Shown here: positions 1 to 64,000 of the stretch, in pieces
How the letters are laid out: every line of letters begins with the position of its first letter
Numbering within the stretch: the stretch's first letter is position 1
Assembly (NCBI RefSeq): GCF_003634315.1
Contig: NZ_RBXL01000001.1
Location: 2,274,501 to 2,338,500 of the forward strand
Source: Thiocapsa rosea
Lineage (GTDB): Bacteria > Pseudomonadota > Gammaproteobacteria > Chromatiales > Chromatiaceae
Direction: 5' to 3'
Length of the DNA stretch: 64,000 nt
Translations under genes and position numbers: made by a program
The notes under the pieces: model-generated
Databases searched by the model: none
Told to the model about the DNA's origin: nothing
What the model saw: the letters and a program-made list of their open reading frames with translations, nothing else

Positions 1-174
1 GGCCATGGCGTCCCCGAAGCAGCTCCCGGGCAATTGGGTCTGCATGTCGTCCGGGAGGCAGGTCAGCGCCCCTTGATAGGAGACGCCATGCTGGCGCGCG
101 AGTGACTCCAGGATCACGCCGGGGTGCTTGGCCAAGGCTTCGCGCACGGAGGCCAGCTCGGGTGTTGCGGTCAT
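1..174 (-). CDS. hutX: HutX-type cytosolic haem carrier protein, N-terminal part (cut by window edge)
   Basis: The gene reads leftward from an ATG at 172-174 and leaves the window after 58 codons, so only the N-terminus is visible. It begins MTATPELASVREALAKHPG and continues with a segment SLARQHGVSYQGALTCLP, which matches the helical N-terminus of the HutX/HuvX family. Members of this family bind haem in the cytosol and pass it to the degrading enzyme. It lies downstream of hutW on the same strand, across from the haem receptor and transporter genes, which fits the role. The assignment rests on the N-terminal third and on context, so the C-terminal haem-binding part cannot be checked. Confidence 0.8.
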   Translation of the reverse strand, partial: MTATPELASVREALAKHPGVILESLARQHGVSYQGALTCLPDDMQTQLPGSCFGDAMA

Positions 175-197
175 GTCTGTTCTCCTCGTTTCGGAAC

Positions 198-285
198 TTA
201 AACCGCGCCCAGCGCGGTATGCGTCGTGTGTTGGATTGGCTTGGCCGCGCCGGCTCCGATCATTGCCGGAGCCGGCGCGGTTTAA
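198..285. repeat. Family-1 intergenic inverted repeat, copy A
   Basis: The left end is TTAAACCGCGCC (198-209) and the right end is its complement GGCGCGGTTTAA (274-285). An inner GC-rich hairpin lies at about 251-278. It sits between hutW and hutX, which are transcribed leftward across it, and could fold into a strong stem in that transcript. Confidence 0.8.
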
Positions 286-307
286 AGTATTAAAAAATAG
301 AACATTC

Positions 308-392
308 TAAACCGCGTCCCCGCGAAGGACCGTGGATGCACCCTACGTCGAACTCACGCGAAAGTGAGCATCTCGCTCTGGACGCGGTTTAA
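308..392. repeat. Family-1 intergenic inverted repeat, copy B, overlapping the 3' end of hutW
   Basis: The ends TAAACCGCGTCC (308-319) and GGACGCGGTTTA (380-391) are complementary. The right half runs into hutW, so the last dozen hutW codons and its TGA stop (354-356) lie inside the repeat. A central segment at about 331-356 is found again, inverted, at about 18370-18398. Confidence 0.75.
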
Positions 393-1697
393 GGCACGCA
401 GAAGATTGGGGCTCCAGAATCGCCCCGCGGTCGTTAAGTGGATCAAGGACCCGTCGCGCCGCAGCAGGCCGGCCTGCGCCCATTGATCGAAGAGCGGCTC
501 GAGGGTCGGCAGGAGCCCCGGCGCCTCTACCGCCTCGATGTACGACAGGTCCAGGCAGCCGATCTCGATGCCGCCTGCGATCCGATCGCGCAGAGGCGCA
601 AGCGCATCGGCGACATGCAGCGTGCCGAGCGGCTTGTCGCCGCGCCGGATCGCCTCGCGGTAAGGATCCAGGTCGGCCGTCAGGCTATAGCTGTATCGGC
701 CGATCGACCCGCCTGCGCCTGCACCGTAGGCGAGGCAGTCTGCCCCTCGCTTGATGAGTCGGTTGTAACGATTGCGCTCGCTGTGCGTGCGTGCCCAATG
801 GCTGTTGCTGATCTGACGCCAGCCCAACTCGGCCAAGGCGTCGGCTCCGATCCGGTAGAGCTCGCCCTGTTGCGACAGGTCGGCGGGCGCGGCGATCTTG
901 CCGTGCTCGATGGCCTGCTGCAGCGGGGCGCCTCGGATGAGGTTAAGCGCGTACAGATCCACCCCGTCCGGACCCAGCGTATGGCAGATTCGTAGATCCT
1001 CGGACCAAATCTCAGGCGTTTGGTCCGGAAATCCGTAGACCAAGTCGAGCACTACAGTGGCGGCGCGGCGTGCGATCAGGTCGCCGAGGACACGTTCGGC
1101 CTGCGCTCCGGATGCCTGGCGGCCCTGGCGTCGGCGAACCTCGGTATCGAAGGTCTGCACCCCGATCGAGAAGCGGGTCGCGCCGCCGGCCAAACAGGCA
1201 TCGATCATCTCGGGGGTGAAATCCTTGACCCGGCCCTCGACCGTGACCTCGCAGTCCGGTGCGAGGGGAAGCTGCCGGCTCAGGGTCTCGAGGATGCGTT
1301 GGATGTCGACGGGGGCGAGTGCGGTCGGTGTCCCGCCACCCAGATAGACCGCCTGGATGGGGCGCGCGCCGATCCCGGGCGCCTGCGCCTCGCGCCGGAT
1401 CTCCTCGATCACGAGGTCCGCGAAGGCGGGCGAGCCACCGTCGCGCAGGCGATGCCGATAGAAGCCGCAGAAGAGACAATGATTGGTGCAGAAGGGGATA
1501 TGCACGTAGGCCAGACGCCGGTCACGCGGTGGCTCGACGCCCTCGATCATGCCTTGCCAAATGCCGCCGATCTCTTCGTCGGGCACCGGTGTCTTGGTGG
1601 CCCAGGGCATCATGGGGCGTCGTGCCGGGAAGGCGTCTTTGATCGGATCGCCGGACACCCGGGCGAAGTGTTCCGTGACATCGATCATTGCATTCAT
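354..1697 (-). CDS. hutW: HutW/ChuW radical-SAM haem-degradation enzyme
   Basis: A 447-residue radical SAM protein of the ChuW/HutW family. These enzymes open the haem ring without oxygen, using S-adenosylmethionine and a [4Fe-4S] cluster, and release iron. The cluster motif CTNHCLFCGFY (CxxxCxxC) is at about residues 70-80, preceded by YVHIPF, and the HemN-like GGGTPT motif is at about 120. The start at 1697 (MNAMIDVTEH) is chosen because nothing upstream in frame looks like protein. It is divergent from the haem receptor and followed by hutX. The last residues come from a repeat element, so the native C-terminus may have been altered. A HemN-type coproporphyrinogen oxidase is the alternative, but the haem locus argues for HutW. 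Confidence 0.88.
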   Translation of the reverse strand: MNAMIDVTEHFARVSGDPIKDAFPARRPMMPWATKTPVPDEEIGGIWQGMIEGVEPPRDRRLAYVHIPFCTNHCLFCGFYRHRLRDGGSPAFADLVIEEIRREAQAPGIGARPIQAVYLGGGTPTALAPVDIQRILETLSRQLPLAPDCEVTVEGRVKDFTPEMIDACLAGGATRFSIGVQTFDTEVRRRQGRQASGAQAERVLGDLIARRAATVVLDLVYGFPDQTPEIWSEDLRICHTLGPDGVDLYALNLIRGAPLQQAIEHGKIAAPADLSQQGELYRIGADALAELGWRQISNSHWARTHSERNRYNRLIKRGADCLAYGAGAGGSIGRYSYSLTADLDPYREAIRRGDKPLGTLHVADALAPLRDRIAGGIEIGCLDLSYIEAVEAPGLLPTLEPLFDQWAQAGLLRRDGSLIHLTTAGRFWSPNLLRALNRVQSEMLTFA

Positions 1698-1943
1698 GCC
1701 GCCTATCGCCTGATCGGATCTCGCGTCTCGACTTTCGCCGCCCTGCGGGCGAGTCGGGTCGGACGCGAGATGTGCTCAAAGGACGTGCTGGCGATGCGCG
1801 ACGAACGCGAGGCTGGCGATTCTAGACGCGGCAAGCAGACCGGATGGATCGGTTGCCGTGTTCCGACAAGAGCCTGCACAAACCGCCATGCCGATGTCAA
1901 GTCCATGCGGTCCTTCGCCCTCAGCACCGATCAGATTCAAAAT

Positions 1944-2102
1944 CTCTCACGGAGACACGGAGACACGGAGACACGGAGACACGGAGACACAGAGACACGG
2001 AGACACGGAGACACGGAGACACGGAGACACGGAGACACGGAGACACGGAGCGCATGCAGGAAACATTTCCGATTCTCCGTGCCCTCTGCGTCTCCGTGAG
2101 AG
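1944..2102. repeat. 8-bp tandem array (GGAGACAC, about 12.5 copies) inside an inverted repeat
   Basis: The unit GGAGACAC is repeated from 1951 to 2050, with one variant unit AGAGACAC. The array is bounded by CTCTCACGGAGAC at 1944-1956 and its exact complement at 2090-2102. It lies in the 603-bp divergent space between hutW and the receptor gene. In the rest of that space I see only the Fur-like promoter. All reading frames through the array are repeat artefacts. Confidence 0.92.
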
Positions 2103-2195
2103 ACATTTCGAGCTGGAACCAGGGTCCGGCGTTCACCGATAGGTAGCAAGCGTCCTTCGAGAGGCGTATCCCTGATTGCCGCGCAATCCCTGTCC

Positions 2196-2224
2196 TTGAC
2201 TTTTAAATGAGAACCATTACTATC
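2196..2224 (+). promoter_or_regulatory. Promoter with Fur-like box for the haem uptake genes
   Basis: TTGACT (2196-2201) and TACTAT (2218-2223) are 16 bp apart. The stretch AAATGAGAACCATTACTATC (2205-2224) resembles the AT-rich Fur operator (alternating GATAAT-like half sites) and overlaps the -10 region. This is the expected layout for iron repression of a haem receptor. It was judged by eye and not scored against a matrix. Confidence 0.6.
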
Positions 2225-2300
2225 CGAGTCTCGTCCCGGGTGGGGCGTCGATGTTTCAGCCACCGAGGCCGAGGGCCAAGGTAGCCAGCGCTGTTGACTG

Positions 2301-4391
2301 ATGGTCTCAGGAGGCTGGCTTGTGGTTGATCGAATATCTCGGGCGACAATCGCCCGTCCTCTGGGCCTTGCGCCCATGCTCGTCCTCATCGTGCTGCCGT
2401 TGACCGATCGGGCCGACGCCCAGACGGGCATCTCGGCCGTGGAGCTGTCGCAAATCCGGGTCACGGCCGCCAAGAGCGACCGCGACCCCTTCACGATCGC
2501 CGAGTCGGTCAGCGTGATCGGCCGGGAGCAGATCGAGGCCGAGCAGCCCTCCCGGCTCGGCGACCTGCTGCTCGACCTTCCGAATGTCGACATCGGCGGC
2601 GGACCGCGCGGCGCCGGACAACAGGTCGTCATCCGCGGTTTGGGCGACGAGCGCATCCTCTTCCTGCTCGACGGTGCGCGTCAGAACTTCGATCGTGCCC
2701 ACAATGCGCGCGTCTTCATCGATCCGGATCTGCTCAAACAGGTCGAGGTCTTGCGCGGACCCGCGTCGGCGCTCTGGGGGAGCGGTGCGCTCGGCGGCGT
2801 GGTGGCGCTGACGACGGTCGATGCGGCGGACCTGCTGCGTCCCGGCCAGACCGTCGGCGCACGGGTGCGGGCGGGCTATCAGAGTGCGGATCGCCAGTGG
2901 CTGACCGGGGGCAGCGCTTACGGCATGGTCGGCGAGAATCTGGGTCTCTTGGCGGACATCAGCTATCGTCACGGACAGGACGTGCGACTCGGCGACGGCT
3001 CCACGCTCGAGAATTCCGCCTTCGAGACGCTGTCGGGTCTCGGGAAACTGACCTGGACGCCGGCGCCGGATCACGAGGTGGCGGCGACCTTTCAGACCTT
3101 CGACGAGCATGGCGAGGTGCCCTCGAATCCGCAGATCCGAGGCACGGCCGATAACCTTGTCGATCGCGATACCCGTCAGAGCAACCTCTCGCTGCGTTAT
3201 GCCTATGCGGCGAGCGACAACCCTTGGGTCGACATCTCCGCGCTGGTCTACACCAATTGGACCGACATCGAGGAACGGCGTTTGATAGACCGGCGCCGCG
3301 ACGACACCGAGCTGCAGACGACGGGTTTCGACCTGCGCAATCGGTCGGTGATTCGGGGGCCGGCCAACCTGCTGCATGATGTCGTGGCCGGGGTGGACTA
3401 TTACCAAGACACTGCCGAGTCGCGTCGCGACGGTCAGCCGCGTCCTTCTTTCCCGGATGCCGAGCAGGATGTCCTTGGCCTCTATCTCCAGGACGAGATC
3501 AGCATCGGCGAGCGGGTCATCCTGGTGCCCGGGCTGCGCTGGGATCGCTACGAGAGCCGTTCGAGCGGCGATGTCGCGGAGGATCAGAACGACTCCAATC
3601 TGTCCAAGAAGCTGGCGCTCACCTTTATGGTCACGGATTGGCTGAGTCTGGTCGCCGCCTACAACGAGGCGTTTCGAGCGCCGAGCCTGGGTCAGTTGTT
3701 CGTCTCCGGGGTCCATTTCACCTGCGGTCGCGGTTGCGCCAATGTCTTCGTGCCGAATCCGGACCTCAAGCCCGAGACGGCGCACAACAAGGAGATCGGG
3801 GTAAGGCTGCGTCGGGCGGGGCTCTTCCAGCCGGGCGACGAAGGGCGCGCGAGCCTGAACCTGTTTCGCAACGATGTCTCGGACTTCATCGAGCAGCTGG
3901 TGATCTTTGCCCCCCGCCCGATGCCCGGCAACCCGGGCCCCGGCGGGGTGAGCTATTTCGAGAACGTTCGCGATGCGCGCCTCGAAGGGTTCGAGGCCGA
4001 GCTGGCTTACGAGGCGCCCCGTTGGTTCGCCCGTGCCGGCTATGGACTCACGTTCGGGGAGGACATGGATACGGGCGACCCGCTCGGCGGAATCCCGGCA
4101 AACGAGCTGATCCTCGGCGCCGGGGGGCTGGTCCCCTCGCATGGCCTGTCGTTCGGTTGGCGGGGTCGGTTCGTCGCCGCACAGGACCGCGTGCCCGCCG
4201 GGGTGGAGGAGTCGTCCGCGTATGATCTGCATGACCTCTATCTCACCTGGCAGCCACCCGGGGTCAAGAATCAGGCACTCCGCCTGGACTTCGGCATCGA
4301 CAACCTGATGGATCGCGCTTATCTCCCCTACCTGTCGGCCATCGAGGGGCCGGGGCGGAATGTCAAACTGACGATGGCGGTGAGCTTTTGA
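2301..4391 (+). CDS. hutA: TonB-dependent haem/haemoglobin receptor
   Basis: A 696-residue outer-membrane receptor that imports haem using TonB energy. A hydrophobic leader ends near ADAQ (about residue 40). The plug domain follows, with SVSVIGREQIEAEQPSRLGDLL and VIRGLGDERILFLLDG, then the barrel. The FRAP motif of haem receptors (FRAPSLGQLF, about residue 457) and an NPDLKPE segment (about residue 485) are both present and mark haem/haemoglobin receptors. It ends in the aromatic strand VKLTMAVSF, typical of barrels. It is the first gene of the plus-strand hut cluster, 31 bp before hutZ, under a Fur-like promoter. The start could also lie further in, close to the hydrophobic leader. Confidence 0.9.
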   Translation: MVSGGWLVVDRISRATIARPLGLAPMLVLIVLPLTDRADAQTGISAVELSQIRVTAAKSDRDPFTIAESVSVIGREQIEAEQPSRLGDLLLDLPNVDIGGGPRGAGQQVVIRGLGDERILFLLDGARQNFDRAHNARVFIDPDLLKQVEVLRGPASALWGSGALGGVVALTTVDAADLLRPGQTVGARVRAGYQSADRQWLTGGSAYGMVGENLGLLADISYRHGQDVRLGDGSTLENSAFETLSGLGKLTWTPAPDHEVAATFQTFDEHGEVPSNPQIRGTADNLVDRDTRQSNLSLRYAYAASDNPWVDISALVYTNWTDIEERRLIDRRRDDTELQTTGFDLRNRSVIRGPANLLHDVVAGVDYYQDTAESRRDGQPRPSFPDAEQDVLGLYLQDEISIGERVILVPGLRWDRYESRSSGDVAEDQNDSNLSKKLALTFMVTDWLSLVAAYNEAFRAPSLGQLFVSGVHFTCGRGCANVFVPNPDLKPETAHNKEIGVRLRRAGLFQPGDEGRASLNLFRNDVSDFIEQLVIFAPRPMPGNPGPGGVSYFENVRDARLEGFEAELAYEAPRWFARAGYGLTFGEDMDTGDPLGGIPANELILGAGGLVPSHGLSFGWRGRFVAAQDRVPAGVEESSAYDLHDLYLTWQPPGVKNQALRLDFGIDNLMDRAYLPYLSAIEGPGRNVKLTMAVSF

Positions 4392-4422
4392 GCCGCGTTC
4401 GGCGCCCAACCGAGTCGAGTCC

Positions 4423-5031
4423 ATGGCGAGAGATCCGATGACCAATTCGACAGCCGCACCCCCTGCACCCGATCTCGCGCAGGTCTATGCGGAGGTGCTG
4501 CGTTTTCGCGAGGGATTCGCAACCCTGCTGATGGCTACCGTCGATCCGGAGGGTGAGCCGGACGCGAGCTACGCGGCCTATGTCGAGGAGGCTGGCGACT
4601 TCTACGTCTTCGTCAGCGAGCTGTCCGTCCACACCAAGAACCTGCTGGAGTCCGGGCGCGTCAGTGTCCTCTTCATCGAAGAGGAGGCATCGGCCAGGCA
4701 TCTCTTTGCCCGGCGGCGCCTGACCTATCGGTGTCGGGCCGAGGAGGTCGCGCGCGGCTCGATCGGCTGCGAGACCATCCTGGAGCGATTCGAGCTTCGG
4801 TTCGGCGCCTTGATCGCCACCTTGCGGGGTCTGCAGGACTTCCATCTCGTTCGGCTGCGCCCCGAAAGCGCGCGTTACGTCAGCGGCTTCGCCAAGGCAT
4901 TCGCCATCGACGACGTGCAACTCGCCGAGATCCGCCACATCCGGGATCAGGGCCACCGCGCCGGCGACGCCGCAACGCGCTCGGCCTTCACCCGACGTCT
5001 CGTTGATCCTGCGGAGGAATCCGATGTTTAG
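4423..5031 (+). CDS. hutZ: HutZ/HugZ haem utilisation protein (pyridoxamine-phosphate-oxidase fold)
   Basis: A 202-residue protein of the HugZ/HutZ family, whose members bind and oxidatively cleave haem in the cytosol. The split-barrel part contains FATLLMATVDPEGEPDASYAA and HTKNLLESGRVSVLFI. The C-terminal haem-binding region has the family segment YVSGFAKAF. The first ATG is at 4423; a second ATG five codons in (4438) is an alternative. It lies between the receptor and hutB and overlaps the hutB start region. With hutW it gives the cell both an oxygen-dependent and an anaerobic route for taking iron from haem. Confidence 0.87.
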   Translation: MARDPMTNSTAAPPAPDLAQVYAEVLRFREGFATLLMATVDPEGEPDASYAAYVEEAGDFYVFVSELSVHTKNLLESGRVSVLFIEEEASARHLFARRRLTYRCRAEEVARGSIGCETILERFELRFGALIATLRGLQDFHLVRLRPESARYVSGFAKAFAIDDVQLAEIRHIRDQGHRAGDAATRSAFTRRLVDPAEESDV

Positions 5032-5926
5032 ACATGCCATGGTGACCGGAGCCCTGTTGTTCGGTCTGCTGGGTCTGGCCGACCAACCGCGCGCGGCCGA
5101 GCCGCAGCGGATTGTCTCCGTCGGCGGGGCCTTGACCGAGATCCTCTTCCGGCTCGATGTCCAGGACCGCTTGGTCGGGGTGGATACCACGAGCCAATGG
5201 CCGAGCGAGGCCGAAGCACTTCCGCAGGTCGGCTACCAACGCGCGTTGGCCGCCGAGGGCCTCCTCTCGCTCTCGCCCGATTTGGTGCTGGCGACCGAGG
5301 CGGCAGGACCGCCGGCCGTCATCGAGCAGATCCGCGCGACCGGTGTCGAGGTGCGGATCATCCATGGCGATCCCTCGCCCGAGGGACTGGTCGAGAAGAT
5401 CCGGGCGGTCGCCGAGGCCGTCGGGCGTCCGGCCGCCGGGGCGGCCTTGGCCGAGGAGGTCGCCGAGAAAATGCGCCGGGTCGAGGCCCGTCTCGGCGAG
5501 GTCTCGGACAGGCCCTCCGTGGTCTTCCTTTTGAGCGCCGCCCGCGGCTCGCCTATGGCTGCCGGGCGCGACACTGCGGCCGATGCGGCGATCCGTCTCG
5601 CCGCCGGATTGAATCCGCTCGCGGCCGAGATGGTCGGCTACAAGCCGCTCAACACCGAGTCGATGATCGGTGCCGCGCCCGATGTGATCCTCCTGACCGA
5701 TCGGACACTCGAAGGTCTAGGCGGGATCGAGGGCGTTCTCGCCCTGCCCGGGGTGTCCCTGACCCCGGCCGGTCGTCATCGGCGCATCGCCGCCATGGAC
5801 GATCTCTATCTCCTGGGCTTCGGCCCGCGCCTGCCGGCCGCGATCGCGGATCTTGCGGCCGAGCTGCATCCGCGGCTTGCTCCCGAGACGCGCTTGGGAC
5901 TGGGGCGCATGGATCCGAGTCGATGA
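5024..5926 (+). CDS. hutB: Haem ABC transporter periplasmic binding protein
   Basis: A 300-residue substrate-binding protein of the haem/vitamin B12 class (PF01497). A short signal peptide (MFRHAMVTGALLFGLLGLA) is followed by the conserved start of the mature protein, RIVSVGGALTEILFRL, and later DLVLATEAAGPPAVIEQI. The ATG at 5024 is preferred over an upstream TTG because GGAGG at 5013-5017 is correctly spaced before it. It overlaps the end of hutZ by 8 bp, and its TGA overlaps the hutC ATG. It should capture haem in the periplasm and deliver it to HutCD. Confidence 0.9.
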   Translation: MFRHAMVTGALLFGLLGLADQPRAAEPQRIVSVGGALTEILFRLDVQDRLVGVDTTSQWPSEAEALPQVGYQRALAAEGLLSLSPDLVLATEAAGPPAVIEQIRATGVEVRIIHGDPSPEGLVEKIRAVAEAVGRPAAGAALAEEVAEKMRRVEARLGEVSDRPSVVFLLSAARGSPMAAGRDTAADAAIRLAAGLNPLAAEMVGYKPLNTESMIGAAPDVILLTDRTLEGLGGIEGVLALPGVSLTPAGRHRRIAAMDDLYLLGFGPRLPAAIADLAAELHPRLAPETRLGLGRMDPSR

Positions 5927-7032
5927 AGGCGCGGGCGCTCGCCCTGCGATTCGGTCTGGTTACGGGCAGCGGGACGGATCCCCGGATGCGCTTCGGGCGC
6001 GCGCCGCTGGTCTTGATCGGACTGTCCTTGGGGCTGGCGCTCATGTCCATCGTCGCGCTGTCGGTGGGTGCGGTCGAGATCGCACCCACCCGGGTCATCG
6101 CCATCCTTGCGCACGGTCTCGGTCTGGATCTGCCATGGGCCTTCGAGCCCGAGCAGGCCGCCGTTCTCGGGGCCATCCGCGCCCCGCGCATCCTGCTCGC
6201 GATCCTGGTCGGGGCGGCCCTCGCCGTCTCAGGTGCAGCCATGCAGGGGCTGTTTCGGAACCCGCTTGCGGATCCCGCCTTGCTCGGGGTCTCGGCGGGC
6301 GCCGCACTGGCCGCCGTGTCGGTCATCGTCCTGGGCGCGACGCTGCTCAGCGGTCTGACCCGGATCCTGGGAACGGCGACCCTGCCGATCGCGGCCTTCG
6401 GTGGAAGCCTGGTGGCGACCCTCCTGGTGCATCGGCTGGCGAGTCGCGACGGCCATACCGCGGTCGCGACCCTGCTGCTCGCCGGCATCGCCATTAATGC
6501 GATCGCCGGCGCGGCGACCGGCGTCTTGACCTTCGTCGCGGACGACAACCAATTGCGTACCCTCACCTTCTGGACGATGGGAAGCCTGGGCGGAGCGACC
6601 TGGTCGACGGTCGCGGTCGGTGCGCCCCTGATCCTCGCGGCGATTGTCTTGATCCCTCTGCACGCCCGCGCGCTGAACGCCATCCTGCTGGGCGAGTCCG
6701 AGGCGCGTCATCTGGGTTTCGAGCCGGAGCGGGTCAAGACCCTGCTGGTGATTCTGGTCGCCCTGGCGGTCGGAACGGCGGTGGCGCTGAGCGGCATCAT
6801 CGGGTTCATCGGCTTGGTGGTTCCGCATCTGCTGCGCTTGACCATCGGGCCGGATCATCGCTGGCTCCTGCCCGGATCGGCCCTGCTCGGGGCCATCCTG
6901 CTGCTCGGCGCCGACCTGATCGCACGCACGCTCGTGGCACCGGCCGAGCTGCCGATCGGCATCGTGACCGCATTGCTGGGCGGACCCTTTTTCCTGTGGC
7001 TGCTGGCTTCGCGCCGGGGACGGGGGTTCTGA
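5923..7032 (+). CDS. hutC: Haem ABC transporter permease, FecCD family
   Basis: A 369-residue inner-membrane permease with about nine or ten hydrophobic helices. FecCD signatures are visible: ISALRVPR-like IRAPRILLAILVGAALAVSG, AMQGLFRNPLADPALLGVSAG, and near the C-terminus GIIGFIGLVVPHLLR. The start ATG overlaps the hutB stop as ATGA at 5923-5926, indicating translational coupling. A longer frame runs upstream to 5197 but lies inside hutB and is not protein-like. It forms the channel of the HutBCD importer. Confidence 0.92.
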   Translation: MKARALALRFGLVTGSGTDPRMRFGRAPLVLIGLSLGLALMSIVALSVGAVEIAPTRVIAILAHGLGLDLPWAFEPEQAAVLGAIRAPRILLAILVGAALAVSGAAMQGLFRNPLADPALLGVSAGAALAAVSVIVLGATLLSGLTRILGTATLPIAAFGGSLVATLLVHRLASRDGHTAVATLLLAGIAINAIAGAATGVLTFVADDNQLRTLTFWTMGSLGGATWSTVAVGAPLILAAIVLIPLHARALNAILLGESEARHLGFEPERVKTLLVILVALAVGTAVALSGIIGFIGLVVPHLLRLTIGPDHRWLLPGSALLGAILLLGADLIARTLVAPAELPIGIVTALLGGPFFLWLLASRRGRGF

Positions 7033-7138
7033 AACGTGGCGGTCGCCGCATGTTGCGCCGACGCACCCGATCGGTCTGCCCCGATCCATGCGGGGCGCTC
7101 GACGCCGACGTGCACTCACCAATTCTTGCCGTATTTTG

Positions 7139-7224
7139 TTGAACCGCGTCCAGCCAATCGCTGCGGATGTGTGGCGTGGCCGGACGCACCTCAAACCATC
7201 CATGTCACTCGGGACGCGGTTCAA
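7139..7224. repeat. Family-1 inverted repeat, copy C, ending on the hutD start codon
   Basis: The ends are TTGAACCGCGTCC (7139-7151) and GGACGCGGTTCAA (7212-7224). It fills most of the 191-bp space between hutC and hutD. Its last A is the first base of the hutD ATG, so the leader and ribosome-binding region of hutD consist of repeat sequence. Confidence 0.8.
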
Positions 7225-8018
7225 TGCTGAAGGGTGAAGAGATCGGGGTTCGGATCGGCACGCATCGGCTGCTCGACGGCGTCGGTTGCGTGGTCCGGCC
7301 CGGCGAGCTGGTGGTCGTGCTCGGACCTAACGGGGCAGGCAAGAGTACCCTGCTGCGTGTGCTCTCGGGCGACCTGACGCCGACGACCGGGGCGGTCTCG
7401 CTCAACGGGCGTCGCCTTCGCAACTGGAGCCCTCTGATGCTCGCGCGGCAACGTGCGGTGCTGCCGCAGCAGAGCGCCTTGAGCTTTCCCTTTAGGGTCG
7501 AGGACGTGGTTCGCATGGGCCGCAGCCCGCATCGTGCGGTGACCCTGGTGCGTCAGGAGGCGATCGTCCGCGAGGCGATGCGACGGGCCGACGTGCTGCA
7601 TCTTGCCGGGCGGCTCTATCCGAGCCTCTCGGGGGGGGAGCGGCAACGCGTCCAGCTCGCCCGAGTCCTCGCGCAGATCTGGGAACCGACCGACTTGGGT
7701 CCGCGCTATCTCTTGCTCGACGAGCCGACCTCGGCACTGGATATCGCCCATCAACACCAACTGCTCGAGATCGCCCGCGAGATGCTTGCCGGAGGCGAGC
7801 TGGGGGTGCTTGCGATTCTCCACGACCTCAACCTGGCGAGTGCCTATGCCGATCGCATCCTGCTGCTGAAGGATGGCCGTGTGGCGGCGGCGGGTTCGGT
7901 GGCGGAGATCATGGATCGCGGGCACCTGGAATCGGTCTTCGGCATCCCGGTGCAGACACTCGAGCATCCGAGCCTCGCGGGTCGGCGATTGGTGATTACC
8001 GGGAGCGGCGCCTCCTGA
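7224..8018 (+). CDS. hutD: Haem ABC transporter ATP-binding protein
   Basis: A 264-residue ABC ATPase. Walker A is GPNGAGKST (about residue 36), the signature is LSGGERQRVQLARVL (about 137), and Walker B is YLLLDEPTSALD followed by the ILHDLNLA switch region. It powers haem import through HutC. The start at 7224 gives MLKGEEIGVRIG, the normal N-terminus for the family; an in-frame extension to 7167 is repeat sequence. No clear Shine-Dalgarno precedes it because the repeat replaces the leader, so expression may depend on readthrough from hutC. Confidence 0.9.
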   Translation: MLKGEEIGVRIGTHRLLDGVGCVVRPGELVVVLGPNGAGKSTLLRVLSGDLTPTTGAVSLNGRRLRNWSPLMLARQRAVLPQQSALSFPFRVEDVVRMGRSPHRAVTLVRQEAIVREAMRRADVLHLAGRLYPSLSGGERQRVQLARVLAQIWEPTDLGPRYLLLDEPTSALDIAHQHQLLEIAREMLAGGELGVLAILHDLNLASAYADRILLLKDGRVAAAGSVAEIMDRGHLESVFGIPVQTLEHPSLAGRRLVITGSGAS

Positions 8019-8112
8019 GCGTCGGCGAAACCCATCCTCTAAACCATTGCGCTGCCGGGTTTCGCTCCGATGTCCTTGGCGTGGGCTGGATCGGTTGTTT
8101 TTGAATCGTTTC

Positions 8113-8964
8113 TTACTGACTGCCGGCTCTTCGCACGGCCCAGGCCACGTCCGCCGCTTGGCGGTTGCCGGCGACATCATGCACCCGAAAGACCCTCACT
8201 CCAGCCAGAACACCGATGGTCGTGGTCGCGCAGGTTGCGGGCATGAGTGCGGTGAGATCGGGCTCCCGACAAATGGTGCTGAGGAAGCGCTTGCGGCTTG
8301 CCCCCAGCAGCAGAGGCGGTCCGAGGCGGACCAGCTCGCCCAACCCGGCCATCAGCGCGAGGTTGTGCTCGAGCGTCTTGCCGAATCCGATGCCCGGATC
8401 GGTCAGGATCCGCTCCTGCGCGATCCCCGCGGCCAACGCCGCTTCGATACGCTCGGCGAGAAAGGCGCGCACCTCTGCAACCACGTCGGCATAGCGCGGA
8501 TTCTGCTGCATGACGTCCGGCATTCCTTGACGATGCATCAAGACGATCGGCACGCCCCGACCCGCCGCCAGGGCGAGCATGGCCGGATCGTCGCGTCCGG
8601 CGGAGGTGTCGTTGATCCAATCGGCACCGGCGTCGAGCGCGGCCTCGGCGACCCGGGCCGAGGTGGTGTCGATGCTGATCGCGGTGCTGCTCGGCACGCA
8701 TTCGCGCAGGCGCTGGATCACCGGGATCACCCGGCGCTCTTGCTCCGGAGCGGGTACGGGCTGTGAGCCGGGCCGTGTGGACTCCCCGCCGATGTCGATG
8801 ATGTCGGCGCCCTCGTCGATCATCGCGAGGGCGTGTTGCACGGCAACGGCGGTTTCCGAGTAAAGGCCGCCGTCGGAAAAACTGTCGGGCGTCACGTTGA
8901 GGATGCCCATGATGAGGGGGGGCGTGTCGTGCCCCGGCGGCGTGCTGTTCATCATGCAATGCAT
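8113..8964 (-). CDS. folP: Dihydropteroate synthase
   Basis: A 283-residue folate-pathway enzyme that joins p-aminobenzoate to dihydropterin pyrophosphate; it is the sulfonamide target. The family motifs occur in order: GILNVTPDSFSDGG, DIIDIGGESTRPG, DPGIGFGKT and GASRKRF. The start MHCMMNSTPP at 8964 is chosen because GGAG lies 8 bases upstream; a longer frame to 9015 adds 17 atypical residues. It is convergent with hutD across a 94-bp space. Neither ftsH nor glmM, its common neighbours, is present. Confidence 0.93.
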   Translation of the reverse strand: MHCMMNSTPPGHDTPPLIMGILNVTPDSFSDGGLYSETAVAVQHALAMIDEGADIIDIGGESTRPGSQPVPAPEQERRVIPVIQRLRECVPSSTAISIDTTSARVAEAALDAGADWINDTSAGRDDPAMLALAAGRGVPIVLMHRQGMPDVMQQNPRYADVVAEVRAFLAERIEAALAAGIAQERILTDPGIGFGKTLEHNLALMAGLGELVRLGPPLLLGASRKRFLSTICREPDLTALMPATCATTTIGVLAGVRVFRVHDVAGNRQAADVAWAVRRAGSQ

Positions 8965-9201
8965 CTGGCGGACTCCGGTCGATTGGTTTTGACCTTGCGC
9001 GGGGGATGCGTGCATGATCCCGACGCGTTGCGCGGCCGTTGAGCATCGCCGCCGGGTCTCGTTCGGCGGGTTGCGCCTGCGGATATTTCCGGCGGATCTC
9101 CCTCGAAGGATAACCCCGACTCGGCCTCACGCATCTATCGGGATCTCGGGCCGGGACCGGAACGAAGCCCGCGTCGACGAGCAAACGGAAAGGGTACCGA
9201 A

Positions 9202-9552
9202 ATGAGCAGTGTCAGGCTTGGTTTGATCAGCGCCGTCGCGAGTATCGCGCTGGTCGCGGGTTGTGCGACGGGTGGGCAGTCGGGCAACTTGCCGACCGTG
9301 ACCAACCCAACCGAAGCGGCAAACATCACGCTCTATCGAGACGGATCGCTGGCGGGTTGGTTCGCCACCATGCGCGTCGATCTCGACGGCCAGGAGATCT
9401 ATCGCATCGGGCGCGACCAGGCGTTTTCCTTCACGGTGGATCCGGGACAGTACCTGCTGGTCTACACACTCGGCTTCAACGAGTGCCGCCTGGTGATTTG
9501 GGCCGAGCCGCGGGAGAATCAGCGGATACGGTTGTCGCCGACCTGTACTTAA
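9202..9552 (+). CDS. Small putative lipoprotein of unknown function
   Basis: A 116-residue protein with a signal peptide ending in the lipobox LVAG-C at about residue 21, so it should be lipid-anchored. The mature part (NITLYRDGSLAGWFATMRVDLDGQEIYRI, split by turns) looks like a small beta-rich domain similar in style to DUF2846 lipoproteins; I cannot assign a function. The TAA stop at 9550-9552 is part of a partial family-1 repeat end. It lies alone between folP, which is divergent from it, and a repeat-filled gap. Confidence 0.75.
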   Translation: MSSVRLGLISAVASIALVAGCATGGQSGNLPTVTNPTEAANITLYRDGSLAGWFATMRVDLDGQEIYRIGRDQAFSFTVDPGQYLLVYTLGFNECRLVIWAEPRENQRIRLSPTCT

Positions 9553-9559
9553 ACCGCAC

Positions 9560-9646
9560 TTAAACCGCGTCCCGGAGCGATCCTCCAGGGTCGAGCGGGA
9601 TGCACCGTTGGTGGATTCCATGAGGGCTGTGACGGACGCGGTTTAA
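9560..9646. repeat. Family-1 inverted repeat, copy D
   Basis: The ends are TTAAACCGCGTCC (9560-9572) and GGACGCGGTTTAA (9634-9646). A further partial end, TTAAACCGC, precedes it at about 9549-9557 and overlaps the stop of the lipoprotein gene, suggesting a partial duplication of the repeat end. Confidence 0.82.
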
Positions 9647-9689
9647 GGAGATAAAAATAACTGATTTGGTATGGGTTTATCGGGTTGGA

Positions 9690-10450
9690 GTGGGGCAGGC
9701 CCGGTAGGTTGCGCTGACGATGGGAAGCGCAACGTCCGCCCACGGTTGCTCTTGCTTCGCACGTCTCGGCATAACCGACGCCCTGATCGGATCGAATCGG
9801 GTAGGGTGGACAAGCGCAGCGCAGTCCACCAACGCCGGCGCAGGGCTCGGTGGACTGCGCTGCGCTTGTCCACCCTACCGGGCTGCGGCATCCACCGTAA
9901 GCCGGCCCGGCAAGTTGGGCATTGCATCCGACCGACCGGAAGCGATGCCGACAATCGCCGCGAAGCGGCGACACCCCCGGGATCGACGACTTGCAGTCGT
10001 CTTCTTCCGCCGTCCTGGCGGTCTGGGAGGTCGGGCTCGGCGCGACATCCCGAAAACCGCGTTGAGCTGCAGGTGCGAATTAATTCGCACGACATGCCGG
10101 AAGCTCCTTTCCCGAAAATCACCTGAGCGGATTACCGGAAAACTCCATACCCGTAGGTTATGCTGACGATAGGAAGCACAACTTCCGGCGACGTTTGGTT
10201 GTGCCTCGCACGGCCTTGACCATCGTCTGGTCCAGCTGCTGGCAATCCTTGCGTCGTCAGGGCTTCCAGCCCTGATTCCGTCAGGCCAGGATGGCCTGAC
10301 GACGCATTCGGTGGCCGCTGTGGGCGAAGGGATGATCGAGGCCCCTCGCACGGCTCGGCACAAACTAAGGCCTGCGGCAATACGCTCGCGCCCACGCCCT
10401 ACCCGGGACTACGCGCCTTCGCTTCGCTCTCCATGGCGCGCAGCGGTCGT
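9690..10450. repeat. Intergenic mosaic of REP-like elements, no gene seen
   Basis: The space holds several palindromic units. One near 9706-9740 (GTAGGTTGCGCTGACGATGG) has a relative near 10155-10185. A long palindrome lies at 9801-9878. A unit at about 9978-10012 contains GACGACTTGCAGTCGTC. A hairpin at about 10250-10305 carries GGGCTTCCAGCCC and GGCCAGGATGGCC. Open frames through it are low-complexity and contradictory on both strands, so I call no gene. Confidence 0.7.
9801..9878. repeat. Family-2 long palindrome, copy 1
   Basis: GTAGGGTGGACAAGCGCAGC begins the left arm, and the right arm ends with its exact complement. The 78-bp unit can fold into an almost perfect hairpin. Related copies are at 11494-11571 and 18278-18356. 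Confidence 0.85.
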
Positions 10451-10486
10451 CGAACCGTCGCGATCGGGGTGAGTTTCTGACTCGCA

Positions 10487-11128
10487 TTATTCGAGAGAGC
10501 AATTCGGACTTTGAGCAATTTGCTTCGGATATATGAGCGGGCAACCAATGTCATTGTTCTGCCGTTGGCAGAATTTGCCATTATCCAATGGACGGCAATT
10601 CTTTTCTTTCTCTACTTCCGTCGGCTCCTGAGAGGGAGGAGGGCTTGGTGTTGGGGTTGGGTTCGGGTTCGGATCAGGACTTCCGCACTTCTCGCCATCC
10701 CGACAGGACGCAGGCATATACCGTGCCTCGATATCCGTGCTGTAACAACACCAATCGATCGCACCGCCGCGCTCCGTTGCAGCCAGCATCACGCTCTTGC
10801 CCGTGAGTTGCGGGATGGTGTCGTTGAAGGTGACTCTGATATTACCGCCCGCTTCGATCTTGACTGATTTGACGTACTGGCTACCGACATCTACCTCCTT
10901 GGAATCATCTACCGGCAAGCCGTCGTGGCTGAATGCGGAAACGACGTCGACCTTGGCCGCCGACGCAAAGCCGAGCCCTTCGCTGACCTTACTGCGAACC
11001 GTATAGTCCTGATACGCCGGCAGCGCGATGGCGGCGAGGATGCCGATCACGGCGACGACGATCATGATCTCGATCAGGGTGAAGCCCCGGATCCTTGTCT
11101 TGCCGCTCATTCGATTCAGTCCGCGCAT
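10487..11128 (-). CDS. Type IV pilin-like protein with proline-rich, cysteine-containing C-terminal tail
   Basis: A 213-residue prepilin. The type III signal peptide is short and basic, with the cleavage site G^FTLIE, the required Glu at position 5 and a hydrophobic helix [23 protein letters not shown] PilA-like head follows to about residue 145, with a CC pair and further cysteines. [14 protein letters not shown] linker and a charged tail with three more cysteines then follow; normal pilins end near residue 145-160. The start at 11128 has AGGAGG 9 bases upstream. It is a lone gene with no pilus assembly genes nearby, so it could be a minor or modified pilin. Confidence 0.82.
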
Positions 11129-11687
11129 GTCGTGCCGCCTCCTCGTAAAACCAGGGATCGTCGATCAGTCCGGCCAAAACACGTTCAGCGCGGTTTGCGA
11201 GATCGTCGAGTCGAGCCGACCTCGCTGGCCGATAGGCCGGTCGAAGAAGACGACTGCAAGTCGTCGATCCCAGGGGTTTCTCCGCTTCGCGACGATCGCG
11301 AGCGCTACCTTTGGCCGGTCGTATGAACAAGGTCTGGAAGCCGTACTGACGCCGTCGCCCGGATCTCGGTTCTTCGGAAGGCCGCTCGGCGCGTGGGGTA
11401 GGTCGCGACACCGCACCAGAGTGCAGCAAGAATGCGACCAAGGTTGCGGGCGTGTGCCGGCTCGATGTGCCCCATGGTTCAAATGGCCGGCCGGTAGGGT
11501 GGACGAGCGAGAGCGAAGTCCACCGAGCCCCGCGCCGGCGCTGGTGGACTGCGCTGCACTTGTCCACCCAAACCTCCCCTCAGCGACGTGGCCGGATTCG
11601 GTCGCACGGGCGTCGGATGGACAAAGGATGACGGAAAGGACGTTATGCGACGGCGAGCGTCACACGCCAGTCAGCGCTCGCGGCGAC
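11129..11687. repeat. Repeat-filled gap between the pilin gene and apbE
   Basis: A REP-like unit at about 11232-11290 contains GACGACTGCAAGTCGTC, a 7-bp stem with a 3-base loop. A family-2 palindrome lies at 11494-11571. The pilin promoter must lie on the minus strand near 11130-11200. No gene is supported here. Confidence 0.65.
11494..11571. repeat. Family-2 long palindrome, copy 2
   Basis: The left arm GTAGGGTGGACGAGCGAGAG and the right arm ending TTGTCCACCCA flank a GC-rich centre shared with the copy at 18278-18356. The arms have diverged, so the hairpin is imperfect. Confidence 0.8.
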
Positions 11688-12740
11688 TCATTGCGGACCC
11701 CTCTCGCTGACCGATGCCTCGAAGGCGGTCGTCGCCGAGTGTGCGTAGTCCTCGCCGGCGCGGCTGACGAAGAATGCGCCGACGCCGAGCGATTCGGCCA
11801 GGTTCAGACCGCGCTCGGGCCCGAGAACCATGAAGGTTGTCGCCAGGGCGTCGGCGGTCGCGCAGTCCTCGGTGATGACGGTGACGGATGCCAGGACGTG
11901 CGCGACCGGTCGACCGGTGGCTGGATCGATGGTATGCGAGTAGATCTGTCCGTCTTGCTCGTAGAAGTTGCGGTAGTCGCCGGAGGTGGCCATGGCGTCG
12001 TCCTCGAGTGCGACGATCCGGTAAACGGTCCGCGCAGTCGCCTCCGGGCGCTCGATGGCGATGCGCCAGGGTTGATCGCCGGGCTTGGTCCCCTTGGCCT
12101 TGAGCTCTCCGCCGATCTCGGCGAGATAGGCACTCACGCCGAGCCGGTCCAAGAGGTCTGCGATCTGGTCGACGCCGTAGCCTTTGGCGATGGCGGACAG
12201 GTCGACATACAGCTCGGGGTGATCCTTGCGCAGTGCCGGCGGTTGATCGCGCACGTCGAGCTTGTCGTGGCCTACGCGTGCGCGGGTCTCCTCGATCGTC
12301 TGCTGGTCAGGAACCCGAAACGGGTGGGCATCCGGCCCGAATCCCCACAGATTCACCAAGGGGCCGACGGTAACGTCGAAGGCCCCGTCGCTCAGCACGC
12401 TGATGGATTGGGCGCGGGCGACGAGACCGGCCAGCTCCGGGTCGACCGGAAACCAATCCGTCGATCGGCTTGCATTGAACCGCGACAGCTCCGAGTCCGG
12501 GCGATAGGTCGACATTAGGGCGTTGACGGTGTCGAGACGTGCATCGAGCTGCGCTTTCAGCGCATCGGCTGTCAGGTTCGGGGGCAGCTCGACGAGCTTG
12601 ACGCTGTAGGTCGTCCCCATGGTGCTGCCATGGATCTCGACGAGCGCATCGGGTTCACTGCATCCGCTCGCGAGTAGAACCGCGACGAGCATGAACAGGC
12701 AGGTCGATGCTCGGATCTGTGCTGACGGGCTCCAACGCAT
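11688..12740 (-). CDS. apbE: ApbE-type FAD:protein FMN transferase (lipoprotein)
   Basis: About 350 residues. The enzyme attaches FMN covalently to threonine residues of redox proteins such as Rnf/Nqr subunits. A signal peptide with lipobox LLASGC places it on the periplasmic side. Family motifs are GTTYSVKL, FDVTVGPLVNLWGFG, VDLSAIAKGYGVDQI, DAMATSGDYRNF and HTIDPATGRPV. The start at 12740 (MRWSPSAQIR) has GGA about 9 bases upstream; an ATG 11 codons earlier has GGAG too close to serve. No Rnf or Nqr gene is in the window, so its substrate is unknown. Confidence 0.9.
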   Translation of the reverse strand: MRWSPSAQIRASTCLFMLVAVLLASGCSEPDALVEIHGSTMGTTYSVKLVELPPNLTADALKAQLDARLDTVNALMSTYRPDSELSRFNASRSTDWFPVDPELAGLVARAQSISVLSDGAFDVTVGPLVNLWGFGPDAHPFRVPDQQTIEETRARVGHDKLDVRDQPPALRKDHPELYVDLSAIAKGYGVDQIADLLDRLGVSAYLAEIGGELKAKGTKPGDQPWRIAIERPEATARTVYRIVALEDDAMATSGDYRNFYEQDGQIYSHTIDPATGRPVAHVLASVTVITEDCATADALATTFMVLGPERGLNLAESLGVGAFFVSRAGEDYAHSATTAFEASVSERGPQ

Positions 12741-12904
12741 GCGATCAATTCCGGGTGGGGGCCGTTGCAGCATGCTCCAAACAGGGCAGGGAGATGCCTC
12801 GGTCGGCCGGGGTGTGCATCATAACCCCGATGTCCCGGAGTGCATCGGGTGTCGGCTCCGGAGCACCGGCGGTGGTTGAGTTGGGCTCGATCTCATGGGC
12901 TGTT

Positions 12905-12955
12905 CGAGCGGTGGAAGAGGACGACTGCAAGTCGTCTATCCCGGGGGTGCCGGCG
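12905..12955. repeat. REP-like hairpin unit
   Basis: GACGACTGCAAGTCGTC (about 12919-12935) followed by ATCCCGGGGGTG is the same unit seen at about 11244 and, inverted, near 9978. Confidence 0.7.
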
Positions 12956-12974
12956 CGCGGTTGCGGGGGGAGGA

Positions 12975-13157
12975 TCACGTCTCCAGGCAAGGCCGAGCCG
13001 CGACACTCCGGTCGTGTCCCTGGACCTCCGAAACCGACGGGTCCGAGTCTTTTTCGACAATCAGCATCTCGCGACGGAACAAGAGCGGCATCAGCAGATA
13101 GGTCGAGGCGACGGCGATGCCGACGAGCGTGAGGTTGTCGATGTACATGGCGATCAA
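12975..13157 (-). CDS. Possible small membrane protein, unsure
   Basis: A 60-residue frame begins MIAMYIDNLTLVGIAVASTY and has one hydrophobic helix followed by charged residues. Its last third (RSVAARPCLET) runs into repeat-like DNA, so the gene may be eroded. There is no recognised family and no strong ribosome-binding site. It lies between apbE and the divergent RND gene. It could equally be chance. Confidence 0.3.
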   Translation of the reverse strand: MIAMYIDNLTLVGIAVASTYLLMPLLFRREMLIVEKDSDPSVSEVQGHDRSVAARPCLET

Positions 13158-13310
13158 AAGTGATTCAGACGCGAGTGAAATTACTTCAGTACTTTAGCAA
13201 ACACTAACGCACTGTCAATACGCCGCTTGTTGGTAACGAGGTTGTGGGCTAGATTCGCAAAACCTATTCAGAAAATAGATAAATGTCATGGACGACGGGA
13301 GTAGTGACTC

Positions 13311-16300
13311 ATGGCCGATCCCATCGCCTCGCCTCCTCCTGAATCCGCGCCCTCGTCCTCGGCGGACGCGTCTCAACCGCTCGGCCTCTCCGGCCGCATT
13401 GCCCGTACCTTCATCAATACGCCGGTCACGCCGATGCTGCTGTTCGGCGCGCTCTTCCTCGGGATCCTGGGTCTGCTGTTTACACCGCGACAGGAGGATC
13501 CGCAGATCTCGGTCCCGATGATCGACATCTTCGTGCAGTATCCAGGTGCCTCCGCGCAACAGGTCGAGCGTCTGGTGACCGATCCGCTCGAACGGATCAT
13601 GAAGGAGATCAAGGGTGTTCGGCACGTCTACTCGGCCACCCAGCGCGGGGCGGCGATGGTGACCGTGCGCTTCGAGGTCGGCGAGGAGATGGGCGCCTCG
13701 ATCGTCAAGGTCCACGACAAGCTCCAGTCCAACATGGACCGCATGCCTCCCGACGTGCAGATGCCGCTGGTCAAGCCGGTCGGTGTGGACGACGTCCCGG
13801 TCGTGACCCTCACGCTGTGGTCGGAGGATGTCGAGGATCATCAGCTGCGCAAGCTGGGTCTCGATCTGCTCCAGGCGGTCGGATCGCTGCCCGATGTCGG
13901 CAAGGGGTTCGTCGTCGGCGGACGAGAGGATCAGATCCGCGTCGAGGTCCTGATGGAGCGTCTCGCCGGGCACGGGATTACGCTCGATCGCATCGCCAAT
14001 ACCATTCGCACCGCCAACTCCGAGCAGACCACGGGGGTCAGCGAATCAGGCGACACCGCCTTCAACGTCTATTCGGGCTCATTCCTGCGCAATGCCGAGG
14101 ATGTCGGTCGGCTGGTGATCGGCAATCGCGGCGACTATCCGCTTTATCTGCGTGATATCGCCACGGTCGAGCATGTCCCGCAGGACACCAAGCAGATGGT
14201 TAACCATTTCACGGGGCCGGCCTACGTGGGCGAGCATCGCGCCGACGGGGCACAAGCCGTGACGGTGGCGATCGCCAAGAAGCAGGGGACCAACGGCGTG
14301 ACGGTCGCGCGCCAGATCCTCGGCAAGGTCGAGGAGCTCAAGACGACACTCATCCCCTCGAACGTGCAGATCGAGGTCACGCGCAACTACGGCAAGAGCG
14401 CCAACGACAAGGTCAACGAGCTGCTGCGGGCGATGTTCGAGGCGGCGGTGATCGTGGCTATCCTGTGTCTGATCGGGCTGGGTGCGCGGGCGGCCTTCGT
14501 GGTCATCACGGTCATCCCCGTGGTGATCCTGCTGACCATCTGGTGGGCCTGGATGGTCGACTACACCATCGATCGAGTCAGTCTCTTCGCGCTGATCTTC
14601 GCCATCGGGATCCTGGTCGACGATGCGACCGTGGTGGTGGAGAACATCTTTCGCCATTGGCTCGAAAGCGGCAAGACGACCATCGAGACCGCGGTGCGGG
14701 CGGTCGACGAGGTGGGCAACCCGACGATCCTGGCGACCTTCACCATCATTGCCGCCTTGCTCCCGATGGGCTGGGTCAGCGGCCTGATGGGGCCTTATAT
14801 GCGGCCGATCCCGGTGCTCGGCTCATCGGCGATGTTCTTCTCGCTGGTGGCCGCCTTCGTCTTCACCCCCTGGTTCGCGCTGCGCGTCCGTCCCCGGCTT
14901 GCTGCGCTCGAAAAGGCGGAGCGACGCGAAGAGAAGACGCGCCGCTGGGTCAGCGCCGTCTATCGCCCGTTGGTGATGCCGCTGATCCACAACCGCACGA
15001 TCGGCATCGCCTTTCTGGTCGGAACCATCCTCACCACGGCCGGTGTCTGCGTGCTCTTCTACACCCAGACCGTCCCGGTGAAGATGCTGCCCTTCGACAA
15101 CAAGCCCGAGTTCAGCGTCGTCGTGAATATGCCCGAAGGGACCGCGCTTCCGGTCACCGCGAACGTCGTGCACCGACTCGCCGAGAAGGTGCGCACCATG
15201 CAGGAGGTGACCGCCGTCCAGACCTATGTCGGCACGGCCCAACCCTTCAACTTCAACGGCATGGTGCGTCACTACTATTTGCGCGAGCGTCCCTGGGAGG
15301 GTGATCTCCTGGTCATGCTCAAGGACAAGAACGAACGCAAGCTCGGCAGCCATGCCCTGGCGGTTGCCGCGCGCGAGATGCTGACCCCGCTGGCGCACGA
15401 GCTGGGTGCGCGGATTGCGGTGGTGGAGATGCCCCCCGGCCCGCCGGTGCTCCAAACCGTCGTGGCCGAGGTCTACGGACCCGATGCCGCGACCCGGCGC
15501 CGGGTCGCGGCCGATTTGACCGAGATCTTCGAGGAGGTCGAGGGCATCGTCGATGTGGACAGCTACATGGCCGAGCCCTACAGCTATTGGCGCTTCGCGG
15601 TGGATGCCGAGAAGGCGGTGCGGATGGGGATCTCGGTCGACGCCATCAATCGCAACCTCGCCATGGCGATGGGCGGCTTCAAGCTCGGCGATGTCAAGCG
15701 CGGCGTCGTCCAGGAGCCGACCTATATCGTCCTGCAGATCCCCCTCGCCAACCGGGCCGAGATCGGCAGCCTGGCCAGCCTGCCGATCCAGTCCGAGATG
15801 GGCGGACAGGTGCCGCTCGGCGAGCTGGGACGCTTCGTCCAGCAGCAGGAAGATCCGATCATCTACCACAAGGATCTGCGGCCGATGGAATACGTGGTGG
15901 GCGAGATGGAGGGTCGCCTCGGCGCGCCGATTTACGGAATGCTCAAAGTCGAGGATCGTCTCGAGCGCTATCGTGCCCCCGACGGGGTGCAGATCAGCGG
16001 GATGCCGCGAGGTCTGATCGGACCGCCCTTGACCGATCGTCAATCCGGATTCGAATGGTCCGGGGAGTGGACCGTGACCTATGAGACCTTCCGCGACATG
16101 GGGCTCGCCTTCATCGCCGCGTTGGTGCTGATCTACGGGCTCATCGTCTGGGAGTTCCGCAACTTCAAGATTGCCGGGCTCATCATGTCGCCCATCCCCT
16201 TGACCCTGATCGGCATCGTGCCCGGTCACCTCCTCATGGGCGCCGAGTTTACCGCCACATCCATGATCGGACTGATCGCGCTCGGCGGCATCATCGTGCG

Positions 16301-17060
16301 CCAGTCGATCCTGATCGTGGAGTTCGTCAAGATCGAGGTCGCCAAGGGCAAGACCGTGAAGGAGGCGGCGGTCGCCGGCGCCGAGATCCGGATGCGCCCA
16401 ATCCTCATCACCTCCTTGACCCTGATGGCCGGGGCCTGGGCGATCATCGAGGATCCCATCTTTCAGGGGATGGCTGTCAGCCTACTGTTCGGTGCCGGCG
16501 TGGCGACCCTGATGGCGGTGATCGTCATCCCGCTCGGCTGCATCAGCCTGTGTCGCGAGTTTTATCTCGTGGAGACGGCAAGCGGAGAACGGGCGCTTTC
16601 GGCGAGCTACTGCGAGATCGAGGGTGTTCCGATGCTCGATACACCTGCGCCCGCTGCGGCCCGCGCGCGACTTGCGGACGGGACACCGGTTTTGATCCGA
16701 CTTTGGAGCGCACTGGTCGGCGTCGTCTTCAGCGGGATCGAAGGTGTCGGGAAGCTCCTCGCTTGGTTGCGACAGCGCCGATCCGGCAGCTCGGGTAAGG
16801 GTTCGGGGCCGGCTCTTCACGCCGCCGCCGCTCAAGCCGACACGGCCTCGGGTGGCTCGGTGGCCGAGTCCCGTGCCGACCCGGCGAAGCAGCCAGCGGC
16901 CGTGAAACGATCCACGGCTGCCGCCCGAAAGCCGGCGCGAGCACCGAGAAAGGCGGCGACCAAGGCGGTTGCGGACGACGCGACGACCGTCAAGAAGCCA
17001 CGGGCCAGGCGCGCGACCAAAAAGACCGCGGACAAGCCTAAAGACCCGGACGATCGCTGA
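13311..17060 (+). CDS. RND-family efflux permease with long lysine/alanine-rich C-terminal extension
   Basis: A 1249-residue inner-membrane proton-driven pump subunit of the AcrB/HAE class. The N-terminal helix is followed by QEDPQISVPMIDIFVQYPGA, the first porter domain, TM helices with the paired aspartates in GILVDDATVVVENIF (about residue 434), the second porter domain, and TM7-12 ending near residue 1075. Family members are usually 1020-1060 residues. Here about 175 more follow, the last 70 rich in K, A, R and P (PRKAATK, PRARRATKK), like a histone-H1 tail. GGGAG lies 9 bases before the ATG. No membrane-fusion or outer-membrane partner is adjacent, so the substrate is unknown. Confidence 0.88.
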   Translation: MADPIASPPPESAPSSSADASQPLGLSGRIARTFINTPVTPMLLFGALFLGILGLLFTPRQEDPQISVPMIDIFVQYPGASAQQVERLVTDPLERIMKEIKGVRHVYSATQRGAAMVTVRFEVGEEMGASIVKVHDKLQSNMDRMPPDVQMPLVKPVGVDDVPVVTLTLWSEDVEDHQLRKLGLDLLQAVGSLPDVGKGFVVGGREDQIRVEVLMERLAGHGITLDRIANTIRTANSEQTTGVSESGDTAFNVYSGSFLRNAEDVGRLVIGNRGDYPLYLRDIATVEHVPQDTKQMVNHFTGPAYVGEHRADGAQAVTVAIAKKQGTNGVTVARQILGKVEELKTTLIPSNVQIEVTRNYGKSANDKVNELLRAMFEAAVIVAILCLIGLGARAAFVVITVIPVVILLTIWWAWMVDYTIDRVSLFALIFAIGILVDDATVVVENIFRHWLESGKTTIETAVRAVDEVGNPTILATFTIIAALLPMGWVSGLMGPYMRPIPVLGSSAMFFSLVAAFVFTPWFALRVRPRLAALEKAERREEKTRRWVSAVYRPLVMPLIHNRTIGIAFLVGTILTTAGVCVLFYTQTVPVKMLPFDNKPEFSVVVNMPEGTALPVTANVVHRLAEKVRTMQEVTAVQTYVGTAQPFNFNGMVRHYYLRERPWEGDLLVMLKDKNERKLGSHALAVAAREMLTPLAHELGARIAVVEMPPGPPVLQTVVAEVYGPDAATRRRVAADLTEIFEEVEGIVDVDSYMAEPYSYWRFAVDAEKAVRMGISVDAINRNLAMAMGGFKLGDVKRGVVQEPTYIVLQIPLANRAEIGSLASLPIQSEMGGQVPLGELGRFVQQQEDPIIYHKDLRPMEYVVGEMEGRLGAPIYGMLKVEDRLERYRAPDGVQISGMPRGLIGPPLTDRQSGFEWSGEWTVTYETFRDMGLAFIAALVLIYGLIVWEFRNFKIAGLIMSPIPLTLIGIVPGHLLMGAEFTATSMIGLIALGGIIVRQSILIVEFVKIEVAKGKTVKEAAVAGAEIRMRPILITSLTLMAGAWAIIEDPIFQGMAVSLLFGAGVATLMAVIVIPLGCISLCREFYLVETASGERALSASYCEIEGVPMLDTPAPAAARARLADGTPVLIRLWSALVGVVFSGIEGVGKLLAWLRQRRSGSSGKGSGPALHAAAAQADTASGGSVAESRADPAKQPAAVKRSTAAARKPARAPRKAATKAVADDATTVKKPRARRATKKTADKPKDPDDR

Positions 17061-17114
17061 TCGAAATCGGTAGGATATGACGATGCACCGAAGCTTCTTG
17101 TCGAGGTATCCGTC

Positions 17115-17558
17115 TTGAGCGTGACGTATGACCAGGATCTTGTCCGTTGGGCTCGCGAGACCGCCGAGCTGATTCGGGAAGGGTGTTGGCAGGCGGTCGA
17201 TGTCGAGCACCTTGCCGAGGAGTTGGAGGATTTGAGCAAGAGCGAAAGAAGGGCCATCGCGAGTCAGCTCGTGCGCCTGCTGTTGCACCTCCTGAAATGG
17301 CAGCATCAACCCGAAAGACGCTCCGATAGCTGGATCGATTCGATCACCGATGCCCGGCTCCAGATCGAGCTCGCCATCCAGGACAGCCCGAGCCTGCGCG
17401 CATACCCGCTCCAGGTGCTCGCGCAGAGCTATCAGCGCGCAAGACGCAGCGCGGCGATGCAGACAGGTCGACCGCTGGCGACCTTCGCAGAGACCTGCCC
17501 CTACCGGCTGGATCAGGCGCTCGACGAGGCATTCTTGCCGGAATCCCCGATGTCTTGA
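17115..17558 (+). CDS. DUF29 family protein (first of a pair)
   Basis: A 147-residue helical protein with the DUF29 pattern: YDQDLVRWARETAELIREG near the start, VDVEHLAEELEDLSKSERR, LLLHLLKWQHQPERRSDSW, and CPYRLDQALDEAFLPE near the end. Function is unknown; DUF29 genes are often multicopy in cyanobacteria and purple sulfur bacteria. It starts with TTG at 17115 and is followed 23 bp later by a paralogue, so the two are probably co-transcribed. Confidence 0.88.
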   Translation: MSVTYDQDLVRWARETAELIREGCWQAVDVEHLAEELEDLSKSERRAIASQLVRLLLHLLKWQHQPERRSDSWIDSITDARLQIELAIQDSPSLRAYPLQVLAQSYQRARRSAAMQTGRPLATFAETCPYRLDQALDEAFLPESPMS

Positions 17559-17581
17559 AGACACAAGAGCGGAGAGATCCT

Positions 17582-18025
17582 ATGAACGAGTCGGTCAGCT
17601 ACGACGGCGACTTTCATGCTTGGGCGCTTCGAAACGCTCGGCTGCTGCGCGACGGCAGGCTCGGTGAGCTCGACGTCGAGCATATCGCGGAGGAGCTCGA
17701 AAGCATGGGTGCGAGCGAACGTCGGGAGCTCTTGAGCCGCCTTCAGGTCCTGCTCGTCCATCTGCTGAAATACCGATATCAACCCGAGCGGCGCGGCAAG
17801 AGCTGGCTGCTGACCATCAACCACCAGCGGACCGCGATCGAACGCTTGCTGGAGCAGTCGCCGAGCTTGCGGACGTTCTTGGTCGCCGACACCTTGGCCA
17901 AAATCTATAGCAAAGCGGTGCGGGAGACGGTCATCGAAACCGATCTGGATCGCTCCGTCTTTCCGATCGACTGTCCCTATCGACTTGAAGAGATCCTCGA
18001 CGAGGATTGGCTGCCGGATGCCTGA
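17582..18025 (+). CDS. DUF29 family protein (second of a pair)
   Basis: A 147-residue paralogue of the preceding gene, with the same order of motifs: YDGDFHAWALRNARLLRDG, LDVEHIAEELESMGASERR, LLVHLLKYRYQPERRGKSW and CPYRLEEILDEDWLP. ATG at 17582 follows GGAGAG. An in-frame TTG at 17555 would overlap the previous gene and is less likely. It probably arose by local duplication. Function is unknown. Confidence 0.88.
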   Translation: MNESVSYDGDFHAWALRNARLLRDGRLGELDVEHIAEELESMGASERRELLSRLQVLLVHLLKYRYQPERRGKSWLLTINHQRTAIERLLEQSPSLRTFLVADTLAKIYSKAVRETVIETDLDRSVFPIDCPYRLEEILDEDWLPDA

Positions 18026-18062
18026 CGCGGTCGGTCGGCGCTTCCCCGGCCCGATTCGCCGT

Positions 18063-18207
18063 GGGGCGGGTGATTTCCGGGAACGCATCGACGCAGAGGT
18101 AGGAGCGAGGTCGGGGTGATGTAGGGGCGAGGTAGGGGCGACTTTAGTCGCCCGGTAAGCAATTGGAGGCACGTACGGCCAGGATGCCCATCCCCGGAAA
18201 TCGCCCT
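18063..18207. repeat. Inverted-repeat-bounded intergenic unit
   Basis: GGTGATTTCCGGG near 18066-18080 is repeated in inverse form as CCCCGGAAATCGCCC near 18192-18206. Inside are short direct repeats (GTAGGGGCGA-like) and the stem GGGCGACTTTAGTCGCCC. It ends at the stop codon of the ruvB remnant. Confidence 0.55.
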
Positions 18208-18274
18208 ACTCCGACACGACGCCGAAAAGGTCCGGGAGGGCGGCATGCTCGGCAACGGTCCGCGGCGGCTTGAG
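18206..18274 (-). pseudogene. Remnant of a second ruvB 3' end
   Basis: Read on the minus strand this gives LKPPRTVAEHAALPDLFGVV, then SE and a TAG stop. The intact RuvB encoded at 20028 ends [20 protein letters not shown], then SD and stop. The match is 22 codons long and stops abruptly where the family-2 palindrome starts (18278). It is a ghost of a diverged ruvB copy and cannot be functional. Confidence 0.85.
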
Positions 18275-18277
18275 CCG

Positions 18278-18356
18278 GTAGGGTGGACGAGCGAGAGCGA
18301 AGTCCACCGAACCCCGCGCCGGCGCCGGTGGACTGCGCTACGCTTGTCCACCCTAC
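18278..18356. repeat. Family-2 long palindrome, copy 3
   Basis: The left arm starts GTAGGGTGGACGAGCGAGAG and the right arm ends GCTTGTCCACCCTAC. It abuts the ruvB remnant on one side and a broken family-1 repeat on the other. Confidence 0.85.
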
Positions 18357-18408
18357 GGCACGCATTTTCAAGTGAGTTCGACGTTTGGTGCATCCACAGC
18401 CCTTGGCG

Positions 18409-19917
18409 GGGGCGCGGGCTCTCCCGGATCTCAGGGAACGCCAAGTTTAGTAAAATCAGTGTTCTACGCAGCCAATCTTGGTAAACTTCCATTCGAACGC
18501 TTTTAACTCAATGGAAAACCGATGATTGACCAGAGCCAACTCCTGCGCCTGCTCGGACTGCCGCAGATCGCCATCGACCGCGTCGAGATCACGGACGCCG
18601 CTGTGCTGGAAATTCATGTGCACAGCACCGAGGAGGGCACGCAGTGCCGGAGCTGCGGCCGACGCATCACTGAGCCGCATGGACTCGGTGAAGAACGGCG
18701 GTTGCGCCATCTGTCGATCTTCGAGCATCGCACCGAAATTCTCATTCGTCCCAAACGGTATCGCTGCCCCGATTGCCGGGATCATCCCACCACCACCCAA
18801 CGGGTGGACTGGTACGACCCGCGCAGCGGCTTCACCCGTGCGTTCGAACACAGCCTGATGCGCGCCCTGATCAACAGCACCCTGGAAGACGTCGCGCACA
18901 AGGAGGCCGTCACCCCGGAGCACCTCGACGGTATTCTCGATCGGTGCGTCCCGAGCCAGATCGACTGGACGACGCTCACGGCGCTGCCCGTGCTCGGGCT
19001 CGACGAGATCGCCTTGACCAAAGGCCACGGCAATTTCGTGGTGATCGTCAGCGCCAGGGTCGAGGACACCCTGAGCATCCTCGCCGTGCTCAAGGACCGT
19101 AAGCGCGCGACCATCGAGGCGTTTTTGCGCACGATCCCAAAATCCTTGCGGCGCACCGTTCGCGTCGTGTGCACCGACCTGTACAGCGGCTTCATCGGTG
19201 CGGCCAAGGCCGTCTTCGGCACGCACGTCGCCATCTGCGCCGATCGCTTCCATGTCGCGCGTTTGTATCGCGACGCCGTGGAGACGTTGCGCAAGACAGA
19301 ACTGCGCCGGCTCAAGCGCGACCTGTCGAAAACCGAGTACGGCGGGCTCAAGAACGTCCATTGGATCCTGCGCAAGCGCGAATCCGACTTGAGCGCCGAG
19401 GAACGGCGGATCCGCGCCCGGTTGTTCGCCTATTCCCCGCAACTCGCGCAAGCTCATGCCCTCAGCCAAGCCCTCACCGAGGTCTACGACATGCCCCTGT
19501 CCAAAGGTCAGGCCAAGCGCAAACTCAGTGGCTGGATGCGACGGGTCAAGAACGCCGAGATGACGTGTTTTCAATCCTTCCTGAAAACGTTGCGCCGTCA
19601 TTGGGACGAGATCACCAATTATTTTACCGAACGACACACGAGCGGTTTCGTCGAAGGTCTCAACAACAAGATCAAAGTATTAAAACGGCGGTGCTATGGC
19701 TTGAGCAACCTGCGCCGGCTCTACCAGAGGGTGTACCTCGATCTGTGCGGTTATCGGGTTTTCGCGCGCTGATCAATGAAAAACAACCGCTTAAAAATGG
19801 CTTGGACGGGGTGCGTCCAGCGATATTTTCAACCAACGTGTTCGGTCAAAATGACTACAACGTCATGTTTTTAAATATTTTAGCGCTTTCCCTGAATTCC
19901 GGGAGAGCCGGGGCGCG
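18409..19917 (+). mobile_element. ISL3-family insertion sequence with 8-bp target duplication
   Basis: The element spans 18417-19909 (1493 bp). Its left end GGCTCTCCCGGATCTCAGGG and the complement of its right end GGCTCTCCCGGAATTCAGGG are near-identical inverted repeats. The target GGGGCGCG is duplicated at 18409-18416 and 19910-19917, as expected for ISL3. Joining the flanks rebuilds GGGGCGCGGTTCAA, the end of a family-1 repeat, so the IS landed in that repeat. Confidence 0.93.
18522..19772 (+). CDS. ISL3-family transposase
   Basis: A 416-residue DDE transposase. An N-terminal zinc-binding region has CRSCG and CPDC. Catalytic regions are LGLDEIALTKGH (first Asp), VCTDLYSGF (second Asp) and GFVEGLNNKIKVLKRR (Glu), the classic ISL3 arrangement. 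The frame is intact and lies within matched inverted repeats, so the copy may be active. Confidence 0.95.
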   Translation: MIDQSQLLRLLGLPQIAIDRVEITDAAVLEIHVHSTEEGTQCRSCGRRITEPHGLGEERRLRHLSIFEHRTEILIRPKRYRCPDCRDHPTTTQRVDWYDPRSGFTRAFEHSLMRALINSTLEDVAHKEAVTPEHLDGILDRCVPSQIDWTTLTALPVLGLDEIALTKGHGNFVVIVSARVEDTLSILAVLKDRKRATIEAFLRTIPKSLRRTVRVVCTDLYSGFIGAAKAVFGTHVAICADRFHVARLYRDAVETLRKTELRRLKRDLSKTEYGGLKNVHWILRKRESDLSAEERRIRARLFAYSPQLAQAHALSQALTEVYDMPLSKGQAKRKLSGWMRRVKNAEMTCFQSFLKTLRRHWDEITNYFTERHTSGFVEGLNNKIKVLKRRCYGLSNLRRLYQRVYLDLCGYRVFAR

Positions 19918-19944
19918 GTTCAAAATGATCTATTCTTTAATCTC

Positions 19945-20031
19945 TTAAACCGCGCCAACTCCAGCGGCCATCAAGTCTGCCGGGGCCGATCCCATCCAAA
20001 AACACCGCCTACTGCGCTGGGCGCGGTTTAA
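19945..20031. repeat. Family-1 inverted repeat, copy E, supplying the ruvB stop codon
   Basis: The ends TTAAACCGCGCC (19945-19956) and GGCGCGGTTTAA (20020-20031) are complementary. The TAA stop of ruvB, at 20028-20030 on the minus strand, is part of the right end. Confidence 0.82.
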
Positions 20032-21083
20032 TCCGAGACGACACCGAAAATGTCCGGAATGGCGGCGCGCTCGACGGCCGTCCGCGGCGGTTTGAGCCCG
20101 AGGTGAAGATAAGCCGCCTGCGTGGCGACACGCCCGCGCGGGGTCCGCATCAGATAGCCCTGTTGAATCAGGAAAGGCTCCAGCACGTCCTCGATGGTAC
20201 CGCGCTCCTCGCCGATTGCCGCCGCGAGGCTTTCCACGCCGACCGGCCCCCCGTCGAACTTGTTGATCACGGCATCGAGCAGCCGGCGATCCATGTGGTC
20301 GAAGCCCAAGGCGTCGACCTTGAGCATGCCGAGCGCCTGGTCTGCAACCTCTGCGGTGATGCGCCCGTCGGCACGGACCTGGGCGAAGTCGCGCACCCGG
20401 CGCAGCAACCGGTTGGCGATACGCGGTGTCCCGCGCGAGCGCCGGGCGATCTCGGCGGCGCCCTCCGCCTCGGTCTCGATGTCGAGGATGCGTGCCGAGC
20501 GACGGACGATCCAGGCCAGATCCTCCGCGGTGTAAAACTCCAAGCGTTGCACGATGCCGAACCGATCGCGCAAGGGCGATGTCAAGAGCCCCGCCCGCGT
20601 GGTCGCGCCGACCAGGGTAAAGAACGGCAGATCCAGCTTGATCGAGCGCGCGGCCGGGCCGTCGCCGATCATGATGTCGAGCTGATAGTCCTCCATTGCG
20701 GGATAGAGCACTTCCTCGACCACGGGGCTCAGGCGATGGATCTCGTCGACGAAGAGCACGTCCCCGGCGTCGAGATTGGTCAGGATGGCCGCGAGGTCAC
20801 CCGGCTTCTCGAGCACGGGCCCGGAGGTCTGGCGCAGATTGACCTGCATCTCGTGCGCGATGATGTGCGCGAGCGTCGTCTTGCCGAGTCCCGGCGGGCC
20901 GAAGATGAGCACATGATCCAACGCCTCGCCGCGGCCGCGTGCGGCGCCGATGAAGATCTCCATCTGCTCGCGCACGACCGGCTGCCCGACATAGTCTTCC
21001 AGCTTGCGCGGGCGGATGGCGCGGTCGAGCGCCAGCTCGTCGCTGGCAGGGTCGGCGTTGATCAGACGTTCGGGCTTCGCCAT
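20028..21083 (-). CDS. ruvB: Holliday junction branch migration ATPase RuvB
   Basis: A 351-residue AAA+ motor that drives branch migration with RuvA. Walker A is [10 protein letters not shown], Walker B is [10 protein letters not shown], sensor 1 is GATTRAG, and the C-terminal winged helix contains [10 protein letters not shown]. The start [12 protein letters not shown] at 21083 is chosen because upstream residues in frame come from glcD read in another frame. Its ATG overlaps the glcD TGA (TGATG). ruvA and ruvC are not next to it, which is unusual. The last codons abut a repeat element. Confidence 0.95.
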
Positions 21084-22570
21084 CAGTGCGGGTGCCGATG
21101 CGAGTGATCCGGAAGCTGCCGATACTCCGAGCAACGTTTCGGCGTCGGCACGCCCTTGCCCGGATTCAGCAATCCCTTCGGATCGAACGCCGCCTTCACC
21201 GCGTGGAACTGCGCCAATTCCTCCGGGTTGAACTGAACGCACATCTGATTGATCTTCTCGATGCCGACACCGTGCTCGCCCGTGATGGTCCCGCCGACCT
21301 CCACACATAGCTCCAGGATGCGCCCGCCCAGTTCCTCCGTTCGCTCCAGCTCGCCCGGCTTATTGGCATCGAAAAGGATCAAGGGGTGCATGTTGCCGTC
21401 TCCGGCATGAAAGACATTGGCGACCCGCAGCCCGTACTCGCGCGACATCTCGGCGGTGCGCCGCAGCACCTCGGGCAGGGCGCGGCGCGGGATGGTGCCG
21501 TCCATGCAGTAATAGTCCGGCGAGATCCGGCCCACCGCCGGGAAGGCGGCCTTGCGCCCCTTCCAGAACATCAGCCGCTCCGCATCGTCGCGCGAGGTCC
21601 GGACCTCGGTCGCGCCGCTGGCCAAGAGCAGATCGCGCACCCGCATGACCTCCTCGGAGACCTCCTGACTGGTCCCGTCGATCTCGCAGATGAGGATCGC
21701 CGCCGCGTCCGTGGGATAACCGGCATGCACGAAATCCTCCGCGGCCTGGATCGCCGGCCCGTCCATCATCTCCAGCCCCGCCGGGATGATCCCGGCCGCG
21801 ATGATGTCGCCGACCGCTTGACCGGCCTTCTCCACGTCGTCGTAGGCCGCGAGGATGGCTTGGGCGCGCTCCGGCACGGGCAGCAGCTTCACCGTCACCT
21901 CGACCGTCACGCCGAGCATTCCCTCGGAGCCGATGAAGAGCGCCAACAGGTCATAGCCGGGTGCGTCGAGCCCGCTCGATCCCAGCTCGATCAGCTCGCC
22001 CTCGATCGTCACCAGTTTGACCGCAAGGACGTTGTGCACCGTCAGCCCGTACTTCAGGCAATGCACCCCGCCCGAATTCTCCGCGACATTGCCCCCGATG
22101 GTGCAGGCGATCTGGCTCGACGGATCCGGCGCGTAATAAAGTCCATGAGGTGCCGCGGCCTCGCTGATCGCCAGATTCCGCACCCCGGGCTCGACCCGCG
22201 CGGTCCGCGCGCCCGGATCCAGGTCCAGGATCCGCGTAAAGCGCGCCAGACTCAGCAACACCCCGTCGCCGCGCGGCAAGGCGCCGCCCGAGAGCCCGGT
22301 CCCGGCCCCGCGCGCCACCACCGGCACATCCCGTGCGTGACACAGCCGCAGGATGCGCTGCACCTCCTCGACGGTGCGCGGCAGCACCACCAGCAGGGGC
22401 AACTGCCGATAGGCCGAGAGCCCGTCACACTCGTAGGGCTGCACCTGCTCCTGTTGCTCAAGCACCGCATCCGACGGCAGAAAGGTCCGCAGCTCGCGAA
22501 CAATCTCGGCCCGCGTCGCGGAAAGCTGGGGATCTTCGAAGTCGATCCGGGTCGGTTGAATCAGACTCAT
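21083..22570 (-). CDS. glcD: FAD-linked glycolate/lactate oxidase subunit (GlcD type)
   Basis: A 495-residue flavoprotein that oxidises a 2-hydroxy acid such as glycolate or D-lactate. The FAD-binding part has [15 protein letters not shown] and [13 protein letters not shown]. The C-terminal domain has [15 protein letters not shown] and [10 protein letters not shown]. The start [14 protein letters not shown] at 22570 is taken; a 45-residue upstream extension is arginine-rich and non-conserved. The usual partners glcE and glcF are absent here. It is translationally coupled to ruvB, an odd pairing. The exact substrate cannot be settled from sequence. Confidence 0.9.
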
Positions 22571-22808
22571 GACGTTGACCCTAGTCGTTGTCTCATCCTC
22601 GGAATAGGCGGAGCCTAGGGCCAGACGGGTTCCGAGTAAACACCGGGAGCGGCTCGGTCGCAGCGCCTTCGAAGCCGGTCTTACCAGGCCGGTCGCCGGT
22701 CGCACGCTCCCTCACGGGCTCACGGGCTCGCGCTCATTGAGCGGCCGTCGTGCTTGACTGTAGAATGACTAAATCGCCCGGTCTTCGGACTCGGGCGCAT
22801 CCTGCATG

Positions 22809-22884
22809 GCTGGCGTAGCTCAGTTGGTAGAGCAGCTGATTTGTAATCAGCAGGTCGTCGGTTCGAATCCGTCCGCCAGCTCCA
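22809..22884 (+). tRNA. tRNA-Thr(TGT), island attachment target
   Basis: A 76-nt cloverleaf: acceptor GCTGGCG/CGCCAGC, D loop AGTTGGTA, anticodon loop TTTGTAA (anticodon TGT), T loop TTCGAAT, encoded TCCA end. The T stem has one T-T mismatch, also present in the right-end duplicate. The last 45 bases are repeated at 61935-61979. Confidence 0.95.
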
Positions 22885-22896
22885 ATAAAACAACGG
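22840..22896 (+). repeat. attL, 57-bp direct repeat at the tRNA 3' end
   Basis: The 57 bases from TTTGTAATCAGCAGG to AATAAAACAACGG are identical to 61935-61991. Similarity continues weakly beyond (TTAGG.., TAGGCCGTTT). It keeps the tRNA intact, the normal result of site-specific integration into a tRNA gene. Confidence 0.92.
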
Positions 22897-23849
22897 CTTA
22901 GGTGTTTAGCGCATAGGCCGTTTTTCGTGAAGATCCGAGCTGGTTGCCGTTTGGTTACCGTTTCGCCAGCCCTAAGCGGCCGGATCCCCCACGAACTCAC
23001 GCGACCATCTGCGTCCGAACCTTCGACGCTGCATCTCCTCACAATCGCCGGAAGACCTTCAAGACGCCGTTCGCCCCCCAGGGCGACCGTCGTCAAGGAT
23101 CCACCCGGAACGTCTCTACGAACCCAAAAACATGCCTGAATGTCCACCCTGGTGAGGGCTCCCAAACCTCAACCCGTGCGACACCATTCTTCGTCCCGAT
23201 TTCCCGACCGAGACGCCAACCGTCAGCCTCATCGGCAGGATGACTTCAAAATCCCAACTTTGACGATCCGCAGACCCGGCTTGCGCTAGGTCAGTTTTGC
23301 GACCTTTTCCACACTCCAAATGTTGACTTGGAAGTATCTTCTTCTACGCTAGGTTGATGTGGCCCCGATGCTGACCAACAGTGGCCACCTCGTCGATCAT
23401 GAGGCATCGACCAAGGACATCCGGTCTGGACAACCACCGTAGGTGACAGTCCAGCCGGAAATCGCGTGATGTAGTGGGTGTACAGGATGCACAAGGAACC
23501 AGAACCGTGGGCCGATTCGCGCAGTCTTCAGTTTTCCGAGCCTTACTCCAGGTTGCAACGACCTGTCGCCCGTCTTACGGGCGATCTGAATTTTTTTCCG
23601 ATCCATCCAAGCACATGCAGACCGCGACGTTGAACATTGCGAATTTTTGCTGTGCTTGTAAACCATTGCCCAAAGGGTTTTTGACCAGTCACTTAGGGTG
23701 TTTCGTCATGCGCTCGATGGATTGGGTGAATCGGGCATGATTTCTCTGAGGATACAAGCCTACGCGAAGAAAATATTGCTTGACACCTGCTCAATAACAA
23801 ATATTCAGGCCAAGCAGCATTTCCAGATCAAGAAAAGAGTAATAACGTC
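22897..23849. other. Left arm of the island, no gene recognised
   Basis: These 950 bp carry only short, conflicting frames. One minus-strand frame runs through the complement of the tRNA and gives the well-known artefact GRIRTDDL. The place where an integrase is normally found is here, but I see no integrase motif, so it was probably deleted or decayed. Confidence 0.6.
23780..23807 (+). promoter_or_regulatory. Possible sigma-70 promoter for the membrane protein gene
   Basis: TTGACA at 23780-23785 and TATTCA at 23802-23807 are separated by 16 bp, ahead of the gene starting at 23850. The -35 is perfect, the -10 weak. Confidence 0.45.
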
Positions 23850-25002
23850 ATGGAGCATACCGAAGTCTTAGCCGTTAATCGGGTTGATCGCCCTTCACAG
23901 GTAGTGAACCTTAACCTTTTCTTTAGCTTTTTATTCTTTTTGGTTATTGGTCTCTGGGGTGCGTTGCGCTTTTTTGGTCATGATGCAAGCGAAGATGAAT
24001 ATTTAATTAAAAACAGCATTTTGGTCTTTGCAGCATTTTTGCTTCTACCTTTTTCGTTGTGGACTCTAGTGTATCGCAAGGACTGGTTTGGCGTTGTTGC
24101 ATTAGCGCCTTCTATCTTTATAATGCCCGCTTTTTTTGTAAGTGCGATAAACCAAAACTATGACCCGTATACTGGTATTTCGGGTTTAATATTCGTACCC
24201 TTAGTGATGTGCGGAGTTGCGATATCGGTAATATTCTTTTTCCGAAGATTTGAAAACAAGATCTTTTGGACGATCGCTGGTCTTGCTATTTCTGTTTTAG
24301 TTGTATTGGACCTGGTAGTTCTATTTTTTTGGCTAACACGATCTATACTTTTATTGCTCACAATCTCTCTGCCTGTATACCTGTTATATAAAGCTTTCCG
24401 AGATAACGCAGAAGTCCTGTCATTATTGAGTCCGGGCAAGTTATTGTCTGCGACACTAAAAACACTTGCGTTATGGAGCCCCCTAAGCATCTTTATAATA
24501 GCTGGACTTTTGATGGGAAACTTTATCAACGACCTCGCGCTAAGAATCAACGAACATGCATTCAACAGTGCAGAACAAGTGACTGAGTCCGCTCTCGCCT
24601 TTGAGGATTGCTCATGGTACGACCTGGTATGCAAAAAGACAGAGAGCATCAAGCAACAAGTTCGGCAAAGCCTTGAGACATCCAAACAGCGCTTTAATGC
24701 TAAGGAACTTGTTGTCCAGATTTTGTCGCATCTCGCTCTTTTATCGAATGTTATCTTTATCTTTCTCGCTGTCAAAAGCTTTTTCTATGTTTTTGCGCGA
24801 GTTGGTGTTTCTAAAAAATACGGGCTGCATGCAACTTTAGCGAAACAATACAGAGTATCGAGCCAAAGTCTAGCAAGCAATATCAACTTGGTTGGCCAAG
24901 AATACACAACCCCACCTTTGAATACAGAAATTTTCTATGTTGTTAGAACATTAGAGGCAAGCGGCTGTCCTCCAATGATTAAGGTGCCGCAATGGAGTTG
25001 CG
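23850..25002 (+). pseudogene. Multi-pass membrane protein with AIM24-like C-terminus, 5' part (interrupted)
   Basis: The first 384 codons of a gene interrupted by an insertion sequence. At least six hydrophobic helices are visible, for example LNLFFSFLFFLVIGLWG and FFLVIGL near residue 30 and LVVLDLVVLFFWL near 155. The DNA is markedly AT-rich compared with the core, a sign of foreign origin. The frame is cut at residue 384 inside VPQWSC. Joining 23850-25002 to 27708-28222 gives an uninterrupted 555-residue protein. As it stands the product ends at a stop a few codons inside the element. No function is known. Confidence 0.75.
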
Positions 25003-25020
25003 GGCGTTGTTCATAGTCCC

Positions 25021-25796
25021 GTTGCGCCAGGCAAAGCCTGGAAGGAGAGGAAGATAGCGAACGGATAAGCCAATCGGAAACTCCTTTTTGCGACCCACCG
25101 GGTGCAAGTCCCGAGCCGGTAAGGAGTGGCCATCCACCGGAACCGAGTGTTGTGTGGTGCGGGAGCGATCCCGCCTGCGAAGCGTACACAGGGGGCGTGC
25201 AGGCCGTGTGATGGAGCCCCGTTACTGAGTTCAGCGGAGCCGACGTATTCGGAACACCGGAAGGCAACAGTTTCGGCATCGTAACGGCCTGATGTCGAGA
25301 CTCCGCCGGGGTCTAAGAGCAGGGCATGTACGCACGGGTCGTCCAGGAACCTGGGAGCGCTCAGTTGCTCCTTGCCCGAGACGCGGCGCGGGCACCGCGT
25401 AAGAAGCCGCCCCGGCCCGACGGCGCTGGTCCGGCCGACGGGAGCGAACAGGACCGACGGCAAGGTAGCGCCAAGCGAAGGCAACGAAGTGCGGCGCGAT
25501 GGCGACTGAGCAGTCAGAGTCGGCTGATAGTACCGTTGAGCGTGGGGAACGCACCCGAGCGGACCCATGGGAGGGAAGCGGCCGATCGGTTGAGACACCT
25601 TCTGAAGGGACGATGGCGTGAACATCGAGTCACCTGACCATCTGAACAGAACGACAGGAGATCGCGACATGGGCTGAATGGTCCATCGGGTGTGCGACAG
25701 TTGTCGTGCAGCGAGCGCTCAACCGAGGAGCCGGATGCGGTAGTCCCGCACGTCCGGATCTGTGGGAGCCGCGGGTGGGTAACCACCCGCGGCCAC
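25021..25796 (+). ncRNA. ORF-less group II intron inside the insertion sequence (limits approximate)
   Basis: The 3' part shows domain V (GAGGAGCCGGATGCGG to GTCCGGATCTGTGGG, about 25729-25766) followed by a domain VI hairpin with GCGGGTGGGTAACCACCCGC (about 25771-25790). Upstream it shares landmarks with the intron at 28.6 kb: GTGCAGGCCG near 25197 and GAGCAGGGCATGTAC near 25317. No reverse transcriptase lies in domain IV, so splicing or mobility would need a protein in trans. The 5' limit is inferred by alignment with the related intron. Confidence 0.7.
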
Positions 25797-25993
25797 CCGG
25801 TTCCAAGTCCGAGTCCGGAGCTTGTTAGTCGGTGTGCGGGGATTTGGCAGGACCCCCGAAATTTCTTACCCTTGGAAGTGCAAACTCACCGAGGGTTCGG
25901 AAAGATGTTCGAAGATCCTGCCGAGATTGACTTTAGACCAAGCGCGAGCGCGACGCTACCCGGACGTTCGAGACCCGGTCGGCGCATCGGCGC

Positions 25994-27670
25994 ATGACGC
26001 GGCGCACACGCTTGGAGCAAGCCGAGCACCTCGCGGCGGCCGAGATGCGGCTGGCGGCGGGGGAGACGCAACGCGCTGTGGCCACCGATATGGGTATTGC
26101 GCGCAGTACCTTGCGGGACTGGTGCGGGGACGTCCCGCGCGGGGATCCGCCGACGGGCCTGACGGCCTTCGCGCGCACCCCGGACGGGATCGCTTGGTTG
26201 CATCGGATGGTGCTTGCGGCGCATTTCAGCATCACCTTGCGGGCGGCGGGTGGCACCCGGCTGGTGAGTGAGTTTCTGGAACTGAGCGGACTGTCGGCCT
26301 TCGTCGGGGTCAGCGACGGCGCGCAGCACGCGCTCAATGTCGCCTTGGAAACGGCCGTGGTCGCGGTGGCCGCGGAGCAGCGCACGGCGCTTGCCGAGGG
26401 CATGCCGGCGCGTGCGGTGACGGTGTGCGAGGACGAAACCTTTCATCCGGGGATCTGCTTGGTCACCATCGAGCCGGTGTCGAACTTCATTGTCCTGGAG
26501 CAGTACGCCGCGGATCGCACCGCGGCGACCTGGACGGCCGCGCTGCAAGGCGCCTGCACGGGGCTCGCCGTGGAGGTCATCCAGAGCACCGCCGACGAGG
26601 CCAAGGCGCTGCGTCGGCATGCCGAGACGGATTTCGGTGCTCACCACTCCCCGGACCTCTTTCACGGCCAACACGAACTCTCCAAAGCCACGTCCTTGGC
26701 GTTGGCGCGCGATCTGCGCCAGGCTGAAGCCGGCGTCGCCGCCGCGCAGATACGATGGGAGGCCGAGCGCGCGGCGCAGCAGGCGTTCGAGGCGCGCTTG
26801 CCGCGCCCGCTCGGGCGTCCACCGGCCTTCGAGACCCGCATTGCCGCCGCCCTGAGCGCGCTGGTCGCCGTCGAAGCCGAACGCGACCGCGCACGGGAGC
26901 GGCAGACCGAGGCGCGTGAATTGATCCGCGAACTCGGTGTGCTGTATCACCCGTATGATCCGGTGGATGGACAGACGCAGCCGGTGGAGCGCGTGGCGGC
27001 GCGCTTCACCGACGTCTGGACGCGCCTGAAGGGATTGGCCGAGGCCGCCGACCTGCCCGAGCGCGCCCGCGAACGCATCATGAAGGCCGAGCGCCTGACC
27101 GTGCAATGGCTCGCCACGCTTGCGTTCTTCTTCGCCACCGTGAGCGCCAGGGTCGATGCCCTCGGGCTGTCCCCGGAGCTGGAAACGGCGGTCCTCGAGC
27201 AGCTCATCCCCGGCATCTACCTCGAGCGCGTCGCCTCCCGCAGCACCGCGGCCGAGACCCGACACCGCGTGCAGGCGGTGAGTACCGCGTTGCTCGACGC
27301 GCTGCGTCGACCCGATCATCCGCTGCAGCGTCTCGCGCCCGAGGACAGCGCTCGGGTCGAACAGGTCGCCGGCGCCTGCGCCGATCTGTTCCAACGCAGC
27401 AGTTCCTGCGTAGAAGGACGCAACGGCCAACTGTCGCTGCATCATCACGGGCGTCATCGTTTGAGCGACCGCAGGCTCGCCGCACTCACGGGCGTGCACA
27501 ACTTCCACATCCGCCGCCCCGACGGCACGACCGCCGCCGAGCGCTTCTTCGGGAGGACACACCTCGCGCTGTTCGAGCAGATCCTCCTGCGCGTGCCCTT
27601 GCCGCCGCGACCGCGACGCCGACGGCCACGCCCGCCGAAACTGCCCTATCTGATGCCGGTCGCAGCCTGA
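25994..27670 (+). CDS. Transposase of a poorly described family (DUF6399-like), copy 3
   Basis: A 558-residue protein, complete. An N-terminal helix-turn-helix (ETQRAVATDMGIARSTLRDW, about residues 20-40) precedes a probable RNase-H fold: VTVCEDETFHPG (about 145), FGAHHSPDLFHGQHELSKA (about 220) and SSSCVEGRNGQLS (about 475), which would supply an acidic DDE-like triad. The C-terminus is basic and proline-rich. Relatives occur at 39303-41021 and 51170-52888. The family is known to me as DUF6399; the transposase role is inferred from inverted repeats and target duplications. It is in the same orientation as the split host gene. Confidence 0.85.
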   Translation: MTRRTRLEQAEHLAAAEMRLAAGETQRAVATDMGIARSTLRDWCGDVPRGDPPTGLTAFARTPDGIAWLHRMVLAAHFSITLRAAGGTRLVSEFLELSGLSAFVGVSDGAQHALNVALETAVVAVAAEQRTALAEGMPARAVTVCEDETFHPGICLVTIEPVSNFIVLEQYAADRTAATWTAALQGACTGLAVEVIQSTADEAKALRRHAETDFGAHHSPDLFHGQHELSKATSLALARDLRQAEAGVAAAQIRWEAERAAQQAFEARLPRPLGRPPAFETRIAAALSALVAVEAERDRARERQTEARELIRELGVLYHPYDPVDGQTQPVERVAARFTDVWTRLKGLAEAADLPERARERIMKAERLTVQWLATLAFFFATVSARVDALGLSPELETAVLEQLIPGIYLERVASRSTAAETRHRVQAVSTALLDALRRPDHPLQRLAPEDSARVEQVAGACADLFQRSSSCVEGRNGQLSLHHHGRHRLSDRRLAALTGVHNFHIRRPDGTTAAERFFGRTHLALFEQILLRVPLPPRPRRRRPRPPKLPYLMPVAA

Positions 27671-27707
27671 GGGCGGTGGACGGGATAATGAACAAGGCCG
27701 AGTTGCG

Positions 27708-28222
27708 CTATTTTGTCAAGAATATTAACGCAGTGTTACACGATGAATGAGATTTCGGGTGATGAGAACGACTCCGGTGCACAACTAAGTGCAACCGGAA
27801 GTTCGGAATTTATAGAGTGGAATCTTAAAGAAGGCGAGCAGGTTATATTTCAGTATCCCAGCTTGGCTGCTATCGCCGGCCCGATCAAGTTGAGTACGAT
27901 TGTTAGTTTCCGACTCCCATCGCTTGTTTTTGGTAGGGTTTTTCATAGCTGCGCTACTGGTCCTGGTAAATTAATATTTTTATCAAAAGGAAAATCTAAA
28001 CAGCTAGATACTTCATCAAGTGTTCCAATAAAAAGAATAATAGCTTGGGATAGAAGTGCTCACTTTGAAATTAAAGCCCAGCTAAATCCAGTCGATATCT
28101 TTTTCAGCGGCATTTATTTCAAACCGTTGACATCTCATGCCGTCCTTATTGATGCAGACGAAAAAGGGAAACCAGATAACGGTCTAATAAGGTTCGTGAA
28201 AAACTTCCTTATCCCATTCTAA
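27708..28222 (+). pseudogene. Membrane protein with AIM24-like C-terminus, 3' part
   Basis: This is the downstream portion of the gene cut by copy 3. It reads AILSRILTQCYTMNEISG and continues into EFIEWNLKEGEQVIFQYPSL, LSTIVSFRLPSLVFGRVFHS and GPGKLIFLSKGK. The order of short beta strands and the GPG turn resemble AIM24-type domains, a moderate-confidence guess. It could be translated alone from an internal ATG (27743), yielding a soluble domain, but it has lost its membrane part and promoter. It is AT-rich like the 5' part. Confidence 0.7.
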
Positions 28223-28239
28223 TAAATCTCGCACGAGAC

Positions 28240-28542
28240 ATGCGCAAGCCAACTTTTACCAAAGCCACACATCCGTTCAACGGCGACTTTATCACGTGGT
28301 GTGACGACTGTGTGCATCTTGGTCTCGGCGAACTGTTCGTCGATCAGGCGATGAGTATCGCTGTGCTGAATGCGAAGAAGGAGGGAACGGCCTGTACGGT
28401 AACCAGAGAACAACTTCGATTCTGGGGTTACGACATCTACTCCAAGCAGGGCTGGGAGCACGACACGCTGATTCGGATGGGATTTAAGCCGATAGTCGGT
28501 GATTGGAGGGACAGTGCGGCCTGGCAAGGCTGCGTATTCTAG
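28240..28542 (+). CDS. Hypothetical protein, 100 aa
   Basis: The frame begins MRKPTFTKATHPFNGDFITW and ends DWRDSAAWQGCVF. It contains CDDCVHLGLGELF, with a CxxC pair. No family is recognised. The ATG at 28240 has no clear ribosome-binding site and lies 17 bp after the preceding stop, so it may be coupled to that gene. Its end abuts the group II intron region. It is probably real island cargo, but the short length leaves doubt. Confidence 0.5.
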   Translation: MRKPTFTKATHPFNGDFITWCDDCVHLGLGELFVDQAMSIAVLNAKKEGTACTVTREQLRFWGYDIYSKQGWEHDTLIRMGFKPIVGDWRDSAAWQGCVF

Positions 28543-28599
28543 CGGGTGGGACCCCCGTCCGGGTAATCGCTAGCCACGAGCCCGGTATCGAGCCTTGTC

Positions 28600-30710
28600 G
28601 TGTCAAGTTAAATTCAGATCCTTGGAATCGGAACGGAGACCGTGAAATTGGATAGCGTTACCCAGTGGGTGAGGGGTGACCCAATTCCCATGAGAGGCGG
28701 CTAGCCACCGACTCTGTAGCGAACCTGCGTGCATAACCCGCAAGGGTGTGTATGAAGCCAGGTGTAGCGAGTGTGCAGGCCGCGTGACTGAGTTCCGAAA
28801 AGATATGGTTGTGGTCCATGAGGATAACCGAGCGCGAGCTTGGGAAAGCCGACGGCATCAAGGCGCCGGAAGGCTGTAGTCCTTGGAGCGCTAGGGCGAG
28901 CGACGAGGACACCACCGGGATCGACGAGCGGGGCATGTACACACAGGGGTAGCCTGGGAACTTGAGAGGACCGTCATCTCCTTGTGGAGAGCACCGGTGA
29001 GGCACGCCGGTCAAGAGTCGGGCCAGGCGCGGCCAGGGTCATCGTCGCACCCGGGCAGCGAACCCGCGAGGGGACACAAACGCAAGCGAACGAGCACAAG
29101 GTATCGGGAAGCGAGCTTGAGGCGAAGCAACCCGAGATGGAGAAACGGTCGTCTTAGCTGAGCATAGTACCGAAGGCTGAAAGTTGGAGAGCCGAGAAGG
29201 CGGGGAACCGAGACCCAAGGGACCCGCTGTAGGGAAGGCGACGCCGGGCATAACGTATTGTCGTGGGGAAAGATGAGCGGCACACAGAGGTCAATCTTCA
29301 TCGAAACACCACTGCGGCAAATCGCAGAGCAAGCGATCGAGCATCCGGATCGGGTCTTCACAAGCCTGATCCACCGCATGGACTTGGACCTTCTACGCGA
29401 GGCCTTCTACGAACTGCGTCGAGATGGCGCACCGGGATTCAGTGGAATCACGGTCAAGGACTACGCCAAGGACCTGGAGGCCAACCTCGAGGACCTCCAC
29501 CGGCGGCTGAGGACGCGGAGCTATGTGGCCCCGCCGATCAAGCGCGTGTGGATCGACAAGGACAACGGAAAGAAACGTCCGATCGGACTCGTGGAAATCG
29601 AAGACAAGATCGTCCAGAAAGCGGTATCGATACTGATGGGGGCGGTCGTGGAGCAAGACTTCCTGCCGATCTCCTATGGCTTTCGGGAGGGGCGCAACGC
29701 CCATGACGCCCTCGCGGACCTACGCGAGCAGTGCATGACGCACGGTATTCGATGGATCTATGACGGAGACATCACAGGATTCTTCGACAACCTTGACTGG
29801 GGCTGGCTAAGGGAGTTCATTCAGCGCCGGATCAATGATGGTGGGATACTTCGGCTGATCGGGCAGTGGTTACATGCCGGCATCATCGAGGGAGAAGAGA
29901 TCAGCTATAGCGATAAAGGAACGCCACAAGGCGGGGTCATTAGCCCCTTGCTGGCGAATATCTATCTCCACTACGTACTGGATGAGTGGTTCGAGACTGA
30001 AGTCAAGCCACGGATGAGAGGGCATTGCTTCCTCGTACGGTTTGCCGATGACTTCGTCATCGGCTTTCAGAATGAGAACGATGCACGGCGCGCCATGGAA
30101 GTGTTGCCGAAGCGCTTCGGGAAATACGGACTACAACTGCATCCAGAGAAGAGCCGCCTCCTCGATTTCAGTCGGCCGGCGCGTGCACAAATGCGCGGGC
30201 GGGGAGCCAACACATTCGACTTTGTCGGATTCACCCACTACTGGGCGAGGTCAAGGCGGGGATTTTGGGTCATCAAGCGCAAGACCGCACGGAAGAAAGT
30301 CAGGAAGACGATCCAGGGGATCTGGGAGTGGTGCCGCCGGAACCGGCACCGCAACATTGAGGAGCAGCACCGCGTGCTGTGCTCAAAGCTGCGCGGTCAC
30401 TACCAATACTTTGGCGTGCGTGGAAACTCGCGCGCCATGGCGGCGGTACTGGACCGCGTACGTCGTGCTTGGCGGTACTGGCTGCATCGGCGCAATAGCA
30501 AGAAAGCGATGCCATGGAAGAAGTTCGCGGCATTGCTGGAACGTCTGCCGTTGCCGAATCCCAAAATCCTCCACGCCGTCTGATCGTTGGCGGGGTAGCG
30601 AAGTTATGTGTCGGGAGTGGTGTTGCGCTCCTGATAACCGAGGAACCGGATGACCGAATTGGTCACGTCCGGATCTGTGGGGGGGATGGCTCAGTAATGG
30701 CTGTCTCTAC
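28600..30710 (+). ncRNA. Group II intron 1 with reverse transcriptase (limits approximate)
   Basis: The 5' RNA domains fill 28600-29270 and share landmarks with the ORF-less intron (GTGCAGGCCG near 28773, GAGCGGGGCATGTAC near 28928). The reverse transcriptase follows. Domain V (GAGGAACCGGATGACCGAA to GTCCGGATCTGTGG, about 30639-30680) and a domain VI hairpin (about 30684-30708) end in TCTAC, a typical AY 3' end. It stands just after a hairpin at about 28540-28575, a common site for group II introns. Confidence 0.75.
29273..30583 (+). CDS. ltrA: Group II intron reverse transcriptase/maturase 1
   Basis: A 436-residue intron-encoded protein that reverse-transcribes and helps splice its intron. 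RT segments visible: DGAPGFSGITV, RPIGLVEIEDKIVQKA, YDGDITGFFDNL, GTPQGGVISPLLANIYLHYVLD, and the catalytic box FADDFVI, with Phe instead of the usual Tyr. The maturase region follows (HYWARSRRGFWVIKRKTARK) and a GIIM-like end (RGHYQYFGVRGN). No HNH endonuclease domain is seen. ATG at 29273 follows GGGGA; an upstream TTG is less likely. Confidence 0.9.
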   Translation: MSGTQRSIFIETPLRQIAEQAIEHPDRVFTSLIHRMDLDLLREAFYELRRDGAPGFSGITVKDYAKDLEANLEDLHRRLRTRSYVAPPIKRVWIDKDNGKKRPIGLVEIEDKIVQKAVSILMGAVVEQDFLPISYGFREGRNAHDALADLREQCMTHGIRWIYDGDITGFFDNLDWGWLREFIQRRINDGGILRLIGQWLHAGIIEGEEISYSDKGTPQGGVISPLLANIYLHYVLDEWFETEVKPRMRGHCFLVRFADDFVIGFQNENDARRAMEVLPKRFGKYGLQLHPEKSRLLDFSRPARAQMRGRGANTFDFVGFTHYWARSRRGFWVIKRKTARKKVRKTIQGIWEWCRRNRHRNIEEQHRVLCSKLRGHYQYFGVRGNSRAMAAVLDRVRRAWRYWLHRRNSKKAMPWKKFAALLERLPLPNPKILHAV

Positions 30711-30779
30711 CCGGACGGCGCGGCTGGTAACAGGCGCGTCGATGCGTAGGCACGAAAGCAGGCGAGGTGTAAGGGTAAC

Positions 30780-32510
30780 GGGTGGAGCCGACCTTGAAGG
30801 TATTGAGCCCCGAAAAGAACATGGGTGAGTGCCGACGGGTTTGTCCCCCCGGCAGGCAACAGACCGTGACGCGCTGTGGCGAGTGGCACGGGAACTCCCC
30901 GGGGTCCGAGACCACATCGAGCCTGACATCGAGAGTACGCGGTAACCAGGGAGATCCGTGTATCGGTCCGCCGGAGGCGGGCACCCGCGAACAAGTGTCA
31001 AAAGCGAGGACGCGGGCAGCGATGCGCGGAAGTCGGAGCCACCTGGAGTAGCGTTGATACCCGGTAATGCGGGTGGAGCGAAGGGGTGGCGGTTTGAGAC
31101 AACGCAAGAGTGAAACACGGCCCTACACCGAGAGGACTCTGACCGTGACCAGCAAGCTTGAGCGTTTCACACTGAAGGCGCACGCGGAGCCGCACACGCG
31201 GTTCACGTCCCTGATGGGCATGCTGTTTGACCCGGAGGGGTTGCGCGAAAGCTTCGAGCGCCAGGACGGACGCAAGGCGCCCGGAGTCGACGGGGTCAGG
31301 AAGGACGACTATGCAGTGGGTCTGGACGCGCGTCTGGAGGATCTGTCGGCACGGATTCGCCGTCTGGGGTACCGGCCTCTGCCGGTGCGGCGCACCTATA
31401 TCCCGAAAGGGGATGGCCGCTATCGGCCGTTGGGGGTGCCGAGCTTCGAGGACCGCCTGGTCCAAGATCGCCTCAGCCGCATTCTTCAGGCCATCTGGGA
31501 ACCGGAGTTTCGGGACTGTTCGTTCGGGTTTCGGCCGGGTCGCAGTGCGCACGATGCGCTGCGCCGGGTGGCCGAAGTGATCACCAACGGGCGCACGCAG
31601 TGGGTCGTGGAGGCGGACATCAAAGGGTTCTTTGACCATTTGTCACACTCCCACCTCATGGAATTCCTGGAGCACCGCATCGGCGATCCCAATCTGTTGC
31701 GGATCGTGCGACGGTTCCTGAAGGCCGGCATCATGGAAGACGGCGCGTTCACGGCCAGTGAAGAGGGCGCCCCGCAAGGGGGTCTGGTCTCGCCCGTGCT
31801 CAGCAATATCTACCTGCACTATGTGCTCGATCTCTGGTTCGAGAAACGGTTTGCGGGAATGTGCACGGGACGGGCGTACCTGATTCGCTACGCCGACGAC
31901 TATGTGGCCTGCTTCGAGCACGAAGGCGATGCACGGGCCTTTCTCACCAAGATGACCGCACGTCTGGCGCAGTTCGATCTGGAGGTCGAGCCGAGCAAAA
32001 CGGCACTGCTGCGTTTCGGCAGCGACCAGCTGGGTCGGACGCGGGCGGAGACGTCCGAACCGCGGACCTTCAGCTTCCTCGGCTTCACCCATTATGTCGG
32101 GAAGAGCCGGACGGGGCGTTTCGTCGTCGGGCGCAAGACCGACGGCAAGCGGGTGCGCAAGAAGCTCGCGCTCTTGAACGAGCGCTTGCGCGGGCTGCGG
32201 GCGCAAGGCGGACGGGCGATGGTGGCATACCTGATCCGGCATCTGCGCGGACACATCCAGTATTACGGTGTGAGCGGCAATAGCCGGGGCGTATCGGGTT
32301 ACCTCTACGCCGCGACGGGCCTGTTGTTCAAATGGCTCAACCGGCTCAGCCAACGGCGTTCGTTGACCTGGAAGCGCTTCTACGCGGTCATCAAGCCCAT
32401 GCTCCCGACGGCGCGGATCATTCACGACCTCTACCCCGTCCCTTGGTGGAAGACTCAAGCTGGGAGCCGGATGGTGTAACACTCCAAGTCCGGTTCTGCG
32501 AGGAGCCGGG
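30780..32510 (+). ncRNA. Group II intron 2 with reverse transcriptase (limits approximate)
   Basis: It starts within 70 bp of the end of intron 1. The 5' segment 30780-31140 has the GC-rich domain I style of sequence. Domain V lies at about 32468-32505 (GAGCCGGATGGTGTAACACT then AAGTCCGGTTCTGCG). The region after it to about 32690 shows no clear domain VI, so the 3' end may be lost. The reverse-transcriptase frame runs into domain V. Confidence 0.65.
31145..32479 (+). CDS. ltrA: Group II intron reverse transcriptase/maturase 2
   Basis: A 444-residue intron-encoded RT. Motifs: DGRKAPGVDGVRKDDY, RPLGVPSFEDRLVQDRLSRI, FGFRPGRSAHDAL, VVEADIKGFFDHL, GAPQGGLVSPVLSNIYLHYVLD and the catalytic YADDYVA. 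The maturase part contains GFTHYVGKSRTGRFVVGRKT and RGHIQYYGVSGN. GTG at 31145 has AGAGGA about 9 bases upstream; an earlier in-frame ATG at 31067 would add 26 arginine-rich residues from the RNA region. No endonuclease domain. It is clearly different from the first RT, so the two introns arrived separately. Confidence 0.9.
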   Translation: MTSKLERFTLKAHAEPHTRFTSLMGMLFDPEGLRESFERQDGRKAPGVDGVRKDDYAVGLDARLEDLSARIRRLGYRPLPVRRTYIPKGDGRYRPLGVPSFEDRLVQDRLSRILQAIWEPEFRDCSFGFRPGRSAHDALRRVAEVITNGRTQWVVEADIKGFFDHLSHSHLMEFLEHRIGDPNLLRIVRRFLKAGIMEDGAFTASEEGAPQGGLVSPVLSNIYLHYVLDLWFEKRFAGMCTGRAYLIRYADDYVACFEHEGDARAFLTKMTARLAQFDLEVEPSKTALLRFGSDQLGRTRAETSEPRTFSFLGFTHYVGKSRTGRFVVGRKTDGKRVRKKLALLNERLRGLRAQGGRAMVAYLIRHLRGHIQYYGVSGNSRGVSGYLYAATGLLFKWLNRLSQRRSLTWKRFYAVIKPMLPTARIIHDLYPVPWWKTQAGSRMV

Positions 32511-32809
32511 AACGAACCGTCGTATGGCCGAGATCATGTGGCACCGCCGGGAAACCAGGCGGCAAACAGAGAACACAAACGTCAGCCTAACCGATGGCAA
32601 GGACCCGGCTTACTCTCCGATTCCCGTCCTCTTCTCGACTGAAAGGGAGAGCCAAGACACTCAAGTAACTTAGGCAAATGAAAAGTGCCTAGGGGATCAG
32701 CACTGAAAGTACGGGTGCGGAAACTACGCGTGAATACTGCTGGTGCCCGATCAAATGCACTAGTGCGTTCGGCAGTACCAATGGCGTGGCTGGGATGCCC
32801 TTTCCCATG
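32511..32809. other. Gap between intron 2 and the helicase promoter
   Basis: No gene is recognised. The first part may be degenerate intron 3' RNA; the second (about 32690-32809) is presumably the upstream region of the helicase operon. Confidence 0.5.
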
Positions 32810-32839
32810 TTGAGACATGTCGGTCAAGATCTGTATGAT
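32810..32839 (+). promoter_or_regulatory. Possible promoter of the helicase/Hsp70-like operon
   Basis: TTGAGA (32810-32815) and TATGAT (32834-32839) are 18 bp apart, 37 bp ahead of the helicase ATG at 32877. Confidence 0.5.
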
Positions 32840-32876
32840 CGGGGCGGAGTGAAGTTTTTGCTGACAGGTCGAAGGT

Positions 32877-35507
32877 ATGTCGATGCAACCAGGAGATAAA
32901 ATCAGGCTGAAAGCGAACCCCGGACGGATTGGGATTCTTGGCAACGAGACCGACGGCCCCCTCCATCGGTTGCGGGTGTTAGTTCATTTCCTTGACGGTG
33001 ATGAGCAGTTCATTCTTCAGGGCTCACTGGAGAAGGTCATCCATGGCGCAGCCGGAGCTTATGCAATGATTCAGGCCGGCCGCTACGGCCGGGTCACCGA
33101 TCTGCGCGGTGCCATCACCTACTACCGTCTGAGTGGGCGACTTGCCAATTTGATCTACAGCCTCAACACCACAAATACCGATTTCCTTGCCTATCAGTTC
33201 AAGCCGGTGCTTCAATTTCTCGACTCCCCTTGCAACGGAATTCTGATCGCCGATGAGGTGGGACTCGGCAAGACTATAGAGGCTGGTCTCATCTGGACCG
33301 AGCTACGGGCACGTGTTGATGCGCAGCGCCTGCTGGTGGTATGTCCAGCGATGTTGCGGGAGAAATGGCGAGAAGAATTGATCGATCGCTTTGGTGTTCA
33401 GGCCGAGATCGTCAATGCGCAGGTACTACTTGATCGACTGGCGTCGCTGAAACGTCGACCTCAACAACAGTTCGCGCTGATCGCCAGCCTCCAAGGTATG
33501 CGCCCGCCTCGGGACTGGAACCCGGACGATCACGCAGAGACGTCTCAGACGCCCGCCGCGCAACTGGCGCGTTTTCTTGCCGACTCTATGCTCGATGACG
33601 CCTTGCTCGATCTGGTGGTCGTGGACGAGGCTCATTATTTACGCAACGCGGAGACCCTAACACATCGTTTCGCCCGCCTCCTGCGACCGGTCACCCACAA
33701 CCTGGTCATGCTTACGGCGACCCCGATCCAACTGCGCAGCCGTGATCTGTACACGCTGTTGCACTTGCTCGATGAAGATGCCTTCCCTTATGAGAATTCC
33801 TTCGAGCAGACCTTGCGCGCCAATGCGCCTGTGGTCGCCCTGCGCGATCGAATTTTAGGCGGGAAGGTGACCCAGACCGATTTCGAGTCGACAATACGGG
33901 AAGCGATCCAAAGCCGAATCTTCGGCGACAACGAGCAGCTTGACTATCTCCTTCAGAATCCGCCAAGCGACGAGGAGTTACTGTCACCACGTGGGCGAGC
34001 GGAGATCAGTGAGCAACTCGACCGGATCAATCCACTGGCGAAAGTAGTGACGCGGACACTGAAACGTGATGTGCAAGAGATGCGGGTCCAACGCACGCCG
34101 GTAACCATACGTGTGGAGATGAACCCGACGGAGCGCGAGTTCTACCTCCAGGTGACCGAAGCGGTACGTGATTTCTGCGCCCGATTTGCCGTCTCCGAGG
34201 GTTTCATGCTGACCATTCCCCAGAGGCAGATGTCGAGTTGCATCGCCGCAGCTTGTCAGGGGTGGATCGAGCGGGCGGGCGACATTGATGAAGAGGAGCT
34301 GGAGGAGTCTGTCTTTGAGTTGTTTGGAGATTCGGACGAACCCGCCCAGAGACCCACTCTGGGGCCACTGTTGTTGACCCTGGTCGGCATTGCGCGCCGG
34401 GTCGGGGATGATCGTGTGCTAAAAGCTGGGGACACTAAGTATGCCGAACTGGTTGCAAACATCAAACGCTATTGGGAGAACTATCCGGGCCACAAGATTA
34501 TCCTCTTCTCTTTTTATCGCAAAACCCTGCACTACCTAGCTAAACGGCTTGCGTCCAATGGGATACTGTCGGTTGTGTTACACGGGGGCATGGACAAACA
34601 AGCGGCATTGCGCCGTTTCGCCGCGCTCGACGGTCCAAACCTTTTGCTGTCGTCTGAGGTCGCCGCAGAGGGCGTGGATCTTCAGTTTTCCAGCTTGTTG
34701 GTTAACTACGATCTGCCGTGGAACCCGGCACGCATCGAGCAACGCATTGGACGAATCGACCGAATCGGGCAGACAGCCGAGCGGATTCTGATTTGGAACT
34801 TCATCTATGCAGACACCATCGACGACCGGATCTACAACCGATTACTTGTCCGTCTGGATGTATTCAAGCAGGCGCTGGGCAGCGTAGAGGCGATGCTCGG
34901 CGAGGAGATCCGCAAACTGACCTATGAGCTGTTGTCCCACAAGCTCACGCCTGAGCAGGAAATCAACCGCATCGAGCAAACCTGCCAGGCGGTCGAAAAT
35001 ACCAACCGTTTACAGGCGGAGCTGGAAGAGGAGGCTACCCGACTCATCGCGCATGGCGAGTTCATCCAGAACAAGGTGCGCGCCGCTCGCGAACTGGGGC
35101 GCTATTTGCGCGGAGAGGATCTGTTGGCCTATGTCCGTGATTTTCTGGAGCGGGATTATCCAGGCACCCGGATGCTCGCCGCTGATGACAACCACCTGGA
35201 GCAGACACTCGAACTTTCAACCGAGGGACGAGTCGCCTTTGCCGAGTTTCTGTCCGCCCATCAGTTGGGAGCTACGGGCATTCTGGCATCTTCACCACCA
35301 CGGCTGTTATTTGAGAACCGTCTCGGCCGCGTTCAGCATCAAGTGGAGCGCATTACCCAGGATCATCCGCTGGTGCGGTTCGTGGCCTTGATCATCGCTT
35401 GGTCCAAAACCCAGTGCAAACGTAGAGATAGGGCCGATCTTTGCTTGCTAATCAGCGCCTTACGCCGAGATACCATGCTCCCGTCGGCTGGGCGGACCAA
35501 ACGATGA
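32877..35507 (+). pseudogene. SNF2/RapA-like helicase, N-terminal part, truncated by a MITE
   Basis: A superfamily 2 DNA translocase that uses ATP. A small beta-barrel-like N-terminus (MQPGDKIRLKANPGRIGILG) is followed by Walker A in GILIADEVGLGKTIEAGL (about residue 125), the DEAH box VVVDEAHYLRNA (about 248), LTATPIQL, and helicase domain 2 with SSEVAAEGVDLQFSSLLVNYDLPWNP and RIGRIDRIGQT. Native codons end at 35383; from 35384 to the stop at 35507 the frame reads the 132-bp MITE, giving a false tail (ALIIAWSKTQ...). Joining 32877-35383 to 35524-36139 restores a 1040-residue protein. All ATPase motifs survive upstream, so partial activity is possible. It is first in a probable operon with the Hsp70-like gene. 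Confidence 0.85.
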
Positions 35508-35523
35508 TCGAGGCCCGGTTCGT
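35376..35523. mobile_element. 132-bp MITE related to the CVEGRNG-family insertion sequences
   Basis: The element spans 35384-35515. The left end GGCCTTGATCATCGCTTGG and the complement of the right end GGCCTCGATCATCGTTTGG match the ends of the full insertion sequences at 39274 and 51141. The left side matches further (TCCAAAACC). CGGTTCGT is duplicated at 35376-35383 and 35516-35523. It has no coding capacity and would need the transposase of a full copy. Confidence 0.92.
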
Positions 35524-36139
35524 CAGCGAGCGTCTGAAGCTCGCAGGGTGTGGTCCGCTGTATTGCCCGGTTTCAGCCGTGGAGCTGCAAGCCCAGATCC
35601 TCGGTCCGGTCGAAGCAGGGATCTATGTTTATGCCGTCGCCCGTTGGACCGTCTCCGGCGCTCGGGAGATCGAGCGGCTCGACTATCTCGTACGACGACT
35701 CGATGGGAAACGCATCGACGGTGAGCAGGCTGAGTCTCTCGTCAATATTGCCGGCCTTGAAGGCAAGGACTGGTTGGGTGCCATGAACAGCCTCGATCAC
35801 GCCCTTGTCGCCGACGTGCTGGATGAGTGCCGGACCGAGCTGGAAGCGCGTTTCCGGGCGTTCAGTGAAGCTCAGGCGCGCGAGAACCGTGACCGCGTTA
35901 ATATGATGGTTAATACCTTGCAGCACCATCTCGATCAGAAGCGTCAGACACTCAATTCTCGTATCAACGATTTTCAGCGGTTCGGGACGGATCGGCAGCG
36001 GCGTATCATTCCCGCTCTAAGCGGGCAACTGAATAAGCTGCAACAACGTATAGAAACGAAGATAAAGGAACTGCGGCTTAAGGAAAAGACAACAGCTCAG
36101 GATAGTTTAGTGTCGGGTGGAGTAATCCGGGTAATCTAA
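35524..36139 (+). pseudogene. SNF2/RapA-like helicase, C-terminal part
   Basis: After removal of the MITE the protein continues HPLVRFVSERLKLAGCG and YCPVSAVELQAQIL, then a long coiled-coil-like stretch (ARENRDRVNMMVNTLQHHLDQK) and ends SGGVIRVI. This C-terminal part has no helicase motif; in related enzymes such regions bind partners or DNA. A frame from about 35441 or ATG 35503 covers it and could be translated separately, so the two halves may still be made as two polypeptides. It is followed 23 bp later by a small gene on the same strand. Confidence 0.8.
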
Positions 36140-36162
36140 ATCAATGTCGCTGGAGCCGGACG

Positions 36163-36324
36163 ATGGCTAACTCAATGAAAGACGCAATGAGCAAGGCGCA
36201 GAGCGAAACAAACCAGCAGAAGTCTAAGGCGGCCGCGGTGCCTCCCAGAGAGTCGGTGCCGAGATCCAAGACTAAACTAGGGTTCCTTGACGAACAACTT
36301 TCTGCGCGCGTGAGTCAAGTTTAA
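36163..36324 (+). CDS. Truncated N-terminal fragment, probably the original start of the Hsp70-like gene
   Basis: The frame starts MANSMKDAMSKAQSETNQQK with GGAG about 8 bases before the ATG, and ends in a stop inside a mobile element at about 36312. The peptide (53 aa) is polar and basic with KTKLGFLDEQLSARV at its end. After the element, the Hsp70-like frame opens with EASLDMDRFKEAVRKAEPKK, similar in style. I infer that both were one gene, split by the element; alternatively this was a separate small operon gene. Confidence 0.5.
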   Translation: MANSMKDAMSKAQSETNQQKSKAAAVPPRESVPRSKTKLGFLDEQLSARVSQV

Positions 36325-38053
36325 GCCGGCGCAAGTTTGGCCTGCTCGAACAGGTCCGCGAACGCCTGTTGCAGCCGGCTCATGGCGGTGGCGATGGGCC
36401 GGTTGGGCGCCTTCGGGCAGCCGTCGAACAATTGGGACAACCCCGGTCGCAGGATGCGGCTGTGGACCTTGGTGAAGAACAGGGCGACCCGCAGTCCGGC
36501 ATCGGTGACCCGGTAGCGATGGCTCTGCGGGATCCGTTCGATGAGGCCATGCAGGCGCAGTCGGCGCAGATCGTAGGTCATGCGTCCGGGTGAGTAGGCG
36601 TCCTCGGGCACCCCCAAGGCTTGGGCCATCCAGGTGCGCATCCCCGCGTGTCGGAAGCCCTCGGGCAGGGTGAGGAACAGGCACAGGGCGGTGAACAGCG
36701 CCAAGACCCGCGGATCGTCCAGGTGCAGCCCCGGGGCGCGTTGCCCGCCGACCACCTGCGGTTGGGTGACCTGATCGAACACCCCCTCGGCCAGCAGACA
36801 GTCCTGGCTGAGCGTCTCGACCTCGAGCAAGCGACGGTTGGCGGCAAAGCCGATGGCCCGCAGGGCGGGCAGGTTGTTCAAATTCCGTCCGATGCCGAAG
36901 TCGTGGGTGTTGTTGATCGTGGTCTCGGTGCGCAGGGCCCGACCTTCCTTGAAGTACTGCTTGATCTTGGAGGACTTGTAGCCGACATGCAGCGAAGGGA
37001 TAACCCCTTGGGTGATGACGCGGGTATGAAAGCTCCCCGGCGTGCGTTTGGTGATCCTCCGGTTGAAGATCAGGCTGACCTTCTCGGGCCGTCCCAAGTC
37101 GAGGTTCTCGCGGATGACCTCCTCGAACAGATGGCGTCCGGACAGCGGTCGGTCGAACACCTGCGTGCGGGCGAACTCCGCCTGCAGGATGGAGAGTTGG
37201 AAATTGTAGCCGGCGGCATGGTCTTCCGCCGTGAAGGGATCCGGGAGCCGTCCCAACCACTTGGCCACCAGTGCGGCGATCGTCGCCTCGTTCAGGTCAT
37301 CGAGGATGCGTTGCGCACGGGCCGGTTCGGCGCAGCTGAGCAACCCGTTGTCCAGCGCCTCGAAGGCAATGCCCGCCTTGGCCAACTGGCGTTTGACGTA
37401 CTCATGACCGTTGAGGCAGACCCGCGCGGTGTAGGGAAAGTAGGAGCAGAACTTGATGAACAGGGGGCCGAAGTCCGCATCCACCAGATAGAAGTAGAAA
37501 TGGTTGCACATCACCGTCCCGCGCGTGAACCAGGGGTACGGCTGGCCGGTGTGGGTGCTGATTTTCTTGATCATGCGGAAGCTGGCAAACCGTTCCTGAG
37601 CCTTGCCGATGTACAGGACACCCTCGGGTTGAGCGAAGTCGCGGAGCCGCTCGCGGGTCATGTCGTCTTTGCGCTGTCCCTTGGCGAAGGTCACGATCTC
37701 CACGCCCTCGCGTTGCGCAAACCCCTCGATCGCCTTGACGAAGGCGTGACTGATCGGGGCCATCAACACCGTGGAGGCGACCTTGGCACCACGATGGACC
37801 TTGAAGAAGTTGGCTACCCCGCCGCCGGTCTGCAGCCGCGGTTGATACAGGTTGAGATACAGCCGGTCGATTCCTTCGAGATCCAGCGTGACCCGATCGT
37901 TCAGCAACTCACCGACGGTTTGGTCTAACATGATGGCAGGCCCCGGTTGACATCTTGGCCACGCGCCACACGCCGCTACGTGCGGCTACTATCGGAAGTT
38001 TAGCCTTCCGTTGCTCAACCGGGGCCGCCCAACGCCGGGGCTCACCCCATGAC
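36312..38053 (-). mobile_element. Insertion element with unclassified 536-aa protein (limits uncertain)
   Basis: The segment interrupts the helicase/Hsp70-like operon and holds one minus-strand gene. Possible ends are GAGTCAAGTTTAAGCC (from 36312) and, inverted at the right, GAGTCATGGGGTGAGCC (about 38053), an imperfect pair. I could not find a convincing target duplication. A hairpin GGAAGTTTAGCCTTCC near 37994-38010 lies upstream of the gene. It is called mobile mainly because of the gene family, which I recall as widespread and mostly unannotated, and its intrusive position. Confidence 0.55.
36321..37931 (-). CDS. Putative mobile-element protein, 536 aa, family unnamed
   Basis: A complete protein starting MLDQTVGELLNDRVTLDLEG. 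Recognisable segments are FFKVHRGAKVASTVLM, FAKGQRKDDMTRERL, VLYIGKAQERFASFRMIKK, CNHFYFYLVDADFGPLFIKF, NGHEYVKRQLAKAGIAFEALDNG, and ALRTETTINNTHDFGIGRNL. The C-terminal third looks like winged-helix DNA-binding (YDLRRLRLHGLIERI). I know similar proteins as common hypothetical proteins near mobile DNA, but know no biochemical role; a DDE triad is not evident. The RKDD and HFYFY segments are candidate active-site regions. It is encoded opposite to its surroundings. Confidence 0.6.
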   Translation of the reverse strand: MLDQTVGELLNDRVTLDLEGIDRLYLNLYQPRLQTGGGVANFFKVHRGAKVASTVLMAPISHAFVKAIEGFAQREGVEIVTFAKGQRKDDMTRERLRDFAQPEGVLYIGKAQERFASFRMIKKISTHTGQPYPWFTRGTVMCNHFYFYLVDADFGPLFIKFCSYFPYTARVCLNGHEYVKRQLAKAGIAFEALDNGLLSCAEPARAQRILDDLNEATIAALVAKWLGRLPDPFTAEDHAAGYNFQLSILQAEFARTQVFDRPLSGRHLFEEVIRENLDLGRPEKVSLIFNRRITKRTPGSFHTRVITQGVIPSLHVGYKSSKIKQYFKEGRALRTETTINNTHDFGIGRNLNNLPALRAIGFAANRRLLEVETLSQDCLLAEGVFDQVTQPQVVGGQRAPGLHLDDPRVLALFTALCLFLTLPEGFRHAGMRTWMAQALGVPEDAYSPGRMTYDLRRLRLHGLIERIPQSHRYRVTDAGLRVALFFTKVHSRILRPGLSQLFDGCPKAPNRPIATAMSRLQQAFADLFEQAKLAPA

Positions 38054-38083
38054 TCGTCGGTCTGAGGCGAAGCCTCGCTAGAT

Positions 38084-39273
38084 ATGGATCGGTTTAAAGA
38101 AGCGGTCCGAAAGGCGGAGCCAAAGAAAGGTACCAGCAAAGTCACTCGACAACCGCCCAAGGGACAAATTGTCCTCAAAACGCATGCGATCCAACCGACA
38201 CAAACAAAACCACCGCCGAGCCCAATGAAAGACGCCTATCGCTTAGAGGTGACCGACAAGCCCAAACTAGCATTCAAGAAGACTCGGCGTCACCAGACGC
38301 CATTGATCGATTACAACTTCATGCAAGAGAATGTTGCTCAATGCCATGGACTGACGGCCAACGACGAACGGGAGATCGTCATTGGGCTAGATTTCGGCAC
38401 ATCAAGTGTAAAAGTCGTCATCGGTGACTCCGCCTTGGGTCGTGCCTTTGCTGTCCCTTTTACGAACGAAGCTGGTATTACGCGTTACCTACTTCCTTGT
38501 TGCCTGTATCAGACCGACGACGTGTTTTCCGTGCAGTCAGGTAATAAAGTATATCGCGACTTGAAGCTCGCCCTAGTTGCCAATCCAACGGAATTGGAGC
38601 TTCAGGAACCGGTAATCGCCTTTCTAGCCTGCGCGATTCGATACTCAAGGACTTGGTTATTGCGAGAACATTTGGATAAGTATTGTAACACGCGTATCTT
38701 CTGGAAACTCAGAATTGGTCTACCAGTTGCTCATCGACTTGACGAGACGCTCGCACCCATCTTTGAGAAGATCGCTCGAGTCGCCTGGTTGGTCGCCGGT
38801 AACGCAGGGGCAATCACGAACGGCAGAATCCGTTCGGCGGTGAAGCGTCAGGAGACGCTTCGGGCGTGTCCCGAACAGATTTCAGAAGAAGAGGACGTCG
38901 ATGTCGATGTGGTGCCAGAGATCGCCGCACAGATCTATGGGTTCGTGAATTCCCATCGTTTCGATCGCAAAGCCCGTAACATTTATCTCATTGTGGACGT
39001 CGGCGCCGGCACTATCGATTCATCGCTTTTTCGGGTCAATCCCGCTCGGGGTGGCAAATGGGATTTCGAGTTTTTTACTTCGGCCGTTGAACCGAATGGC
39101 GTCATGAACCTTCACCGTCATCGTATCAACTGGTGGCAGGAAGCGTTGCAGAAAAGTTCCAACTTCACATCCCTTTATTCGTGCTTGGATGACCTGAAGT
39201 TTCCGACTGATCGAGAAATCGCGATTCCCGAATCGTATTCAGCATACTTTGATGGAATCAAGGTTGATTTTGC
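38084..39273 (+). pseudogene. Hsp70/actin-like ATPase, 5' part (interrupted)
   Basis: This part encodes about 397 residues. A basic N-terminal tail of about 95 residues precedes the ATPase fold: phosphate-1 motif VIGLDFGTSSVKVVIGD (about residue 100) and phosphate-2 motif YLIVDVGAGTIDSSLF (about 303), both diagnostic of the actin/Hsp70/sugar-kinase superfamily. It lacks DnaK-type signatures beyond these, and there is no DnaJ or GrpE nearby. The gene is cut after GIKVDF by insertion sequence copy 1; a chance frame continues into it to 39463. Joined to 41153-41567 it gives 534 residues. It is a likely partner of the SNF2 helicase upstream. Confidence 0.82.
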
Positions 39274-41152
39274 GGCCTTGATCATCGATTGGTCCACTGT
39301 TGCTAAGCCGCCACAGGAACGAGGTAAGGCTGCCTTGCCGGGCGCGGTCGTCGTCGGGCCGGTCGGGCGGGCCAGGGCATGCGCTCGAGCACCTGCTCGA
39401 ACAAGGATGGGTGGGGTTGAGCGAAGAAGCGCTCGGCGGCCGTGGTGCCGTCGGGCCGCTTGATCGCAAAGTTGTGCAGGGCGGTCAAGACCTGCTGCTT
39501 GCGCGGACTGAGTCGGTGATGCCCGTGCTGATAGAGCGCGAGGAAGCCGTTGCGTCCCTCGACACAGGAGCTGCTGCGCTGGAACAGATCGGCACACTCC
39601 CCGGCGACCTGCTCGAGATGGTGACGGGTCTGCGGATCCAGCGACTGGATCGGGTGCGAGGGCTGCCTCAGCGGGGCGAGACGCTGCGCACTCAGTGCTC
39701 GGAGTCGATGACGGGGCTCGGCGCGGGTGCTGCGTGCGGCGACGCGCTCCAGATAAAGCGCCGGGATCAGATCGTCGAGCATCGCCTGCTCGATGGCCGG
39801 TGCCAGGTCCAGCGCCTGCACCCGGGTGTTGACCATCATGAAGAAGAAGGTCAGCGTGGCGACGAGGCTTTGAGTCAGGCGCTTCGCCTTGGCCAGATGT
39901 GCGCAGAGACGCTCGGAAAGATCCGCTTCCTCGGCGATCGCCTCCAGGCGCGCAAACAGCGTTCCCAGACGCGCCTCCAACTGCTCGGGGGTTTGCGCCT
40001 GTCCCTGTTGGATCTCGTAGGGATGATCGACCTCGCTGAACGCACCGATCAGGGCTTTGGCCTCGGCGCGGTGCGCGTGGGCCTGCTCGCGCGCAAGGCT
40101 GGCTTGGACGTAAGCGCTCAGCGCCTCGTCGATGCGCGCGGCGAACGCCGGCGGGCGCCCGGGGCCGTGGCGGCGCCGATGATAGGCCTGCTCGGCGGCG
40201 CATTCGTCTTGCCAGCGCGCCTTCGCCTCGGTCTCCGCCGTCTCGGCCTGTTGCTCGGCGCGCTTCAGCGACAGACTCATCGCCTGGCTGACCTCATGCT
40301 GCAGATGAAACAGGTCCGTGGCATGGTGTGCGCCCAGATCACGCTCGACATGCGCCAACAGCCCCTTGGCCTCATCGCTGGTGCCTTGCACCACCGTGAC
40401 ATTCAGCCCCTCGAGTCCACCCTCGAGCGCCCGTGTCCAGGCCGCCGCCGAGCGCTCATCGCTCCTGTGCTCGAGCAGGATGAAGTTCGAGACCGCATCG
40501 ATGCCCACCAAACGCATGCCGTCTTTCCACGTCTCATCTTCGGCGATGCTCAGTGTGCGATGGGGCATGGCTTGGGCCAGCGTCCCGCGCAGTTCGGTGG
40601 CGGCGGTGACGATCTGCTCCTCCAAGCCGGCATGGAACGCCTGCTGCGCACCGTAGGAGGCGCCGATGAATGCCGACAGCCCACTGCGCTCGAGAAAATC
40701 GCAGACCACGCGCACGCCCGCGCCGCCCTGCTCGCCGATGCTCCAGTGCGCGGCAACCAGGATCCGGCGCAGCCACACCACGCCCTCGGGCGTCTCGACG
40801 AAGGCCGACAGCGCCGCCGGCGCCGATGGCGCAGGGGACGCGTTCCAGTGACGCAGGGTGCTGCGCGCCACGCCGGCGCCGCTGACCGCCGCGCGTTGAC
40901 TCTGCCCATCCTGCTGGGCTTGCGCCACCGCATGCAGGTGCTTGGCGCGATCCAAGCGATCGTGGATTGGCGTGGGGCGTCGATCTGCACTAGAGTCGAC
41001 ACAGGCAGGAGCATCGGACAACGGCGTTTCCCTCGGTCAGTTTGCACTTCCAAGGGTACGCCTCCCCGGCGCTCCTGCCACTCCTTCAGGATGCTTGATC
41101 GCCTACCGAAACACGCGGTTTTGGACCAACCGATGATCAAGGCCGATTTTGC
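39266..41152 (-). mobile_element. Insertion sequence of the CVEGRNG-transposase family, copy 1
   Basis: The element spans 39274-41144 (1871 bp). The ends GGCCTTGATCATCGATTGG and, inverted, GGCCTTGATCATCGGTTGG match over at least 22 bp with one difference. GATTTTGC is duplicated at 39266-39273 and 41145-41152. It has the same length as copy 2, to which it is nearly identical, so transposition is recent. Confidence 0.95.
39303..41021 (-). CDS. Transposase of the CVEGRNG (DUF6399-like) family, copy 1
   Basis: A 572-residue intact protein. Helix-turn-helix QRAAVSGAGVARSTLRHW (about residues 40-58), then LSIAEDETWKDGMRLVGID (about 175), LGAHHATDLFHLQHEVSQAM (about 245) and SSSCVEGRNGFLALYQHGHH (about 490) as candidate catalytic regions; ends RRPRPARQPYLVPVAA. 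A conserved leader (TACCCTTGGAAGTGCAAACT, inverted at about 41036-41058) precedes the gene in all three copies. It differs from copy 2 at about eight residues. Confidence 0.88.
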   Translation of the reverse strand: MSDAPACVDSSADRRPTPIHDRLDRAKHLHAVAQAQQDGQSQRAAVSGAGVARSTLRHWNASPAPSAPAALSAFVETPEGVVWLRRILVAAHWSIGEQGGAGVRVVCDFLERSGLSAFIGASYGAQQAFHAGLEEQIVTAATELRGTLAQAMPHRTLSIAEDETWKDGMRLVGIDAVSNFILLEHRSDERSAAAWTRALEGGLEGLNVTVVQGTSDEAKGLLAHVERDLGAHHATDLFHLQHEVSQAMSLSLKRAEQQAETAETEAKARWQDECAAEQAYHRRRHGPGRPPAFAARIDEALSAYVQASLAREQAHAHRAEAKALIGAFSEVDHPYEIQQGQAQTPEQLEARLGTLFARLEAIAEEADLSERLCAHLAKAKRLTQSLVATLTFFFMMVNTRVQALDLAPAIEQAMLDDLIPALYLERVAARSTRAEPRHRLRALSAQRLAPLRQPSHPIQSLDPQTRHHLEQVAGECADLFQRSSSCVEGRNGFLALYQHGHHRLSPRKQQVLTALHNFAIKRPDGTTAAERFFAQPHPSLFEQVLERMPWPARPARRRPRPARQPYLVPVAA

Positions 41153-41567
41153 AAATGATAAACAAGCTCCAGATAGCGTGTTCTTCGGGAAAGTGTTAAC
41201 TCAAGTTTCCACGAGTACCTATATGAGAGCCTGGGGTACTGGCTTAGTGGAAAATTCGCTATTAAAAGGCGTTCCTACCTTCTACTGTGGTGGGGGTACG
41301 CGCATGAAGTTCTACAACCGGCTTCGCGAGCGTCTGCGGTCTGATCCGGGGTTGAGTTGGTTTGGCTTAACACCTTACAGGATTGAGCTTCCCAGTAGAC
41401 TCCAGGCTCCTGGGCTTCGCCTTGACGATTACGATCGTCTCACCGTTGCCTACGGGTTAAGTTTTCTGGAAGTGGGAAGAATCGTTAAAGCGATACCGAA
41501 GGCGAAACTACACATCCCGCCGGTCATGACGTGGCGAGAGAACTATACGGATAAAGACTACTGCTGA
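41153..41567 (+). pseudogene. Hsp70/actin-like ATPase, 3' part
   Basis: It continues the reading frame of 38084-39273 exactly if the insertion sequence and one GATTTTGC are removed: GIKVDFA then NDKQAPDSVFFGK. It contains GTGLVENSLLKGVPTFYCGGGTR, which fits the adenosine motif and third catalytic loop of the actin fold, so both halves are needed for ATP binding. It ends TWRENYTDKDYC. No start codon with a ribosome site is evident for separate translation, so the protein is probably inactive in this strain. Confidence 0.8.
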
Positions 41568-41569
41568 CT

Positions 41570-41902
41570 GTGGATGAGGTAGGCTCGGGTCGATCGTTAC
41601 TGCGCCGTCGTTATCAACCTTACTATTTCCGGCGCCTGGTTTGTGCGGGGGATTCCAACGGCGGAAGTAAGTGGCTCTTTAGGGCGATGGTACGCGTTGA
41701 GAGTGAGCGGTTTGTTGGTGTGGATCACGGACCATTATCTTCCTATCCGCACGATTCAGAACGGTTCCCGAACGACGCTACAGAACATTGTCGTGTTCGT
41801 ACTGGTCACGAAAATAGCAATCGTTGGTACTGTTGGCTTGCTGTCAATCTTCAAACGTCGGATCGATATCTCCCTGTTGCCAAGGACGCTCCGCTAACTT
41901 AG
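41570..41902 (+). CDS. Uncertain small reading frame after the Hsp70-like gene
   Basis: Two overlapping plus-strand frames compete here. One starts GTG at 41570 (MDEVGSGRSLLRRRYQPYYF, 110 aa, soluble). The other, open from about 41582 with GTG at 41643, reads WYALRVSGLLVWITDHYL and NIVVFVLVTKIAIVGTVGLL, which looks like a two-helix membrane protein. The second is more protein-like. One of them is probably the last gene of the helicase/Hsp70-like operon. No family recognised. Confidence 0.35.
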   Translation: MDEVGSGRSLLRRRYQPYYFRRLVCAGDSNGGSKWLFRAMVRVESERFVGVDHGPLSSYPHDSERFPNDATEHCRVRTGHENSNRWYCWLAVNLQTSDRYLPVAKDAPLT

Positions 41903-42185
41903 TGATGGTTGAAGCATGCAAATCAATCTCCCATTTCTGTACTTCTCGTACCGTCACGTAGCCATTTTTATGTGCATTTGGGTGACGAGTCATTTCGAAG
42001 ATGCAGCCTGTTCGAGTCTTATCCCAGTTGTAGGCGCGGGTTTTGATCTTTGCAGCGCTAATATCGCAGACCGCTCGTGAGTTAATGTACTCTACGGAGA
42101 ACTGGGCGACTAGGTACTTGAGTCGCTCGGGTATACTTTCGCCAGCTACCCAAAGCGCGTGGCGTTGACATAGCTCCCACACCAA
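41844..42185 (-). CDS. Hypothetical protein, 113 aa
   Basis: It begins MVWELCQRHALWVAGESIPE and includes SVEYINSRAVCDISAAKI and FEMTRHPNAHKNGYVTVREV. No family is recognised. Composition is normal for protein and the frame follows another minus-strand frame with a 9-bp gap, suggesting a two-gene unit convergent with the preceding operon. Confidence 0.45.
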   Translation of the reverse strand: MVWELCQRHALWVAGESIPERLKYLVAQFSVEYINSRAVCDISAAKIKTRAYNWDKTRTGCIFEMTRHPNAHKNGYVTVREVQKWEIDLHASTITKLAERPWQQGDIDPTFED

Positions 42186-42194
42186 TGCCTCCTT

Positions 42195-42458
42195 TTATTG
42201 CGAGGCACAAAGCCAATTGTACCTCTCCATTGTCAGGTGGGCACTAATTCCTTGTGCTGGCATTCCAGGTATCGTTAGTGCGCCAAAACTCTTACACGCC
42301 CGTGACATGCAACCTGGTATACAGCACGCTTCATTGATCATGATTGCTCCCCTTGTTCGATAATATTTAGACGGTCCGAACCTGACGGAATTGTCTCCGA
42401 CGTTTTTGATGTCGTGGGTGGTCACAGAGTTACTGTACTTCTTCGGATTCGAGATCAA
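42195..42458 (-). CDS. Hypothetical protein, 87 aa
   Basis: It begins MISNPKKYSNSVTTHDIKNV and contains four cysteines in CCIPGCMSRAC, possibly metal-binding. An internal ATG (MINEACCIPGCMSR) is an alternative start. No family is recognised. It lies just ahead of the 113-aa frame on the same strand. Confidence 0.4.
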   Translation of the reverse strand: MISNPKKYSNSVTTHDIKNVGDNSVRFGPSKYYRTRGAIMINEACCIPGCMSRACKSFGALTIPGMPAQGISAHLTMERYNWLCASQ

Positions 42459-42650
42459 GCCGGTTACAAAGGTACGAATGTTATCAGTATCCCATGACCC
42501 TCTAAAAACGGCGGATCAGTATTAGATTCGTAAGATCGACAATCATGCAAAACCGCTGAATAAGTACATCGCCGTTACTCCGTGGATTCAAGCGACGAAT
42601 ATGTAGATATAACTCTGCATACATTCGCCGTTCAATCCAGGAGTTCAACA

Positions 42651-43154
42651 ATGAAACGTGTTCCCCGCTCTGTTACGTTGGAACCGCAAACACTTCGACG
42701 TGCCGAACTCTCGCCAGACGAACAGTCCCTAGTCGAAAAGGCCATTCAATGCCTTGAACGCACCTATCGCGTGAAAGGCGTTGCAATGACCAGTCCTGAA
42801 GCCACACGCGATTATCTCAAGCTGCATCTATACGGCCTTCCGTATGAAGTCTTTGCAGTCATGTACCTGGATAACCGTCACCGTGTCATTCGTTACGAAG
42901 AACTCTTTCGGGGCACCATCGACGGTTCAAGTGTGCATCCCCGTGAAGTGGTACGTAAAGTGCTGACCACCAATACCGCCGCCGTGATTTTCGCACACAA
43001 CCATCCCACCGGTGTTGCGGAGCCCTCCCAATCGGATCTTCGAATCACTCAACGACTTCGTGAGGCGCTCTCGCTGATCGATGTGCGTGTACTTGATCAC
43101 ATGATTGTCGGCGACGGCAACATCGTGAGTTTGGCGGAACGCGGTCTTCTGTAG
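42651..43154 (+). CDS. radC: RadC-family JAB-domain protein
   Basis: A 167-residue RadC/MPN-type protein. The conserved block [26 protein letters not shown] and the metal-binding motif [15 protein letters not shown] (HxH...D) are complete, followed by [10 protein letters not shown]. Despite the name, no DNA-repair role is established; short RadC genes are typical cargo of genomic islands. ATG at 42651 has CAGGAG at correct distance; an upstream start at 42582 adds 23 unrelated residues. A terminator follows. Confidence 0.9.
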
Positions 43155-43187
43155 CCGTTTCTCCAGCCGCATCGAATGTTTTCAACA

Positions 43188-43213
43188 AGCGTTCTTCCGA
43201 ACGCTTTCTTTTT
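43188..43213 (+). terminator. Rho-independent terminator after radC
   Basis: AGCGTTC-TTCC-GAACGCT (43188-43205) is a 7-bp stem followed by TTCTTTTT. Confidence 0.75.
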
Positions 43214-43236
43214 CAGGATATCTGGAGTCAACCGCG

Positions 43237-44331
43237 ATGCTGCGATTTCTGCGTTGGTTCGCCCTGTTTCTGGGCGTGTTGGTTGTACTGATACTTTGGC
43301 AACATTCGCAACTGGCCATATTGGCGTTGACGCGAATCGACCCGGTGCCCGAGACTCGGGCAATGATGTCGGAAGATCGGTATGCCGAAGCGGCCGATAA
43401 TCTGGCGTTTTTTCTGGATTATGACTACGTTCGCAATGATCCGACAGCGTTGGAACTGAACGACGACATTGCGGCGATTCGGGGAAGTCTTATCTACCAG
43501 GCGAAAAAGGTGACCGAGGGGTTTCTACAAGGCACCAGCGACGAAACACTGGGTCAGGTGACAGGTGTGGTGACGGATCTTCTGGTGATCGGGGACATTC
43601 GAGATCTCGTAGTTCAAGGTGGATACTGGGTCCGTGGAGATTCCGTAGACCAGGTAATCGTTGCACTGTCGACTATTGGGTTGGTAGCAACGGCGAGTCA
43701 GTTGGCAAGTTCGTTTGCGACAGTCGGATCGGCCGGAACTGCGGCACCGACTGTTGTCGGCAGCAGCATGGTAAAATCGTCGATCACAACACTGAAACAG
43801 GCTCATCGGTTCGGTCATCTACCGGGATGGTTGAGTGAAACGCTGATTTCCAGTGCAAAGACGGTACGCCAGACCGGAAATATTGACGCTGTTGTCGAGC
43901 TGATGGACAACGTTCGGCGCTTGGCTGCGGTGCGGGGAGGGTTGGAATTGCTGAGTCGCACTCGGGGTGCCGAGTCTCTGTCTCGGCTCGCCCAGATCAG
44001 CGAGACCTTCGGGAATGCGACCCGGACGTTGTTTCGTCTGGGGGGCGACACCTTCGTTCGCAGTGCACAACGTGCACAGCATGCCGAAGGGGTTCGGCTG
44101 GCGGCAACCTACGGCGTCGAGGGTCTGCGTCAGCTCGATCACGTGGGACCGACTCGGTTCGTCAAGTATTCGGCGAGAAGTGCGAAGATTCTCTACCGGG
44201 GTGACGTCGTTCAAAGGATAGCCCGTCTACTGATCAAATTACCGGATGGGTTACTGTACGGTGTTCTGATTCTGACGAGTTTTCTGTGGCTACCTTGGCG
44301 TTGGATGTGGCGTCGGATGTTGACCGTTTAA
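43237..44331 (+). CDS. Membrane protein of unknown function, 364 aa
   Basis: An N-terminal membrane helix (LRWFALFLGVLVVLILW) is followed by a long non-membrane region with hydrophobic patches (LSTIGLVATASQLASSFATV), and a C-terminal helix GLLYGVLILTSFLWLPWRW with a basic end WRRML. The middle is helical and charged, so the protein may be anchored at both ends. No family is recognised. It sits between radC and the BREX operon, has its own terminator, and starts 23 bp after the radC terminator. Confidence 0.75.
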   Translation: MLRFLRWFALFLGVLVVLILWQHSQLAILALTRIDPVPETRAMMSEDRYAEAADNLAFFLDYDYVRNDPTALELNDDIAAIRGSLIYQAKKVTEGFLQGTSDETLGQVTGVVTDLLVIGDIRDLVVQGGYWVRGDSVDQVIVALSTIGLVATASQLASSFATVGSAGTAAPTVVGSSMVKSSITTLKQAHRFGHLPGWLSETLISSAKTVRQTGNIDAVVELMDNVRRLAAVRGGLELLSRTRGAESLSRLAQISETFGNATRTLFRLGGDTFVRSAQRAQHAEGVRLAATYGVEGLRQLDHVGPTRFVKYSARSAKILYRGDVVQRIARLLIKLPDGLLYGVLILTSFLWLPWRWMWRRMLTV

Positions 44332-44341
44332 CGAGGGTTAC

Positions 44342-44371
44342 GCGAGACCGTGAATCACGGTCTCGCTTTTT
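44342..44371 (+). terminator. Strong Rho-independent terminator
   Basis: GCGAGACCGTG-AAT-CACGGTCTCGC (44342-44366) is a perfect 11-bp stem followed by TTTTT. It ends transcription of the 364-aa gene and separates it from BREX. Confidence 0.93.
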
Positions 44372-44690
44372 GTTGTGGCGAATGGACGGCAAAAACCCCG
44401 AAATTTCGCCGAAGGATGAGCATTTTCTTTTTTCGAGACATCGGATCAATGGCAGAATCATCTTGCTTTCCACATTAGGCCCACGACTGATGGCAAGCCA
44501 TGAAATATAAGAAGTACTCTAGTTCCAGTGTTGTTCAACGAGATCGGATAAAATCAACGATCATGCGGCTCTGTCGTTTTTTGACGAAATCGGTAAGTTG
44601 AGTGATTTCGCGGGTGTTGCTTGACGACATCAAGAGCAAGTAGGGGCTTTCGGGATTCTCGCTCGGTGTATGGACGTGGAGAGATACAAC
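44372..44690. other. Upstream region of the BREX operon
   Basis: This 319-bp leader holds no gene on the plus strand. A BrxR-type regulator gene, often found ahead of BREX, is absent. TAAAAT at 44549-44554 is a possible -10 box without a good -35 partner, so I do not call a promoter, but the BREX promoter should lie here. Confidence 0.5.
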
Positions 44691-45284
44691 ATGGGGTTCA
44701 CGACAGGTGGTCTCTTGCTGCGTGAATCTGTTCGGGTTGGTGCGCTCTTTCGTGACCTCGGTGACTGGGACGCCGTTCGCGCTCAGGTTCTCCAAGACAA
44801 CCTTCTGCAGACCCGCAAGGCCAGTAGTGCGAAGCGTTTGGCCCGCGAAGTCGTCTTTCGCCTTCGGCAGCTTGGCCGTGAAGAACTCGACCTGCTCGAT
44901 TCGGCTGGTGTGCAGGACCAAGTAAGTCTTGTCTGGATTGCCATCTGCCGCCGGTTCGCGTTCATCGCCGATTTCATGGCGGAAGTTGTCCGTGAGCGGT
45001 ACCTCGCGTTGCGCAACGATCTGGCCTATCCCGATTTCGACGCATTTCTCGAAGCCAAGAGTGGTCAGCACCTTGAGTTGGCCGAGATCTCGCCGTCCAC
45101 CAAAGCCAAGCTGCGGCAGATCTTGTTCCGAATGCTTCGCGAGGCGCACCTGCTGAGCAACGACAACCAGATCCTGACACCCACGCTAAGCCCGGAACTG
45201 GCGACACTGCTCTTGGCAAAGCGCGCGGCAGAAGCACGCTACTTTCCCATTGCCGAGAGGGATCTCAGGAGTCTCGCGAAATGA
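44691..45284 (+). CDS. brxA: BREX protein BrxA (DUF1819)
   Basis: A 197-residue small helical DNA-binding-type protein, the first gene of type 1 BREX. It starts MGFTTGGLLLRESVRVGALF, the usual DUF1819 N-terminus, and has FAFIADFMAEVVRERYLAL in the middle and SPSTKAKLRQILFRMLREAHLL later. ATG at 44691 is preferred because GGAGAG lies 7 bases before it; an ATG seven codons earlier has none. Its TGA overlaps the brxB ATG. BrxA is required for BREX in E. coli though its exact task is unclear. Confidence 0.9.
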   Translation: MGFTTGGLLLRESVRVGALFRDLGDWDAVRAQVLQDNLLQTRKASSAKRLAREVVFRLRQLGREELDLLDSAGVQDQVSLVWIAICRRFAFIADFMAEVVRERYLALRNDLAYPDFDAFLEAKSGQHLELAEISPSTKAKLRQILFRMLREAHLLSNDNQILTPTLSPELATLLLAKRAAEARYFPIAERDLRSLAK

Positions 45285-45892
45285 CGTCCGACATTGCATC
45301 CATGCCCATGCAGGACCGCTTTAACCATCTCCTCGGGGTCATCTCCGGTAGGCGGTTCCTCAACAAGCAGGGGTTGGGCAACGAGGTTCCATTCTTCATC
45401 TGCCCGTTCAGGCCGGAAGAGGCGGTCGCGATGGCCAGGTTGCAACGGCAACTCCAGAACAAGCTCGACCAGACAGGTGTGCGAACACTCGACATCAATC
45501 TCTACGATCTATCCATCGAGTTACTCAAGGAACGCGGCATCTTGGACCAGATCATCGAAATGGAAGCCTCTGTTTCGAAAGCGGAACTGAAGGAACTGCT
45601 CCAGGGCGTGCTCGATCCGGAGGCCCATCTGGTCCCCGCGATCGCGAAGCGCATGAATGACGCCGAATTCGATGTGATGTTCATCAGCGGGGTGGGCGAG
45701 GTGTTCCCCTACATCCGTTCCCATAACGTACTGAACAACTTACAGAGCGTCGCCAAAGAAAAGCCGACTTTGATGTTCTTTCCCGGCGCCTACACGCACT
45801 CGCTGGAAACCGGGGCATCGCTCGACCTGTTCGGCCGATTGCGCGACGACAAGTATTACCGGGCCTTCAACATCTACCACTACGACGCCTGA
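45281..45892 (+). CDS. brxB: BREX protein BrxB (DUF1788)
   Basis: A 203-residue protein of the DUF1788 family. Conserved segments: NEVPFFICPFRPEE, LYDLSIELLKERGILD, FISGVGEVFPYIRSHNVLNN and LMFFPGAYTHSLETGASLDLFGRL, ending DDKYYRAFNIYHYDA. ATG overlaps the brxA stop (ATGA) with AGGAG upstream. It is a core BREX component of unknown mechanism, thought to form part of the defence complex with BrxC, PglX and PglZ. Confidence 0.93.
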   Translation: MTSDIASMPMQDRFNHLLGVISGRRFLNKQGLGNEVPFFICPFRPEEAVAMARLQRQLQNKLDQTGVRTLDINLYDLSIELLKERGILDQIIEMEASVSKAELKELLQGVLDPEAHLVPAIAKRMNDAEFDVMFISGVGEVFPYIRSHNVLNNLQSVAKEKPTLMFFPGAYTHSLETGASLDLFGRLRDDKYYRAFNIYHYDA

Positions 45893-45911
45893 TCAGCAGA
45901 GATAGCCAGCT

Positions 45912-48900
45912 ATGACGACACTTAGGGACATTTTCGCCAAGCCGATCGATCGTGCTATCGAAGGGGTCATCAAGGCCGATGACGACGCCAGCCTGCGCTT
46001 GGAGGTCGAGGAGTACGTCCTGACCAACGAGGTGGAGAAGCGGCTTGAGAGCTTTCTCGACGCCTACAACAATTACGAAGGCGCGAACGGCGTCTGGGTG
46101 TCAGGCTTCTTCGGTTCCGGTAAGTCGCACTTGCTGAAGATGTTGGCGTTGCTGTTGGAAGACCGCGAGGTCGATGGGGCCTCCACCCTCGATCTCTTCC
46201 TCCCCAAATGCGGCGACAACGAGATCTTGCGCGGCGACATCAAGCGGGCCGTGGCCATCCCGTCCAAGAGCGTCCTGTTCAACATCGATCAGAAGGCCGA
46301 TGTCATCAGCAAGACCCAGATCGATGCCTTGTTGGCGGTCTTCGTCAAGGTCTTCGACGAGATGTGCGGCTACTACGGCAAGCAGGGGCACATCGCTCAG
46401 TTCGAGCGTGATCTCGACGGTCGCGGTCTCTATGCGGGTTTCAAACAAGCCTACGAAAAGATCGCCGGCCGCGCGTGGGAGACGGGCCGTGAACAGGCGT
46501 TGCTCGAATCCAAGAACATCGCGAACGCCTATGCCGAGGTTGCGGGAGGGGATGCAGCCGATGCCACGGGCATCCTCGACAAGTACCGCAGTGAGTACCG
46601 CGTCGCCATCGAGGACTTCGCCCAGAAGGTCCAGGCATACCTTGATCAGCGGTCAAAGGACTTCCGGCTGAACTTCTTCGTGGACGAGGTCGGGCAGTAC
46701 ATCGCCGACAACGTCAAGCTGATGACCAACCTGCAAACCATCGCCGAGAGCCTTGCCACCAAATGCCGAGGCCGGGCTTGGGTCATCGTCACGGCGCAGG
46801 AAGACTTGAATACGGTTGTCGGCGAGATGACGCAGCAGCAGGGCAACGACTTCTCGAAGATCCAGGATCGCTTCAAGAACCGGATGAAGCTGACCAGTGC
46901 CGACGTCGCCGAGGTCATCCAAAAGCGTCTGTTGGCCAAGAACGAAGCGGGCGTAGGCCAGTTGTCGGACACCTACCACGTAGAGGTCAACAACTTCAAA
47001 ACCCTGTTCGGCTTCGCGGACGGCTCCCAGACCTACCGCAACTTCCAGGATCGCGATCACTTCATCCACAGCTACCCGTTCATCCCGTACCAGTTCCCGC
47101 TGTTCCAGGCCGCCATCCAGAACCTGTCCCAACACAGCGCCTTCGAGGGTAAGCACAGCTCAGTAGGTGAGCGCTCGATGCTCGGCGTCTTCCAGCAGGT
47201 TGCCGTACAGATCGGTGACCGCCCGGTCGGCCGGTTGGCGACCTTCGACCTGATGTTCGAGGGCATTCGCACGGTCGTAAAGGCGAACATCCAACGCGCC
47301 ATTCTCCAGGCCGAACACCATCTCGACGATGCGTTCGCCATTCGCGTCCTCAAGGCACTGTTCCTGGTCAAGTACGTCAAGGAGTTCAAGCCGACCATCC
47401 GCAACCTCTGCGTGCTGATGCTCGAAGACCTGGATGCCGACCTGCCCAAGCTGGCCAAGAAGGTCGAGGGCGCGCTGAACCTGCTCGAACAGCAGACCTA
47501 CATCCAGCGCAACGGCGAACTCTACGAATACCTGACCGACGAAGAAAAGGACATCGAGCAGGAGATCAAGAACACGGAGGTCGAGACCAGCGACGTCGCC
47601 GATGAGCTGCAAAAACTCATCTTCGACCAGGTGTTGCGGGCTAAGAAGATCCGTTTCGACAAGAACGGTCAGGACTACGCCTACTCGCGCAAGCTCGACG
47701 ACCGGCTGCACGGTCGGGAACAGGAGCTGGCCATCCACATCGTCAGCCCGTTCCATGAGCACGCCGACAACGAGTCGATGCTGCGCACGAACTCGACCTA
47801 CAAACAAGACGAGCTGTTCGTCGTGCTGCCCCAGGAAGACCGCCTGATGCGCGACATCCTGATGTTCAAGAAGACCGAGAAGTACATCCAGCAGAACGTC
47901 TCGGTCACGCAGCAGGAATCCATCAAGCGGATTCTGACCGACAAGGGCTTCCAGAACCGCGACCGCTACAACCAGCTCAAGGACCTGGTCGGCTCGCTGT
48001 TGGGCAAGGCCAAGCTGCTGGTCGCCGGGAGCGATGTTGAGGTCAGCTCGGAAGACCCTGAAAGCCGCATCAACCGTGGCTTTCACGAACTGATCGGGCG
48101 TGCCTACCCCAATCTTCGGATGTTGCGTGGCATTACCGTCACCGAAGCGGATGTCGGCAACTACCTGCGGCACTCCAAGGACGGTCTGTTCGGCGGCGAT
48201 GCCACCAGCCTGGCCGAGTCCGAGCAGGAATTGCTGTCGTTCATCCAGAGCAACAGCCGTGGCGGTGTGCGTACCACGCTCAAGAGCCTGATCGAAAAGT
48301 TCGAGCGCAAACCCTACGGCTGGTACTACGCCGCCATCCTGTGCAACCTCGCCAACCTCTGCGCACGCGGCAAGCTCGAAGTGCGTGCCGACAGTACATT
48401 GCTGGAAGACGACGCGCTGGAACGGGCACTGCTCAATACCCACGGCTACAACAACGTGGTGCTCGAACCGACCGTCGAGTTCACTGCCGCCCAGGTGCGA
48501 CGACTCAAGGAATTTTTCGGGGACTTCTTTGATGCGCCACCGTCATCCGGCGAGGCCAAGGCGCTGGGCAAGGAAACCAACGCCAAGGTGCAGGCGCTGA
48601 TGACCGAACTCGACAGGCTCCACGCCCAGGCGGACCGCTACCCGTTCCTGAACGGCCTCGGACCGGTCCTCGCCAAGCTCAAGGACCTCGCGTCCAAGCC
48701 CTACACCTGGTACCTCACCGAGATCTCCCGCGAGGAAGACGCGCTGCTGGACATGAAAGAGCAGCTCATCGACCCCGTCCGCAAGTTTATGGGCGGCTCC
48801 CAGAAGGCAATCTACGACGAGGCAAAGACCTTCCTCAAGGACCAGGACGCCAACTTCACCTACGTCGATACCCCGGAACTCGAAGAGGTTCGCAGCACGC

Positions 48901-49433
48901 TGTACGACCCGCAGTGCTTCAAGGGCAATCGCATCCAGCAACTCAAGGCCAAACTCGACGCACTCAAGCAACGGGTGGAGCAGCAGGTTAGCCAAGCACA
49001 CACCAAGGCGCAGGGCGTTCTCGACGACCTGCAGCGGCGCCTGCACAACATGCCCGAATACCAGAAGCTTCCAGCCGAGCGCACCGAGGAATTGAACGCA
49101 CCGTTCAAGGAACTGCAACACCATATCGCACAACAGAAGTTGATCGCCGTGATCAACGACCGGCTGCGCTACTTCGAAGAGCAGGGCTATCAGAAGCTGC
49201 TCGACAGGATGTTCGACCTGCTCACACCCAAGCCGGAACCGGGGCAGGACACGGATGGCGTAAAACCTGCTGCGGTCAAGGAGCCGCGCCCGCAGTATGT
49301 CGCAGCCAGGCAACTGCGCGTGCCGTTCGACAAGCCACTGCTGAGCACGGCGGAAGATGTAGAACACTACCTGGTACAGCTTCGTACGGTGCTGATGGAG
49401 CAGGTCCAAGCCGGAAAACGGGTGCAAGTCTGA
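45912..49433 (+). CDS. brxC: BREX ATPase BrxC (DUF499/P-loop)
   Basis: A 1173-residue ATPase, usual length for BrxC. The P loop is GFFGSGKSHLLKML (about residue 65). A Walker B-like segment LNFFVDEVGQYIADN follows (about 255), then VIVTAQEDL. The rest is largely helical and charged. It is 19 bp downstream of brxB, and its TGA overlaps the pglX ATG (TGATG at 49431). BrxC is needed for phage exclusion and host methylation in type 1 BREX. The frame is intact. Confidence 0.95.
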   Translation: MTTLRDIFAKPIDRAIEGVIKADDDASLRLEVEEYVLTNEVEKRLESFLDAYNNYEGANGVWVSGFFGSGKSHLLKMLALLLEDREVDGASTLDLFLPKCGDNEILRGDIKRAVAIPSKSVLFNIDQKADVISKTQIDALLAVFVKVFDEMCGYYGKQGHIAQFERDLDGRGLYAGFKQAYEKIAGRAWETGREQALLESKNIANAYAEVAGGDAADATGILDKYRSEYRVAIEDFAQKVQAYLDQRSKDFRLNFFVDEVGQYIADNVKLMTNLQTIAESLATKCRGRAWVIVTAQEDLNTVVGEMTQQQGNDFSKIQDRFKNRMKLTSADVAEVIQKRLLAKNEAGVGQLSDTYHVEVNNFKTLFGFADGSQTYRNFQDRDHFIHSYPFIPYQFPLFQAAIQNLSQHSAFEGKHSSVGERSMLGVFQQVAVQIGDRPVGRLATFDLMFEGIRTVVKANIQRAILQAEHHLDDAFAIRVLKALFLVKYVKEFKPTIRNLCVLMLEDLDADLPKLAKKVEGALNLLEQQTYIQRNGELYEYLTDEEKDIEQEIKNTEVETSDVADELQKLIFDQVLRAKKIRFDKNGQDYAYSRKLDDRLHGREQELAIHIVSPFHEHADNESMLRTNSTYKQDELFVVLPQEDRLMRDILMFKKTEKYIQQNVSVTQQESIKRILTDKGFQNRDRYNQLKDLVGSLLGKAKLLVAGSDVEVSSEDPESRINRGFHELIGRAYPNLRMLRGITVTEADVGNYLRHSKDGLFGGDATSLAESEQELLSFIQSNSRGGVRTTLKSLIEKFERKPYGWYYAAILCNLANLCARGKLEVRADSTLLEDDALERALLNTHGYNNVVLEPTVEFTAAQVRRLKEFFGDFFDAPPSSGEAKALGKETNAKVQALMTELDRLHAQADRYPFLNGLGPVLAKLKDLASKPYTWYLTEISREEDALLDMKEQLIDPVRKFMGGSQKAIYDEAKTFLKDQDANFTYVDTPELEEVRSTLYDPQCFKGNRIQQLKAKLDALKQRVEQQVSQAHTKAQGVLDDLQRRLHNMPEYQKLPAERTEELNAPFKELQHHIAQQKLIAVINDRLRYFEEQGYQKLLDRMFDLLTPKPEPGQDTDGVKPAAVKEPRPQYVAARQLRVPFDKPLLSTAEDVEHYLVQLRTVLMEQVQAGKRVQV

Positions 49434-51140
49434 TGGAAACCAGCAAACTGAAGAAATTCGCCCAGGCCGCACGCCGTTCGCTACGCGAGCAGGTCACCGC
49501 GAAATTGGCGTTGGTCCTCGGTGCGGAAAGCGCAGCACGACGGGAACGCCCCGAGGCCGTCAAGAAACTCGAAGAGGCGATCAAGAACCACGGTAAGGAT
49601 CAGGTCATCGAGCGGGTAGCCTATATCTGGTTCAACCGCTTTTGTGCCCTGCGCTTCATGGATATGAACCGCTACACCCGCATTGGCGTGGTGTCCCCGG
49701 CGGACGGCCAGTCCCAGCCCGAGATCCTGGCCGAGGCCAAGATGGGGCATATCGACGAGGATCTGGCGGACCAGAAGACAAGGCAACACATCCTCGACCT
49801 GCTCGCAGGCAAGGCACCCAGCCTCGATCCGCAGGGCGAGGCATACCGGATACTGCTCGTGGCCTCCTGCAACGACTGGCACAGGGCCATGCCGTTCCTG
49901 TTCCAGCGCATCGACGACTACACCGAGTTGTTGATGCCGGACGGATTGTTGGCGGCCAACTCGATCCTGGAAGCGACCCGCGAGGCGATGACGCCGGATG
50001 CCTGCGAGGATGTCGAGGTGATCGGCTGGCTCTACCAGTTCTACATCTCCGAGAAGAAGGACGAGGTGTTCGACGGCCTGAAGAAGAACAAGAAGATCAC
50101 GCCCGAGAACATCCCCGCCGCCACCCAGCTCTTCACTCCGCACTGGATCGTGCGGTACCTGGTGGAAAACTCCCTCGGCCGTCTGTGGTTGCTGAACCGT
50201 CCCGGCTCCAAGCTGATCGAGCAGATGGACTACTACATCAAGCCCGAGCAGCCGGAAACCGACTTCCTGAAGATTGGCAGCCCGGAAGACATCAGGATCT
50301 GCGACCCGGCCTGCGGTTCCGGTCACATGCTCACCTACGCCTTCGACCTGCTCTATGCCATCTATGAGGAGGAAGGCTACGAGCCCGCCGAGATCCCGGA
50401 GAAGATCCTCACGAATAACCTCTACGGTATCGAGATCGACGAGCGCGCTGGAGAGCTAGCCGCCTTTGCCCTAACCATGAAGGCTCGCGCCAAGCAGCGC
50501 CGGTTCTTCAACAAGGGCGTCAAGCCAAACATCTGCGTGCTAGAAAATGTCCGCTTCGACGAGGACGAGCTGAAGGAGTACACGGATTTTGTCGGGCGCG
50601 ACCTGTTCACGGCACCGTTGAGAAGCACCCTGCGTCAGTTCGAAGAGGCCGACAACTTCGGCTCGCTGATTCCTCCGGATGTCACCGACGTGGACGGGAT
50701 GCTCAGGATTCTGGAGTCAAAGAATGTCTCTGGGCAGCTGTTTATCAGCATGACTCATCAAAAGGTGCTGCAAGCCCTGCGGCAGGCTGATTACCTGAGC
50801 CCGAAATACCATGTGGTGATTGCCAATCCGCCTTATATGGGTGGCAAGGGGATGAATGGGAGACTGGCAGCGTGGCTTAAGGATAACTACTCCGATGTGA
50901 AGTCTGATCTGTTTTCCGCGTTCATGGTACGAAACACAGAGCTGGCATTGCCGAAAGGCCAGCTAGGGTTTATGTCACCGTTCGTGTGGATGTTCATCTC
51001 GTCCTTCGAGAAGCTACGTAGTTTTCTTATCAATCAGAAAACCATCACATCCCTAGTGCAGTTGGAATATTCGGGTTTTGATGGTGCTACCGTACCTATT
51101 TGTACCTTCACAGTTGAAAATGCCCACAACCCGGATTTCG
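49433..51140 (+). pseudogene. pglX: BREX adenine methyltransferase PglX, 5' part (interrupted)
   Basis: The first 569 codons of the BREX DNA adenine-N6 methyltransferase, which marks host DNA and is needed for defence. AdoMet motif I DPACGSGHMLTYAFD is at about residue 290 and the catalytic NPPY motif in VIANPPYMGGKGMN at about 464, so the methyltransferase core is here. The gene is cut in NPDF by insertion sequence copy 2 at 51141; the frame then meets a stop at 51146-51148. The target-recognition and C-terminal parts are lost from the product. Precise removal of the element and one 9-bp target copy restores a 1184-residue protein. Confidence 0.93.
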
Positions 51141-53020
51141 GGCCTTGATCATCGATTGGTCCACTGTTGCTAAGCCGCCACAGGAACGAGGTAAGGCTGC
51201 CTTGCCGGGCGCGGTCGTCGTCGGGCCGGTCGGGCGGGCCAGGGCATGCGCTCGAGCACCTGCTCGAACAAGGATGGGTGGGGTTGAGCGAAGAAGCGCT
51301 CGGCGGCCGTGGTGCCGTCGGGCCGCTTGATCGCAAAGTTGTGCAGGGCGGTCAAGACCTGCTGCTTGCGCGGGCTGAGTCGGTGATGCCCATGCTGATA
51401 GAGCGCGAGGAAGCCGTTGCGTCCCTCGACACAGGAGCTGCTGCGCTGGAACAGATCGGCACACTCCCCGGCGACCTGCTCGAGATGGTGACGGGTCTGC
51501 GGATCCAGCGACTGGATCGGGTGCGAGGGCTGCCTCAGCGGGGCGAGACGCTGCGCACTCAGTGCCCGGAGTCGATGACGGGGCTCGGCGCGGGTGCTGC
51601 GTGCGGCGACGCGCTCCAGATAAAGCGCCGGGATCAGGTCGTCGAGCATCGCCTGCTCGATGGCCGGTGCCAAGTCCAGCGCCTGCACCCGGGTGTTGAC
51701 CATCATGAAGAAGAAGGTCAGCGTGGCGACGAGGCTTTGAGTCAGGCGCTTCGCCTTGGCCAGATGTGCGCAGAGACGCTCGGAAAGATCCGCTTCCTCG
51801 GCGATCGCCTCCAGGCGAGCAAACAGCGTTCCCAGACGCGCCTCCAACTGCTCGGGGGTTTGCGCCTGTCCCTGTTGGATCTCGTAGGGATGGTCGACCT
51901 CGCTGAACGCACCGATCAGGGCTTTGGCCTCGGCGCGGTGCGCGTGGGCCTGCTCGCGCGCAAGGCTGGCTTGGACGTAAGCGCTCAGCGCCTCGTCGAT
52001 GCGCGCGGCGAACGCCGGCGGGCGCCCGGGGCCGTGGCGGCGCCGATGATAGGCCTGCTCGGCGGCGCATTCGTCTTGCCAGCGCGCCTTCGCCTCGGCC
52101 TCCGCCGTCTCGGCCTGTTGCTCGGCGCGCTTCAGCGACAGACTCATCGCCTGGCTGACCGCATGCTGCAGATGAAACAGGTCTGTGGAATGATGCGCGC
52201 CCAGATCACGCTCGACATGCGCCAACAGCCCCTTGGCCTCATCGCTGGTGCCTTGCACCACCGTGACATTCAGCCCCTCGAGTCCACCCTCGAGCGCCCG
52301 TGTCCAGGCCGCCGCCGAGCGCTCATCGCTCCTGTGCTCGAGCAGGATGAAGTTCGAGACCGCATCGATGCCCACCAAACGCATGCCGTCTTTCCACGTC
52401 TCATCTTCGGCGATGCTCAGTGTGCGATGGGGCATGGCTTGGGCCAGCGTCCCGCGCAGTTCGGTGGCGGCGGTGACGATCTGCTCCTCCAAGCCGGCAT
52501 GGAACGCCTGCTGCGCACCGTAGGAGGCGCCGATGAATGCCGACAGCCCACTGCGCTCGAGAAAATCGCAGACCACGCGCACGCCCGCGCCGCCCTGCTC
52601 GCCGATGCTCCAGTGCGCGGCAACCAGGATCCGGCGCAGCCACACCACGCCTTCGGGCGTCTCGACGAAGGCCGACAGCGCCGACGGCGCCGATGGCGCA
52701 GGGGGCGCGCTCCAGTGACGCAGGGTGCTGCGCGCCACGCCGGCGCCGCTGACCGCCGCGCGTTGACTCTGCCCATCCTGCCGGGCTTGCGCCACCGCAT
52801 GCCGATGCTTGGCGCGATCCAAGCGATCGTGGATTGGCGTGGGGCGTCGATCTGCACTAGAGTCGACACAGGCAGGAGCATCGGACAACGGCGTTTCCCT
52901 CGGTCAGTTTGCACTTCCAAGGGTACGCCTCCCCGGCGCTCCTGCCACTCCTTCAGGGTGCTTGATCGCCTACCGAAACACGCGGTTTTGGACCAACCGA
53001 TGATCAAGGCCCGGATTTCG
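51132..53020 (-). mobile_element. Insertion sequence of the CVEGRNG-transposase family, copy 2, inside pglX
   Basis: The element spans 51141-53011 (1871 bp, same as copy 1). Its ends match those of copy 1. CGGATTTCG is duplicated at 51132-51140 and 53012-53020, a 9-bp duplication versus 8 bp at the other sites. The transposase gene is opposite to pglX. Confidence 0.95.
51170..52888 (-). CDS. Transposase of the CVEGRNG (DUF6399-like) family, copy 2
   Basis: A 572-residue intact protein nearly identical to copy 1; visible differences include HLHAVAQAQ/HRHAVAQAR and LQHEVSQ/LQHAVSQ. All candidate catalytic regions are kept (AEDETWKDG, HHSTDLFHLQH, SSSCVEGRNG). The unbroken frame and recent divergence suggest that it is or was recently active. 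Confidence 0.88.
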   Translation of the reverse strand: MSDAPACVDSSADRRPTPIHDRLDRAKHRHAVAQARQDGQSQRAAVSGAGVARSTLRHWSAPPAPSAPSALSAFVETPEGVVWLRRILVAAHWSIGEQGGAGVRVVCDFLERSGLSAFIGASYGAQQAFHAGLEEQIVTAATELRGTLAQAMPHRTLSIAEDETWKDGMRLVGIDAVSNFILLEHRSDERSAAAWTRALEGGLEGLNVTVVQGTSDEAKGLLAHVERDLGAHHSTDLFHLQHAVSQAMSLSLKRAEQQAETAEAEAKARWQDECAAEQAYHRRRHGPGRPPAFAARIDEALSAYVQASLAREQAHAHRAEAKALIGAFSEVDHPYEIQQGQAQTPEQLEARLGTLFARLEAIAEEADLSERLCAHLAKAKRLTQSLVATLTFFFMMVNTRVQALDLAPAIEQAMLDDLIPALYLERVAARSTRAEPRHRLRALSAQRLAPLRQPSHPIQSLDPQTRHHLEQVAGECADLFQRSSSCVEGRNGFLALYQHGHHRLSPRKQQVLTALHNFAIKRPDGTTAAERFFAQPHPSLFEQVLERMPWPARPARRRPRPARQPYLVPVAA

Positions 53021-54867
53021 AAGGTGGCTATGTAAGACTTTCCGATTTTCGTGGTGCAGAGAACCAAGGGCCAAGAACGCTTCATGCCATTAGGAATCCC
53101 AATTGTGGCTGGTTCTACTGCGCGTCTGCTGCCGAATTCAAAACGATACCGGGCAGTCCGATTGCGTATTGGCTTGGCAAGAATGCCATAAGCGCGTACG
53201 CATCGGGGAAAAGACTGGGAGAGTTTTGTTATGGTCAACCTGGGCTACAGACCAGTAACAACGGGCGATTTCTAAGGATATGGCATGAGGTCTCAGATGG
53301 TGAAATTGGCTTTAATTTCGATAGTTCTGAACTTGCTGCTGGTAGCGGAAGAAGGTGGTTTCCCTATCTGAAGGGAGGTGACTTTCGACGTTGGCACGGC
53401 AATCAAGAGTATATTGTCAACTGGCAGAATAACGGTGCTGAGATCAAGGAATACGTTACCCAAAAATATCCATACTTGAATGGAAACATTGATTATGTAG
53501 TAAAGGACAGGGGTTATTACTTTAAAAGGGGAATAACCTACTCAAAGATTACTTCAGCAATATTTAATGCGAGATTTTCTGATAAGGGCTTCTTGTTTGA
53601 TGTCGCTGGCTCATCAATTTTTCCCGAAGAGTGGGGCGCTCCACTCTACCTTGGGTTTCTTAACTCAATAGTATGCAGAAATTTTTTAAAAGCTCAGAAT
53701 CCGACATTGAATATACAGTCTGGTGATATTGACAACTTGCCGTTTTCGCCTGAGGTAATCCAAGACGAAAAGGACCTGGTTACCACTACAATACTTCGAC
53801 TGAAGGGTTTGTCGCGGAAGGACTGGAATTCCTATGAAAACTCCTGGGACTTCACTAGCCTGCCGCTGCTGAGCCCCGACTACCACCAGCCAATCCTAAA
53901 GGCCGCCTACCAGAAGATCCGCGCCCACTGGCGGGAGATGACGCTGGAGATGCAGCGGCTGGAGGAAGAGAACAACCGCATCTTCATCGAGGCCTACGGC
54001 CTGCAGGATGAGCTGCAGCCTGAGGTACCGCTCAACGAGATCACCCTGATCTGCAATCCGTACTACCGCTACGGCAACGACAAGAGCGAAGACGAGCTGG
54101 AGGCGCTGCTGCTGGCCGACACCATGCGTGAGCTGGTGTCCTATGCCGTGGGCTGCATGTTCGGCCGCTACGCGCTGGACAAGCCGGGGCTGATCCTGGC
54201 CAACCAGGGCGAGACCATCGAGGACTATCTGAAGCAGATCTCGGAGCCGAGCTTCCCGGCCGATGGCGACAATGTCATCCCGATCCTCGACGGCGACTGG
54301 TTCACCGACGACATCGCCGAGCGTTTCCGCAAGTTTCTGCGCGTGGCCTTTGGCGAGGAGCAATATGAGGAAAACCTCCGATTCGTCGAGCAGGCGCTGA
54401 ACATCAAGGGCAAGCGCAACTTCAGCATCCGCGACTACTTCCTCGGCGAGTTCTACAACGATCATGTCAGGCGCTACAAAAAACGGCCCATCTACTGGCT
54501 GTTCTCCAGCCCCAAGGGCAGCTTCAATGCGCTGATCTACATGCACCGCTACCGTCCGGATACAGTCAGCGTGGTGCTCAACGACTACCTCCGTGAGTTT
54601 CGCGGAAAACTGAGCAGCCGCCTCGACTATCTGCGGGGTGTCGAAGCCAGTGCCGACACGACCAAGGCCGAAAAGGCCAAGGCGCTGAAAGAGATCGAGA
54701 CCCTGAAAAAGACCATCGGCGAACTCGATGCCTGGGAGCGCGACATGATGTATCCCCTGGCCACCGAGCAGATCGCCATCGACCTCGATGATGGCGTGAA
54801 GGCCAACTATCCAAAATTCGGTGCCGCGCTGAAAAAGATCGTTGGCCTTGATGCGCCGGAGGAATGA
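53021..54867 (+). pseudogene. pglX: BREX adenine methyltransferase PglX, 3' part
   Basis: This part continues the frame after the insertion: F-EGGYVRLSDFRGAENQGPRT, with YWLGKNAISAYASGKRLGEF and RWFPYLKGGDFRRWHGN, which belong to the target-recognition region, then PLYLGFLNSIVCRNFLK and a helical C-terminus ending [12 protein letters not shown]. The first ATG with a long frame is 53476 but has no good ribosome site, so a separate product would be an N-terminally truncated fragment without a methyltransferase core. The TGA overlaps the next ATG. Confidence 0.9.
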
Positions 54868-56591
54868 GTATGGCGACAATGAACTTCAACACCACCAACT
54901 CCACCTTCCGCCAGTTGCTTGGCAATGGATTGAGTTATCGGGTGCCGCCTTTTCAGCGAGACTACTCCTGGACCGAAGACGAGTGGGATGATCTTTGGCA
55001 GGATATGGTGGCGCTTTTTGAGACTGACGGAGAGCCCGCTCATTACATGGGATATCTGGTGCTCCAGTCATCGGACAGTAAGCAATTCGATATCATTGAC
55101 GGTCAGCAGCGCCTCACGACCATCAGTGTCATGATCCTGGCGGGCCTCGGGCACCTCCAGGATCTGATCAATAGCAAGCTCGATGCGGAAAATAACGCGA
55201 AGCGTAAGGAGCAGCTCCAGAACAGCTACATTGGTTATCTCGACCCCGTCAGCCTGGTGCCTCGCTCTAAACTGGAGCTCAATCGACACAACAACCGTTT
55301 CTATCAAACCTACCTTGTGCCGCTGGATAAGCTGCCGCAACGTGGGTTAAATGCCTCCGAACATCAACTGCGCAAGGCGTTCAATTGGTTCAAGGACAGG
55401 ATCAAGACCCGCACCGGTAACCTGGTGGATAGCGGGAAAGCACTGACGGCTTTTATCGATGCGCTGGTTGACAAGCTCTTTTTTACCGTCATCACAGTGA
55501 CCGATGAGCTGAATGCGTTCAAGGTCTTCGAGACGCTGAATGCGCGCGGCGTCAGACTTTCTTCCACTGACCTGCTGAAGAACTATCTGTTTTCCGTTAT
55601 CAGCACGCAGGAAACCCATGAAGCGGAGCTGCGGGCGCTCGAGGAGCGATGGGAGCGGATCGTGGGCCTGCTGGGTAGCGAAAGTTTTCCGGAGTTTCTG
55701 CGCGTGTTCTGGAACAGCCGAAACAAGCTTGTGCGCAAGTCCGACTTGTTCAAAACCATACGCAGGCGCGTCACCACGCGGGATGCGGCATTCGAGCTAC
55801 TCAGGGATCTCGATCAATCAGCCGCTGTCTACGCGGCCCTTCGAGACCCGCAAGATCCATCTTGGGTTGCCGACGAGAGGCGAACGCTTGAGCAACTTGT
55901 GATGTTCAACGTACGCCAACCACTGGCCATGCTTTTGGCCTGTCATGGAACATTCTACGAATCCGAAAGGGCCGGTTTCACTCGCATCATGAAAGCCGTG
56001 GCCGTTGTGTCGTTTCGATACAATGTGATCTGCAATCTGCAGACCCATGAGCAAGAGCGTCTCTACAACGACATTGCCTGGAAGGTATCGGCCGGGACGT
56101 ACTCGCGTGCATCGGACGTGATCTCCGCGTTACGCGAGGTCTATCCGGACGACAGCCAGTTCAAGGCGGCCTTTTCGGAGAAAGAACTGCGCACCACCAA
56201 TAGTCGGAACAAGAAGGTGGTTCGCTATATTCTCTTTGAGATCGAGCGGCAGCGCTCGGGTAAGAGCTTCGAGTTCGAGAGTGCAACCTATAATCTTGAA
56301 CACATCCTTCCAGAGCATCCATCGGAGGCGTGGTCATACATTGCGGAGTCAAAGCAGGACCGACTGATTTATCGCATTGGAAATATGACTCCGCTGGAGA
56401 GCAATCGAAACCGCGATCTTGGTAATGCGGACTATGCGGTCAAAAAAGAGGTCTACGAGCAAAGCGACTTTGAGATTACCCGAGCGGTCGCAGAACACTA
56501 CGACACCTGGGACGAGCCGAAGATCGAGGCAAGGCAAAAGCAATTGGCAACGATCGCTGCGGGAATCTGGAAAGTCGAGTTCGGGGCGTGA
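54864..56591 (+). CDS. GmrSD/BrxU-like DUF262-DUF1524 nuclease within the BREX operon
   Basis: A 575-residue single-chain GmrSD-type protein. The DUF262 part has [20 protein letters not shown] (about residues 26-45) and the nucleotide-binding [12 protein letters not shown] (about 79). The C-terminal DUF1524 part has the HNH-type [11 protein letters not shown] (about 476) and [17 protein letters not shown]. Such enzymes cut DNA with modified cytosines using NTP; BrxU of the pEFER BREX cluster is the precedent. It overlaps pglX and pglZ by 4 bp each, so it is a fixed operon member. It would cover phages whose DNA modification defeats BREX. Confidence 0.88.
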
Positions 56592-59092
56592 CGTTGGAAA
56601 ACCGCATCGCCCAAGCGCTGAGCAGACTGTTCGAGAAGCACCGGATCGTCTTCTGGTACGACGCCAAAAGCGAGCTGCGTGCCGATTTCGAGGCCGTAGC
56701 ACTGGAGGGCGTGGATAAGGTCGAGATCGCAAACAACGAGTTCGGGATCAAGCACCGAATTCTACGCGAGCAGCCGGAGGACAAGTTCCTGCTGTATCGC
56801 GACGGGCCTCAGCCGGAGGATCTGGACAACTGGCTGCTCGACGTGCAGTTGGCCCATGGGGAGTTCCGAACCGACCAAGTCGCCATCTGGTTGGCGGAAC
56901 TGGATCTGGGGCTGGAATTCGCCGATGTCGTTCAACAGCAAGTGGAATTCTTCCACGCGGCTAAGCGCAAGGACGCGCTGAAGAAGCTGCTCAAGCCCGA
57001 CGATACGGCCGGTTTGATTCGGCTGAAGATGATCGCGGTTTGCGCGGGTGCCGAGCCCAGGATGGACACGATCCTGGAGAGCCTGCTGCAGGAGCTGGCG
57101 GACGGTAGCGACGAACGGTTTTCGCTGATTGAGCGCTGTGACCTCGAAGGGTTTTTCTGGGCGCAGTTGACGCGTTACTACGGTTACGAGTCATCCGAGC
57201 CGAGCATCCGTGACTTTGTGATCGAACTGTTCAAGTCCTGCTTTGCCATGAGCACGGACGGGCAGGTAAGGCTCAATGCAGACGCGTTGGTCTTCCTCAA
57301 GCGCTGGAAGGACAGTCGCCAGTACGAGGAGAGCTTCGAGAAGCTCTCGGAAGAGTGTGCGGGTGTCTTGGGCATCGAAGCGGATCTTGGCAAGCGTGAT
57401 TTTCGGGATCTGATCGAGGTCGATTACTTTGAGCTGATCGACCGGAAGATCCTCAGTGATCTGGTAAAGGCGGTGGTCGGCCGTACCGTCAGTGCCGGTG
57501 ACGTGGCCTTGTGGGTACGCCAGCGCAGGCAGGGACACTGGTACGCTGGATATCGCGACCTCTATGAAGCGATCGAAGACGCCGCCGGCTTCATGCAGTT
57601 GCTGGGCGAGGCGACCCTGGAAATGGAGAGCCTGGCCGATGGCGTGCAGCGGTACTGCCGGTCCTGGTACCAACTGGACCAGCGCTATCGCAAGTTCGTT
57701 TTCCATTTGCGCAAGTCGGGACAATCCTCGCTGCTGGAAGCGCTTGCCCAGCAGATCGAGAATCTGTACTCGACGGCCTATCTGCTTAAGGTCAACGATC
57801 GCTGGCAGGCACAGGTTGATACAGCCTCAAGCTGGAGTATCCCCTCGCTCCAGCTGCAGCGGCGTTTCTTCGAACACTGGGTACGCCCGTTCCTGAACAA
57901 GGGGGTCAAGGTCTGCGTCGTGATCTCCGATGCGATGCGTTACGAAATCGGCGACGAGTTGCTGACCCTGATCCGCCAGGAGGACCGCTACAGCGCCGAA
58001 CTCGAGCCTGCCTTGGCGATGCTGCCGAGTTACACGCAACTGGGCATGGCCGCTCTGCTGCCCAATCGTGAGCTGGCGATCGGGGACAACGAGACGGCCA
58101 GTGTGCTGGTCGATGGCCTGAGTTCCCAGGGGACGGCGAATCGGGACAAGATCCTCAAGCTGGCGCTGGATGGGTCGGGTTCAGCGGTGACAGCAGAACG
58201 CTTTATGGCGATGAATCGCGAGGATAGCCGCGAACTGCTCAAGACCAACAGCGTGCTGTACATCTACCATAACCGCATCGACCACACTGGCGACAAGATG
58301 CACTCCGAGGGCCAGGCATTCGAGGCGGCGGAGCAGGCGCTCGACGATCTACTGCGCCTGGTCAAGAAGCTGACGGCAGCCAATGCGTCCAACATCCTGG
58401 TCACCGCCGATCACGGCTTCATCTACCAGCACCGGCCGATCGAGGAGAGTGACTTCTCGGCCACAGAGGCAGAAGGCGACAGTATCGGCTACCGGGACCG
58501 CCGCTTTGTCATCGGCAAGGGATTGAAGCAGAAGCCCGGCCTGCGCCACTTCACCTCGCGGGAACTCGGACTCAGCGGGGATCTGGAAATCCAACTGCCC
58601 AAGTCCATCAACCGCCTGCGCCTGAAGGGGTCCGGCAGCCGCTTTGTGCACGGCGGCGCCTCACTGCAGGAGGTGATCATTCCGGTGCTGAAGGTGAACA
58701 AAAAGCGCCAGAGCGACGTGACCAACGTCGAGGTGGAAATCCTGCGGGGTTCCAGTTCCGTGATTACGTCCGGGCAGCTCGCCGTCGTGCTCTACCAAGC
58801 CCAGCCGGTCACCGACAAGGTGCAGTCGAGGGTGCTTCGTGCAGGGCTCTACACCGAAGCCGGTGAGCTGATCTCGGATAGCCATGAACTGATCTTCGAT
58901 CTGACGTCGGATAACCCACGCGAAAGGGAGCTACAGGTGCGTTTCGTGCTGTCGCGTGCCGCTGACGACGCCAATGGCAAAGAGGTGGTGTTGAGGTTCG
59001 AGGAGAAGCACGCGGGCACAACGCATTACAAAGAGTACAAGTCGGTGCGCTACGTGATGCGCCGGTCGTTCACCAGCGACTTTGATTTTTAA
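56588..59092 (+). CDS. pglZ: BREX protein PglZ (alkaline-phosphatase superfamily)
   Basis: An 834-residue type 1 PglZ. The metal-dependent phosphatase-fold core is visible: [18 protein letters not shown] (about residue 445, with the catalytic-site Asp) and [20 protein letters not shown] (about 605, DHG motif). The N-terminal half is helical and acidic. It starts with GTG at 56588 overlapping the preceding stop. PglZ is a core, mostly unexplained BREX component; nuclease or phosphodiesterase activity has been proposed. The frame is intact. Confidence 0.94.
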
Positions 59093-59123
59093 GGTCAATA
59101 ACGATCAAATTAGGAGTAAGTTG

Positions 59124-59597
59124 ATGAATATGGATGCCGCTATTCAGAGCAGCGAACTGGCAATGGAAAGAGATCCGAGAGAGGCGAAGCTTGGATATTT
59201 CGCGGGCGGGTCTTTCGTCTTGGATTCAGTGCGGGTGTTTAAGTGGTTCTCCAGCGCTAGAGATCTGGCGACGCATTTGATAGATGTCGAGCCAGTGGTT
59301 TTCGAATGGTCAGATGAAGACGTTGCTCCGATTCGCGAAAAGCTTTCAAAAATACTCGGAGGGCTGGAAGAAGGAGGGCTTACTGAAGAGCTAAGAGCGC
59401 AAGTAAATGCTGTCACCAAGGGTTTCCTCGCTATCGAGTGGTGGGGCGGCTTTGATGACTTGATCGAGGGAAACACGGAGTTCGCGGAAGGCATCCGGTC
59501 AGATTATCGGGATGTAGAAGAAACTGATCAGCAAGATGCGCTCACGAGTTCTGAATTGGGCGGATTCGTAGAGTTTCTTAAGACCTACGGCATTTGA
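59124..59597 (+). CDS. Small acidic protein of unknown function between pglZ and brxL
   Basis: 157 residues starting MNMDAAIQSSELAMERDPRE. ATG at 59124 is supported by TAGGAG 7 bases before it; an upstream frame to 59082 overlaps pglZ. Features: YFAGGSFVLDSVRVFKWFSS, AREL-like RDLATHLIDVEP, VTKGFLAIEWWGGFDDLIEG and a C-terminal SSELGGFVEFLKTYGI. The composition is strongly acidic. No family is recognised. It is in the operon direction and tightly spaced, so probably BREX accessory; an inhibitor or DNA-mimic role is possible but unsupported. Confidence 0.7.
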   Translation: MNMDAAIQSSELAMERDPREAKLGYFAGGSFVLDSVRVFKWFSSARDLATHLIDVEPVVFEWSDEDVAPIREKLSKILGGLEEGGLTEELRAQVNAVTKGFLAIEWWGGFDDLIEGNTEFAEGIRSDYRDVEETDQQDALTSSELGGFVEFLKTYGI

Positions 59598-59629
59598 CTG
59601 GATAACGCATTTGGCGCTGGATATTTGCG

Positions 59630-61699
59630 GTGGAAAAATTGAACCCACTGGATCAAAAAATCAACACGCATTTTCCAGGCCTCGTTGTGCGCAAAGACCT
59701 GGTCAAGGCGGTCAAGGGCAATGCCATTGTCCCGTCCTACGTACTGGAATACCTGCTCGGACAGTACTGCGCCACCAGTGATGAGCCGACGATCCAGACG
59801 GGCATCGAGACGGTTAAGGAGATCCTGCGCAAGCATTACGTACACCGCAACGAGGCCGGGCTTGTCCGCTCCAACATCAAGGAGAAGGGACGGTACAAGG
59901 TCATCGACAAGATCAGCGTTGCACTGAATGAGAAGACCGACGCCTACGAGGCCGAATTCTCGAACCTCGGCATCAAGAAGGTGCTGGTGGACTCGGATAC
60001 CGTCAAGGCGCACCCGAAACTGCTGGTGAGCGGGGTCTGGTGTATCTGCGACATCGAGTACCAGTTCACCGAGGATAAGAACTCCACGCCCTGGGTTCTG
60101 TCCACGCTGAAGCCGATACAGCTGTCGCACTTCGACTTTGAAGCCTATCTGGAAGCGCGTAGGAAGTTCTCGCTCGACGAGTGGATCGACCTGCTAGTGC
60201 AGAGCATGGGTTTCAACCCGGAGATGTTCGGTCGGCGCAGCAAGCTGATCCAGCTTATCCGGCTGATTCCGTTCTGCGAGCGCAACTACAACTTGATCGA
60301 GTTGGGGCCAAAGGGTACCGGCAAGTCGCACATTTTTTCGGAGTTCTCCCCGCACGGCATCCTGATCTCGGGTGGCGAGGTGACAGTCCCGAAACTCTTC
60401 GTCAACAACTCGACCGGCAAGATCGGGCTGGTTGGTTATTGGGATGTCGTGGCCTTCGACGAGTTTGCGGGAAAGCAGAAGCGTGTGGACAAGGCGCTGG
60501 TGGATATTCTGAAGAACTACATGGCGAACAAGTCCTTCTCACGGGGTATCGAGACCTTGGGTGCGGAGGCATCGATGGTCTTCGTCGGCAACACGCGGCA
60601 CGCCGTGCCTTACATGCTGAAGCACTCGGATCTGTTCGAGGAGCTCCCGGAGAAGTTCTACGATTCTGCCTTCCTCGACCGCCTGCACTTCTACATCCCC
60701 GGCTGGGAAGTGGACATCATCCGCAACGAGATGTTTTCGGACGGATACGGCTTCGTGGTCGATTACCTCGCCGAGATCCTGCGTTCCTTGCGCGACCACG
60801 ACTTCTCAGACCGCTACAAGGACCATTTCACCCTGTCTTCCGACATCTCGACGCGCGACCGCGACGGTATTCACAAGACATTCTCCGGGTTGATGAAGAT
60901 CCTGTTTCCGCAAGGTGGGGCAACCAGCGAGGAAGTCGAGGAGTTACTCGGCTTCGCGATGGAAGGCAGAAAACGCGTCAAGGATCAGTTGATGCGCCTC
61001 GACTCGACCTACGCCGATGTGGCCTTCCACTACAGCGACAACGACGGTAAGGACAAGGTCGTCACCACACTGGAAGAGGTCGAGTATCCGCACCACTACC
61101 ACCGGACCATCGCGGAGGCGGAGCCGGATGTCGCGGGAATGCCAACCCAAGCAGGGGAAAGGGCTGGAGCGTCGGAAGAGACACCCGCAGTCACCGAAAA
61201 AGGGGAGGAACCAAAGGAGGGGCATCTAACCTTCAGCGAGAACCAGAAGGGCGTCTCATACGACATGCTGTTCGGCCCCTATTTGCGTGGCGCTGGCCGG
61301 ATCACCGTCACGGACCCCTACATACGGCTCTTCTACCAAGTCCGGAATTTCATGGAGTTCGTGGAGACCGTTGTCCGCTACAAGGAGTCTGGCGAGGAAG
61401 TGGCGATCCAGTTGGTCACCACTGAAGACGATTTTAAAGGCGACCAGCAGCGGGACAACCTCGACAAGATCAAGGCCGCCTGTGAAGCGGTCGGGATCGA
61501 ATTCGAGTGGGAGTTCGACCAATCCAGGTCGATCCATGCCCGTCATATCGTCACCGACACGGGATGGAAAATCTCCCTCGATCGCGGTTTGGACATCTTC
61601 CAGCACTACGAGATGAACGAGGCTTTTGCGTTCGCGAATCGCATGCAACAGTTTCGGCCGTGCAAGGCGTTTGAGGTGACTTACCTCAAGCAGAATTGA
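59630..61699 (+). CDS. brxL: BREX protein BrxL (Lon-like ATPase)
   Basis: A 689-residue AAA+ protein of the BrxL family, last gene of type 1 BREX. Walker A is GPKGTGKSHIFSEF (about residue 226), Walker B VVAFDEFAGKQ (about 280), sensor-like FVGNTRH (about 320). An acidic linker (about 485-530) leads to the Lon-like C-terminal domain (LFYQVRNFMEFVETVVRYK). It starts with GTG at 59630, 32 bp after the previous gene. BrxL forms a DNA-binding hexamer needed for phage exclusion but not methylation. The frame is intact. Confidence 0.94.
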   Translation: MEKLNPLDQKINTHFPGLVVRKDLVKAVKGNAIVPSYVLEYLLGQYCATSDEPTIQTGIETVKEILRKHYVHRNEAGLVRSNIKEKGRYKVIDKISVALNEKTDAYEAEFSNLGIKKVLVDSDTVKAHPKLLVSGVWCICDIEYQFTEDKNSTPWVLSTLKPIQLSHFDFEAYLEARRKFSLDEWIDLLVQSMGFNPEMFGRRSKLIQLIRLIPFCERNYNLIELGPKGTGKSHIFSEFSPHGILISGGEVTVPKLFVNNSTGKIGLVGYWDVVAFDEFAGKQKRVDKALVDILKNYMANKSFSRGIETLGAEASMVFVGNTRHAVPYMLKHSDLFEELPEKFYDSAFLDRLHFYIPGWEVDIIRNEMFSDGYGFVVDYLAEILRSLRDHDFSDRYKDHFTLSSDISTRDRDGIHKTFSGLMKILFPQGGATSEEVEELLGFAMEGRKRVKDQLMRLDSTYADVAFHYSDNDGKDKVVTTLEEVEYPHHYHRTIAEAEPDVAGMPTQAGERAGASEETPAVTEKGEEPKEGHLTFSENQKGVSYDMLFGPYLRGAGRITVTDPYIRLFYQVRNFMEFVETVVRYKESGEEVAIQLVTTEDDFKGDQQRDNLDKIKAACEAVGIEFEWEFDQSRSIHARHIVTDTGWKISLDRGLDIFQHYEMNEAFAFANRMQQFRPCKAFEVTYLKQN

Positions 61700-61934
61700 G
61701 CAGCCGTGATGATATGAGGCACCGGGCCGCCTTGTCGTTGGTTGCTCCGTAGCAGAGGTACCAGTTCGCCACCGACGTCTCGCGATGGGTGAAAAGTGTC
61801 CCGCGGATTACCGTGACTAAAACGTGACGCACAGCAGTCACGGGCTGGCCATCCGTGACATTTTGAGTCACGTTTGCGTGGGGTTGGATGGCGTAACGTG
61901 TTGATATTTAATAGTTCGTGTATCGATGCTATGT
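61700..61934. other. Right arm of the island with clustered CGTGAC motifs
   Basis: No gene is supported. CGTGAC occurs at 61812, 61823 and 61854 and its complement GTCACG at 61837 and 61867, five sites in 61 bp, 60-120 bp from attR. The positions suit arm-type recombinase or excisionase sites, or an operator. Confidence 0.55.
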
Positions 61935-61991
61935 TTTGTAATCAGCAGGTCGTCGGTTCGAATCCGTCCGCCAGCTCCAATAAAACAACGG
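61935..61991 (+). repeat. attR, duplicate of the tRNA-Thr 3' end
   Basis: 57 bases identical to 22840-22896. Only the 3' part of the tRNA is present (no acceptor 5' strand or D arm), so this is not a functional tRNA gene. Confidence 0.93.
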
Positions 61992-62117
61992 TTTAGATGC
62001 ATCTGGATCTAGGCCGTTTCCTTTGGAGTCACTGTTCCAAGGCGGTCGTCTGTCCCGGTCGGCGCGCCGGACCCAACGCCTGTGCCAACTCGAAATCGTG
62101 CCGATGCGAGTCCGCAT

Positions 62118-62810
62118 ATGATGTTGTATGGCTGGACGGGCAAAGCTGCGATCTTGATCGCCGCCGCGGCATTGTCGTCGGCTAGCGGTGCGGCGTGGAG
62201 CTTGGCTCCGGCCGAGCAGGCGGCGCGGCAAGGATCGCTGTCGGGTCCGCGGACGGTCGGCGGGCCGATGACAGGGGATGCCGATGCCGAGGGGACCACG
62301 TCGACCGAGGGCGCCTTCTACCGCTGGGTCGGGCAGGCCGACACCGGGACCAAGATCAAGTTGCGCCTTCTCTGGAGCGAGACGACCAATAGCCGAACGA
62401 TCCATGTCGAGGTCGACGACGCGATGGTCGTCTTGACCGGCGTCGTACGCAACCAAGACGAGAAAGAGACGGCCGATCGCATCGCCTCCCGCATGGAAGG
62501 TGTTGTCCGCGTCGATAATCGTTTGGGCGTCGATCCGGCTGCGAGCATGGTCGAGCAGGGCGATCCGATGCCGGGCGAGGCTGACTCCGGTGCCTCCGAT
62601 CGGTGGATGACCACCCGAGTTACCGCATCGTTGAGTTTCGACCGCACGATCGATCACGCGCTCATCCGTGTGCAGACCCGCTCGGGCATCGTCACGCTGA
62701 CGGGGCGGGTGCCGACACAGGCGCAGAAACGGGACGCCGGCCATATCGCGTCCGACACCACGGGCGTCGAGCGTGTCGAGAACGAGCTGGTTGTCGACCA
62801 TCCCACCTGA
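62118..62810 (+). CDS. Exported protein with two BON domains
   Basis: About 230 residues. The signal peptide MMLYGWTGKAAILIAAAALS leads to two BON repeats: IHVEVDDAMVVLTGVVRNQDEKETADRIA...VDNRLGV (residues about 105-150) and IRVQTRSGIVTLTGRVPTQAQ...VENELVV (about 185-230). BON domains bind membranes or other surfaces, as in OsmY. The start at 62118 begins at the signal peptide; ATG 62082 upstream is possible. It lies just outside the island. Probable periplasmic stress or envelope role, inferred. Confidence 0.85.
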   Translation: MMLYGWTGKAAILIAAAALSSASGAAWSLAPAEQAARQGSLSGPRTVGGPMTGDADAEGTTSTEGAFYRWVGQADTGTKIKLRLLWSETTNSRTIHVEVDDAMVVLTGVVRNQDEKETADRIASRMEGVVRVDNRLGVDPAASMVEQGDPMPGEADSGASDRWMTTRVTASLSFDRTIDHALIRVQTRSGIVTLTGRVPTQAQKRDAGHIASDTTGVERVENELVVDHPT

Positions 62811-62854
62811 GGGCGGATCGAAAACGGTCGTCGGACGAACCGTCGCGTTCGAAA

Positions 62855-62884
62855 ATCCATCCATCCATCCATCCATCCATCCAT
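62855..62884. repeat. Tetranucleotide microsatellite (ATCC)n
   Basis: About 7.5 copies of ATCC, located 45 bp after the BON-protein stop and in no credible gene. Frames through it read MDGWMDGW on the minus strand, an artefact. Confidence 0.93.
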
Positions 62885-63051
62885 CATTGGGCCGAGTCTG
62901 CCCGTTGCCTGTGCAGCCCCCGGATCTGCGATCCCTGCGGGCCGAGTCGGGCTCATACCCGAGTCCGCTCGATCGTTTGGCGGTGTGCGCGCGGTTCTGG
63001 AATCCAGCCCTGCCGGCGCGTCGACGAGGAAGCACGGGACGCCGCCCTCGC

Positions 63052-63471
63052 TCAATCTTTGCCGATCACCGTCCGAGTCTTCTCACGACGCAGCTTGATC
63101 TCCGGCGGAGTCGCCCCCCGGATCGTCGCATTCCGTTCTTGGATCAGCCACTTTTGGTAGATGAGCGACGTGTTTGTCTGCGGCGGTTGCTCTTTGGCGG
63201 GTGCTCTCGTTCGCTGTCGATCGAGCCGGGTTGCCGGGGGTTGCGCCGTCGGATACGGGATCACTTCGGATCCCTGATCGCGCTTGGCGCCCGCCGGTTT
63301 GCCGGTGATGTCCAGCGTCTCCGTGGCTGCATCGTGAGGGCAGGCGATGTGGCTGAAGGAGACCTTCCCGTCCTTGCTGATGCACTTGTGGATTTCAGCT
63401 GTGGTCGGTGGCGAGAACCCGCCGACGGCAATGGCGAGAATCACGAGGCTATCTTTGCAGCGTCCCGGCAT
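63052..63471 (-). CDS. Exported DUF4124-like protein
   Basis: 139 residues. After a signal-like segment (LVILAIAVGGFSPPTTA) comes AEIHKCISKDGKVSFSHIACP, the DUF4124 pattern of two cysteines around a short beta hairpin. The rest is polar with PAKEQPPQTN and a basic end. Function is unknown; such proteins are common in gammaproteobacteria. It follows the cupin gene by 15 bp on the same strand, so they may share a transcript. Confidence 0.72.
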   Translation of the reverse strand: MPGRCKDSLVILAIAVGGFSPPTTAEIHKCISKDGKVSFSHIACPHDAATETLDITGKPAGAKRDQGSEVIPYPTAQPPATRLDRQRTRAPAKEQPPQTNTSLIYQKWLIQERNATIRGATPPEIKLRREKTRTVIGKD

Positions 63472-63486
63472 GTGCTTCCTCCTTGT

Positions 63487-63906
63487 TTACGATGACGCGT
63501 CTTGGTCGACCGATTCGCTCCCGTCGGGGCGATAGAGCTGAACGGTTTCCTGCTCGTTGGCATTGTTGCGCGCGACGATGGCGAGCGCGGGCTCGGTATC
63601 GCTCAGATTTCTGGGTTGATGGGGCACGCCCGGCGGAATGAAGATGAAATCGCCTTCGCTGTTGATCACCGAGTGCCGGAGATTCTCGCCGTAGCGTGTC
63701 TCGACGCGGCCCTTGAGCAGATAGATGGCGGTTTCGAAACCTAGGTGCAGGTGGGGCTCGGCCTCGCCTGCGGGCGGGATCACGACCAGGTTCATCGAGA
63801 GGCCCGCAGCGCCGGCCGTGGCCTCGGAGATGCCCACGAAGTTGGGCAGCCGTTGCAGCGTGTCGGTGGGAAGCTCGGGTCGGACCGTCACGATCTTTGC
63901 GTTCAC
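63487..63906 (-). CDS. Cupin-domain protein
   Basis: A 139-residue single cupin. Motif 1 is PHLHLGFETAIYLLKGRVET and motif 2 is GDFIFIPPGVPHQPRN, with the metal-binding His and Glu residues in place. Small cupins bind a metal and a small ligand; the substrate is unknown. The start MNAKIVTVRPELP is at 63906. About 94 bp of upstream sequence remains before the window end, with nothing recognisable. Confidence 0.88.
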   Translation of the reverse strand: MNAKIVTVRPELPTDTLQRLPNFVGISEATAGAAGLSMNLVVIPPAGEAEPHLHLGFETAIYLLKGRVETRYGENLRHSVINSEGDFIFIPPGVPHQPRNLSDTEPALAIVARNNANEQETVQLYRPDGSESVDQDASS

Positions 63907-64000
63907 GACTGGATTGCCTCTGGTTCGCTCGCGTTTCTTCGATCATGGGGGTTGCGACGTGCCACGAGAAGGCGCAAGCCGCTGCGGATCGCCGACTGTA

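Follow-up and report, generated by a model that had tools for sequence, protein, structure and literature searches.

A young insertion sequence family encoding DUF6399 proteins in Thiocapsa, with matching MITEs and a group II intron in its ends

Elements of the ISL3 family have ends that start with GG and are flanked by an 8-bp duplication. The mobile group II intron RmInt1 reportedly resides in an insertion sequence (IS), ISRm2011-2. For ISCth4, which belongs to the IS256/Mutator group, a C/DxxH motif has been described in which D241 and C262 are spaced by 21 residues (PMC7780238, in excerpt). An uncharacterised group has been given family rank before: the IS1202 family was raised out of ISNCY in 2023 (PMC10132070, in excerpt). 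Here, we compare with these systems a group of elements from Thiocapsa rosea whose gene encodes a protein of the database family DUF6399.

Elements, genomic copies and empty sites

The window (the whole 64-kb stretch of DNA that was analysed) contains two 1871-bp IS copies, one diverged copy of 2697 bp and two 132-bp MITEs, as well as one ISL3 element:

10212 to 10343, forward strand: 132-bp MITE, interior family B; duplication CCTCGCAC
18417 to 19909: ISL3 element with GGC ends GGCTCTCCCGGA and an 8-bp duplication
25003 to 27699, forward strand: diverged subfamily copy, 2697 bp (1917-bp element plus intron); duplication GAGTTGCG
25994 to 27670, forward strand: putative 558-aa DUF6399 transposase, 52% identical to the 572-aa protein
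35384 to 35515, forward strand: 132-bp MITE, interior family A, splitting a DrmD-like helicase gene; duplication CGGTTCGT
39274 to 41144, reverse strand: complete IS copy, 1871 bp, inside ORF 38084-39463; duplication GATTTTGC
39303 to 41021, reverse strand: gene for the putative 572-aa DUF6399 transposase, with a TTG start as listed
51141 to 53011, reverse strand: complete IS copy, 1871 bp, splitting BREX-1 pglX; duplication CGGATTTCG, truly 9 bp
51170 to 52888, reverse strand: gene for the putative 572-aa DUF6399 transposase, within the 51141-53011 copy

The terminal inverted repeats of the 39274-41144 copy, GGCCTTGATCATCG and TTGGTCCA, match at 22 of 23 bp, and the family A MITE has 27 of its first 28 nt in common with the 5' end of the IS. 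When up to three mismatches were allowed, the end pattern GGCCTTGATCATCGNTTGG was found eight times in the window, compared to 0.10 expected from shuffling. A de novo scan for GG..CC inverted ends with an exact 8-bp duplication recovered five window elements (four of the DUF6399 IS/MITE family and the ISL3 element at 18417), compared to 0.15 per shuffled window; since the scan demands 8 bp, it misses the 51141 copy by design. A preliminary description of this DNA had placed an IS family with a matching MITE at 25003, 35384, 39274 and 51141, each element flanked by an 8-9 bp direct duplication. The elements, ends and duplications can all be read directly, and the family is larger than was claimed. 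Instead of a single MITE, there is a second one at 10212-10343, outside the range then covered, and at least 11 in the genome, with 8-bp duplications at all 11 found. The common end ascribed to the 25003 copy is not the one it carries, its ends being GGCGTTGTTCATAG and GGCCTTGTTCATTA.

The Thiocapsa genome holds 21 complete copies, all 1871 bp long, and each has inverted ends and a perfect direct duplication (8 bp at 18 copies, 9 bp at three). Ten of these copies are identical, and the pairwise difference has a median of 2 in 1871 and a maximum of 78. In a search of 21 sources for MITEs and ends, 10 lacked a pair of ends, with single end-like matches in most of those 10. The preliminary description had suggested mapping copies and empty sites in related genomes, and three elements yielded such sites: an IS copy, a MITE and a 232-bp relative. 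At the position of the IS copy L014, congener G002 has a single CAG[C/T]TCCC; this was the one site that gave both flanks when the right flanks of the 21 sites were searched and 23 loci compared, several of the flanks being genomic repeats with no clean empty site. The empty site for a MITE (L030) lies in congener G004, and those for the 232-bp element (L068) were found in several congeners.

The DUF6399 element is a young IS family that has inserted repeatedly in the genome of this purple sulfur bacterium. Very probably, the family is active or was so until very recently and is moved by the DUF6399 protein as its transposase, most likely through a DDE mechanism. The young copies could nevertheless reflect a past burst rather than present activity.

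Interrupted genes and the intron in the ends

As first proposed, four genes of one island have been hit. Two of them are recognisable by their separated parts:

32877 to 35507, forward strand: DrmD-like SNF2 helicase, 5' part, ending within the 35384 MITE
35441 to 36139, forward strand: DrmD-like helicase, 3' part, its ORF starting inside the MITE
49433 to 51148, forward strand: BREX-1 pglX, 5' part, broken by the 51141 IS
53476 to 54867, forward strand: BREX-1 pglX, 3' part, as the listed ORF

Against PADLOC model PDLC02623, the helicase parts match positions 1-830 and 844-1006, and against NCBIfam NF033452 the pglX parts match positions 1-620 and 777-1209; a BREX-1 phage-defence operon is broken by an IS. 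The other two genes had no match in Pfam or NCBIfam. One is ORF 23850-25016, which continues into the 25003 element, and the other is ORF 38084-39463, which holds the 39274 copy and shows a single weak 26-residue stretch against PADLOC.

The 25003 copy had been called more diverged. It is a subfamily copy, and it also holds a group II intron that the preliminary description did not include:

25021 to 25797, forward strand: ORF-less group II intron, 777 nt compared, with Rfam RF02005 at 25105-25321

The intron starts 18 nt inside the left end of the element, and the total of 2697 bp is accounted for by the roughly 780 nt of the intron together with a 1917-bp subfamily element of the kind seen at L092 and L117. 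The genome has 11 identical copies of this intron. Closely related intron sites lay within such IS/MITE ends in 19 of the 20 cases examined. The site motif was defined after the first 14 sites, and six sites in other genomes were added later. A null model permitting any offset reached at least 10/12 in 3% of cases, which is too lax, and a fixed-offset null was used afterwards.

The DUF6399 protein and its predicted mechanism

DUF6399 was the sole significant profile match of the protein, in agreement with the identity first suggested, and neither the Pfam DDE models nor NCBIfam gave a significant match. PF00872 (IS256) and PF01610 (ISL3) were unreported at a limit of E = 10, under which the HMMER filters still remove most matches above about 0.1. 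Across 16 of 16 proteins, with identities down to 22%, D162-E163-T164, D216, D236, H239 and E488-G-R-N-G are invariant. In HHalign comparisons (profile rows kept by length: 9 of 17 for ISL3, 11 of 12 for IS66 and 6 of 13 for IS256), DUF6399 aligned to IS256 with a score of 34.9 (E = 0.002) and to ISL3 with a score of 29.3 (E = 0.012), both E-values being marginal. None of 200 column shuffles did as well in either case (best 26.6 and 23.1, respectively), and reversed profiles scored 15.7-20.8. With IS256, D216 and D236xxH are in register and D162 is off the first catalytic Asp; with ISL3, all three are in register. D236-L-F-H239 pairs with DxFH in ISL3 and with CxxH in IS256, and neither alignment reaches E488. 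IS66 was rejected as a relative at the profile level (E = 0.41).

Because of the invariant D162, D216, D236-x-x-H239 and E488 and the alignments to IS256 and ISL3, we consider the protein most likely to be a transposase of the DDE type that has a helical insertion, and the DDE core proposed at the outset is still the best reading. For the second catalytic Asp, D216 of TSDEA is the most likely residue, ahead of D236 of TDLF, the earlier candidate, which fits the C/DxxH motif. The suggested likeness to ISL3 reappears in the profiles, where IS256 scores slightly better, but the resemblance between CVEG and the ISL3 segment GFVEGLNN was not borne out, the E488 region being unaligned.

AlphaFold modelled the 572-aa protein from a 14-row alignment with an overall pLDDT of 74, falling below 50 at 162-187, 215-219, 222-235 and 482-491; a viral-contig relative reached 60, again with low catalytic segments. 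We claim no triad geometry because these segments are low in both models. The fold check advised by the preliminary description gave a divided answer: the order of strands and helices is compatible with RNase H, but the core is at pLDDT <50 and Foldseek found nothing significant in the PDB for either model (best E 0.041 and 0.27, chance matches). The avian sarcoma virus integrase core, at Foldseek rank 9, was discounted (E = 0.74). Solved structures gave no match by sequence search, and by profile search only weak HTH-like and chance matches (best E 0.033). For the 558-aa protein only, Pfam HTH models appeared at E 0.027-0.06, below their cut-offs, and PHROGs gave DNA-binding and terminase HTH models (E 0.0045-0.017), compared to nothing significant in PHROGs for the 572-aa protein.

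In the mechanism that we propose, the terminal inverted repeats (GGC..., 19-23 bp) would be bound by an N-terminal HTH-like domain. D162, D216 and E488 would form an RNase-H-like DDE core, split by some 245 residues of purely helical insertion, that would cut the ends and insert the element with a stagger of 8 bp, sometimes 9 bp. The D236xxH239 motif would adjoin the active site. The protein may also mobilise the 132-bp MITEs in trans, and transposition could proceed by cut-and-paste or by copy-out/paste-in. It is very improbable that the DUF6399 protein is instead a passenger or accessory and that another transposase moves the element. The 572-aa gene makes up ~92% of the 1871-bp element, the DUF6399 gene is the one found between the ends in relatives, and the protein has the DDE-like invariants; set against this, its catalysis and fold are predicted, the Crinalium element has a second small gene, and long open frames run antisense to the DUF6399 gene.

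A divergent subgroup of IS256 or ISL3 would account for the shared register of the catalytic positions and for the window's own ISL3 element likewise having GGC ends and an 8-bp duplication. We think this placement unlikely: the models of both families went unreported within the reach of the filters, and ISL3 is closer to IS66 (E = 1.4e-7) and to IS256 (E = 2e-5) than any of the three is to DUF6399, although IS66 and IS256 (E = 0.016) are no closer to each other. By profile, DUF6399 is nearest to IS256/Mutator and ISL3, yet neither family's model reports it, and we therefore regard it as a separate lineage, at the rank of a family, among the DDE transposases that have a helical insertion domain.

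Relatives and comparison with known systems

GGC ends and 8-bp duplications persist in elements from a viral contig and a cyanobacterial plasmid, whose proteins are 22-30% identical, and the IS anatomy is kept on a Thiodictyon plasmid, on a Crinalium plasmid, on the viral contig and at L123, which comes from a different family of the phylum. Among 26 relative loci scanned for ends, 10 had ends judged real and 15 had none (several were cut by contig ends), compared to 0 of 26 in shuffled sequence; the ends at L073 were judged to be chance. Viral contigs yielded a single DUF6399 relative, and a phage search gave no match for the protein.

Possibly, though we doubt it somewhat, the element already has a name, as an ISfinder entry or an ISNCY group. 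ISfinder does keep ISNCY as an uncharacterised class (PMC10132070, in excerpt), and Acaryochloris, a genus with DUF6399, has the unclassified element ISAm1 with a DDE transposase and a 14-bp IR (PMC8763236, in excerpt; compared by description only). The annotated plasmid records found nevertheless label the protein DUF6399 domain-containing or hypothetical, and the word DUF6399 was absent from the literature searched, neither of which tests ISfinder. With roughly even confidence, we regard DUF6399 as an unnamed IS family forming a separate prokaryotic branch of helical-insertion DDE transposases (with IS256/Mutator, ISL3 and hAT) that extends from purple bacteria to cyanobacteria. The ends of the Thiocapsa elements would be the chosen home of a trans-spreading ORF-less group II intron, so that IS, MITE and intron layers share one end sequence.

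A function is thereby proposed for a family that databases leave uncharacterised, and annotators could name DUF6399 genes as transposases. Assays, and the placing of a further branch near IS256, ISL3 and hAT, have good material in the fresh copies and empty sites as well as in the MITEs and distant relatives, and the intron in the terminal repeats offers a clear test of the way in which group II introns spread without a reverse transcriptase of their own.

Like IS256/Mutator elements such as ISCth4, the DUF6399 protein is predicted to have a DDE core with a helical insertion, with a W aligned before the second D, and 8-bp duplications are also common to both (8 or 9 bp for the Mutator-like Muta1). 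The D216-D236 spacing of 20 is close to the 21 residues in ISCth4 (PMC7780238, in excerpt). Unlike IS256, DUF6399 has DxxH in place of CxxH, PF00872 is unreported, the predicted insertion is about 245 aa instead of the 65 aa of IS256/ISCth4, and the ends start with GGC. A subterminal TGTAAA is described for IS256. The IS1202 family differs from DUF6399 elements in its 5-bp duplications and TGT ends (Acinetobacter elements) and its TnsB-like transposase (PMC10132070, in excerpt). With ISL3, represented by the one copy at 18417-19909, DUF6399 elements share GGC-starting ends and an 8-bp duplication, together with the DxFH motif and the D-E-T context in the profile alignment; they differ in that PF01610 is unreported, the TIR sequence is another one, the predicted helical insertion is long and the profile score is marginal. 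Finally, whereas RmInt1 is found in ISRm2011-2, the Thiocapsa intron is ORF-less and lies in terminal repeats common to several kinds of IS and MITE.

DUF6399 elements and their nonautonomous relatives

The preliminary description had placed three long elements and one MITE, each with direct duplications, in the window (C1:2274501-2338500 of a 6.1 Mb genome), and reading of the ends and duplications confirmed all four at the positions claimed. The end motif occurs eight times in the window compared to 0.10 expected, and we found a fifth element that had been missed, a 132-bp MITE flanked by CCTCGCAC.

Features of the family and its intron (L numbers are loci in this or related genomes)
Long elements: window 25003-27699 (diverged), 39274-41144 and 51141-53011
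132-bp MITEs: window 10212-10343 and 35384-35515; L027, L030, L044, L049, L055, L057-L059, L061
232-bp palindrome-rich nonautonomous element: L068 473-704; related ends, 8-bp duplication, site empty in several congeners
Group II intron: window 25021-25797; L237-L249, L251, L253-L255, L262, L263, L271

The genome contains 26 matches to the DUF6399 protein. Complete copies account for 21; the rest are one truncated copy, two overlapping pieces that belong to a single remnant, and two full-length but diverged proteins, that of the 25003 copy and another at C1:5111784. Each complete copy measures 1871 bp and has a perfect duplication, of 8 bp in 18 cases and 9 bp in three; ten have identical sequences, and pairs differ by a median of 2 bases. 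The 18 8-bp duplications have no strong motif, apart from a slight preference for G at the first position and for C at the eighth (9/18 each). When the right flanks of the 21 IS sites were searched together and 23 loci were compared, both flanks were recovered for 1 of the 21. At the site of IS copy L014, the flanks are contiguous in congener genome G002 and the 8-mer is present once; the site of MITE L030 is empty in congener G004.

Counting those whose ends were detectable by a 3-mismatch search, the genome holds at least 11 of the 132-bp MITEs, every one with an 8-bp duplication. Their interiors are of two unlike kinds (family A, n=7; family B, n=4), both exactly 132 bp, and family A matches the 5′ end of the IS at 27/28 nt.

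Of 93 relatives, 14 (8 of 83 genera) encode DUF6399, as do 11 of 398 genomes sampled from the phylum, eight of them above the curated cut-off (own genome counted in both); none of 14 control genomes had it. Further members occur on plasmids of Thiodictyon, Crinalium and Acaryochloris, as a fragment in Methylomonas, and, as a relative, on one viral contig. GG ends with 8-bp duplications surround the gene at 10 of 26 loci scanned (one duplication with a single mismatch), compared to 0/26 in the same scan of shuffled sequence. All 18 end bases match in both the Crinalium plasmid element (duplication CGTTTTCT) and the viral-contig element (duplication TTCATTTT). The strongest sign that this is one coherent family is that the element anatomy recurs independently in members that share just 22-30% identity with the window protein. 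The Crinalium element (L143 2102-4606) has a second small gene within its ends, encoding a hypothetical protein (locus 2291-2740).

A group II intron in the element ends

Close relatives of the 25003 copy, L092 and L117, are 1917 bp long; the additional 780 nt of this copy form a group II intron lacking an ORF (Rfam RF02005, 149.8 bits), 11 copies of which in the genome are identical over 777 nt. At almost all close sites examined, the intron is hosted by terminal repeats of DUF6399-type IS and MITEs. We defined close sites as those with the first 70 intron bases at least 97% identical, giving 20 distinct sites in five genomes. At 19 of them the element-end motif lies upstream at one fixed offset, matched at 11 or more of its 12 positions, and L247 is the single exception; the chance rate of the motif in the window is 29/114,484. 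Sites from other genomes, found after the motif was written, fit in 6/6 cases. Eight further intron ends are less similar (78-85%); the motif reaches at least 10/12 at three of these and falls short at five (one masked).

Sequence downstream of the intron is unlike between most sites, and whole MITEs with 8-bp duplications surround it at L243, L244 and L245; the intron therefore seems, from these sequences, to have entered different elements independently. L249, a longer relative, encodes a group II reverse transcriptase/maturase of 479 aa (343 bits against a cut-off of 300), and this reverse transcriptase may act in trans on the ORF-less intron. RmInt1, which targets ISRm2011-2, offers a precedent for IS-specialised group II introns. 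At window 28600-32560, two more group II introns lie close together, with their own reverse transcriptases (29258-30583 and 31067-32479).

GTCCACC-type palindromic repeats occur at window 9796-9875, 11490-11569 and 18274-18353. Because similar sequence lies after the intron in L246 and L249, some of these repeats may be interiors of further MITEs.

A probable island and its defence genes

A BREX-1 phage-defence operon at 44670-61699 comprises brxA, brxB, brxC, pglX (split), a GmrSD-type restriction gene between pglX and pglZ, pglZ and brxL. The IS at 51141 has broken pglX and a MITE has broken a DrmD-like helicase gene, so both defence genes are probably inactive. The 3′ part of a tRNA-Thr gene (22809-22884) is covered by a 68-nt direct repeat (96%) whose two copies, 22837-22904 and 61932-61999, are 39 kb apart. 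This suggests a tRNA-integrated island, of which the repeats are the probable attachment sites; no integrase was identified. About 13 units of a tandem 8-bp repeat, CACGGAGA, lie at 1932-2067.

The DUF6399 protein and known transposases

The sole significant Pfam match of the protein is DUF6399 (residues 414-560), and an NCBIfam search gave no match. Sixteen proteins share invariant D162-E163-T164, D216, D236 and H239 (window proteins read DLFH here) and E488-GRNG, and also keep a C-terminal HNF...R.D.TT.A.R motif. The predicted structure has two strands, a helix, another strand and another helix, followed by a long helical stretch and then a helix with E488; D162 ends the first strand, and confidence is <50 at all putative catalytic segments. 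A second model, of the viral-contig relative, has a similar order. As modelled, this order is the one an RNase H core would show if an insertion preceded the E488 helix.

The literature searched yielded no mention of DUF6399, and the matches listed, as far as their text was available, gave no description of ISNCY groups or of Thiocapsa or Thiodictyon insertion sequences. ISAm1 is described as an unclassified Acaryochloris element (PMC8763236). We rate the DUF6399 element as a putative family-level DDE insertion sequence.

Using profiles built from gammaproteobacterial copies, mostly from this family of bacteria, we obtained scores of 34.9 against IS256 (E 0.002) and 29.3 against ISL3 (E 0.012). 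None of 200 shuffles scored as high as either, and reversed profiles scored 15.7-20.8. IS66 was rejected as a relative when its profile alignment failed (E 0.41). The window also holds an ISL3 element at 18417-19909 (ends GGCTCTCCCGGA, duplication GGGGCGCG), and 20 ISL3 genes in the genome have nearly equal scores.

Aligned with ISL3, D162, D216 and D236xFH each pair with Asp or DxFH. Aligned with IS256, D216 pairs with the D of VGD and D236xxH with CxxH, and D162 is out of register with the first Asp. The IS256 element ISCth4 has D175, D241, E348, C262/H265 and a helical insertion (PMC7780238), the same residue order as DUF6399 with nearly equal D-to-C/D spacing. Given these alignments and the ISCth4 order and spacing, we read D216 as the putative second catalytic residue and D236, to which the preliminary description had assigned that role (the D of TDLF), as the D of DxxH. 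Muta1, a Mutator-like element, gives duplications of 8 or 9 bp (PMC5225508), the same lengths as those of the DUF6399 elements.
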